A stretch of 38,336 nucleotides of DNA from an uncultured Clostridia bacterium (lineage in GTDB: Bacteria; Bacillota; Clostridia; TANB77; CAG-508). Under the pieces are notes generated by a model, which saw nothing but the letters and a program-made list of their open reading frames with translations, was not told the DNA's origin and did no database searches. The translations under genes and the position numbers were made by a program. Shown here in pieces: positions 1-38,336 of the stretch (position 1 is the stretch's first letter; each line of letters starts with the position of its first letter). The DNA lies in the NCBI GenBank assembly GCA_944387505.1, contig CALXFG010000018.1, forward strand, positions 1-38,336. Direction: 5' to 3'.

Positions 1-29
1 TCTTTAGTGTTACAAACTCTGTAATATTC

Positions 30-198
30 TGTGGATAACTATTTTTTTATTTTTCTAGTCTGAACAGTAACAAAAAAGTAACAAAAAAGTAATAAAAATA
101 GCACACATAAGTAAAAATAAATCAAAAAACTTTTCCAAAAAATCAAAAAAATGACAAGATTTCATGAAATTTCATTAAAATTGCATAAAAAATTTATA
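30..198. other. Intergenic stretch downstream of sigK
   Basis: AT-rich DNA with no convincing gene. On the minus strand, positions 148-176 could fold into a weak hairpin (AATGA/TCATT around ATTTCATGAAAT) followed by a T-rich run, which would suit a terminator for sigK. Positions 67-98 hold short direct repeats of GTAACAAAAAA. Nothing else is visible here. Confidence 0.3.
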
Positions 199-918
199 CT
201 ATTCAGTCAAATTTTTAAATTCTTTAGACAATTTTCCAATCGCTTTTGTTTCAATTCTAGAAACATAGGAACGAGAAATACCCATCATCTTTGCAATTTC
301 ATGCTGTGTTTTGGGTTTATGACCACCAAGACCAAAACGAAGTTCTAAAATAGTTTTTTCTCTATCTTTTAAAATAGACTTCATTTTTTCATATAATAAT
401 TTGATTTTCATTTTAATATCAACTGTATCTTCAATATTTCGTTCATCATTTTCTAAAATTTCTTGTAAAGTAATCACATTATCATCTTTGTCTTTTCCAA
501 TAGGTTCATTTAGATACACTTCAGCACCTAATTTTTTGGTAGCTCTTAAATGCATTAAAATTTCATTATCAATACATCTAGAAACATATGTAGAAAGCTT
601 GGATCCTTTATCCATGTTAAAACTATTAATACCTTTGATTAAACCAATCGTACCAATCGAAATCAAATCATCCTGCTCAACATTTGTGGTTGAATATTTT
701 TTCGTAATATGAGCAACCAATCTTAAATTTCTTTCAATCAAAATATTTCTAGCATCTTCATCACCATTTCTCATTTGTGTCAAATACATTTTTTCTTCTT
801 CAGAAGTTAATGGTTCAGGGAATATATTACTACTAGAAATATATCCAACTAAAAACACAGAAGATTTTAGAAATTCAATAAATCCTAAAATACCAGACAT
901 ACAAAGTGCAGAAAACAT
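199..918 (-). CDS. sigK: RNA polymerase sporulation sigma factor SigK
   Basis: A 239-residue sigma-70 family protein. The N-terminus is hydrophobic (residues 1 to about 27, ending VGYISSSNIFPEPLT), like the pro-sequence of pro-sigma-K that membrane proteolysis removes in the mother cell. Region 2 follows (RNLRLVAHITKKY, DDLISIGTIGLIKGI, STYVSRCIDNEI). Region 4 lies near the end (REKTILELRFGL, then the helix-turn-helix HEIAKMMGISRSYVSRIE). The start is fixed by a perfect AGGAGG about seven bases upstream. The frame is complete, so no skin-like element interrupts it. In spore-formers this factor drives late mother-cell transcription (coat and cortex genes). It points away from its neighbours, and two family A hairpin repeats lie just upstream. 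SigE is a close relative, but the pro-sequence form and length favour SigK. Confidence 0.93.
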   Translation of the reverse strand: MFSALCMSGILGFIEFLKSSVFLVGYISSSNIFPEPLTSEEEKMYLTQMRNGDEDARNILIERNLRLVAHITKKYSTTNVEQDDLISIGTIGLIKGINSFNMDKGSKLSTYVSRCIDNEILMHLRATKKLGAEVYLNEPIGKDKDDNVITLQEILENDERNIEDTVDIKMKIKLLYEKMKSILKDREKTILELRFGLGGHKPKTQHEIAKMMGISRSYVSRIETKAIGKLSKEFKNLTE

Positions 919-939
919 AAAGGCACCTCCTAATTGTCA

Positions 940-1003
940 TGTCGCATAGAGATCGTTTTTCAATGCGACATTTGTCCCATAGAGATCGTTTTTCAATGGG
1001 ACA
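940..1003. repeat. Two tandem family A 31-bp hairpin repeats
   Basis: Two full units lie 2 bp apart upstream of sigK. The unit at 940-970 has arms TGTCGCAT/ATGCGACA. The unit at 973-1003 has arms TGTCCCAT/ATGGGACA. Both share the same 15-base centre containing GAGATCGTTTTT. The fifth arm pair differs between the two (G-C against C-G), yet each unit pairs perfectly with itself. Confidence 0.9.
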
Positions 1004-1085
1004 TTTTAAAAACTCGCATAACAAATTATATGTTGGAGAAAAATAAAAGTGCCTGACCACTAGAAAATAATTATTTAGGACAATA

Positions 1086-1128
1086 TGGATTAATCGGGAC
1101 TTGGTTCTAATTGATCCAAATTAATCCA
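1086..1128. repeat. Nested inverted repeat upstream of the antitoxin pair
   Basis: Outer arms TGGATTAAT and ATTAATCCA are a perfect 9-bp match. Inside them TTGGTTC and GATCCAA pair with one mismatch around the loop TAATT. It lies between the sigK repeats and the antitoxin promoter. It could be a terminator-like or operator structure; no T-run follows directly. Confidence 0.45.
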
Positions 1129-1156
1129 CAAATATGAGGTGTTTTTAGAAAAAGAC

Positions 1157-1185
1157 TTGCTTACATATCATAATTTTGATATAAT
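1157..1185 (+). promoter_or_regulatory. Promoter of first antitoxin gene
   Basis: -35 TTGCTT (1157-1162), a 17-bp spacer and -10 TATAAT (1180-1185). It lies 26 bases before the ATG at 1212, which has an AGGAGG ribosome binding site. The matching region before the second antitoxin gene (about 1612-1640) keeps the ATATCATAATTTT block but has lost the TATAAT. Confidence 0.65.
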
Positions 1186-1211
1186 TTGTCTATACAAAAG
1201 GAGGCGATTTT

Positions 1212-1568
1212 ATGGCTTTAATCAGACCATGTGCAGATTTGAGAAATAATTATAATGAAATTTCAAAAATATGTCACGAAACAAAAGAACCAATGTATAT
1301 CACGAAAAATGGAACAAATGATTTAGTTATTTTAAGTGATGAAGCATTTGAAGAATTAACAAAGGTTTTAGAAGAAACAGAGGAAGAGAGAATTGATAGA
1401 TTGGTATCAGAACATTTTGATAAACAATATGCCACTTTTGAGGAATTTCAAAAAGATATGATTAGGAAAATTGAAGAAGCATTTAAAGATATTGAAGAAG
1501 GACATTATGTGTCAATGGAAGAAGCTATGGAAGAATTGGAAGAAAAATATGGATTCTCTAGAGAATAG
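1212..1568 (+). CDS. Phd/YefM-type antitoxin, first tandem copy
   Basis: A 118-residue protein. Residues 1 to about 55 match the Phd/YefM antitoxin fold: a start of the form MALIRPCADLRNNYNEISK, then PMYITKNGTNDLVILS, then a helix EEFEELTKVLEE-like. Such proteins bind their own promoter and neutralise a partner RelE/YoeB- or Doc-type toxin through the C-terminal part. The C-terminal half is acidic and helical (FEEFQKDMIRKIEEAFKDI, then SMEEAMEELEEKYGF). The ribosome binding site is AAAGGAGGCG. A near-identical gene follows at 1656. No RelE-like or Doc-like toxin is seen on either side, so this looks like an orphan antitoxin or one acting on a distant toxin. The antitoxin family call is good; the partner is unknown. 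Confidence 0.8.
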   Translation: MALIRPCADLRNNYNEISKICHETKEPMYITKNGTNDLVILSDEAFEELTKVLEETEEERIDRLVSEHFDKQYATFEEFQKDMIRKIEEAFKDIEEGHYVSMEEAMEELEEKYGFSRE

Positions 1569-1655
1569 AAAATATAAAATTGAAATAAACTTTAGAAAAT
1601 AGTTTATTGTATATCATAATTTTAATAGGATTTCCATATAAAAGGAGGCGATTTT

Positions 1656-2015
1656 ATGGCTTTGATTAGACCATGTGCAGATTTAAGAAATCATTATAAT
1701 GAAATTTCAAAAATATGTCATGAAACAAAAGAACCAATGTATATTACGAAAAATGGAACAAATGATTTAGTTATTTTAAGTGATGAAGCATATGAAGAAT
1801 TAACAAAAGTGTTAGAAGAAACAGAAGAAGAGAGAATTGATAGATTGGTATTAGAACATTTTGATAAACAATATGCTACTTTTGAGGAATTTCAAAAAGA
1901 TATTTTTAAGAAAATTGAAGAAGCAATGCAAGAGATTAAAGAGGGAAAAGGAATTCCGATGGAAGATATTGTAGCAGAAATGGAGGCGAAATATCATCTT
2001 AGTGAAGATATATAA
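1656..2015 (+). CDS. Phd/YefM-type antitoxin, second tandem copy
   Basis: A 119-residue duplicate of the gene at 1212. The first 85 or so residues are nearly identical (changes such as N to H and F to Y in the N-terminal part). The last 30 have diverged (KKIEEAMQEIKEGKGIPMED, ending KYHLSEDI). The duplication includes the leader: the AAAAGGAGGCGATTTTATG block is the same in both. The divergence is concentrated in the C-terminal region that contacts toxin in this family, which suggests different partners (inference). There is no toxin gene downstream; the next gene is a DUF368 membrane protein. It probably depends on read-through from the first copy, since its own -10 is degraded. Confidence 0.8.
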   Translation: MALIRPCADLRNHYNEISKICHETKEPMYITKNGTNDLVILSDEAYEELTKVLEETEEERIDRLVLEHFDKQYATFEEFQKDIFKKIEEAMQEIKEGKGIPMEDIVAEMEAKYHLSEDI

Positions 2016-2155
2016 AATTATTGTTCCTGATATGCCATATAATAAAAATGTTTAATTAGTAAAAAATATCAATTGAATGAATGAAATAAAAAGAAATTCA
2101 TAAAATAAGAAGGGAGAATGTGAGTTTTTCTAGATATATTTTTGAGGAGTTATTT

Positions 2156-3034
2156 ATGAATGGATTTTTAAATATGATAAAAGGCATTTTTATTGGAGCA
2201 GGAGCAATTGTGCCAGGTGTTAGTAGTGGTGTGTTATGTGTAATTTTTGGCATTTATGAAAAATTATTAGATGCTGTTTTGAATTTTTTTAAAGATCTGA
2301 AAAAGAATTTTAAGTTTTTATTTCCTATTGCTGTAGGTGTTGGAATAGGTGTTTTATTATTTAGTAATATGTTAAATTATCTCTTATATGAATTTCCTAT
2401 ACAAACGAAATCTATATTTATTGGATTAATACTAGGAACAATTCCTTCTTTAATAAAAGAAGTCAATGAAAAAGCAACATTTAAACCACAAAATGTGTTC
2501 TATTTGTTGATTGCATTGGCAATAGGAATAATAACAGTGATAGTAGAAAACCAAATGGATATAGTGAGTAATGGCGATAATATAAGTATTATGTATTTGG
2601 TTATGTGTGGTGCTATTATGTCTCTAGGAATTGTAGTGCCAGGTGTCAGTAGTACCATTATTTTAATGTTACTAGGTGTATATTCTGTTTATTTACAATC
2701 AGTTGCTAACCTATATTTACCAGTATTAATTCCTATGGGAATCGGATTAGTATTAGGAAGTATTATTGTGATGAAATTAACCAAAAAATTGTTAGAGAAA
2801 TATTATGCACAAACCTTTTACAGTATCATCGGTTTTACGATTGGATCCATATTTGTTCTTTTACCACAAGGAATGACATGGTTAGAAACAATTTTATGTG
2901 TGTTATGTGTCATTTTAGGAGTATATGTATCTCGCATACCAGATGCTATTAAAAATTTTAGAAGTTCTAAAATGTTTAAAGCAGTTAAAGTGTTAAATAA
3001 AATGCGTTCACAGTCAAAGACTCAAAAAGATTAA
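2156..3034 (+). CDS. DUF368 family integral membrane protein
   Basis: A 292-residue, very hydrophobic protein with about eight to nine membrane segments. It shows the two repeated DUF368 signatures: IGAGAIVPGVSSGVLCVIFG near the N-terminus and SLGIVVPGVSSTIILMLLGV in the middle. This inverted-type duplication of an xxPGVSxG motif is typical of the family, members of which have been linked to recycling of undecaprenyl-phosphate carriers across the membrane. The ATG at 2156 is chosen because GAGGAG lies six bases upstream and the protein then starts directly with the family N-terminus. A GTG at 2120 with AGAAGGGAG is an alternative that would add 12 residues. It is a short polybasic C-terminal tail protein (KMRSQSKTQKD). 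Confidence 0.85.
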   Translation: MNGFLNMIKGIFIGAGAIVPGVSSGVLCVIFGIYEKLLDAVLNFFKDLKKNFKFLFPIAVGVGIGVLLFSNMLNYLLYEFPIQTKSIFIGLILGTIPSLIKEVNEKATFKPQNVFYLLIALAIGIITVIVENQMDIVSNGDNISIMYLVMCGAIMSLGIVVPGVSSTIILMLLGVYSVYLQSVANLYLPVLIPMGIGLVLGSIIVMKLTKKLLEKYYAQTFYSIIGFTIGSIFVLLPQGMTWLETILCVLCVILGVYVSRIPDAIKNFRSSKMFKAVKVLNKMRSQSKTQKD

Positions 3035-3040
3035 GAGGAG

Positions 3041-3070
3041 AAATCGGAAAAATGAGTCTGTCCCCGATTT
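3041..3070. repeat. Degenerate family B hairpin repeat
   Basis: Perfect 7-bp arms AAATCGG and CCGATTT enclose the family B core read in reverse (AAAAATGAGTCTGTCC). The arms differ from the GGGA/TCCC arms of other copies but still pair with each other. GGAGAAATC just before and GATTTCTCC at 3074-3082 extend the pairing. It sits between the DUF368 gene and the promoter at 3176. Confidence 0.75.
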
Positions 3071-3175
3071 CTTGATTTCTCCGTTTTCCAATTTCTCCGT
3101 CCTCGATTTTCCGAATTGTTCGTTTCAATTTTCCTCGCCTGTCAGCTTATTTCCTTTAAAACTCAGGAAAAAGAC

Positions 3176-3204
3176 TTGTGAAATGTTTGAGAATGTAGTA
3201 TAAT
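3176..3204 (+). promoter_or_regulatory. Promoter of the 3243-gltX transcript
   Basis: -35 TTGTGA (3176-3181), a 17-bp spacer and -10 TATAAT (3199-3204), about 40 bases upstream of the ATG at 3243. It probably drives the small unknown gene, gltX and the DUF951 gene. Confidence 0.6.
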
Positions 3205-3242
3205 GTTTGACATAAAGAACAGATAAGGAAGGAAATGACAAT

Positions 3243-3509
3243 ATGATAAAAGATGATAAGACAAGAGAAAAAATGAAAAGTATCATTCGAGAGAATCAAG
3301 ATAAAACATTAAATAAATTAAAAAATATGATAAAAAATAAATTACCAAAAGAAGAAAGAGAGGAATTTACATTTAATGATTTAATGCAATTAATATCAGA
3401 AATCAATCAAGACAGAGAAAAAGAAATACAAAAATTTTATTCTAAAAGACCAACAGTTTCTTCAAGAAAATCTAAAAATACAAGAAATATAGAAGGAGAG
3501 GAAAGATAA
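3243..3509 (+). CDS. Small charged protein of unknown function
   Basis: An 88-residue, highly charged, mostly helical protein with no family I recognise. The N-terminal part is rich in Lys (DDKTREKMKSIIRENQDKTL, then MIKNKLPKEEREEFTF). A central stretch FNDLMQLISEINQDREKEI looks amphipathic. The tail is basic and Ser-rich (SKRPTVSSRKSKNTRN). There is no signal peptide and no Cys. The ribosome binding site is AAGGAAGGAAA. It ends two bases before the gltX start, so it is translationally close to gltX and likely co-transcribed. Codon use matches the neighbours. Confidence 0.7.
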   Translation: MIKDDKTREKMKSIIRENQDKTLNKLKNMIKNKLPKEEREEFTFNDLMQLISEINQDREKEIQKFYSKRPTVSSRKSKNTRNIEGEER

Positions 3510-3511
3510 AA

Positions 3512-5158
3512 ATGGATTATAAAGATTTAGCAAATGCCATATTTCCAGATGCAAAGGATATCGCATATTATGAGGAAAAATATCCAGAAAGAAATTTAAA
3601 AGAAGGAGCCATTGTCACAAGATTTGCACCAAGTCCAACAGGATTTGTACATATAGGAGGATTATATCAATCTTTGATTGCTAGAAAATTAGCTAATCAA
3701 ACAGAAGGTGTATTCTTATTAAGAATTGAAGATACAGATCAAAAAAGAGAAGTAGAAAATGGAATAACCGATATTGTGCAATCTTTGGATAGATTTGGAA
3801 TAGAGCCTGATGAAGGAATGATTTCAGAAACAGAAGGAAAAGGAAATTATGGACCATATAGACAATCTATGAGAAAAGATATTTATCAAAGTTATGCAAA
3901 ATACTTAATTGAACAAGGTAAAGCATATCCATGTTTCTGTACACCAGAAGACCTAGAAGAAATGAGAACAAAACAAGAAAATGCAAAAATTAGACCAGGA
4001 TATTATGGTGTTTGGGCAAAATGTAGAAATATAACAGTTGAAGAAGCAATTGAAAAGATAAAAAATGGAGAAAAATACATTGTTCGTTTTAAATCACCTG
4101 GACGTGAAGATAGAAAAATTAAACATCATGATCTTATAAAAGGAAATGTAGATTTTCCAGAAAATGACCAAGATATCGTTATTATCAAAGCAGATGGGTT
4201 GCCAACATATCACTTTGCACATGCAGTAGATGATCATTTAATGAGAACAACACATGTTATCAGAGGTGATGAATGGTTATCATCAGTTCCATTACATTTA
4301 CAATTATTCCATGAATTAGGATTTAAAGCGCCTAAATATGCACATATTGCGCCAATTATGAAAAATGATAATGGAAATAAGAGAAAATTGAGTAAAAGAA
4401 AAGACCCAGAAGCAGCAGTATCATATTATGACGAAATGGGAATTCCAAAAGAAGCTGTTAATGAATATTTGTTAAATATTGCAAATTCTAATTTTGAAAA
4501 CTGGAGAAGAGCTAATAAAGATAAATCAATTGATGAATTTGAATTACAATTAAACAAAATGAGTGTGAGTGGTGCCTTGTTTGACATGGTAAAATTATTA
4601 GATGTAGGAAAAACGGTTATATCTAAATTTACAGCAGAAGAAGTATATGAAAATGCATTGAATTGGGCAAAAACATATGACAAAGAATTAGAAGAAATGT
4701 TACAAGACAAAGAATATGCTTTAAAAGTGTTTGGAATTGAAAGAGGAAATAAAAAGCCTAGAAAAGACATTGCAAAATGGTCAGATGTCAAAGAAAACAT
4801 AGAATATATGTATGATGACAAATTCTTTGCAAAAGAACAAGAGTATCCATATCAAGTGATAAACGAAAAAGAAGATGTTGATAAAATATTAGATTTGTAT
4901 ATGGAAAAATACTATGATGAAAATGATGACAAACAACAATGGTTTGACAAAATAAAAGAACTTGCAGGAAAACTTGGATATGCAAAAGAAGTAAAAGAAT
5001 ATAAAGCAAATCCAGATGCCTATAAAGCACATGTAGGAGATGTTAGTACAGTATTAAGAGTAGCATTAACAGGCAGAACCAATACACCAGACATGTATGA
5101 AATCATGCAAGTATTAGGAAAAGAAAGCATCAAAAAAAGATTTGAAATGTCCCATTGA
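3512..5158 (+). CDS. gltX: Glutamate--tRNA ligase
   Basis: A 548-residue class I aminoacyl-tRNA synthetase that charges tRNA-Glu with glutamate. The HIGH-type motif is PSPTGFVHIGGL at about residues 41-51. The KMSKS-type motif is KLSKRKD at about 292-298. A Rossmann-fold region with FAHAVDDHLMRTTHVIRGDEW lies between them. The helical C-terminal anticodon-binding part is present, and the length fits the longer clostridial form of about 550 residues. The start follows GGAGAGGAAAG after the upstream gene. The last codons, ATG TCC CAT TGA, come from a family A repeat that overlaps the 3' end, so the native stop has been replaced by one inside the repeat. The core fold is unaffected. Confidence 0.95.
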   Translation: MDYKDLANAIFPDAKDIAYYEEKYPERNLKEGAIVTRFAPSPTGFVHIGGLYQSLIARKLANQTEGVFLLRIEDTDQKREVENGITDIVQSLDRFGIEPDEGMISETEGKGNYGPYRQSMRKDIYQSYAKYLIEQGKAYPCFCTPEDLEEMRTKQENAKIRPGYYGVWAKCRNITVEEAIEKIKNGEKYIVRFKSPGREDRKIKHHDLIKGNVDFPENDQDIVIIKADGLPTYHFAHAVDDHLMRTTHVIRGDEWLSSVPLHLQLFHELGFKAPKYAHIAPIMKNDNGNKRKLSKRKDPEAAVSYYDEMGIPKEAVNEYLLNIANSNFENWRRANKDKSIDEFELQLNKMSVSGALFDMVKLLDVGKTVISKFTAEEVYENALNWAKTYDKELEEMLQDKEYALKVFGIERGNKKPRKDIAKWSDVKENIEYMYDDKFFAKEQEYPYQVINEKEDVDKILDLYMEKYYDENDDKQQWFDKIKELAGKLGYAKEVKEYKANPDAYKAHVGDVSTVLRVALTGRTNTPDMYEIMQVLGKESIKKRFEMSH

Positions 5159-5203
5159 GATCGTTTTTCAAATGTCCCATTGAGATCGTTTTTCTATGGG
5201 ACA
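5148..5203. repeat. Family A repeats overlapping the gltX stop
   Basis: A left half unit (5148-5170, TGTCCCAT plus the centre) is followed directly by a full 31-bp unit (5173-5203, arms TGTCCCAT/ATGGGACA). The first one supplies the final residues MSH and the TGA stop of gltX. Confidence 0.9.
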
Positions 5204-5215
5204 TTTACATAAAAA

Positions 5216-5246
5216 TGTCCCAAACAGAAACGTCCCCAATTGGACA
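5216..5246. repeat. Family C 31-bp repeat
   Basis: Starts TGTCCCAAACAGAAACG and ends CCCAATTGGACA. One base differs from the copy at 15496-15526 (C against T at the 18th to 19th base). The ends TGTCC/GGACA pair. It lies 13 bases after a family A unit and just upstream of the DUF951 ribosome binding site. Confidence 0.85.
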
Positions 5247-5269
5247 TGTGATGAAGAAGGAGATAAAAA

Positions 5270-5458
5270 ATGGATTATCAAATAGGAGATATTGTAAGAA
5301 CAAAAAAAGTACATCCTTGTGGAAGCAAATTGTGGGAAGTTACAAGAATAGGTGTGGATTTTAAGTTAAAGTGCCAAGGGTGTGGACATGTTGTGACAAT
5401 TCCAAGAGAGAAAGCTTTAAAAGTCATAACAAAATTGGAAAAAAGAAAAGAGATATAG
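5270..5458 (+). CDS. DUF951 family protein
   Basis: A 62-residue protein with the DUF951 pattern: DYQIGDIVRTKKVHPCGS, then WEVTRIGVDFKLKCQGCGH, then the conserved tail of the type VTIPREKALK. The Cys residues in HPCGS and CQGCGH probably form a small zinc site (family knowledge plus inference). The function is unknown; members often sit near translation genes, as here after gltX. The ribosome binding site is AAGGAGA, ten bases before the ATG. A longer reading from 5155 is in another frame and is not coding. Confidence 0.9.
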   Translation: MDYQIGDIVRTKKVHPCGSKLWEVTRIGVDFKLKCQGCGHVVTIPREKALKVITKLEKRKEI

Positions 5459-5473
5459 GATAAATAATTGAAA

Positions 5474-5504
5474 GAAGAGGGTATTCATAATAGAATATCC
5501 TCTT
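5474..5504. terminator. Hairpin between convergent DUF951 and ysxC genes
   Basis: AAGAGGGTATTC and GAATATCCTCTT form a 12-bp stem with one G-U pair around ATAATA. It stands between two convergent genes, so it may serve both strands. The T-run is poor on both sides, so efficiency is uncertain. Confidence 0.5.
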
Positions 5505-5591
5505 AAAAATAATGAAAAATAATTCGTCGTCAAAAAAAATTAACTGCTAAAATAATTCGTCATCCCAATAAGTATTTTTTTAAATTAAACA

Positions 5592-6191
5592 TTAAACTAA
5601 AGCTTCATTGTTAAAATGATTATCAATAAAATTCCAAACATCGTCTTTATAAATTTTTCTCTCAGATGAAAAAGGTAAAGTAGGGATATCTCCAATAGGG
5701 TTCAATTCTTTTTGCAATGATTTTACAGTGTCATCTACTTTTGTAATAGCAATTTTATCAGCCTTATTTGCCAAAATTAAACAAGGTAATCCAGAAGATA
5801 TGATATAGTTATACATCAGTTTATCATTGACAGTAGGAGAATGACGAATATCTATTAAAAAGATAATTAAGGAAATTTCTTTTCTATGGAATAGATATTG
5901 TTCTATAAATTTTCCTACTTGTTCCTGTTCTTTTTTAGACATTTTACTATATCCATATCCAGGTAAGTCTACAAAATAGAAGATATTATCCATATTGTAG
6001 AAATTAATTTGACGCGTTTTTCCAGGTTCACTACTGGTTCTTGCTAATTTTTTTCTATTGATCATTGTATTGATAAAACTAGATTTTCCTACATTTGATT
6101 TTCCTACTAAAACAATTTCAGGTAGATGGTTATTAGGATATTGTTTTGGACCAACTGCAGATATTTCAAATTGGGGATTTTTTATATTCAT
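5592..6191 (-). CDS. ysxC: Ribosome biogenesis GTP-binding protein YsxC/EngB
   Basis: A 199-residue Era/TrmE-type GTPase needed for late assembly of the 50S ribosomal subunit. G1 is GKSNVGKSSF at about residues 30-39. The switch region is SSEPGKTRQINFY. G3 is DLPGYGYSK. G4 is NKAD. The G5-like PFSSE is near the C-terminus. The length is typical of the family. The ribosome binding site is a weak AAGGAGAATTTT. It is the last gene of a minus-strand run with DUF1653, serS and purA, although a 370-base structured gap separates it from purA. Confidence 0.95.
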   Translation of the reverse strand: MNIKNPQFEISAVGPKQYPNNHLPEIVLVGKSNVGKSSFINTMINRKKLARTSSEPGKTRQINFYNMDNIFYFVDLPGYGYSKMSKKEQEQVGKFIEQYLFHRKEISLIIFLIDIRHSPTVNDKLMYNYIISSGLPCLILANKADKIAITKVDDTVKSLQKELNPIGDIPTLPFSSERKIYKDDVWNFIDNHFNNEALV

Positions 6192-6259
6192 TATTAAAAT
6201 TCTCCTTTTTTGTTTTTTATATTTTCATATTTTAACATATTTTATTGTTTTTTTCAAAG

Positions 6260-6346
6260 GACAAATCTCGCTTCGCCAGAACTTTTCTATACTTTCCTAA
6301 TTTAACTATACATATTTAAGTTCTCGAAGAAGCGTAAAGATTTGTC
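6260..6346. repeat. Long imperfect inverted repeat in the ysxC-purA gap
   Basis: GGACAAATCTCGCTTCG...AGAACT at the left matches AGTTCT...CGAAGAAGCG...AGATTTGTC at the right as an interrupted inverted repeat about 87 bp long. No ORF is inside. It resembles a small non-coding mobile element or its remnant. Confidence 0.5.
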
Positions 6347-6351
6347 GACGC

Positions 6352-6425
6352 GAAAAATTGCTATGCAATTTTTCTGTGCAACTTTGTTTTTTTTTGTTGA
6401 ATAGGAAAACTTGATTTTCCTATTC
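6352..6425. repeat. Two adjacent perfect hairpins
   Basis: The first (6352-6374) has 10-bp arms GAAAAATTGC/GCAATTTTTC around TAT. The second (6399-6425) has 11-bp arms GAATAGGAAAA/TTTTCCTATTC around CTTGA. A copy of the right arm with its flank (TTTTCCTATACAATAAGAAA) recurs at 6481-6500. The remainder of the gap holds no gene. Confidence 0.6.
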
Positions 6426-6501
6426 AATAAGAAAGGCGTGCGTTAACGAAATCTTATATGTGGTCAAGATAAAAGTCGATTTTTCCTATACAATAAGAAA
6501 A

Positions 6502-6552
6502 GAGAGCATAATGAAATGCCTACTATATGTACACTTCATAATAAGCTCTCTT
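6502..6552 (-). terminator. Terminator downstream of purA
   Basis: Read on the minus strand, AAGAGAGC...GCTCTCTTTTCTT forms a stem (AGAGAGC/GCTCTCT) with a further pairing of TTATGAAG and CTTCATTA-type inner segments, followed by a T-rich tail. It starts about ten bases after the purA stop codon. Confidence 0.65.
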
Positions 6553-6560
6553 CCATATGA

Positions 6561-7910
6561 TTAAATATCTCTTACAATTAAATCATCACTAGCAGGACCA
6601 GTTCCTATGTATTTAACAGGAATACCAGAAGCTTTTTCTACAATTTCAACAAATTTTCTTGCAAGTTCTGGAAGGTCTTCATATTTTTTACAAGAAGAAT
6701 CAATTGTCCAACCACCTTCTAAAGTTTCATAAATTGGTTCAGGAATTTCACCTGTTACCATGATATCATCAGGATAATGATGAATTTTTTCACCTTTATA
6801 CATATAACTTGTACAAACTTTAACATATCCTAATTTTTTACCAATTTCTCCTAAAGTATCTAAATGATTTAAGCATAAATAATCGATACCAGAAGTATAT
6901 TTAGCAGAACAAAGAATAGGGCAATCCATCCATCCACATCTACGAGGACGACCTGTTGTTGTACCATATTCATGTCCTGTATCACGAACAACATCACCTT
7001 CTAATGGAGTGGCATCTTTGATGACATTTCCGTTTTCATCAATTGAAGCTGGTAACTCAGTAGGGAATGGACCATTACCAACTCTACTATTGTATGCTTT
7101 ATCAACACCAATAACTACATTTAAGGCTTGTGCTGGTAAAGCTGCTCCACAAAGTGTACCTGAAACAACAGGGTGTGAGCTTGTAACCATTGGGTAATCT
7201 CCATGATCTAAGTCTAAACGGAAAGCTTGTGCTCCTTCTACAACAATTTTTTCATTATTTTTAATACTATTAAAGATTATAGGCTCAATATCTGTAATAT
7301 AATTTTTTAATTTTTCTCCATATTCATGATATTGTTTACCTAATTTTTGACAATCTACGATACAATCTTCCATATTGTTTGCTTTAAAAACTTGATTATG
7401 AACTTTTGTAGCTTCTTCAATTTTATGAGTTAATTCATCTTCTGGAAGAAGTAAGTCATACATTCTAATACCAATACGGTTACTTTTATCTGCATAAGTT
7501 GGACCAATTCCTCTTTTGGTTGTTCCAACAGGTTTATTTTTTAAAGATTCATATAAACCATCTAACTCTTTGTGATAAGGAAGTGTAACATGTGTACGTC
7601 CACTAATTTTTAATCTTGATTCAATATCTGGAATTCCACATTTCTTTAAAAATGCAATTTCTTCAAATAATACTTCTAAATCAAGAACAACTCCAGGTCC
7701 AATAATACAAGTCGTTTGAGGATAAGCAATTCCTCCTGGAACTAAGTGTAATGGTAATTTTTGTCCTTTATAAATGACAGTATGTCCAGCATTACTTCCA
7801 CCAGTTGCTCTAATAACTAGTTTTGCATTTTGTGCTTCTCTTGCAGCTATTTTTCCTTTTCCTTCATCGCCCCATTTAACTCCAACAATCATTGTAATAT
7901 TTTTATTCAT
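6561..7910 (-). CDS. purA: Adenylosuccinate synthetase
   Basis: A 449-residue GTP-dependent enzyme joining IMP and aspartate, the first committed step to AMP. The N-terminal P-loop-like WGDEGKGK is at about residues 9-16. Then come GGSNAGHT, the IMP-binding segment PVGTTKRGIGPTYADK, and GTTTGRPRRCGW. The family usually runs 425-430 residues; the extra length lies in the interior, and no domain is missing. The ribosome binding site is AAAGGAGAAGAG, close to the ATG. A roughly 150-bp AT-rich gap separates it from serS upstream. Confidence 0.96.
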   Translation of the reverse strand: MNKNITMIVGVKWGDEGKGKIAAREAQNAKLVIRATGGSNAGHTVIYKGQKLPLHLVPGGIAYPQTTCIIGPGVVLDLEVLFEEIAFLKKCGIPDIESRLKISGRTHVTLPYHKELDGLYESLKNKPVGTTKRGIGPTYADKSNRIGIRMYDLLLPEDELTHKIEEATKVHNQVFKANNMEDCIVDCQKLGKQYHEYGEKLKNYITDIEPIIFNSIKNNEKIVVEGAQAFRLDLDHGDYPMVTSSHPVVSGTLCGAALPAQALNVVIGVDKAYNSRVGNGPFPTELPASIDENGNVIKDATPLEGDVVRDTGHEYGTTTGRPRRCGWMDCPILCSAKYTSGIDYLCLNHLDTLGEIGKKLGYVKVCTSYMYKGEKIHHYPDDIMVTGEIPEPIYETLEGGWTIDSSCKKYEDLPELARKFVEIVEKASGIPVKYIGTGPASDDLIVRDI

Positions 7911-8060
7911 TTCACTCTTCTCCTTTTAGAACATTTATTAAATTTTTTATAGTATATAAAAGTATATATATTATAAAATTAAAAACAAAAACATAAAATA
8001 TAAAATTTAAATATAAAATTATAAAATTTTCTATAAATTTAAATAATTTTTAAATAGTAT
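7911..8060. other. AT-rich gap between serS and purA
   Basis: About 150 bases made almost only of A and T runs (repeated TATAAAATT-like words). It carries the purA ribosome binding site at its left edge. A minus-strand promoter for purA could be here, but the composition makes any -10 call unreliable. Confidence 0.4.
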
Positions 8061-9350
8061 CTATTTTTTCTTAGGTTCCATTTTTTCAAGTCCACCCATA
8101 TATGGTCTTAATACTTCTGGAACTATTACACTACCATCTGGTCTATAGTTGTTTTCCATAATGGCAATTAACATACGAGGTGGAGCAACAACCGTATTGT
8201 TTAAAGTATGTGCAAAATAATTTCCTTTTTCACCTTTAATACGAATACCTAAACGTCTTGCTTGTGCATCTGTTAAGTTTGAACAACTTCCTACTTCAAA
8301 ATATTTCTTTTGTCTAGGAGACCAAGCTTCAACATCACAAGATTTTGCTTTTAAATCAGCTAAATCTCCACTACAACATTCTAAGGTTCTTACTGGAATA
8401 TTCATACTTCTAAAAAATTCAACAGTATATGACCACATTTTATCATACCATTTCCAACTATCTTCAGGTTCACAAACAACAATCATTTCTTGTTTTTCAA
8501 ATTGGTGAATTCTATATACACCACGTTCTTCTATTCCATGAGCACCTTTTTCTTTTCTGAAACAAGGAGAGTATGAAGTCATGGTATATGGCATATCTTC
8601 TTTTTTCAAAATTTGATCTTTAAATTTACCAATCATAGAATGTTCAGAAGTACCAATTAGATATAAATCTTCTCCTTCGATTTTATACATCATAGCATCC
8701 ATTTCTTCAAAACTCATAACACCAGTTACAACATCACTTCTTATCATAAAAGGTGGGATACAATAGGTAAACCCTTTATTAATCATAAAATCTCTAGCAT
8801 AAGTTAAAACAGCAGAATGTAATCTTGCAACATCACCCATTAAATAATAAAATCCATTACCAGAAACACGTCTAGCGCTATCTAAATCTAGACCGCCTAA
8901 GTTTTCTAATATTTCACCATGAAAAGGAATTTCATAGTCAGGAACAATAGGTTCTCCAAATTTTTCAACCTCTACATTTTCAGAATCATCTTTTCCAATA
9001 GGAACAGATTCATGCATAATGTTTGGTATTTTCATCATTCTAGTTTTAATTTCTTCAGAATATTCATTTTCTAGTTTTTCATTTTCTTCAAGTTTAGCAT
9101 TGATTTCTTGAACTTGTACTTTAATTTTTTCAGCTTCATCCTTTTTACCAGCTTTCATCAATTCTCCAATTTGAGAACTTAAAGATTTTCTTTCAGCCCT
9201 TAAATTATCACCAGTAAGTTGTGCTTCTCTATTTTTTTTATCCAATTCAATCACTTCATCAACCATAACCAATTTATGGTCTTGAAATTTTTTCTTGATA
9301 TTTTCTTTTACGATGTCAGGATGTTCTCTTAAAAACTTAATATCTATCAT
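8061..9350 (-). CDS. serS: Serine--tRNA ligase
   Basis: A 429-residue class II synthetase. The N-terminal long coiled-coil arm (about residues 30-100, rich in Glu and Lys) binds the long variable arm of tRNA-Ser. The catalytic core follows: motif 2 CFRKEKGAHG with RGVYRIHQFEKQEM, and motif 3 APPRMLIAIMEN. The start at 9350 gives the usual N-terminus MIDIKFLREHP and has AGGAGG seven bases upstream. An ATG farther out at 9374 lies inside a family A repeat and would add eight foreign residues, so it is rejected. It is preceded by the DUF1653 gene on the same strand, with a cluster of repeats between them. Confidence 0.96.
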   Translation of the reverse strand: MIDIKFLREHPDIVKENIKKKFQDHKLVMVDEVIELDKKNREAQLTGDNLRAERKSLSSQIGELMKAGKKDEAEKIKVQVQEINAKLEENEKLENEYSEEIKTRMMKIPNIMHESVPIGKDDSENVEVEKFGEPIVPDYEIPFHGEILENLGGLDLDSARRVSGNGFYYLMGDVARLHSAVLTYARDFMINKGFTYCIPPFMIRSDVVTGVMSFEEMDAMMYKIEGEDLYLIGTSEHSMIGKFKDQILKKEDMPYTMTSYSPCFRKEKGAHGIEERGVYRIHQFEKQEMIVVCEPEDSWKWYDKMWSYTVEFFRSMNIPVRTLECCSGDLADLKAKSCDVEAWSPRQKKYFEVGSCSNLTDAQARRLGIRIKGEKGNYFAHTLNNTVVAPPRMLIAIMENNYRPDGSVIVPEVLRPYMGGLEKMEPKKK

Positions 9351-9366
9351 AAAAATCCTCCTTTTT

Positions 9367-9449
9367 TGTCCCATTGAGATTGTTTGTGTCGCATTAAGTT
9401 CGTTTGTCTATGCGACATTGTCTCATTGAGATCGTTTGTCTATGCGACA
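9367..9449. repeat. Cluster of three family A repeats
   Basis: A half unit (9367-9386, TGTCCCAT...) is followed by a full unit at 9387-9417 (arms TGTCGCAT/ATGCGACA) and another at 9419-9449 (arms TGTCTCAT/ATGCGACA, one mismatch). They fill almost the whole gap between the serS ribosome binding site and the DUF1653 stop. Confidence 0.9.
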
Positions 9450-9451
9450 TT

Positions 9452-9715
9452 TTATTTTTTAGTATAATCTATTTCTAAATCTGTTACTAACGCAAATCTT
9501 GTTTTTTGACCAGTGATATTGTCTGGTCTTTCTGGAATTTCTTCTAAAAACATTTTCTCAGGTCTAACCCATAAGGAGCGGCCATCGTCTCTAGGGTATA
9601 AAGGTTTATATACCACCATTCTTTCTTTGGTTTCCGAGTTATATGCCACATTTTCAACAAAGTAATAGTTTCCTTTAAAGTGACGATAAACTTGTCCAAT
9701 TTTTACTTCTTCCAT
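9452..9715 (-). CDS. DUF1653 domain protein
   Basis: An 87-residue protein with the DUF1653 pattern: KIGQVYRHFKGNYYFVENVA, then the segment ERMVVYKPLY, then LWVRPEKMFLEEI. This is a small beta-rich domain of unknown function, widespread in bacteria. The ATG at 9715 sits nine bases from AGGAG; a GTG two codons earlier is too close to it. It is first in the minus-strand run leading to serS. The C-terminal end (TDLEIDYTKK) stops within three bases of a family A repeat. Confidence 0.88.
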   Translation of the reverse strand: MEEVKIGQVYRHFKGNYYFVENVAYNSETKERMVVYKPLYPRDDGRSLWVRPEKMFLEEIPERPDNITGQKTRFALVTDLEIDYTKK

Positions 9716-9891
9716 AAACACACGCTCCTTTACAATACGAAGTCATTATATAATATTTTTTCATAAATGGCAATAAAATTGGGCAAAATAACCAATATAA
9801 TCGTCGTTTAATCTCTACCCAGTATTTTTTATAATATAAATATGTGAATGATTAAACTATGGCAAAAGCCGAAATAGAAAGAGGTATAAAA

Positions 9892-10743
9892 ATGATTTTT
9901 GAAATGATAAAATTTTTTATATATGCTATATTAATTGTCGTGATATCAAAGTATATACTAGTAAAAGCTTTACGAAAGTTAGCAGAAAACTTAAAACTAA
10001 AACCAAGGACAATAGGAAATATCGCAGGTATGGCCACTTCGATTCCTGAATTACTAACTGTAACTGTATCTAGTTTTAGAGGATTAATGGGAACCAGTTT
10101 ATATAATATTATTAGCTCTAATGTGATTAATTTTATTCAATATACAATTTCATTAATAATAAATAAGAATAATAAAGAAATAAAAAACAAAGGAATTATC
10201 ATTCAAAATGTGTTGGTAATTTTAACGATTATTTTTCCCATCATCTTATTAAAGTTAGAAAATACATTAAATATAGTAATAGCAGGTATATTAGTTGTGA
10301 TGTATGTTATTTTTTACTGGATTTCCAAAAAAATGCATGAAAGATACTTAATTAATGTAGAGAAGCAATTTGAAGAAATGAAAATTGAAGAAAATGAAGA
10401 AGAAAAAGAAAACAATAAGAATAAACAATCATTTATATATATAGGATATATTTTCATAGCAGGTATCTTACTATATTTTATAGGAGATGTATTGGGAAAT
10501 GTATTGGAAAGCTTATCAGAAAGTTTTGGAATTGCAGAATGGATTTTGGGTATTTTATTAGGATTGATAACCAGTATTCCTGAATTGGTTACTTTTTTTG
10601 AAGCACAAAAACATTATAAAAAGGAAGAAGATAAGAAATTATTAGGAGTCATTGAGGCAACAAATAATTTGTTGACATCTAATATGCTAAATTTATTTAT
10701 TATACAGGCAATTGGTATAGTCATATATATAATAGTAATTTAA
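9892..10743 (+). CDS. Sodium/calcium exchanger (CaCA) family membrane protein
   Basis: A 283-residue membrane protein with two homologous halves, as in cation:proton or Na/Ca antiporters. Each half holds an alpha-repeat with the ion-binding acid: TSIPELLTVTVSS followed by SSNVINF in the first half, and TSIPELVTFFEA followed by TSNMLNLF in the second. A charged cytoplasmic loop (KQFEEMKIEENEEEKENN region) links the halves. About ten membrane segments can be counted. The start at 9892 follows AGAAAGAGG; an ATG at 9859 has no ribosome binding site. The transported ion cannot be told from sequence. A strong terminator follows at 10806. Confidence 0.85.
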   Translation: MIFEMIKFFIYAILIVVISKYILVKALRKLAENLKLKPRTIGNIAGMATSIPELLTVTVSSFRGLMGTSLYNIISSNVINFIQYTISLIINKNNKEIKNKGIIIQNVLVILTIIFPIILLKLENTLNIVIAGILVVMYVIFYWISKKMHERYLINVEKQFEEMKIEENEEEKENNKNKQSFIYIGYIFIAGILLYFIGDVLGNVLESLSESFGIAEWILGILLGLITSIPELVTFFEAQKHYKKEEDKKLLGVIEATNNLLTSNMLNLFIIQAIGIVIYIIVI

Positions 10744-10805
10744 GAGAGTTAAATGCGACACAAAAATAGTATAAAGTTCATGAAAACTGCAGAAAATATA
10801 TGGCT

Positions 10806-10845
10806 AAAATATGATGTGTAGAATAAAAAACACATCATATTTTTT
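10806..10845 (+). terminator. Strong terminator after the exchanger gene
   Basis: A perfect 14-bp stem AAAATATGATGTGT/ACACATCATATTTT with a loop of about ten bases, ending in a T-run. It separates the exchanger from the heat-shock operon. A stray ATGCGACA half-arm of family A stands at 10752-10759. Confidence 0.85.
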
Positions 10846-10870
10846 GTTCACACAAAATTCACAAAATATT

Positions 10871-10897
10871 TTAGCAGAAAGTATTGACAAGTGCTAA
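10871..10897 (+). promoter_or_regulatory. Upstream CIRCE-like operator
   Basis: TTAGCAGAA-N9-AAGTGCTAA has the 9-9-9 layout of the CIRCE element bound by HrcA (consensus TTAGCACTC-N9-GAGTGCTAA). The right half is good and the left half degenerate. It covers the -35 box at 10884. Confidence 0.65.
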
Positions 10898-10910
10898 AAT
10901 CGGGTATAAT
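10884..10910 (+). promoter_or_regulatory. Heat-shock operon promoter
   Basis: -35 TTGACA (10884-10889) and -10 TATAAT (10905-10910), 15 bp apart, or 17 bp if the overlapping AATATA two bases downstream serves as -10. One CIRCE-like site overlaps the -35 and another begins 11 bases after the -10. Confidence 0.75.
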
Positions 10911-10920
10911 ATATATGAAG

Positions 10921-10947
10921 TTAGCAAACAAACAACAAGAGTGCTAA
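10921..10947 (+). promoter_or_regulatory. CIRCE operator for HrcA
   Basis: TTAGCAAAC-N9-GAGTGCTAA. The right half is a perfect CIRCE half-site and the left matches six of nine bases. Its position just after the -10 puts it over the transcription start, where bound HrcA would block initiation until heat stress. Confidence 0.85.
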
Positions 10948-11031
10948 AAAAGTAATATATAATAACATATATAAAAACATCATGCCATATATAGTAAAAA
11001 CTAACAATTAAAACTAAAGAGGTGAGTAAAA

Positions 11032-12036
11032 TTGTTAGATGATAGAAAAAAGAAAGTATTACAAGCAATCGTAGAAGAATATATTAATACAGCAGAACCA
11101 GTTAGTTCAAATGCATTAACAACAAATCATGGGTTAGATTGTAGTAGTGCAACCATTCGAAATGAAATGGCAGATTTGGAAAAGGCAGGTTATTTGGATA
11201 AAACCCATACATCCAGTGGTAGAGTACCTTCTGAAAAAGGGTACAGGTATTATGTGGATGAACTATTAAAAGATGATGATATCAGTCTTGAAGAAATCAA
11301 ATATATTAGTGATAAATTAGAGACAAAAGTAAATGAAATTGAAGATTTAACAAAGATTGCGGCAAATACTATTTCAGAAGTAACACATTATACAACCGTA
11401 TCCATAGGTCCAAAAGCAAACAGTCAGATTATAGAAGAAATCAAATTTGTATTATTAGGCTCTAGAATGATGATGGCAGTTATCTTGACAGATAGTGGAT
11501 TAGTAAAAGAAACCATTATCAAATTTGATGAAGATGTGACAGAAAAACAAGTAGAAACCATTAATTATATGTTTAATAAAAAATTAAAAGGACAGCCAAT
11601 TGAAACAATTGATAGACCTTTAGAAGATTATTTGTATGATGAAATGACATATAGTGTCAATGTGATTAAGCCAATTATTGAGCAAATTAAAAAAGTACTT
11701 GAAGAAGAAAATGTATATTTAGAAGGTGCTAATAAGTCATTTGATTTACCAGAATTTAATAGCTTGGAAGTTGCTAAAAACTTTGTTAATATATTGGATA
11801 CAAAAGAATTGGTAACAGATATGTTAGATTCAGGAATTGCAGATGATATTCATGTATATATCGGAGAAGAAAATCAGAAAGAAGAGTTAAAAGATTTTAG
11901 CGTTGTGACTTTTAAACATAAGGTGAATGGAAAGGATTTAGGAACGATTGGTATCATTGGACCTAAAAGAATGGATTATTCAAAAGTGATTTCTGTTATG
12001 AAATATATTAATAAGAAATTAAAAGAAATAGAGTAA
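11032..12036 (+). CDS. hrcA: Heat-inducible transcription repressor HrcA
   Basis: A 334-residue repressor of class I heat-shock genes. The N-terminal winged helix holds the typical MLDDRKKKVLQAIVEEYI start and SSATIRNEMADLEKAGYL, then HTSSGRVPSEKGYRYYVD. The GAF-like middle and C-terminal part follows (GPKRMDYSKVISVMKYI). It starts with TTG at 11032 behind AGAGGTGA; the N-terminus agrees exactly with other HrcA proteins, so the TTG is well supported. It is first in its own CIRCE-controlled operon, giving negative feedback, with GroEL commonly needed for HrcA activity (family knowledge). Confidence 0.96.
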   Translation: MLDDRKKKVLQAIVEEYINTAEPVSSNALTTNHGLDCSSATIRNEMADLEKAGYLDKTHTSSGRVPSEKGYRYYVDELLKDDDISLEEIKYISDKLETKVNEIEDLTKIAANTISEVTHYTTVSIGPKANSQIIEEIKFVLLGSRMMMAVILTDSGLVKETIIKFDEDVTEKQVETINYMFNKKLKGQPIETIDRPLEDYLYDEMTYSVNVIKPIIEQIKKVLEEENVYLEGANKSFDLPEFNSLEVAKNFVNILDTKELVTDMLDSGIADDIHVYIGEENQKEELKDFSVVTFKHKVNGKDLGTIGIIGPKRMDYSKVISVMKYINKKLKEIE

Positions 12037-12105
12037 ATTTGAGAAATAATCATCATTTGGCGTTGTTGACCTTGATGGTGTTATAACGATTATTTTCCAA
12101 ATTAA
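12034..12105 (+). repeat. Hairpin spanning the hrcA stop and the hrcA-grpE gap
   Basis: TAAATTTGAGAAATAATC (12034-12051, including the hrcA stop) pairs with GATTATTTTCCAAATTAA (12088-12105) with about three mismatches. A 36-base loop contains a further CATCA/TGATG pairing. No T-run follows. It may control mRNA processing or the relative output of hrcA and grpE. Confidence 0.55.
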
Positions 12106-12129
12106 AAATTTGAGAAAGGTGGTTAAAGA

Positions 12130-12654
12130 ATGTCAGACAAAGAAAATAATAAGGAAGAATTAGAAAAAGAGAAAGAAACAAAAACAGAAAAAGTAGAAAG
12201 TAAAAAAGCACAAAAAGAGCAAGAGATTGTACCAAAATCAGAATATGACGAATTAGATGATAGGTATAAAAGAATTTTAGCAGAATTTGAGAATTTTAAA
12301 AAGAGAAGTGCCAAAGAAAGAGAAGGCTTATACAATTCGATTTTATCAGATGTAGTTGCAGTTATGCTTCCTATATTAGATAACTTAGAAAATGCAGCTA
12401 AAGTTGAAACTAAAGATGAAGAATATAAAAAAGGAATTGAATTGGTATTGAAACAATTTCAAGATACATTAAAAGCAAAAGGTGTAGAAGAAATTAAAAC
12501 TGTAGGAGAAACTTTTGATCCAGAACTACATGAGGCAGTAAGTAGTGTACAAGATGATACTAAAGGTGAAAAAGAAATTGTTCAAGAATATAGAAAAGGA
12601 TACAAGATTGGCTCAAGGGTTATACGCCATTCGATGGTAGTGGTAGCTAACTAA
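12130..12654 (+). CDS. grpE: Nucleotide exchange factor GrpE
   Basis: A 174-residue co-chaperone that releases ADP from DnaK. The N-terminal 60 residues are charged and form a long coiled-coil helix (KENNKEELEKEKETK onward). The dimer helix continues into RYKRILAEFENFKKRSAKE. The C-terminal beta wing carries the signature FDPELHEAVSS and YRKGYKIGSRVIRHSMVVVA. Length and end are normal. The ribosome binding site is AAAGGTGG. It is the second gene of the heat-shock operon; a repeat element begins at its stop codon. Confidence 0.96.
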   Translation: MSDKENNKEELEKEKETKTEKVESKKAQKEQEIVPKSEYDELDDRYKRILAEFENFKKRSAKEREGLYNSILSDVVAVMLPILDNLENAAKVETKDEEYKKGIELVLKQFQDTLKAKGVEEIKTVGETFDPELHEAVSSVQDDTKGEKEIVQEYRKGYKIGSRVIRHSMVVVAN

Positions 12655-12782
12655 ATGAATGAAAAGCAGCAATCTTCACATTTTTATAAATTTGTTCAAA
12701 CCTCGATGTACCATAAGTACACCTTCGGCTTGACCAATTTTATAAAAATGCAAATCTTACTACTTTTCATCCATTTAATTAA
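12650..12782. repeat. Miniature inverted-repeat element after grpE
   Basis: The left end (CTAAATGAATGAAAAGCAGC onward, 12650-12694) and right end (12740-12782) form imperfect inverted repeats of about 45 bp, with shared words ATTTTTATAAA and GATGAAAAG. The centre holds CCTCGATGTACC/GTACACCTTCGG, which can also fold. There is no coding capacity beyond a short artefact frame. The element starts inside the grpE stop region. Confidence 0.6.
12663..12742 (+). repeat. 80-bp direct repeat, copy 1
   Basis: Begins AAAGCAGCAATCTTCACA and ends GGCTTGACCAATTTTA. It is identical over 80 bp to 12791-12870. It contains the left end and centre of the inverted-repeat element. Confidence 0.9.
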
Positions 12783-12790
12783 GAAAAAAG

Positions 12791-12870
12791 AAAGCAGCAA
12801 TCTTCACATTTTTATAAATTTGTTCAAACCTCGATGTACCATAAGTACACCTTCGGCTTGACCAATTTTA
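12791..12870 (+). repeat. 80-bp direct repeat, copy 2
   Basis: Identical to 12663-12742 at an offset of 128 bp, but without the right inverted end, so it is a truncated copy. It ends 24 bases before the CYTH gene start. The perfect identity suggests a recent duplication. Confidence 0.9.
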
Positions 12871-12894
12871 CAAATTATAGAAACAGGAGTTAAA

Positions 12895-15449
<2,555 letters not shown>

Positions 15450-15462
15450 TCATGAATAAAAA

Positions 15463-15526
15463 GGGAGTTTGGGGACGGACTCAAATTTCCCTTTTTGTCC
15501 CAAACAGAAACGTTCCCAATTGGACA
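15463..15526. repeat. Family B unit joined to a family C unit between dnaK and dnaJ
   Basis: A 29-bp family B unit (15463-15491) starts GGGAGTTTGGGGACGGACTC and ends ATTTCCC. Four T bases link it to a 31-bp family C unit (15496-15526) starting TGTCCCAAACAG and ending CAATTGGACA. It fills most of the gap before the dnaJ ribosome binding site. Confidence 0.88.
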
Positions 15527-15555
15527 AAAATTAGAAAGAGGAGAAGGTTAAAAGA

Positions 15556-16725
15556 ATGGCAGGAAAAAGAGATTATTATGAAGTGTTAGGTGTCAATAAA
15601 AATGCGACAGATGACGAATTAAAAAAAGCATACAGAAAACTAGCAAAAAAATATCATCCAGATGCCAATCCAGATAATAAAGCAGAAGCAGAAGCCAAAT
15701 TTAAAGAGGTTAATGAAGCTTATGAAACTTTATCAGATCCACAAAAAAGAAAAATGTATGACCAATTTGGACCAGATGGACCACAAGGATTTAATGGAGC
15801 AGGTGGACCATTTGGAGGTCAAAATGGGTATTATTCATATACATCTTCTGGTTTTGATGGATTTGGAGACTTTGGAGATTTAGGAGATATCTTTTCTTCA
15901 TTCTTTGGAGGAGGTTTTGGTGGTGGCAGAAGTAGTAGCAGAAAACAGAATGGTCCAAGAAAAGGTGCAGATTTAAACCTTCATATTGATATTACTTTTG
16001 AACAAGCCTTTCTAGGAGTAGAAAAAGAAATAACGATTACTAGAAATGAAGAATGTCAAATCTGCCATGGAACTGGTGCAAAGCCAGGAACATCTGTTAC
16101 GAAATGTCCAACTTGTAATGGTACAGGTCAAATCAGACAAGTGCAAAATACGATATTAGGACAAATGCAAACCACAAGAACTTGTACAAATTGTCATGGA
16201 ACAGGTGAAATCATCAAAGAACCTTGTGAAAATTGTAGAGGAAAAGGAACTGTTAGAAAACAACCAAAAATAAAAGTAAAGATACCAGCAGGTATTGATG
16301 ATGGTCAAACGGTTGTCTTAAGAGGTGAAGGAGAACCAGGAGAAAAAGGTGGACCTAAAGGTGATTTATATATAACAGTTCGACTAAAAAAACACAGTAT
16401 TTATTCAAGAAAAGGAAATAATGTATATTGTGATGTACCAATTACCATTACACAGGCAGCTTTAGGTGCAGAATTAGAAATACCAATGGTAGATGGAAGT
16501 AAAGAAAAATATAAAATACCAGAAGGAACACAGACGGGTACAAAATTTTCTATAAGAGGAAAAGGATTTAAGTCTGTTACGTCAAATCAAGTTGGTGATT
16601 TTGTATTTACGGTTAATGTGCAAACACCAAAAAGACTTTCTAAAGAGCAAAGAGAATTGCTAGTACAATTAGCAAAAACAATGAATGAACAGCCACCTAT
16701 TAAAAAGAGAGGAATATTTGGATAA
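15556..16725 (+). CDS. dnaJ: Chaperone protein DnaJ (Hsp40)
   Basis: A 389-residue type I Hsp40 that delivers substrates to DnaK and triggers its ATPase. The J domain is at residues 1-70 with HPD in [11 protein letters not shown] Gly/Phe-rich linker follows ([12 protein letters not shown]). Four zinc-binding CxxCxGxG repeats are complete: [24 protein letters not shown] and CENCRGKG. The C-terminal substrate-binding beta domains then run to the end. The ribosome binding site is AAAGAGGAGAAGG. It is the last gene of the heat-shock operon and is followed directly by a terminator. Confidence 0.97.
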
Positions 16726-16730
16726 AAAAG

Positions 16731-16772
16731 AGACTTAACGATTAGATGAAATCTGATTGTTGGGTCTTTTTT
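16731..16772 (+). terminator. Terminator of the heat-shock operon
   Basis: AGACTTAACGATTAGA pairs with TCTGATTGTTGGGTCT (16 bp with several G-U pairs) around a five-base loop, followed by TTTTTT. It starts six bases after the dnaJ stop. Confidence 0.85.
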
Positions 16773-16783
16773 GTGTCACCAAA

Positions 16784-16814
16784 TGTCGCACAGAAAAACG
16801 AACTTAATGAGACA
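16784..16814. repeat. Family A repeat after dnaJ
   Basis: A full 31-bp unit in the reverse orientation (centre AGAAAAACGAACTTA) with imperfect arms TGTCGCAC/ATGAGACA. It lies just after the operon terminator. Confidence 0.8.
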
Positions 16815-16833
16815 CGATATAAGAAATTGCAAC

Positions 16834-16862
16834 TTTACATAATTTTACAAATGTGATATAAT
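16834..16862 (+). promoter_or_regulatory. Promoter of the 16894 gene
   Basis: -35 TTTACA (16834-16839), a 17-bp spacer and -10 TATAAT (16857-16862), followed by AGGAGG and the ATG at 16894. Confidence 0.6.
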
Positions 16863-16893
16863 TTTTATATTCTAAAATTAGGAGGAAAGTAGA

Positions 16894-17574
16894 ATGACAA
16901 AGAAAAGAAATTTTTCAAAGTGGGAACGGACGGATAATTCAAATGAAATTAAATTGATGAATTTGGCGATGCATATATCCGAATCATGGATGTATGTTGG
17001 AAAAAAAGTTTACAATGTACAAATTGTAGACAATCCTACACCCATAGGAATAGTAAAACATCTTGCAATAGCAAAAGTTGAAAGGGACGGATTTAAAAAA
17101 TTTTCTGAACCCAATTTTACAGAAAAAATTTGGATTAGAGACAGTCTCCTGAAAGGAGAACCAAGAGACATTTTAGAAATTTTTCCTAGGGAGAAGTTTT
17201 TAGTGGATGTCTGTGATTTATATCACTTATGGGCATTACCAGTAGGATTTAAAATTCCATTTGAGATAACATATCCAGAAAAAGATTCTCAAACAACAAT
17301 AGAGAACAGAGAATTTATTTATGGAAAAAAAGAAGAATTAACTCAGTATGGAAAAATTACCATATTAGCAATATATGCAAAAAATGGTGAAAGGATTTCG
17401 TGGAAAGAAAAACAGAAAATAAAAGATTCCTTGATTGGAGAAGATGTGACAGCAATAGAGATGATTGAAAAAAGCACAATGCGTATGAGGGATTATGAAT
17501 CCTATATCATAGGATTACCAGATGAAATGCAACTTCCATTTGGATTATCCGAGGGAACAGAGAGGCGATGCTAA
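16894..17574 (+). CDS. Protein with an internally duplicated domain, unknown function
   Basis: A 226-residue protein with no signal peptide or membrane segment. Two related segments can be aligned. The first (about residues 60-130) has WIRDSLLKGEPRDILEIFP, then YHLWALPVGFKIPF. The second (about 160-221) has WKEKQKIKDSLIGEDVTAIE, then YIIGLPDEMQLPFGL. The pattern of a Trp, IKD/IRD-L-G, an acidic helix and a closing LP...PFG resembles small phage-associated proteins (I recall a DUF7694-type family, but cannot check). It may therefore be of phage origin, or a domesticated paired-domain version. It has its own promoter and its own terminator, which overlaps the stop codon. No function is proposed. 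Confidence 0.75.
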   Translation: MTKKRNFSKWERTDNSNEIKLMNLAMHISESWMYVGKKVYNVQIVDNPTPIGIVKHLAIAKVERDGFKKFSEPNFTEKIWIRDSLLKGEPRDILEIFPREKFLVDVCDLYHLWALPVGFKIPFEITYPEKDSQTTIENREFIYGKKEELTQYGKITILAIYAKNGERISWKEKQKIKDSLIGEDVTAIEMIEKSTMRMRDYESYIIGLPDEMQLPFGLSEGTERRC

Positions 17575-17592
17575 TGCATCCCTCTTTATTTT
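17561..17592 (+). terminator. Terminator with the stop codon in its loop
   Basis: AGAGGCGATGC and GCATCCCTCT pair (one bulged C) around the tetraloop TAAT, followed by TTATTTTA. The TAA stop of the preceding gene (17572-17574) starts in the loop, so coding and terminator overlap. Confidence 0.8.
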
Positions 17593-17624
17593 AATACTAT
17601 TCAATATCTCTTATTCATTATTAC

Positions 17625-17653
17625 TAGACATATGAATCAAAAAAAGATATAAT
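17625..17653 (+). promoter_or_regulatory. Promoter of the Alg14/Alg13-like operon
   Basis: -35 TAGACA (17625-17630), a 17-bp spacer and -10 TATAAT (17648-17653), about 40 bases before the ATG at 17692. Confidence 0.55.
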
Positions 17654-17691
17654 ATATATGTGATAATAAAACAAAAAAGGAAAAATAAAAT

Positions 17692-18168
17692 ATGGAAAAG
17701 AAAAAAGTATTATTTATATCAAGTACAGGAGGGCATTTAACAGAATTATTACAACTTTCTCCTTTATTTGAAAAATATGATTATCATATTATAACAGAAA
17801 AAGATAAAGTGAATGAACATTTAAAAGAAACATATGGAGATAAATTAGATTTTTTACCTTATGGAACAAGGGCAAAACTATTTACATATGTATTTAAATA
17901 TTTATACTTATGTATCAAAACAGTATATTACTATTTTAAAATAAGACCAAAGGTAATTGTAACAACAGGAACACATACAGCAGGACCAATGTGTATATTG
18001 GGAAAACTATTTGGAAGTAAAATTATTTATATAGAAACCTTTGCCAATACGAATAAGAAAACAGCAACAGGAAGATTATTATATCCAATTGCAGATTTGT
18101 TTATTGTACAATGGGAAGAAATGCTAAAAATATATCCAAAAGCAGTTTATGGAGGTTCGATTTATTAA
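17692..18168 (+). CDS. Alg14-like glycosyltransferase subunit (PssD/CpsF type)
   Basis: A 158-residue protein of the Alg14 family (GT28-related). The N-terminal glycine loop is VLFISSTGGHLTELLQL, followed by HIITEKDK, a membrane-associated helix region (FKYLYLCIKTVYYYFK), then VIVTTGTHTAGP and KIIYIETFA. In split glycosyltransferases this subunit anchors to the membrane and holds the acceptor, while the Alg13-like partner binds the nucleotide sugar. The partner gene overlaps it by one base (TAATG), so translation is coupled. In capsule systems such pairs transfer galactose or glucose to a lipid-linked sugar; the sugar used here is unknown. Confidence 0.88.
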   Translation: MEKKKVLFISSTGGHLTELLQLSPLFEKYDYHIITEKDKVNEHLKETYGDKLDFLPYGTRAKLFTYVFKYLYLCIKTVYYYFKIRPKVIVTTGTHTAGPMCILGKLFGSKIIYIETFANTNKKTATGRLLYPIADLFIVQWEEMLKIYPKAVYGGSIY

Positions 18169-18656
18169 TGATATTTGTAATGTTAGGAACACAAAATAAT
18201 CCGTTTCAAAGATTATTAGAAGAAATTGATAGATTAATGGATAAAAATGTAATTACAGAAGAAGTGGTTGTACAAGCTGGATATACCAAGTATCAGCCTA
18301 GAAATGAAAAAATGAAGATAATAAATTTTATGCCAAGAGAAGAATTAGATACATTTGAACAAAAAGCAAATTTCATTATTACACATGGAGGAGTAGGTTC
18401 TATTATTACTTCACTTGAAAAAGGAAAAAAAGTAATTGCAGTACCAAGATTACATCAATATGGAGAACATGTGAATAATCATCAAACAGAAATTGTGGAA
18501 AAGTTTAATAAGAGTGGAAATATTATTGGACTGCAATCTGTAGAAGAATTAGAAGAGGCAATCAAGAAGGTGCCAGATTTTGAACCAAAGCCATATATAG
18601 AAAATAATCGTAAAATGTTAGATTTGATAGAAAACTTTATCGATAATATAAAATAA
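18168..18656 (+). CDS. Alg13-like glycosyltransferase subunit (PssE/CpsG type)
   Basis: A 162-residue partner of the preceding gene. It begins MIFVMLGTQNNPFQRLLEEI, then VVQAGYT, and carries the UDP-sugar-binding GT28 C-terminal signature ADFIITHGGVGSI-like (here ANFIITHGGVGSII) with KKVIAVPRLHQYGEHVNNHQ. The ATG at 18168 shares its A with the upstream stop, and GGAGG lies 13 bases before. A reading from 18111 would add residues overlapping the upstream gene. The pair probably forms one membrane-associated enzyme for a cell-envelope glycan, and precedes an LtaS-type sulfatase. Confidence 0.9.
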   Translation: MIFVMLGTQNNPFQRLLEEIDRLMDKNVITEEVVVQAGYTKYQPRNEKMKIINFMPREELDTFEQKANFIITHGGVGSIITSLEKGKKVIAVPRLHQYGEHVNNHQTEIVEKFNKSGNIIGLQSVEELEEAIKKVPDFEPKPYIENNRKMLDLIENFIDNIK

Positions 18657-18684
18657 AAGGACAATAAAGAAAGAGGAAAAAGAG

Positions 18685-20724
18685 TTGAAAGATAAAAAAC
18701 AAAAAGAAAAACAAAGTTTAAGAAAAAGAAAAGAAAATAAAAAAGAAACAACAGAAAAATTTCAAGGAAAAGAGACTTATGAAAATGAGAAAACAGAAGA
18801 AATAATAGAAATAGGAAAAAATAAAAAGAAAATAACCAAAGCAAAAATAAAAGAATTATCCAATCGATTTTTTAATTCGATAGGATTTCCAATTTTAATA
18901 GGAATATTATTATTTTTAAAAACGATCTTCTTTTATCTAAATACAATATCCATTCAAGAACCCATAGATATGGGAACAATTTTAGGAACAATTGCATTTA
19001 TAGCAACATTCATTTGGATAATAGCTACTTTTTTACCAAACAGAGGAAGAATCGTTGTTACAATTATGGTAGATATAATCATCAGTATATTATTATTGGC
19101 AGATAATTTATATCATACATATTCTAGTTCTGTATTATCTGTTGCACAAATCATGAATCTTCAATATGGTGAAGAAATTATGAGTACATTACCAAATTTA
19201 TTACGACTAAGACATGTTTTATATTTTATAGATATTATTATTGTATTTATTTTGTTATTTACAAAAATATTAAAAATTGAAAAGAAAAAGAAGTTATCTA
19301 TTAAATGCAAAATGATAAAAACGATATTAGGGGTTGGAGTGACAATTGCATTCTTTTTTATGGATACATTTTATATATCACTAGCAAAAGAAGATCCATT
19401 TAATAAAGATATGCAAGTAAAAAAGAGTACAATTTATGGATATCATATATCTGATATAGAAAATACAATTAACATAAAAAATCAAGCAAAATATGATACA
19501 AAAGAAGAATTAATGACAGATTATGAAGAATTAAAGAAAGAATATGATGAAAAATATAGTGAAACGAATTATGATTTGAAAGGCTATATAAAAGGAAAGA
19601 ATGTTATTGTTTTACAATTAGAATCTATTCAAAATTTTGTGATTAATAAAAAAATTAATGGAAAAGAGATTACACCAAATTTAAATAAATTTATTAACGA
19701 AAATATAGAAATATCTAATATGTTTATGCAAAGTTATTCATCAACAGCGGACTCAGAATTTTCATCTATTACTTCATTATATCCTATGGAAAATGGCATG
19801 TCATATAGTCGATATTATACAAATACATATGATAATATTTTTACCATGTTCGAAAATGAAGGTTATACGACATCTTATATGCATGGCAATTATGGATATT
19901 TTTGGAATAGAGGAAATGTGTATAAATCATTTGACGTACAAAATATTGAATTGAAAGATTCTTTTGAAGATATTTCAGAAGATATCAATGGGTATTTATC
20001 AGATGAATTATTATATACTCAGGCAGTAGAAAAATTACAAAGTTATAAAGAACCATTTTTCTCTTATATAGTTTCTGCATCATCACATACACCTTTTTAT
20101 TTAAATGGATTAGAAGACAGAAGTAAAGTAAGTATTAATGTTGGAAAATATGAAAATACATTTTTAGGAAGTTATTTAGAAGCAGTTAATTATGCAGATT
20201 ATGCTTTTGGATTATTTATAGAAAAGTTAAAAGAAGCCAATTTATATGATGATACTGTTATTCTTTTATATGGTGACCACAATGGAATGGACATGTATAA
20301 TGAATTTTTAGAAGATTTTCTAAAGGAAACAGATTCTAATTTAACAGATACAGATATAAAATTAAATTATATCAGAGTCGCTTGTGGAATGAAAATACCA
20401 GGAATGGAACATATAAAAATAGAAAAACCAGTCAGCAAATTAGACATAAAACCAACATTTGCATATTTGATAGATGGAAATCCAGGATTTAGTTTAGGAA
20501 CGAATATGTTTGGAAGAAAAGATTTTATATGCTTAAATAATGAAAGAATTGTTACGAGTCGATATTACTTTGATGAAAAATGGTATCGAATTAAAGATGG
20601 AGTAGAAGTCAACTTAGAAGAACTACCACAAGACGAAAGAGAATTATTGGATGACTATTATGAGAAAATGAGAAGAGAATTAGATATATCTATCTCAATT
20701 AGTATTAACGATTTATTGAAATAG
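18685..20724 (+). CDS. LtaS-type sulfatase, phosphoglycerol transferase family
   Basis: A 679-residue membrane enzyme. Residues 1-60 are a highly charged cytoplasmic tail (Lys/Glu-rich). About five membrane helices follow (residues 65-215). The extracellular sulfatase-fold domain then contains LQLESIQN (metal-binding Glu313), YSSTADSEF with the likely nucleophile Thr354, SASSHTPF, and LYGDHNGMD with Asp531 and His532. This is the arrangement of lipoteichoic acid synthase, which polymerises glycerol phosphate from phosphatidylglycerol onto a glycolipid. It starts with TTG at 18685 after AAAGAGG; the exact start within the charged tail is uncertain. The upstream Alg14/Alg13 pair could make the glycolipid anchor (inference). 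Confidence 0.88.
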   Translation: MKDKKQKEKQSLRKRKENKKETTEKFQGKETYENEKTEEIIEIGKNKKKITKAKIKELSNRFFNSIGFPILIGILLFLKTIFFYLNTISIQEPIDMGTILGTIAFIATFIWIIATFLPNRGRIVVTIMVDIIISILLLADNLYHTYSSSVLSVAQIMNLQYGEEIMSTLPNLLRLRHVLYFIDIIIVFILLFTKILKIEKKKKLSIKCKMIKTILGVGVTIAFFFMDTFYISLAKEDPFNKDMQVKKSTIYGYHISDIENTINIKNQAKYDTKEELMTDYEELKKEYDEKYSETNYDLKGYIKGKNVIVLQLESIQNFVINKKINGKEITPNLNKFINENIEISNMFMQSYSSTADSEFSSITSLYPMENGMSYSRYYTNTYDNIFTMFENEGYTTSYMHGNYGYFWNRGNVYKSFDVQNIELKDSFEDISEDINGYLSDELLYTQAVEKLQSYKEPFFSYIVSASSHTPFYLNGLEDRSKVSINVGKYENTFLGSYLEAVNYADYAFGLFIEKLKEANLYDDTVILLYGDHNGMDMYNEFLEDFLKETDSNLTDTDIKLNYIRVACGMKIPGMEHIKIEKPVSKLDIKPTFAYLIDGNPGFSLGTNMFGRKDFICLNNERIVTSRYYFDEKWYRIKDGVEVNLEELPQDERELLDDYYEKMRRELDISISISINDLLK

Positions 20725-20740
20725 TGTCTAATCGAGGGAC

Positions 20741-20923
20741 CATTTTGAGGGATTTTGGGGACGGACTCATTTTTCCCTTTTTAAGATTTAACAATTTTAA
20801 CATATATAAACTCTTAAATAGTTCTATATATATTTTTTAATGAAGTTCTGTAATTGTAATAATATATTATTACAATTACAGAAAAAGGGAAAAATGAGTC
20901 CGTCCCCAAAATCCCTCAAAATG
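20741..20923. mobile_element. Miniature element with 42-bp family B ends, upstream of ruvB
   Basis: The left end 20741-20782 and right end 20882-20923 are perfect 42-bp inverted repeats. Each carries a 29-bp family B unit (core GGGGACGGACTCA). The 99-bp interior has no ORF but holds a perfect 34-bp palindrome at 20848-20881. The right end stops 25 bases before the ruvB ribosome binding site. A sister element lies at 30394-30514. It is MITE-like in form; no transposase is encoded here. Confidence 0.75.
20848..20881. repeat. Perfect 34-bp palindrome
   Basis: CTGTAATTGTAATAATA and its exact reverse complement meet with no loop. It abuts the right inverted end of the miniature element. It could be a protein-binding site or a folding-back of the element centre. 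Confidence 0.8.
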
Positions 20924-20962
20924 TCCACCAATTGGGCAGGCAAAAAAAGGAGGAAGTTAAAA

Positions 20963-21973
20963 TTGGAAGAAGACAGAATTATTAGTCCAGAACTAGAAAA
21001 TACAGGAGAAGAACGATTAGAAAATTCATTAAGACCAAAAACATTAGATGAATATATTGGACAAGACAAAATCAAAGAAAATATGAAAATTTATATAGAA
21101 GCAGCTAAAAAAAGAGGGGAGCCATTAGACCATGTTTTACTATATGGTCCTCCAGGACTTGGAAAAACAACTTTATCAAACATTATATCTAATGAAATGA
21201 ATTCCAATATAAAAATTACTTCTGGTCCAGCGATTGAAAAACCAGGAGATTTAGCAGCACTTCTTACCAATCTTTCAGAATTTGATGTCTTATTTATAGA
21301 CGAAATTCATAGACTTAGCAAAAGTGTGGAAGAAATTTTATACCCAGCTTTGGAAGATTATACTTTAGATATTATTATTGGAAAAGGACCAAGTGCAAGG
21401 TCAATCAGATTAGATTTGCCAAAATTTACATTAATAGGGGCAACTACAAAGGCTGGCTCATTGACAACTCCATTAAGAGATAGATTTGGAATTGTGCATA
21501 GATTAGAATTATATTCTGTAGAAGACCTTACGAAAATTGTAAAACGTTCTGCTGGAATCTTAAATGTAAAAATAGAAGAGGAAGCAGCGACAGAAATTGC
21601 CAGAAGATCAAGAGGAACACCTAGAATAGCAAACCGATTATTAAAAAGAGTTAGAGATTACGCAGCTGTATTAGGTGATGGAGATATTACTCTAAAAATC
21701 ACAAAACATGCATTAAATAAGCTAGAAATTGATGAGCTAGGATTAGATGAAATTGATAGAAAAATATTAGATACCATGATTGTGCAATATGCTGGAAGAC
21801 CAGTCGGAATTGAAGCATTAGCTGCAACAGTTGGTGAAGAAGTAGATACCATTGAAGATGTTTATGAACCATATTTAATTCAAATTGGATTTATTGCAAG
21901 AACATTAAGAGGAAGAGTTGTCTTACCACCAGCATATAAACATTTAGGGTATCCATATCAAGAAAATAATTAG
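20963..21973 (+). CDS. ruvB: Holliday junction branch migration helicase RuvB
   Basis: A 336-residue AAA+ motor of the RuvABC complex. The N-terminus is typical ([16 protein letters not shown]). Walker A is GPPGLGKTT at residues 62-70, Walker B is FIDEIHRL, and sensor 1 lies in [20 protein letters not shown]. The arginine finger segment and a C-terminal winged helix ([20 protein letters not shown]) follow. The start is the TTG at 20963 with AGGAGG nine bases upstream; the earlier ATGs belong to the miniature element. ruvA and ruvC are not adjacent, unlike the common ruvAB order. Confidence 0.95.
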
Positions 21974-22049
21974 GGCCATTTGGGGCCATTGGGATCAGAT
22001 CCTTTTGAACCCAGATTTGTTTGGACAAAAAAATGAAAGGATGGAAAAA

Positions 22050-22691
22050 ATGGGAGCGAGACGACCACATATATTTGTTGCAGGTTCTACTGATGAAAAA
22101 ATAAGTAAAGAATATAATATTGCCGCACAAAAAATAGGAAAGGCAATTTGTGAAAATAATTATACATTAGTTTTTGATGGAGCTTATGGATTACCAGGAC
22201 TTGCAGCTGCCCAATTTTTAAGAAAAAAAGAGGCTGATTTTGATAATGTTTTAATTTGTGCATGCAATCAAACGCATAGATTACCATATGAGTGGATAAG
22301 ACAATTGAATGCACTAATGATTAAGTGTGAAAAGCAATCAGATGTAACAAGAACCTTGATAAAAGAATCAGAATATATGATTTTTATGAAGGGGAGTACG
22401 GGAACATTAACAGAATTATTTCAGGCGATTGATACGAAAAAAAATAAAGAACATAATAAAATGATTATTGTATTAAATATGGCGCATCAATGGGATGAAG
22501 TAGAAAATTTGTTAAAAACACTTGATATAGCAGAGTTATATCAAATTGCAAATACACCTGAAGAAGCTATGGGATACATAAAGGAAGACTTGAATAAGTT
22601 GGGATATAAAGATGGAGATAATTTTTTTTGGAGAAAAAATCCTGAGGAAGGTATAGAAAGTCAATCTGATTTAGATAACCATGAAAAATAA
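22050..22691 (+). CDS. LOG-like Rossmann-fold protein
   Basis: A 213-residue protein. The N-terminus RPHIFVAGSTDEKISKEY and the middle FDGAYGLPGLAAAQFL resemble the LOG / lysine-decarboxylase-like fold that cleaves nucleotide monophosphates in cytokinin-type chemistry. The PGGxGTxxE motif is replaced by KGSTGTLTELFQ, keeping the GT and E but not the PGG. It may belong to the broader SLOG group of nucleotide or ligand sensors. The start at 22050 has AAAGG nine bases upstream; 22005 and 22041 are possible but have poorer spacing. It follows ruvB by 76 bases and precedes queH. Confidence 0.65.
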   Translation: MGARRPHIFVAGSTDEKISKEYNIAAQKIGKAICENNYTLVFDGAYGLPGLAAAQFLRKKEADFDNVLICACNQTHRLPYEWIRQLNALMIKCEKQSDVTRTLIKESEYMIFMKGSTGTLTELFQAIDTKKNKEHNKMIIVLNMAHQWDEVENLLKTLDIAELYQIANTPEEAMGYIKEDLNKLGYKDGDNFFWRKNPEEGIESQSDLDNHEK

Positions 22692-22715
22692 TTAAAAAGG
22701 AGTTATGGAGTAAAA

Positions 22716-23678
22716 ATGAAACTATTATTACATACTTGTTGTGCACCATGTAGTGTATATTGTATAGACTCACTAAGAAAAGAAGACATTGAACCAACCG
22801 TATATTGGTTTAATCCGAATATTCATCCATATATGGAATATAAGGCAAGAAGAGATTGCTTAAAAGAATATACGAAAAGTATCAATGTACAAGCCATATT
22901 TGAAGAAAACTATGGACTAGATGAATTTTGCAAACATGTTATTGGAGATTTGCAAAATAGATGTAAACAATATTGCTATCCAGTGAGATTAGAGCAAACA
23001 GCTAAATATGCAAAGGAAAATGGTTATACCCATTTTTCTACTACTTTATTGGTTAGTCCTTATCAAAATCATGAAGCATTAATAGAAGTGGCAAATCATA
23101 TGGCAAAAAAATATAATGTAGAATTTTTGTATAGAGATTTTCGCGTAGGTTTTAGAGAAGGACAAGCCAAAGCAAGAGAATTAGGCTTATATATGCAAAA
23201 ATATTGCGGTTGTATTTTTTCTGAGGAAATGTCAAGTCTTGCACGACAAAAAAAGGAAAAAAAAATAATAGATAAAGCTAACAGAGATACAGAGCGAAGA
23301 ATAAGATTATCAGAATGTATACCAACTCTTGATTTTAGGCAATTAAAAAGAGAAAATAAGGAAGAAATAGACTTTATATATAATATTAAAAAAGAAGATT
23401 ATAATAAATATGTAGAAGAAAACAAAACTGAGATGAGCGAAGAAATACAGACAAAATTATTTGAAAGATATATAAAAGGAAATGCAAAGAATATAAAAAT
23501 AATTACAGTAAAAGGAGATAAAATAGGATTTTTTGATGGAAAGATTTTAGAAGATAATACTTTTAGAATTGATAATATATTTATAATAAAAGAATATCAA
23601 AATAAAGGAATAGGAACAGCGGTTTCTAATGAGATTTTATTTGAAAATAAAGATATTATGAAAAAAGGAATTGGGTAA
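22716..23678 (+). CDS. queH: Epoxyqueuosine reductase QueH with a truncated GNAT domain
   Basis: A 320-residue protein. Residues 1-195 are QueH, which reduces epoxyqueuosine to queuosine in tRNA using an iron-sulfur cluster. Conserved Cys appear in HTCCAPCS (8, 9, 12), NRCKQYC (83, 87) and KYCGC (164, 166); RDFRVGFREGQ is also typical. Residues about 220-320 look like a GNAT acetyltransferase: a strand FRIDNIFIIKEYQ and the acetyl-CoA loop QNKGIGTAV. The GNAT part stops at KDIMKKGIG, before the C-terminal strand and helix such domains need, so it is probably not a working acetyltransferase. The HEPN gene begins right after, with GTG two bases after the stop. The truncation may mark the point where accessory DNA entered. 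Confidence 0.88.
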   Translation: MKLLLHTCCAPCSVYCIDSLRKEDIEPTVYWFNPNIHPYMEYKARRDCLKEYTKSINVQAIFEENYGLDEFCKHVIGDLQNRCKQYCYPVRLEQTAKYAKENGYTHFSTTLLVSPYQNHEALIEVANHMAKKYNVEFLYRDFRVGFREGQAKARELGLYMQKYCGCIFSEEMSSLARQKKEKKIIDKANRDTERRIRLSECIPTLDFRQLKRENKEEIDFIYNIKKEDYNKYVEENKTEMSEEIQTKLFERYIKGNAKNIKIITVKGDKIGFFDGKILEDNTFRIDNIFIIKEYQNKGIGTAVSNEILFENKDIMKKGIG

Positions 23679-23679
23679 A

Positions 23680-25080
23680 GTGGAAAAAATAATTGAAGGA
23701 AAGATAGAATATGAATCTAAAAAGTATGGGTTTTATTATATTAACAATATTTTAACTCTAATACCAGATGAAGATTTAGAAGATGTATGGAAAAGTATGT
23801 TTAAATCACTAAAAGAAAGAACTGTTGATGATAATTTATTCTTAGAAGGAATTACTAGTTCTGGACACAGAATAACTTTTATTAATATAAAATTGATAAG
23901 ACAAAGTGGAGGAATTTACAAGGCTTTTGTACCTGCATATATAATTGGAAATTCTAATATGACTAATCCGCTACCGAAAATAGATAACTTTGAAACAATG
24001 ATTTTTTATGGGAAATGTATTGATAATTTTTTTGATCCTCAAAAAGTAATTGAATTTGGAAATGATAATGTAAATGAGATTAATATGAAACTAAAGGCAT
24101 TAAAGAATGATGATATTCTAATTGAAAAAGATAAATTCAATTTAGGAGTTAGTTCAACATTATCACGAGCAGAAAAAAATACCAATACGCCAGTAGTATT
24201 AAAATCATATTTGCAAATTAATTTTGAGAATAAAAAAAGTATTGCAGAGGTAATTGAATATTATAGAAAAATAAGTGAATTATTTGAATTTCTATATTTG
24301 AGAGAACATATAAAATTTGAGGAGATTAAATTAATTTCGAGTGGTAAAGTTAAAATTGAAAATGAAATAAAGGATATTACAAATACATTTGATTTTTACT
24401 ATTATTTACCTGAAGAAGATAAAATAGATTTGCCAGATATTAATAGTTGTGTTAAATATGGACAAATAGAGACACATTTTAAAGATTTATATTTAACGAT
24501 TAATAATAAAAAAGCATATAAAAATTATTATAATTTAAATAGAAATGATGAATTTAAGATTACAATTAATAAATATCATAATATCTCATCTGCATTTGAA
24601 TCATGGTTTGATATAAATTTTCCAAAGTTTAAAAGTGATACAAATGAAAATTATAAAATTTTAAAGGATAAAGTTATAAAATTCATAGATGATTGTATTA
24701 ATCAAGAAGATGAAAGTGATAATAAAGAAATTTTAAATGGGTTCAAATTAGATATAGAAAAAATGGAAGGAAGTCTAAAGGAACAAATAAAGTATTCGTT
24801 AGAAAAGTTTAAAAAATGTATAATAAATGTAAAGAAAAATCTTATTAGCAATTATAATATTGAATATGATTCAGAAGAGAAGTTAAATGAAAAGATTTCT
24901 AATACTTTTAAAAATACTAGAAATAGAATTTCCCACGGAAATATGAAAGATGAAGTGTTATTTTCAGATATGGATATAGTGGCTTATGTTATTGTGGAAA
25001 GATTAGTTCAATGTTTAGTTTTTTATAAGGCTAATGTTGACATGAATAAAATTAAAGAAATAGTAGATGATAGATTTTAA
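23680..25080 (+). CDS. HEPN-domain protein resembling the ApeA antiphage family
   Basis: A 466-residue protein. The N-terminal 150 residues have the form of the ApeA N-terminal domain (short strands, LEGITSSGHRITFINIKLI, then AFVPAYIIGN). The C-terminal region ends in a helical HEPN domain with the RNase-type Rx4H motif RNRISH (Arg414 to His419), followed by two long helices (IVAYVIVERLVQCLVFY). HEPN proteins usually cleave RNA; ApeA-type proteins protect bacteria from phage by an abortive route (family knowledge). It starts with GTG at 23680 behind AAGGA. Codon use is more AT-rich than in ruvB or queH, fitting acquisition by transfer. Alternatives are a HEPN toxin without defence role. The fold call rests on pattern only. 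Confidence 0.65.
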   Translation: MEKIIEGKIEYESKKYGFYYINNILTLIPDEDLEDVWKSMFKSLKERTVDDNLFLEGITSSGHRITFINIKLIRQSGGIYKAFVPAYIIGNSNMTNPLPKIDNFETMIFYGKCIDNFFDPQKVIEFGNDNVNEINMKLKALKNDDILIEKDKFNLGVSSTLSRAEKNTNTPVVLKSYLQINFENKKSIAEVIEYYRKISELFEFLYLREHIKFEEIKLISSGKVKIENEIKDITNTFDFYYYLPEEDKIDLPDINSCVKYGQIETHFKDLYLTINNKKAYKNYYNLNRNDEFKITINKYHNISSAFESWFDINFPKFKSDTNENYKILKDKVIKFIDDCINQEDESDNKEILNGFKLDIEKMEGSLKEQIKYSLEKFKKCIINVKKNLISNYNIEYDSEEKLNEKISNTFKNTRNRISHGNMKDEVLFSDMDIVAYVIVERLVQCLVFYKANVDMNKIKEIVDDRF

Positions 25081-25126
25081 CAAATTTGGATTAATTTAGT
25101 AAGTTAAAGAAGAAAGGAGGAGTTTA

Positions 25127-25984
25127 ATGGATAATGAAATTATGAATCAAGATAATAATAAAATATTGATCTATACTTCTGATGATGGGCAAGTTAAAAT
25201 AGAAGTAAGACTTGAAGATGAAAATGTTTGGCTTACTCAAAATGCTATGGCAGAACTTTTTAATACAACAAAACAAAATATAAGTTTACATATAAAAAAT
25301 ATTTTTGAAGAAAAAGAACTGGATAAAAATTCAGTTGTCAAGGAAAACTTGACAACTGCTTCAGATGGCAAAAAATATAAAACAAAATTTTATAATTTAG
25401 ATTTAATTATATCAGTTGGATATCGTGTAAAGTCAATTCGTGGTACTCAATTTAGAATATGGGCAAATAAATTGATAAAGGAGTATCTAATAAAAGGATA
25501 TAATTTGAATGTAGATAAATTCAAAAATAATGGTGGAGGAGTATATTTTGAAGAAGTACTAGAGAAAATTAGAGATATTCGTTCATCAGAAAAAGTTTTT
25601 TGGAGAAAGATTTTAGATATTTATGCAACAAGTATCGACTATGATGCGAAAGATGAAAAAACAAAAGAATTTTTTAAAACAGTACAGAACAAAATGCATT
25701 ATGCAGTACATGGAAATACTGCAGCAGAGGTGATTTTTAATAGAGTTGATAGTGAAAAAGAAAATATAGGATTAACTAATTTTAAAGGAAATATTCCTAC
25801 AAAATCAGAAACAGAGGTAGCAAAAAATTATTTATCAGAAAAAGAATTAGATATGTTAAATAGAATGGTGTCAGCGTATTTAAAAGCACATGAAGAATAT
25901 GATAAATATATGAAATCCCATTTAACTCAAGCAGAAAAGGATTATTTAGAAATCATAGGAGAAGATATAAAAAAACTAAAATAG
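25127..25984 (+). CDS. RhuM family protein, shortened
   Basis: A 285-residue protein with the RhuM (virulence protein) pattern. The N-terminal winged-helix-like part has VWLTQNAMAELFNTTKQNIS, then YNLDLIISVGYRVKSIRG, then FRIWANKLIKEYLIKGY. The middle has NKMHYAVHGNTAAEVIF. The family normally runs about 330 residues. Here the segment after LNRMVSAYL jumps to KAHEEYDKYMK, so about 40-45 residues (the usual MYM-W-KLD region) appear to be missing in frame. RhuM genes often lie in restriction-modification or mobile regions. The ribosome binding site is AAAGGAGG. Gene remnants follow it. Confidence 0.85.
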   Translation: MDNEIMNQDNNKILIYTSDDGQVKIEVRLEDENVWLTQNAMAELFNTTKQNISLHIKNIFEEKELDKNSVVKENLTTASDGKKYKTKFYNLDLIISVGYRVKSIRGTQFRIWANKLIKEYLIKGYNLNVDKFKNNGGGVYFEEVLEKIRDIRSSEKVFWRKILDIYATSIDYDAKDEKTKEFFKTVQNKMHYAVHGNTAAEVIFNRVDSEKENIGLTNFKGNIPTKSETEVAKNYLSEKELDMLNRMVSAYLKAHEEYDKYMKSHLTQAEKDYLEIIGEDIKKLK

Positions 25985-26036
25985 AAAGCACAGAAAAAAT
26001 CATATATAGACTTAGAAAGAAAATAAGAAAAGATAA

Positions 26037-26195
26037 GGATTATTTCGCAAATTTTGGTGTGCAGGGCTAGATATTTCAGAGGAGATTAGATATTATAACC
26101 CCAATAAAGAAAAGCCAGATATACCAATGGATTTGAGAACCTTTAAGGAGGAAAAGCCTCAAGTTAAAAGGATAGAAAATAAAGAAGATTATTAG
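26037..26195 (+). pseudogene. Unidentified coding remnant
   Basis: An open stretch with no good start codon, reading LDISEEIRYYNPNKEKPD then IPMDLRTFKEEKPQ and ending at TAG. Its length (about 52 codons) and the frame break at both ends suggest the tail of a lost gene. I do not recognise the family. Confidence 0.4.
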
Positions 26196-26302
26196 GAAAA
26201 GACTTTACCTATGTTGGGGAAGAATATAGAGTACAAGTTGGAAATGAAGATTTTTATATTGATTTACTATATTATAACCACAAAAATAGTAGGAGAATGT
26301 GA
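26189..26302 (+). pseudogene. Fragment of a YhcG/DUF1016 PDDEXK nuclease
   Basis: A short frame reads LLGKDFTYVGEEYRVQV then GNEDFYIDLLYYNHKN and ends at TGA. This matches the central strand region of YhcG-type (DUF1016) PDDEXK nucleases, including the conserved D of YIDLLFY. The catalytic ELK part that should follow is missing, as is everything upstream, so it is a dead fragment. Confidence 0.7.
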
Positions 26303-26752
26303 ATGGAAAAGAAAACAAAAAATAAATTAAAGTATATAATCATTATTTTGATAGTGGTTGTGTTGATTGGAATAGTATTTTTTATAGTATGGAATGACCG
26401 AAAGAATGATAAAACGCAAGAATTAACATCTTTTGACATTACAGTCATTTCTTATCTGGATTTAATGCCAACAGGGTCAAAAAATGATAATTCACAAGAA
26501 GCTTATTTTAAATTTACTTTAGTTGGAATTGAAAAAGATGAATTTATAGATGAGTATGAAATAGAGAGCATAAACTTAAATGGAAGTACAATAAATAATG
26601 AAGATATAATTTATGATCATGATGATTATGGATTCAGATTTTATTCATCTAATTATAAGAATAATAATGTGATTAATTTGATAATGAAAAACAAAAAAAC
26701 AAATATAGAATATTCAAAAAGACTAAAAGTTTCAACTGAAACAGTGCAATAA
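26303..26752 (+). CDS. Small membrane-anchored protein, unknown
   Basis: A 149-residue protein with one N-terminal membrane helix (residues about 10-30, IIIILIVVVLIGIVFFIVW). It is preceded by a Lys-rich cytoplasmic end and followed by an exported beta-rich part (LTSFDITVISYLDLMPTG, YFKFTLVGIEKDEF). There is no lipobox, so it is a signal-anchor protein. The ATG directly follows the stop of the YhcG fragment. The next small ORF overlaps its stop by one base. No family is recognised. Confidence 0.6.
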   Translation: MEKKTKNKLKYIIIILIVVVLIGIVFFIVWNDRKNDKTQELTSFDITVISYLDLMPTGSKNDNSQEAYFKFTLVGIEKDEFIDEYEIESINLNGSTINNEDIIYDHDDYGFRFYSSNYKNNNVINLIMKNKKTNIEYSKRLKVSTETVQ

Positions 26753-26970
26753 TGATACCTATAAATGATATTATATTTGAAACAAAAATGTTAGGTACCA
26801 TGTTAAAATCTGATATAGATTATTTTAGCGATATTACAGGATTAGACAATGAATTCATAAAGAATGATTTAGGAAGAGACCAGCTATTGATTTATGAAAA
26901 AGGATTAAAGCCAATTGTAGCTGAAAAACAATATTATTTTAATGAAGAAGAATGGAAAGATGTTTTATAA
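26752..26970 (+). CDS. Short ORF, possibly the tail of a larger lost gene
   Basis: A 72-residue product whose ATG overlaps the upstream stop (TAATGA). The C-terminal part GRDQLLIYEKGLKPIVAEK followed by QYYF has the feel of the tail of type IV coupling proteins (VirD4/TraG), which end in a similar KPI-K-YYF block, but this is a weak resemblance. It may be a remnant of a conjugative element. It ends four bases before a strong hairpin. Confidence 0.4.
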   Translation: MIPINDIIFETKMLGTMLKSDIDYFSDITGLDNEFIKNDLGRDQLLIYEKGLKPIVAEKQYYFNEEEWKDVL

Positions 26971-26973
26971 AAT

Positions 26974-27010
26974 TTGAGGATATTCTTTAAAAATTAAAGA
27001 ATATCCTCAA
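26974..27010. terminator. Bidirectional terminator
   Basis: A perfect stem of 16 bp (TTGAGGATATTCTTTA and its complement) around AAAAT. A-run and T-run flanks exist on both sides. It separates the plus-strand ORF from the converging PfkB gene. Confidence 0.85.
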
Positions 27011-27023
27011 AAGTTTATAAGGC

Positions 27024-27926
27024 TTATTTTCTACTACCAACTTGTGCAATAATATCTCTAGAAGATTTATTCGCAAGTTCAAAAGTTTTATCAATAAAAG
27101 TTTTATCAATTTTTTCACAATAAGCATATTCTCTAATGACAGTAGAAAAGAAAGCATCTCCTGCACCAGAGGTATCAACTGCATCTACAATAATAGATGG
27201 TGTTTTATCAATTATCTGTAATTGGTTGTTTTCTTTGTACAAGAATTTAGCACCTTTTTTTCCATTGGTTATCACAAGTAAATCTAAATTCATCATGTTA
27301 AAGAATTCAACTTCATCCTTTATTTTAAATTTCTTAAATAGATAATCACAAATCACATGATTTAATTGCATAAGATTAGCTTGTCTAAAAAAATTAATCA
27401 AATATTGATTTGTATAATATTCAATAAATTCTTCTGCACCAACATCTAGACATACTTTTTTATTATCAATTTTTTGTAAGAATTCATAATTAATATTTTC
27501 AAATTTATCTAAAATAATGTAAATTTCTTTATCTTTAAAATCTTCAGGAATATCTAATGGTAAATTATCAGAAAAATGCATCGTGCTTTTATTGGTAATC
27601 GGAGAATACCAAGTATGAATAACATCATTGTCATCAAGAGAAGAGGATGCTGGAAGTAAAATATTCATAACATCTGTTCTGATGGTATCATCAATCAAAA
27701 CATGATCAGTATTCACACCTGCACGTTTTAAGGAATCAAGTGCAATTTTTCCTTCTTCATCATTTCCACAACTTCCAAAGGCATAACAAGTTTCTCCCAT
27801 TAAACTTAAATTATATAAATCATTCCAATTGCAACCGCCACCGTCTTGTTTTACAAGATTAAAATTTGCATCATATATTTTATCTAATATAATATCTGCA
27901 TGAGATATAAAGATTTTATTATTCAT
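27024..27926 (-). CDS. PfkB family carbohydrate kinase
   Basis: A 300-residue ribokinase-fold sugar kinase. The C-terminal PfkB signature with the catalytic Asp is DAVDTSGAGDAFFS. The N-terminal region has the substrate-site GGGCNWNDLYNLSLMG and the segment FGSCGNDEEGKIALDSL. The sugar substrate cannot be named; fructose- or ribose-like kinases are the closest type. The start at 27926 follows GGAGGTTCC; a longer frame beginning at 27962 has no ribosome binding site. It stands alone on the minus strand. Its promoter would face the deformylase gene across about 150 bases. Confidence 0.88.
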   Translation of the reverse strand: MNNKIFISHADIILDKIYDANFNLVKQDGGGCNWNDLYNLSLMGETCYAFGSCGNDEEGKIALDSLKRAGVNTDHVLIDDTIRTDVMNILLPASSSLDDNDVIHTWYSPITNKSTMHFSDNLPLDIPEDFKDKEIYIILDKFENINYEFLQKIDNKKVCLDVGAEEFIEYYTNQYLINFFRQANLMQLNHVICDYLFKKFKIKDEVEFFNMMNLDLLVITNGKKGAKFLYKENNQLQIIDKTPSIIVDAVDTSGAGDAFFSTVIREYAYCEKIDKTFIDKTFELANKSSRDIIAQVGSRK

Positions 27927-28010
27927 AAAAAGGAACCTCCTTACATATCCATTATAAGCCAAGTATATGATAAAATAGTAAAGATGTCAATAAAAGGTTT
28001 ACAAAAAAAG

Positions 28011-28039
28011 TGGACAACACATTAAAAATATGATAAAAT
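28011..28039 (+). promoter_or_regulatory. Promoter of the deformylase-HAD gene
   Basis: -35 TGGACA (28011-28016), a 17-bp spacer and -10 TAAAAT (28034-28039, with TGA in front). It lies about 40 bases before the ATG at 28080, which has AAAAGGAG. Confidence 0.5.
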
Positions 28040-28079
28040 TTTGTAGGAAACGTATTTTATATAAAAGGAGAAAAGTAAA

Positions 28080-29792
28080 ATGAAAAAACAAAAAGTTTTA
28101 AAATATGTAAACCCAGAAGATAAAGAAATTTTAAGAAAGAAATCAGAAGAAATTGATATGACAAGTGAAGAAGGAAAAGAAGAAGCAAGAGCGCTTGCAA
28201 TGGTTTTAATGGAAGAGGTAGAGAGACAAAATGGGGCTGCTGGATTTTCAGCACCACAATTAGGAAATTTAAAGAGAATAATGGCAATCAAGACTTTCCA
28301 AGATAGAGATACACAACTTATTTTGGTTAATCCAGAAATAATAGATATGCAAGGTGTTTCAAAGGAAGAAGAAGGTTGTTTTTCAATAGATTATGATAAT
28401 CATTATTATTGGACATTTAAAGATAGACCATTTAGGATTACAGTAAAGGCGCAAGATTTAGACGGGAATGAATTAACCATCCCTTTTTCTGTCGCAGATT
28501 CTATGATATTTATGCATGAATATGAGCATTTCTTTGGAGAATTAATTATAGATAATCTAGAAGAAGATTTGGATATTGTTCAAGCAGAAGCTGGAAAAAC
28601 GGGAATTAGAACAAAAGAAGGCTTAACACAAGAGCAAATAGATAGCTTTGTAGTAGAACTTCCGACAGAAGAAGAGAAGTATAAATGGAAAAGAGAGCAT
28701 CCTGAACGTAAACGTGAAGTAAAAGATAGAGGAATGATTGACAATAAAGATTATATTGTCTTTTCAGATAAAGATGGAACATTAGACTTAGAAACAGAAG
28801 AAGGATGTAAAACTTTAGCAGAAGCAATTACCTTAATAGAAGGAAAAAGTAATGGATTGTTTGTTATTACAACAGCAAGACCTGCTGGAGAAATTGTGAA
28901 AATTTTAGAAGATAAAGGAATACCTGTACCAAAATATATCATAGGAGATAATGGATTTATTTATAATACAATTGATGAAACCTATGTAACAGAAGAAAGG
29001 CTACCAAAAGAAGAAATGTTAGATTTAATCAATGACATGGTAACCAGTGGAAAAGCCGGAAAAGATGAAATAGAGTTTAGTACAGGAGATGTCGTTGTAT
29101 TACAAGATTGTCCATATACTGCAAAATCAAAGGCATATGAAAGAAAACTAGGAACAAGAATTTTTTCACAAGATGTTGTTCAAAGTTTAACAGATACAGA
29201 AAAAGAAATTTTAAGTTTATCACTTAGAGTTTCATCTGTACAGGCTGTAGAAGAAATAAGAGAATATATAGAAAACAATCATTTAAAAGTGCAATTAAAT
29301 TATCAATCACTAGATGATGGAAATTATTCAGTAGATTTAGCACCTAGTGGGATTCATAAAGCAACATCTGTATTAAAGCTTTCTCAGCTAGCAATCAATG
29401 GAGATAAAAAAAGAGAAGATATACGAGGTAACTTTACATGTATCGGTGATGGCACAAATGATATTACAATGCTTACCGCAGCATATGCACATGGAGAAAG
29501 TGCTGTGATAGCAGATAAGGATTCTGCAGAAAGCAAAGAATTAAAAGCTGAATTAGAAAATGAAGGAAAACCATATGAAGGCTTTAAAACAGGAAAATTA
29601 GTAGAGCTAGATGGACCTGCAAATGATTATATATTGGCTTTAGCAAAAGAAAAAACAGAAAAAATAGAAAAACAAAAAACAGAAAAACTAGCCAATAAAG
29701 CAATGAGAAGAGCAGTAGGAATTGTTGCAGAAAATGGAGAAATTCCTTCAGCAGAAAAAGGAAACCCAACAAAAGCAGAAAAATCAAAGTAA
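28080..29792 (+). CDS. Fusion of peptide deformylase and HAD-type phosphatase
   Basis: A 570-residue protein of two enzymes. Residues 1 to about 170 are a peptide deformylase, which removes the formyl group from new proteins: motif 1 GFSAPQ (55-60), motif 2 EEGCFS with Cys100, and motif 3 HEYEH (146-150), giving the metal ligands Cys, His, His and the catalytic Glu. Residues about 225-540 are a HAD-superfamily phosphatase of the Cof/sugar-phosphatase kind: motif I SDKDGTL (Asp230, Asp232), motif II VITTARP, and motif III GDGTNDITM (Asp457, Asp461). A helical Lys/Glu-rich tail ends it. The HAD substrate is unknown. I do not know this pairing as a common architecture. It has its own promoter and is followed by a small coiled-coil protein. 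Confidence 0.88.
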   Translation: MKKQKVLKYVNPEDKEILRKKSEEIDMTSEEGKEEARALAMVLMEEVERQNGAAGFSAPQLGNLKRIMAIKTFQDRDTQLILVNPEIIDMQGVSKEEEGCFSIDYDNHYYWTFKDRPFRITVKAQDLDGNELTIPFSVADSMIFMHEYEHFFGELIIDNLEEDLDIVQAEAGKTGIRTKEGLTQEQIDSFVVELPTEEEKYKWKREHPERKREVKDRGMIDNKDYIVFSDKDGTLDLETEEGCKTLAEAITLIEGKSNGLFVITTARPAGEIVKILEDKGIPVPKYIIGDNGFIYNTIDETYVTEERLPKEEMLDLINDMVTSGKAGKDEIEFSTGDVVVLQDCPYTAKSKAYERKLGTRIFSQDVVQSLTDTEKEILSLSLRVSSVQAVEEIREYIENNHLKVQLNYQSLDDGNYSVDLAPSGIHKATSVLKLSQLAINGDKKREDIRGNFTCIGDGTNDITMLTAAYAHGESAVIADKDSAESKELKAELENEGKPYEGFKTGKLVELDGPANDYILALAKEKTEKIEKQKTEKLANKAMRRAVGIVAENGEIPSAEKGNPTKAEKSK

Positions 29793-29875
29793 AGGTAGTG
29801 TAAAGTAATCTATGAAAAAATAGAATATGAAACATTATTCAGAAAATGTAAAAAAGTAAATAAGGGAGATATAAA

Positions 29876-30220
29876 ATGAAAGATTTATATCATTTACATC
29901 CAAAAGCATATAAAGAAGGCTATCAAATATTAGATATGTTACCACAAGAAAGCAAAGAAAAAATACCAGAAAAAATATGGAATTTTATAAAAGAAAACAT
30001 GGATAATAAACATGAAGTTACAGTTGAAGATATTCATAAAAATAATTTGTTAGAAGATAGCAATATATTACTGGCAATTGTGTATAAACAATATATGGCA
30101 ACAGAAGAAGAAAAGAAAATTATCAAAGCAAAAGAGAAAATTGTAGAAAGGCAAAAAGAAAAAGAAGCCTATGAAAAATATAATCCAAATGATATATTTA
30201 AAAAACATAAAAACGAATAA
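29876..30220 (+). CDS. Small helical protein, paralogue of the one at 32741
   Basis: A 114-residue protein, all helix by appearance. It starts with HPKAYKEGYQILDMLP, followed by KIPEKIWNFIKENMDNKHEV. A charged coiled coil follows (EEEKKIIKAKEKIVERQKEK), and it ends YNPNDIFKKHKNE. The same order of motifs (PKAYKE, KIP, MDN, EEEK, IFK) is found in the product at 32741, so the two are paralogues. The family is uncharacterised as far as I know. The ribosome binding site is AAGGGAG. It is preceded by the deformylase fusion and closed by a terminator. Confidence 0.75.
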   Translation: MKDLYHLHPKAYKEGYQILDMLPQESKEKIPEKIWNFIKENMDNKHEVTVEDIHKNNLLEDSNILLAIVYKQYMATEEEKKIIKAKEKIVERQKEKEAYEKYNPNDIFKKHKNE

Positions 30221-30252
30221 GTGTAAAATAATTTATAAGGATGAATAAATAA

Positions 30253-30295
30253 AAAATACAAGGGGTTAGCCATTAAGTCTAATACCTTGTATTTT
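30253..30295 (+). terminator. Terminator after the 29876 gene
   Basis: AAAATACAAGG and CCTTGTATTTT form a perfect 11-bp stem around a loop of about 21 bases, followed by GTTGTT. An extra inner pairing is possible. Confidence 0.75.
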
Positions 30296-30302
30296 GTTGT
30301 TA

Positions 30303-30346
30303 CAGTATTTTTTAATATTCACTTCAGTATTTTTTAATATTCACTT
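30303..30346 (+). repeat. Tandem 22-bp direct repeat
   Basis: CAGTATTTTTTAATATTCAC plus TT occurs twice head to tail with no spacer (30303-30324 and 30325-30346). It lies between a terminator and the second miniature element. Confidence 0.85.
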
Positions 30347-30393
30347 GTAATTGTAGAAATATTTTATGAAATATGATATAGTATTTTTAGTTG

Positions 30394-30514
30394 AATTCGG
30401 GATTTTGGGGACTCATTTTTCCCTTTTTTTAAAATTATATAGTAATGTTGCATAGTATATTTTGCCAAATTCATAAAAAAGGGAAAAATGAGTCCGTCCC
30501 CAAAATCCCGAATT
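30394..30514. mobile_element. Second miniature element with family B ends, upstream of the GT-C gene
   Basis: Left end 30394-30429 and right end 30475-30514 are inverted repeats of 36 and 40 bp, beginning AATTCGGGATTTTGGGGAC; the left one lacks four bases of the core. The 45-bp interior differs from that of the element at 20741. It stops seven bases before the AGGAGG of the downstream gene. GGACA of a family C end follows at 30515. Confidence 0.75.
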
Positions 30515-30531
30515 GGACATAGGAGGAAACA

Positions 30532-31995
30532 ATGAAGGAAAAAATAATAGAATTTATCCATGCAAAGAAAATCATCTTAATTGGTTTTATACTAGCAACC
30601 ATCGCGTTTGCCATACCATCTATTCAATATTTATTAGAAAATGGAACAATACAAAACTTTAATGAATATTTTAAATTTTGTTTAAATGATACAAGTCGAC
30701 TTGACCAAACCCTAATATATATTATGATTTTAGCAGTATTGACAATATTTTATTTCTTAATTGTAAAAAATAGAAATAAGCTATTTAAAAATAATAAACA
30801 GATGTATATGTATATAGCGATTATTTCACTAATCTTTGTAGTAGTTGTACCATTCTTAAGTTCAGACGTATTTTATTATTTAGGGGTAGGAAGATTAGAT
30901 AGCCAATATGGACAAAATCCCTATTATGTAACAATCAAAGACTTTGTAGAAAAGGGAGATAACAGCCAGTATTTAGAGCAAGATACAGTATTAGCAAAAG
31001 GGTATGAAAATGACTGGGGAAGCACAACCGTTGTATATGGACCGATTTGGACACTTGTTTGTAAGATGGTAGCAGGAATTTCTTTTGGAAACATTGATAT
31101 TGCCTTATTGCTATTTAAATTATTAAATATGGCAATTCATTTAGTAAATTGTTATCTGATTTATAAATTAACAGGAAAAAAACTATTTGTATTGTTATAT
31201 GGATTAAATCCATATATGTTTATAGAAGGCATTGCAAATGTACATAATGATATATATGTAGTGACATGTATATTAGCTTCTCTATATTTCTTACTAAAAA
31301 AGAAGAATATCCTTGTTAGTATTCTATTTTTAGCATTGGCTACGGCAATAAAATATTTTGCGATTTTATTATTGCCATTTATCATTATATATTATTTTAA
31401 AGATAAAAAGCCTAGGGAGAGATTGAAGAATTGCTTTTTATATGGTATGCTATTTGTGTTTATAGTAGCAATTACTTATTTACTATATGTACAAGATATA
31501 CAAGTATTCAGTGGAATCATGACACAGCAAGAGAAATTTGCAAAAAACTTTTATATTATACTAATGGAATATTTTGATATACCAGATTTGGTTTCTAATG
31601 TAAATGCTGTATTTTTAAGTGTATTTGTCATCATCTATTTCTTTACCTGCTTAACATTATTATATAAGAAACAGATAACATTTAGAGAAGAAATAAGAAA
31701 AACTCAATATTTTTTAGTAGCATTTTTGTTTTTACTAATTACCAATTTTCAAACGTGGTATATTATGTGGTTATTCCCATTAATGATGTGGCAAAAGAAA
31801 CAGATGATACAATTTGTTGTGCAAATCACATTAATTAGTCAATTTGCCAATAGTGTTTTCTTAATCAATGGAGAAGGTTGGAGAAATGGAACACCATTTA
31901 CATTTTTCATGTTATTAGGGATATTTGTGTGTTTGAATTTAATGTCGCATAGACAAACGATCTCAATGCGACAAAAGAATAGGAGTTTGAAATGA
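30532..31995 (+). CDS. GT-C fold membrane glycosyltransferase
   Basis: A 487-residue protein with about eleven membrane segments, like polyprenyl-phosphate-mannose-dependent mannosyltransferases (MptB/GT87 type). The first periplasmic loop has the acidic catalytic motif SSDVFYYLGVGRL, then GQNPYYVTIKDF and STTVVYGPIW; a later loop has NPYMFIEGIANVHND. It would add a sugar from a lipid carrier to an envelope glycan on the outer face of the membrane. The start at 30532 has AGGAGG six bases upstream. Its last 17 or so residues (MSHRQTISMRQKN) derive from a family A repeat that has been read into the frame. It overlaps coaE by four bases (ATGA). Confidence 0.8.
   Translation: MKEKIIEFIHAKKIILIGFILATIAFAIPSIQYLLENGTIQNFNEYFKFCLNDTSRLDQTLIYIMILAVLTIFYFLIVKNRNKLFKNNKQMYMYIAIISLIFVVVVPFLSSDVFYYLGVGRLDSQYGQNPYYVTIKDFVEKGDNSQYLEQDTVLAKGYENDWGSTTVVYGPIWTLVCKMVAGISFGNIDIALLLFKLLNMAIHLVNCYLIYKLTGKKLFVLLYGLNPYMFIEGIANVHNDIYVVTCILASLYFLLKKKNILVSILFLALATAIKYFAILLLPFIIIYYFKDKKPRERLKNCFLYGMLFVFIVAITYLLYVQDIQVFSGIMTQQEKFAKNFYIILMEYFDIPDLVSNVNAVFLSVFVIIYFFTCLTLLYKKQITFREEIRKTQYFLVAFLFLLITNFQTWYIMWLFPLMMWQKKQMIQFVVQITLISQFANSVFLINGEGWRNGTPFTFFMLLGIFVCLNLMSHRQTISMRQKNRSLK
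31943..31973. repeat. Family A repeat inside the end of the GT-C gene
   Basis: A full 31-bp unit in the reverse orientation with perfect arms TGTCGCAT/ATGCGACA, wholly within the coding frame. It encodes the stretch MSHRQTISMRQ. Confidence 0.9.
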
Positions 31996-32720
31996 TTTTA
32001 GTAGGAATAACAGGAAAATCTGGAAGTGGAAAATCATATTTTTCAAAAAAACTAGCAGAAAGCATAGAAAAAAGCAGTGTTATATCTATTGACAATATTT
32101 TTTCTAGATTGATGAACAATGGACAAGTTATAGATAGAATTGTAAAAGACTATGGACAGAGGGTCTTAAAAGACGGAGAAATTGATTTAGATGTTATATT
32201 AAATGATAAAGAAATATTTTCAAAGATTTATGAAATAATAGGAAAAGATATAGAATCCGAAGTTGGTAGAGAAATCAGAGAAATAGAAAAAAACGGAGAT
32301 AAGGCTTGTATTATGGAGTGGTGGGGACTACCTAATACAGACTTAATAAACCAATGTGATTGTTCCATATTCATACAAGCAGATTCAAAAGAAAGGCTAA
32401 CAGCATTAAAAAATAGGGAAACATATATAACACAAGAAAGTATGAATGAAAGAGATAATGTATTAGGAGCGGATTATGCTAGTAAAGAATATGATTTAGT
32501 GGTACAAAATGATTATGACGAAAATACTATTACAGAAGTAGTAGACTTAGTGAAAGAGCAAATAAAACTAAAAAGATTTTCAGTTGAAGAATTAGCAACA
32601 TTTAAGGATAGATCTATTGAAGGGAAGAACAGAGCACTGAACAAAATTGCAAAAGATAAAGATACAGAAGATAAAAATAAACAAGATGAAAGGAACGAAC
32701 AAACAGAAGAAGAAAAGTAA
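31992..32720 (+). CDS. coaE: Dephospho-CoA kinase-like protein
   Basis: A 242-residue P-loop kinase. It starts MILVGITGKSGSGKSYFSKK, giving Walker A GKSGSGKS (about residues 8-15). The typical CoaE helix with an Asp (SIDNIFSRL) follows, then the middle KACIMEWWGLPNTDL and DCSIFIQAD, and RLTALKNRET as the lid Arg segment. CoaE makes coenzyme A by phosphorylating the ribose 3'-OH of dephospho-CoA. The last 35 residues are an extra charged tail (KDKDTEDKNKQDERNEQ). The ATG overlaps the preceding stop. The polA neighbourhood supports the name, since coaE and polA often lie together, but sequence identity to classical CoaE looks low. Confidence 0.75.
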   Translation: MILVGITGKSGSGKSYFSKKLAESIEKSSVISIDNIFSRLMNNGQVIDRIVKDYGQRVLKDGEIDLDVILNDKEIFSKIYEIIGKDIESEVGREIREIEKNGDKACIMEWWGLPNTDLINQCDCSIFIQADSKERLTALKNRETYITQESMNERDNVLGADYASKEYDLVVQNDYDENTITEVVDLVKEQIKLKRFSVEELATFKDRSIEGKNRALNKIAKDKDTEDKNKQDERNEQTEEEK

Positions 32721-32740
32721 ATATATAAGTGGAGGAAAAA

Positions 32741-33172
32741 ATGGAAGATAATTTTCCTAAAGCATATAAGGAAGTAATTGAAATATTAAAGCATTTTCCT
32801 AAAAGAGATATTAACAAAATACCACAAAAATTGATAGATTTATTAAAAAGAAAAATGGATAATACCTATGAATTTCATGTGGATATGAATAAATCACTTG
32901 AAGAACAAGATTTACTTGAAGAAACAAAAGATATTCTAGCTAATCTTTATAGAGATTATTTTGCAGATGAAGAAGAAAAAGCAAACATAAAGGAAAAAGA
33001 AAAAAAGGAAATAGAAGAAATAGAAGAAGAGAAAAGAAGGAAATATCCTGTTGATATATTTAAAGAGAAAGAATGTATTCCAAATATAAAAACAACAGAA
33101 TTGGTGATAAAAAAGCAAAGTAGATTAATAAGAATAAAGAATTTTATCAAAAAAATACTACATCTAGATTGA
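32741..33172 (+). CDS. Helical protein, paralogue of the one at 29876
   Basis: A 143-residue protein. It begins MEDNFPKAYKEVIEILKHF, then INKIPQKLIDLLKRKMDNTY, then an acidic segment with DLLEETKDILANLYRDYFA, a coiled coil (EEEKANIKEKEKKEIEE) and YPVDIFKEKE. About 30 more basic residues follow. It shares its motif order with the protein at 29876 but has a longer tail. The function is unknown. The ATG at 32741 has GGAGG five bases upstream; a GTG at 32729 is an alternative. It lies between coaE and polA. Confidence 0.75.
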   Translation: MEDNFPKAYKEVIEILKHFPKRDINKIPQKLIDLLKRKMDNTYEFHVDMNKSLEEQDLLEETKDILANLYRDYFADEEEKANIKEKEKKEIEEIEEEKRRKYPVDIFKEKECIPNIKTTELVIKKQSRLIRIKNFIKKILHLD

Positions 33173-33177
33173 TAAAA

Positions 33178-33245
33178 TGTCGCATAGACAAACGAACTCT
33201 ATGAGACAAAAAAATGTCGCATAGACAAACGAACTCAATGCGACA
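33178..33245. repeat. Two family A repeats upstream of polA
   Basis: Units at 33178-33208 (arms TGTCGCAT/ATGAGACA, one mismatch) and 33215-33245 (TGTCGCAT/ATGCGACA, perfect), both in reverse orientation. A further TGTCGCA half-arm is at 33251. They fill the gap up to the polA ribosome binding site. Confidence 0.9.
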
Positions 33246-33274
33246 TGACATGTCGCAAGGCGAAGGAGGAAAAA

Positions 33275-35977
33275 ATGGATAATTTTGTTTTAATTGATGG
33301 AAACAGTATTATGAATCGAGCATTTTATGGGATTATGGGAAGTAAAATGCTAACGACGAAAGATGGAAAGTATACAAATGCGGTATATGGTTTTTTAGCA
33401 ATTTTATTTAAATTAATAGAAGATACCAATCCTAAATATATGGCTGTTGCATTTGACTTAAAAGCACCAACAGCAAGACATAAATTATATGAAGGATATA
33501 AAGCTAATCGAAAAGGAATGCCAGAGGAATTGGCAGAGCAAATGCCTTTAATTAAAGAAATATTAAGAGCTATGAATATTGATATTGTGGAAAAAGAAGG
33601 CTATGAAGCAGATGATGTTTTAGGGACACTTTCTAGATATGGAGAAAAACAAGGACTTCATGTGACCATATTATCAGGAGATAGAGATACTTTCCAATTA
33701 GCAACTGATAATGTAACCATCAGAATTCCTAGAACAAAAGGTGGAAAAACGGAAACAGATTTATTTGATAGAAGTAAAATAATAGAGACCTATGGAATAG
33801 AACCAAAACAATTAATAGAGGTAAAAGGCTTGCAAGGAGATAGCTCGGATAATATACCAGGTGTACCTGGAATTGGAGAAAAAACAGCATTATCTTTGAT
33901 TCAAAAATATGGTTCTATAGAAAATTTATATGACAAAGTCGAAAAAAATGAGGATGATTTAAAAGGAAAACAAAGAGAAAAGATTAAAGATAATAAAGAA
34001 TTAGCAGAATTATCTAAAACATTAGGAACTATCAATCTTGAAGTTCCAATTGAAGATACATTGGAACAATTTAAAGTAGAAGAATGGGATAAGGAAAAAG
34101 TATTAAAATTATTTAAAGAATTAAATTTTAATCGATATATTGAACGTTTTCATTTAACAGGTGAAAAAGAGGATAACCAAGAAGAAAACTATAAAATAGA
34201 ATTTAAGACGGTTGAAAAATCTCTAGAAGAAGTAATGAATATTATCATAGAACAAAAAAATATGATATTTTATTTGCAAACAGAAAAGGATGATAATCCA
34301 GAAAATATCATAAAAGAAAAAATAACAGGAATGAGTCTATATAATCCAGATACGCAAGAAGCCTATTATATAAAACTAAATCAAGAAGAAATAGCACAAC
34401 TAAAAAATATATTGGAAGATGCAAACATAAAAAAGACAAGCATCAATTTAACAAAAGTTTATATTTTATTAAAACAAGCAGATATTACTTTAGATGGAAT
34501 TGAAAATGATATATCTATTGGTGCTTATATTTTAAATCCAACCAATAATAAATTAGACCTTAAAAATTTAGCAATGCAATATTTAGAATTGGATATAGAA
34601 GAATATATAGGAGAAGAAGAAAATCAAAAACAAATGACTTTATTTGAAGAAAATGATATGCAAAATGATAAAAAAGCTTCAGAAAAGTATAATTTGTATG
34701 TATATGTCATAGAAAAAATAAACAATATGATTTTACAAAAATTAAAAGAAACCAATAGTTTTGATTTATATACCAATATTGATATGCCAACCGTAGAAGT
34801 GTTATCTAGTATGCAATGGAATGGAATGTATGTAGATGAACAAGAATTAAGTGCATTTGGAGAAGAATTGACTTCACAAATTGAAGTTTTAACAAAGGTA
34901 ATTCATGAAATGGCAGGAGAAGAATTTAATATTAATTCCACAAAGCAATTAGGAGAAATTCTTTTTGAAAAAATGAAATTACCAGTTATTAAGAAGACAA
35001 AAAATGGATATTCTACAGATGTAGATGTTTTAGAAAAACTAAAAAGAGAAGATCCAATTATTGGAAAGATATTAGAATATAGGCAATTAATGAAACTAAA
35101 TTCAACATATGTAGAAGGACTAAAACCATTTATTAATCCAAAAACCAAAAGAATTCATTCCTTTTTCCATCAAACCATCACAGCAACAGGAAGAATTAGT
35201 TCAACAGAACCAAATTTACAAAATATTCCTACCAGATTTGAATTAGGAAAAAGAGTAAGAAAGGTATTTAAACCAGAAGAGGGAAAAGTCTATATTGATG
35301 CAGACTATTCTCAAATAGAGCTAAGAGTATTGGCACATATTTCAGAGGATAAGCACATGATAGAAGCTTTTAAGAATAATGAAGATATCCATAAACAAGC
35401 AGCTTCAAAAGTTTTTAAAACACCAATCGATGAAGTAACCAAAGAACAAAGAAGTAATGCAAAGGCTGTAAACTTTGGAATTGTCTATGGAATTAGTGAT
35501 TTTGGACTAGCTGAACAATTAGGAATTTCTAGAAAAAGAGCAAAACAATATATAGATGAATATTTAACAGAGTATGCAGGAATAAAAGAATTTATGGAGA
35601 ATATTATTGAAAAGGCAAAAGAACAAGGATATGTTGAAACCTTATTTCATAGAAGAAGATATGTTCCAGAATTGAGTTCTAAGAATTATATGGTAAGACA
35701 ATTTGGAAATAGAGTGGCAATGAATACACCAATTCAAGGAACAGCAGCTGATATTATGAAAATCGCGATGATTAATGTAAATAAAGAATTGAAGAAAAGA
35801 GGACTAGAAGCGAAAATTATTTTACAAGTACATGATGAAATGATGATTGAAGCTCCAGAAAGTGAAAAAGAGGAAGTAAAAGATATCATGAAAAAAGAAA
35901 TGGAGTCTGCAATACAATTAAAGATACCACTTGTTGCAGAAATATCAGAAGCTAAAAATTGGTATGATTGTAAATAA
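33275..35977 (+). CDS. polA: DNA polymerase I
   Basis: A 900-residue family A polymerase for Okazaki fragment processing and repair. The N-terminal 5'-3' exonuclease/flap domain (residues 1-300) has FVLIDGNSIMNRAFYG, EADDVLGTL, SGDRDTFQL and DSSDNIPGVPGIGEKTA. The 3'-5' exonuclease domain is present but its DxE-type motif is lost (FYLQTEKDD instead), so proofreading is probably inactive, as in many Firmicutes. The polymerase domain has motif A DADYSQIELR (Asp677), motif B RSNAKAVNFGIVYG and motif C QVHDEMMIE (Asp854, Glu855). The start at 33275 follows GGAGG; an earlier start at 33245 lies in a family A repeat. Confidence 0.96.
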   Translation: MDNFVLIDGNSIMNRAFYGIMGSKMLTTKDGKYTNAVYGFLAILFKLIEDTNPKYMAVAFDLKAPTARHKLYEGYKANRKGMPEELAEQMPLIKEILRAMNIDIVEKEGYEADDVLGTLSRYGEKQGLHVTILSGDRDTFQLATDNVTIRIPRTKGGKTETDLFDRSKIIETYGIEPKQLIEVKGLQGDSSDNIPGVPGIGEKTALSLIQKYGSIENLYDKVEKNEDDLKGKQREKIKDNKELAELSKTLGTINLEVPIEDTLEQFKVEEWDKEKVLKLFKELNFNRYIERFHLTGEKEDNQEENYKIEFKTVEKSLEEVMNIIIEQKNMIFYLQTEKDDNPENIIKEKITGMSLYNPDTQEAYYIKLNQEEIAQLKNILEDANIKKTSINLTKVYILLKQADITLDGIENDISIGAYILNPTNNKLDLKNLAMQYLELDIEEYIGEEENQKQMTLFEENDMQNDKKASEKYNLYVYVIEKINNMILQKLKETNSFDLYTNIDMPTVEVLSSMQWNGMYVDEQELSAFGEELTSQIEVLTKVIHEMAGEEFNINSTKQLGEILFEKMKLPVIKKTKNGYSTDVDVLEKLKREDPIIGKILEYRQLMKLNSTYVEGLKPFINPKTKRIHSFFHQTITATGRISSTEPNLQNIPTRFELGKRVRKVFKPEEGKVYIDADYSQIELRVLAHISEDKHMIEAFKNNEDIHKQAASKVFKTPIDEVTKEQRSNAKAVNFGIVYGISDFGLAEQLGISRKRAKQYIDEYLTEYAGIKEFMENIIEKAKEQGYVETLFHRRRYVPELSSKNYMVRQFGNRVAMNTPIQGTAADIMKIAMINVNKELKKRGLEAKIILQVHDEMMIEAPESEKEEVKDIMKKEMESAIQLKIPLVAEISEAKNWYDCK

Positions 35978-36330
35978 TTTTTTATGTTTGTAAAATAAAA
36001 TGAAATGATATAATATTATGTTCAATTTGGATTATAGTAGTGAATGAAGATTATTATTTTTTCATTATCTCCTCGGCTAGCTCCATGTACTACAAATTCT
36101 AAGTTTTAAATAAATGAGCCTCTCGCTGCATCGCGCTTCCTCATTTATTTAAAACTAAGAATTTCTATGTCCATTTCACGTCACATTCGTCGATACATTC
36201 AAAAATAATAATCTTTATCCACTACCAAAAAAATAAAAATGATAGGGAAAATATTAGGGAGTAAAAAACATCATCAATTAACAACAAACATATAAAAGGG
36301 GAAACTTAAAGTTTAAAGGAGAGAAATTTT
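35978..36330. other. Structured gap between polA and the transglycosylase
   Basis: About 350 bases without a gene. It holds the long inverted-repeat element at 36037-36225 and an AT-rich leader with the ribosome binding site AAAGGAGAG before the TTG at 36331. No clear promoter boxes stand out, given the AT content. Confidence 0.5.
36037..36225. repeat. Long inverted-repeat element, 189 bp
   Basis: Outer ends GTAGTGAATGAAGATTATTA and its counterpart ending AATCTTTATCCACTAC pair over about 29 bp with few mismatches. Inner arms at 36094-36118 and 36140-36164 (AAATTCTAAGTTTTAAATAA and complement) pair over 25 bp with one mismatch around a 21-base GC-richer loop. No ORF. The form is that of a non-coding miniature element. 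Confidence 0.7.
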
Positions 36331-36900
36331 TTGATAAAAAGCAAATATAAAATCTTAATAGGTACAGTTATTGTGGTACTCATAATAGCTATACTATTTA
36401 TTCTGTTTAAAGATAAATTATTAAAAATACTATACCCTAAAACATACAATGAAATTGTATCAGTCTATGCAGAAGAATATGATGTAGAGGAAAATTTAAT
36501 ATATGCAGTGATAAAAGCAGAAAGCAATTTTGAAAGTCAGGCAGTTTCGAATAGAGATGCCATTGGGTTAATGCAAATTGTAGAAGAAACAGCAATTGAT
36601 GTTGCTAAGAAAAATAACATAGATATTGATACAGAAAATATAGAAGAAGAAATACTAGATATTGATAACAACATAAATATTGGAACAAAATACTTATCAA
36701 CATTGTTAACACAATATGGAAATATAGAAGTCGCATTAGCAGCATATAATGCGGGGATTGGAACGGTAAATAATTGGATAGACAAACAAATCATAAAAGC
36801 AGATGGATCAGATATTGAAAACATACCATATAAAGAAACAAATAATTATGTAAGAAAAATATTAAGGGACTATGGAATATATAATGAGTTATATGGATAA
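36331..36900 (+). CDS. Lytic transglycosylase, SLT domain
   Basis: A 189-residue enzyme with one N-terminal membrane anchor (residues 8-27, ILIGTVIVVLIIAILFILF). The Slt-type catalytic domain has the Glu in IKAESNFESQAVS (Glu64), GLMQIVEETA, then YLSTLLTQYG and LAAYNAGIGTV, ending near YVRKIL. It cleaves peptidoglycan strands outside the cell to allow growth or insertion of complexes. It starts with TTG behind AAAGGAGAG. It stands upstream of mreB/mbl, consistent with a wall-growth theme. Two family A repeats follow its stop. Confidence 0.92.
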   Translation: MIKSKYKILIGTVIVVLIIAILFILFKDKLLKILYPKTYNEIVSVYAEEYDVEENLIYAVIKAESNFESQAVSNRDAIGLMQIVEETAIDVAKKNNIDIDTENIEEEILDIDNNINIGTKYLSTLLTQYGNIEVALAAYNAGIGTVNNWIDKQIIKADGSDIENIPYKETNNYVRKILRDYGIYNELYG

Positions 36901-36970
36901 TGTCGCATTGGGTTCGTTTGTCAATGCGACATTTTGCCCTGTCTCATTGAGATCGTTTTTGTTTGAGACA
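36901..36970. repeat. Two family A repeats after the transglycosylase gene
   Basis: Units at 36901-36931 (TGTCGCAT/ATGCGACA) and 36940-36970 (TGTCTCAT/TTGAGACA, TA-type variant pairing over seven bases). The first begins directly after the stop codon. Confidence 0.9.
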
Positions 36971-37024
36971 TCACTTGAACAGAATAAAGATAAGTAAAGA
37001 AGAAATCTTTTTTACAAAAAATGG

Positions 37025-37069
37025 TTGAAAAAATAACAATATTGTAATATAATTGTAACGAAATTGTAA
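37025..37069 (+). promoter_or_regulatory. mreB promoter with three ATTGTAA repeats
   Basis: -35 TTGAAA (37025-37030), a 17-bp spacer and -10 TATAAT (37048-37053). ATTGTAA occurs at 37041, 37052 and 37063, exactly 11 bp apart, across and after the -10. The spacing of one helix turn suits a protein binding one face of the DNA. Confidence 0.5.
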
Positions 37070-37128
37070 TAAGAAGAAATATATGATGATGAAATCATTG
37101 ATTTTGATATATAGATAGAAGGGAAGAA

Positions 37129-38145
37129 ATGCAAATGTTTAAATTTGGTTTTGGGCAAGATGTAGGAATTGATTTAGGTACTGCAACTGTAATTGTATAT
37201 GTAAAAGGGAAGGGAATTGTATTAAGAGAACCTTCTGTTGTTGCTGTGGACAATATTACAGGAGAAGTGTTAGCAGTTGGACAAGAGGCTAGAAGGATGC
37301 TTGGAAGAACACCAGGAAATATTGTTGCAACAAGACCATTAAGAGATGGTGTTATATCAGATTATACAGTCACAGAAAAAATGCTAAAACATTTTATTAA
37401 TAAAGTTTGTGGTAAATTTATTTTTGCACCAAGAATTATGATTTGTATTCCTTCACAAGTAACTGAAGTTGAGAAAAAAGCAGTTATAGATGCAGCAACA
37501 CAAGCAGGTGCAAGAAAAGTATATTTAATAGAAGAACCAATTGCAGCAGCCATTGGAGCAGGAATTGATATATCAAAACCATGTGGAAATATGGTAGTTG
37601 ATATTGGTGGAGGAACGACTGATATTGCTGTCATATCATTAGGTGGTTCAGTTGTAAATACATCTCTAAAAGTTGCTGGAGATAAATTTGATGAATATAT
37701 CGTAAAATATATCAAGAAAAAACATAATATCATGATAGGTGAAAGAACAGCTGAAGATTTAAAAGTAAACATTGGTTGTGTATATCCTAAGATACAAGAT
37801 ACAGAGATGGATATTAGAGGAAGAGATTTGGTAACTGGACTTCCAAAAACGTTAACCGTTCATTCAAGTGAAATGTTAGAAGCGTTAATAGAGCCAGCCA
37901 TGATGATTGTAGATGCCGTTCATTCTGTGTTAGAGAGAACACCACCAGAATTGTCAGCAGATATTAGTGATAAAGGAATTTATATGACAGGTGGAGGATG
38001 TTTAGTTGACGGATTAGATAAGCTATTACAAGAAAAAACCGGAATTAATGTTATGATTGCACAAGATACTGTATCATGTGTCGCATTGGGAACAGGAAAA
38101 GCTTTAGATAATTTAGACGTATTAGAAGGAAAAACAAGGAATTAG
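37129..38145 (+). CDS. mreB: Rod shape-determining protein MreB/Mbl
   Basis: A 338-residue bacterial actin that forms membrane filaments to guide cell wall synthesis. The phosphate 1 loop is VGIDLGTATVIVYVKGKG. Next come PSVVAVD, the connecting motif EEPIAAAIGAG, phosphate 2 VVDIGGGTTDIAVISLGG and the adenosine loop MTGGGCLVDGLDKLL. Length is normal. Two starts are possible (37129 or 37135), both after AGAAGGGA. The N-terminus FKFGFGQDVGIDLG and the absence of mreC/mreD after it fit an Mbl-type paralogue as well. It follows a lytic transglycosylase and is followed by an IS3 element. Confidence 0.94.
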   Translation: MQMFKFGFGQDVGIDLGTATVIVYVKGKGIVLREPSVVAVDNITGEVLAVGQEARRMLGRTPGNIVATRPLRDGVISDYTVTEKMLKHFINKVCGKFIFAPRIMICIPSQVTEVEKKAVIDAATQAGARKVYLIEEPIAAAIGAGIDISKPCGNMVVDIGGGTTDIAVISLGGSVVNTSLKVAGDKFDEYIVKYIKKKHNIMIGERTAEDLKVNIGCVYPKIQDTEMDIRGRDLVTGLPKTLTVHSSEMLEALIEPAMMIVDAVHSVLERTPPELSADISDKGIYMTGGGCLVDGLDKLLQEKTGINVMIAQDTVSCVALGTGKALDNLDVLEGKTRN

Positions 38146-38263
38146 ATTAGGAGAATGTATCTTTAATTAATTTCAAGAAGGTATTAGGAAAAACAATGTG
38201 AAAATCAAAAAAGAAAATGTTGTAAAATATTGACTTGAAAACAAAAAAATCCAACTTGCATAA

Positions 38264-38336
38264 TGAAGTGAACCCAAATTATTAGACAAAAAAGTTTAAT
38301 AAGGAGGGTTCATTTTATGTCTAAATATTCAAAAGA
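38264..38336 (+). mobile_element. Left end of an IS3-family element (runs off the window)
   Basis: The sequence TGAAGTGAACCCAAATTATT at 38264 has the form of the left inverted repeat of IS3-family elements (IS150/IS1223-like, TG...TGaACCC and a following TAGAC block). An AAGGAGGG and an ATG follow at the distance usual for orfA. The right end lies outside the window. Confidence 0.75.
38317..38336 (+). CDS. IS3-family OrfA, first codons only
   Basis: ATG at 38317 starts MSKYSK, the usual start of a helix-turn-helix IS3 OrfA protein (often followed by EFK). The ribosome binding site AAGGAGGG is eight to nine bases upstream. Only seven codons lie in the window, so the call rests on the context of the inverted repeat. 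Confidence 0.6.

Follow-up and report, generated by a model that had tools for sequence, protein, structure and literature searches.

The terminal repeats of TIRYT and TIRtron have been described by Di Nocera 2013 (PMC3733652), and subclass 2.1 is the second largest subclass of TnpA-Y1 proteins, near whose genes a 2018 survey reported no REP-like sequences (Quentin 2018, PMC6006769). GTAG REPs, associated with RAYT/TnpA-REP in E. coli, Pseudomonas and Stenotrophomonas, are short, mostly intergenic palindromes present in about 100 or more copies. CGTC REPs are reported to lack a dedicated transposase (Di Nocera 2013, PMC3733652). IS200/IS605 elements belong to the same enzyme superfamily and are described with palindromic ends and the use of one strand (PMC8266576).

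We analysed a family of 31-bp hairpins, A, found in a 38,336-nucleotide stretch of DNA from an uncultured Clostridia bacterium (the window). The A units are probably non-autonomous, REP-like solo copies of the terminal-repeat hairpins of a TnpA-REP/RAYT gene of this genome (G000:C2:49286-50068). Judged by the published descriptions, the enzyme flanked by A units resembles subclass 2.1 and TIRYT: both are HuH/Y1 proteins of about 260 amino acids with a YxxxNP motif, inverted terminal repeats carrying a GGGGACA/GGGGACG-like motif, and moderately abundant dispersed copies that are frequently dimers. The GGGGWSAS-like flank motif occurs only in relatives, because the A type of this genome has diverged to G(A/G)G(A/T)TCG. 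What those papers present, in the parts consulted, as inverted repeats, some of them self-complementary, is here a hairpin with the motif in its loop. Unlike TIRYT and subclass 2.1 as so described, the present family has compensating stem changes between species, about 106 copies and direct dimers.

Like GTAG REPs, A units are short, mostly intergenic palindromes in about a hundred copies and flank a HuH/Y1 TnpA-REP gene on both sides, but their 5' foot carries neither GTAG (or GTGG) nor any other conserved tetranucleotide in the 60 of 106 units with sufficient flanking sequence. As described in the consulted part of Di Nocera 2013, CGTC REPs likewise have a stem of about 8 bp, and the TGTC with which A units start is a stated variant of CGTC; in CGTC REPs, however, the tag is unpaired and the loop measures 4-5 nt, whereas in A units the stem includes TGTC and encloses a centre of 15 nt. 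The initial annotation knew of no described family with these arms, and we likewise found no paper on these sequences among open-licence papers.

Copies, arrangement and gene context

Eleven full A units lie in the window at the starts first assigned to them, each exactly 31 bp long, together with two half units, at 5148 and 9367, which are followed by the start of the next unit 25 nt and 20 nt later (Table 1). The half unit at 5148 encodes the last codons (MSH) and the stop of the ORF at 3512-5158, and the unit at 31943 codes for part of the C-terminal tail of the ORF at 30532-31995. Two further hairpin types, B, of the same class as A, and C, are also present.

Table 1. Hairpin repeats in the window
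Feature	Coordinates	Strand	Remarks
A unit, first of direct dimer	940..970	+	
A unit, second of dimer	973..1003	+	departs from 940-970 solely at both members of pair 5/27
A half unit	5148..5172	+	without right arm
A unit	5173..5203	+	
A half unit	9367..9386	+	
A unit, first of dimer	9387..9417	+	
A unit, second of dimer	9419..9449	+	pair 5 is a T.C mismatch; poor folding
A unit, single	16784..16814	-	pair 5 is a T.C mismatch
A unit	31943..31973	-	within 3' end of ORF 30532-31995
A unit, second of - strand dimer	33178..33208	-	pair 5 is a T.C mismatch
A unit, first of - strand dimer	33215..33245	-	
A unit	36901..36931	+	begins right after stop codon of ORF 36331-36900
A unit	36940..36970	+	pair 5 is T-A
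B hairpin, same class as A	5216..5246	-	loop GGGGACGTTTC
B hairpin	15496..15526	-	loop here GGGAACGTTTC
C hairpin, left of inverted pair	20749..20777	+	arms GGGA/TCCC, GGGGACG in loop
C hairpin, right of inverted pair	20887..20915	-	
C hairpin	15463..15491	+	
C hairpin	30481..30509	-	
C-like hairpin	3040..3071	-	arms GAAATCGG/CCGATTTC

The family extends well beyond the window. The A consensus, with up to three mismatches, matches 112 places in the genome (77 forward, 35 reverse), far above chance, since the same pattern read backwards matches none. A covariance model of the units found 121 places at E<=1, of which 106 (E<=5.6e-4) were used here; the 15 weaker matches left out (E>=8e-4) include two that are opposite-strand reads of window units. 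The initial annotation had the units occurring in pairs between genes. Many are indeed paired, but the orientation is direct, not inverted, and 39 of the 106 are single. Of 34 neighbouring pairs, 33 have both units on the same strand, head to tail, with 0-8 nt between them, whereas GTAG REP and classical BIME pairs are inverted (head-to-head, tail-to-tail). As for gene context, 32 of the 40 units in the stretches examined, where the intergenic share is 15.8%, are clear of ORFs of at least 90 amino acids, but eight overlap such ORFs, three of them fully.

Base profiles were drawn for the 60 of 106 units that have 25 nt of sequence on each side. A T occupies position +1 in 54 of these 60, and no target-site rule, 5' target motif or 5' tag was found among them.

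Stem pairing and covariation

The A stem has 8 bp, with TGTC pairing with GACA around the 15-nt centre; some units have two more pairs within this centre. Four window units were folded against 200 shuffles: those at 940, 5173 and 36901 fold better than all of them, two of the three on both strands, and the unit at 9419 is matched or beaten by 28. The arm TGTCTCAT had been reported with an A-type partner, which holds for one of the four window units that carry it (36940, T-A); the other three, at 9419, 16784 and 33178, have C opposite T, so that pair 5 is Watson-Crick in eight of the eleven window units.

Among the 100 units listed of the 112 genome matches, pair 5/27 is C-G in 60, G-C in 21, T-A in 2, T.C in 11 and otherwise in 6. 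When identical units are counted once, 60 of 74 are Watson-Crick at this pair, against 32.5 expected and a maximum of 47 in 10,000 shuffles, and the arm changes thus pair above chance. Neither of the outcomes named in the initial annotation as refuting it, a lack of more copies and arm changes that pair no better than chance, was observed. Of 88 comparisons between units that are two differences apart, 13 (5.3% expected) place both differences on a single base pair; only six of these 13 are C-G/G-C exchanges at pair 5, five concern positions 9/23, which lie beyond the stem, and two involve T.C.

This covariation had been read as direct evidence that pairing is maintained. The covariation itself stands, but that wording is too strong, because template switching during replication can rewrite one arm from the other with no selection involved. 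It is quite possible, though we would put it somewhat below an even chance, that such quasi-palindrome correction, a mechanism described in the literature (PMC8794818, consulted in part), makes the arms covary with no selection for pairing. The tandem units at 940 and 973, which differ at the two members of one pair and nowhere else, fit this account, as do MITE-like inverted pairs in relatives: in 20 elements chosen among the pairs listed for them, the ends are identical within each element while eight different end sequences occur. Two more close inverted pairs that are listed (G020 C2 and G102 C48), however, have ends that are not identical, and arm correction would have to be incomplete, because the T.C mismatch survives in 11 of 100 units. 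Template switching concerns the covariation alone and is compatible with a role of the transposase; it leaves the shared loop, the spread of the units and their link to the enzyme unexplained.

The bracketed Y1 transposase gene and the terminal repeats of its relatives

The resemblance to REP elements moved by RAYT-type transposases, suggested in the initial annotation along with a search for a Y1 gene with flanking copies, gains support from both the genome and the protein. One of the four Y1 genes of the genome that exceed the Pfam cut-off, G000:C2:49286-50068, on a contig other than that of the window, lies between A units of opposite orientation. Alignment of its left with its right flank gives a score of 119 (at most 27 in 60 shuffles), and its terminal repeats are direct tandems, as in the dispersed dimers. 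The flanks examined of the other three Y1 genes contain no A units; these are the genome's one IS200-type gene (L001) and two RAYT-like genes (L003 and L004), the latter with loop-motif terminal repeats of their own. The proteins encoded by these two RAYT-like genes share 27% and 24% identity with the A-flanked protein. A similarity search gave three matches in the genome, the A-flanked gene included, and, unlike an IS200/IS605 insertion sequence, this gene has no near-identical multiple copies there.

The A-flanked protein scores 58.5 bits against PF01797 (cut-off 23) and stays below the cut-off of the NCBIfam REP transposase model (62 versus 80 bits). Both histidines, the tyrosine and NP are invariant across 11 aligned proteins, the A-flanked protein reading H-V-H and YIHQNP. 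A sequence profile built from this protein together with relatives matched a single solved structure, E. coli TnpA-REP (4ER8, E 4e-6). For TIRYT and subclass 2.1 proteins a C-terminal helix-turn-helix (HTH) extension (Bac_DnaA_C, HTH_23 or HTH_28) is described; here HTH_28 and HTH_23 each match weakly in two of the 11 members (best E 0.044 and 0.11) and HTH_11 matches one paralog at 4e-6; the A-flanked protein has no HTH matches. An AlphaFold model of the enzyme, built with 6 sequences, was poor (pLDDT 51).

Many relatives of the gene are bounded in the same manner. Of 49 genus loci scanned, 43 have inverted flank repeats that score above all shuffles, although L044 does so by one point and the repeat of L058 is another palindrome. 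The same holds for 8 of 11 Y1 genes that are more distant and, at class level, for 15 of 26 loci, two of the 26 having flanks that are too short. GGGAC or GGGTC is present in all 23 of these distant and class-level repeats (the 8 were read by eye). The arms of the hairpins differ between related genes and are often complementary, with GGGAC(G/A), diverged in family A, in the loop. A perfect 6-bp helix surrounds the first GGGAC(G/A) in 50% of 78 loci taken with no selection for pairing; with right arms swapped between these loci, which are related and thus not independent, the figure is 12%, with a maximum of 21.8% in 500 swaps. When any such flank motif is allowed, the loci with a perfect 6-bp helix around it number no more than 37 of 59 in the genus and 12 of 26 in the class. 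Across 32 distinct terminal-repeat units, paired cells make up 85% versus 61% when shuffled and both-side changes number 48 versus 13.6, figures that are biased because the units were picked for pairing. The same hairpin build is present in distant paralogs and in other families of the class, but not at every locus.

Distribution, probable movement and meaning of the repeats

A close enzyme is encoded in 22 of 28 repeat-rich genomes and in 17 of the 118 remaining ones (p of about 1e-10, uncorrected for kinship); the thresholds for repeat-rich were chosen after viewing the data, with a similar outcome at 5 and 20 copies. The six repeat-rich genomes without a close enzyme are G016, G034, G045, G073, G101 and G143. 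Two of them are only 75-80% complete, and G073, 98% complete, has 52 A units and no Y1 protein closer than one of 29% identity. In G036 the enzyme with A-type flanks has stops at residues 3 and 260 of 261 and none inside, and is probably intact, because these stops precede the start methionine and adjoin the end.

Comparison of orthologous sites between species revealed sites that are filled, empty or occupied by another hairpin type, from which we infer that A units have moved. The sites at 940, 9387 and 36901 are common to several species but hold different hairpin types, the last with a B-type hairpin in three relatives. Such shared sites, and the six genomes that lack a close enzyme, would also be expected if A units were relics of an ancestral spread, now altered at their old sites only by duplication, deletion or conversion. 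We consider this unlikely: the ORF of the genome's own enzyme is open and keeps its HuH and Y motifs, and no unit is found at the sites 5148 in G036, 31943 in G086 and 36901 in G081, although these may be losses.

Selection on RNA, with the hairpins acting as structured RNA or at mRNA 3' ends (terminator, stability, attenuation), is very improbable, structured RNA being an alternative also raised initially: the stems do pair and the nearest gene end is the 3' end for 26 of 40 units, but orientations relative to codirectional genes are mixed (10 same, 18 opposite), an Rfam scan of the window gave no match at gathering score, and the copies around a transposase, the direct dimers and the shared loop would go unexplained. 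The excess of G.T over A.C on the unit strand (26 to 6 in the 74 distinct own units) is not counted as evidence for RNA, because terminal-repeat units lack it (14 to 13).

If A units are copies of the enzyme's terminal hairpins, then the chemistry known for IS200/IS605 and for TnpA-REP of E. coli suggests that the enzyme would recognise the hairpin in single-stranded DNA by the loop motif together with its own stem. It would cut beside the hairpin, perhaps where the conserved 3' T run lies, and insert the unit at gene borders, again into single-stranded DNA. Dimers would arise by later tandem duplication, and the stem would serve as an address that can change provided that both arms change. 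We propose the name loop-tagged REPs. More tentatively, with chances that we rate a little short of even, the arrangement may be class-wide: each TnpA lineage of the subclass 2.1 type would read GGGAC(G/A) in a single-stranded loop, the stem would be an exchangeable address subject to compensating changes, and arm switching would create new enzyme/repeat pairs and rewrite sites, with A as a recent branch that no longer uses inverted pairs (the MITE form) and spreads in direct dimers.

Should the hairpins be the substrates of these enzymes, subclass 2.1 would gain a recognisable target whose rule, a shared loop with a covarying stem, is legible in the sequence itself. The case would also caution against taking compensatory changes in a DNA hairpin as a sure sign of RNA structure. 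There would then be many natural enzyme/hairpin pairs for tests of specificity by stem swapping, and the spread and replacement of small repeats could be traced at orthologous sites.

Hairpin repeats in the contig and the genome

On re-reading the sequence, the eleven 31-bp hairpin units (A units) and two half units lie exactly where the initial annotation placed them; the arm TGTCTCAT was said to have an A-type partner, but three of the four units in the window that carry it have C opposite instead of A. The window is a single contig (C18) of the 65 in a 1.86-Mb genome. Further copies do exist, with 112 pattern matches genome-wide versus none for the reversed pattern; a covariance model listed 121 places in the whole genome, of which 106 distinct units were kept for analysis. 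The described pairing also holds (34 neighbouring pairs), but the orientation within pairs is direct, 33 of the 34 lying on one strand, with spacers of 0-8 nt and, in 17 of the 19 tandem pairs read, differences at 0-3 positions. Placement between genes was upheld for 32 of 40 examined units, which overlap no ORF where the intergenic share of the examined stretches is 15.8%, but not for the remaining 8. At 5148-5158 an A unit provides the stop codon (MSH*) of the ORF 3512-5158, and at 31943-31995 one encodes part of the C-terminal tail of the ORF 30532-31995; in a relative from the same genus (G086) this tail is of similar length and unrelated sequence.

Features of the contig, with states of A sites in five genus genomes
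Position	In this contig	In the compared genomes
940-1003	A units, the second with arms TGTCCCAT/ATGGGACA	TGTCGCAT in both units (G047, G073, G081); no unit (G086)
1189-1932	Tandem duplicated genes, 118 and 119 aa, 93% identical over 300 nt	
5148-5253	A units	A units (G047, G073); other sequence, other-type hairpins (G081, G086); none (G036)
6257-6434	Dispersed repeat	
12650-12874	Dispersed repeat	
16784	A site	No ortholog in any of the five
31943	One A unit	Two (G036); none (G086)
33178	A site	Ortholog in G036 only
36050-36212	Dispersed repeat	
3' of ORF ending 36900	A units	A-like (G047); B hairpin, same point (G036, G073, G086); none (G081)

The three dispersed repeats (about 160-220 bp) recur at many further sites across six genomes searched within the genus, and none matches Rfam. 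The duplicated genes presumably resemble an antitoxin-like family.

Seven A sites were compared in five genomes (G036, G047, G073, G081, G086) by their present states; the differences may be gains or losses. The second unit at 940-1003 also differs in its loop, and replacement by another copy is thus as likely as a double change.

An A-flanked transposase gene and its relatives

Four Y1_Tnp genes in the genome score above the Pfam cut-off. The anticipated Y1 (RAYT) gene with flanking copies was found at 49286-50068 of another contig, C2, with three A units on one side and two on the other, all pointing inward, the nearest of the three directly adjoining the stop codon. Its protein carries H-V-H and YIHQNP and gives a sub-threshold match to NCBIfam REP_Tyr_transpos. 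An 11-protein profile matches a single solved structure, E. coli TnpA-REP (4ER8, E 4e-6). The nearest named records encoding the enzyme belong to uncultured Eubacteriales, Clostridia and Clostridium sp. C2 carries 33 of the 106 A units, at a density tenfold that elsewhere in the genome.

Relatives of this protein (E≤1e-10) are encoded in 117 of 146 genus genomes, A units (E≤0.001) occur in 16 and a second pattern, with loop GGGGACGTTTC, in 46; these counts cover the two patterns, hairpins with other arms falling outside them. A close enzyme (E≤1e-70) is found in 22 of the 28 repeat-rich genomes (at least 10 copies of either pattern) versus 17 of the 118 others, p being about 1e-10 with kinship ignored and thresholds chosen after viewing the data. 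Since six rich genomes (G016, G034, G045, G073, G101, G143) lack a close enzyme, copies can outlive the enzyme, or something else can move them.

Of 49 genus loci, 43 have inverted flank repeats that exceeded all shuffles. Hairpins are numerous among these repeats, and often another unit, full or half, comes next in direct tandem; the loop motif GGGAC(G/A) is constant while the arms differ between loci (for example TGTCGCAT/ATGCGACA, ATGTGAAA/TTTCACAT, GGTCA/TGACC and GGTTAA/TTAACC); in the A type a diverged form, G(A/G)G(A/T)TCG, replaces it. Such repeats flank 8 of 11 more distant Y1 genes and 15 of 26 class-level loci (two with too-short flanks), all 23 with the motif. Among the 78 of 85 loci that bear the motif, not selected for pairing, 50% have a perfect 6-bp helix around the first motif versus 12% with right arms swapped (maximum 21.8% in 500 swaps). 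Around any motif the helix occurs at 37 of 59 genus and 12 of 26 class loci, so that the hairpin build is common, not universal. Within 350 nt upstream of many enzyme genes (loci L036-L065) lies a second hairpin, AAAAGTATAGCA..TGCTATACTTTT, which may be the site of a promoter or operator; GCTATAC is found upstream at 25 of these 30 loci.

In G020, G025 and G086 the B hairpin, of the same class with another loop, makes up the outermost 30-31 bp of inverted pairs; these pairs span 146-380 bp, with many lengths close to 150 or 280. Both ends are identical within each of 20 pairs picked among the matches listed, with 8 different end sequences, and at least two further listed pairs have unequal ends. 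Two loci (L165, L167) hold nested symmetric pairs, one hairpin family inside another, with identical outer ends.

Arm covariation and a REP-type reading

The fifth arm pair (5/27) is Watson-Crick in 60 of 74 distinct A units versus a shuffled mean of 32.5 and maximum of 47 (10,000 shuffles). Its C-G and G-C forms occur in otherwise identical units on six loop backgrounds, and this exchange is the sole difference between the tandem units at 940 and 973. The covariation behind the initial claim of direct evidence for maintained pairing is real. Template switching would yield arm identity of the kind seen in the inverted pairs (PMC8794818), so the covariation does not prove selection. A mismatched T.C stands at this pair in 11 of 100 units, and the one such unit folded did no better than many shuffles; a copy can thus exist without a good stem.

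GTAG and CGTC REPs were ruled out by tag, loop and dimer type. The nearest descriptions are TIRYT terminal repeats with GGGGWSAS (PMC3733652) and subclass 2.1, for which PMC6006769 reports finding no REP-like sequences. Searches of open-licence literature for two loop strings, TIRYT, and REP with Clostridia returned no description of these hairpins. The data show the enzyme family, the bracketing of its genes, terminal repeats in direct tandem, a loop held in common and sites that change, and our reading is of a REP-type system, an HuH/Y1 enzyme acting on single-stranded hairpins. The enzyme would bind the single-stranded hairpin and cut its DNA, the T run being a candidate cut site, and the units may be currently mobile.
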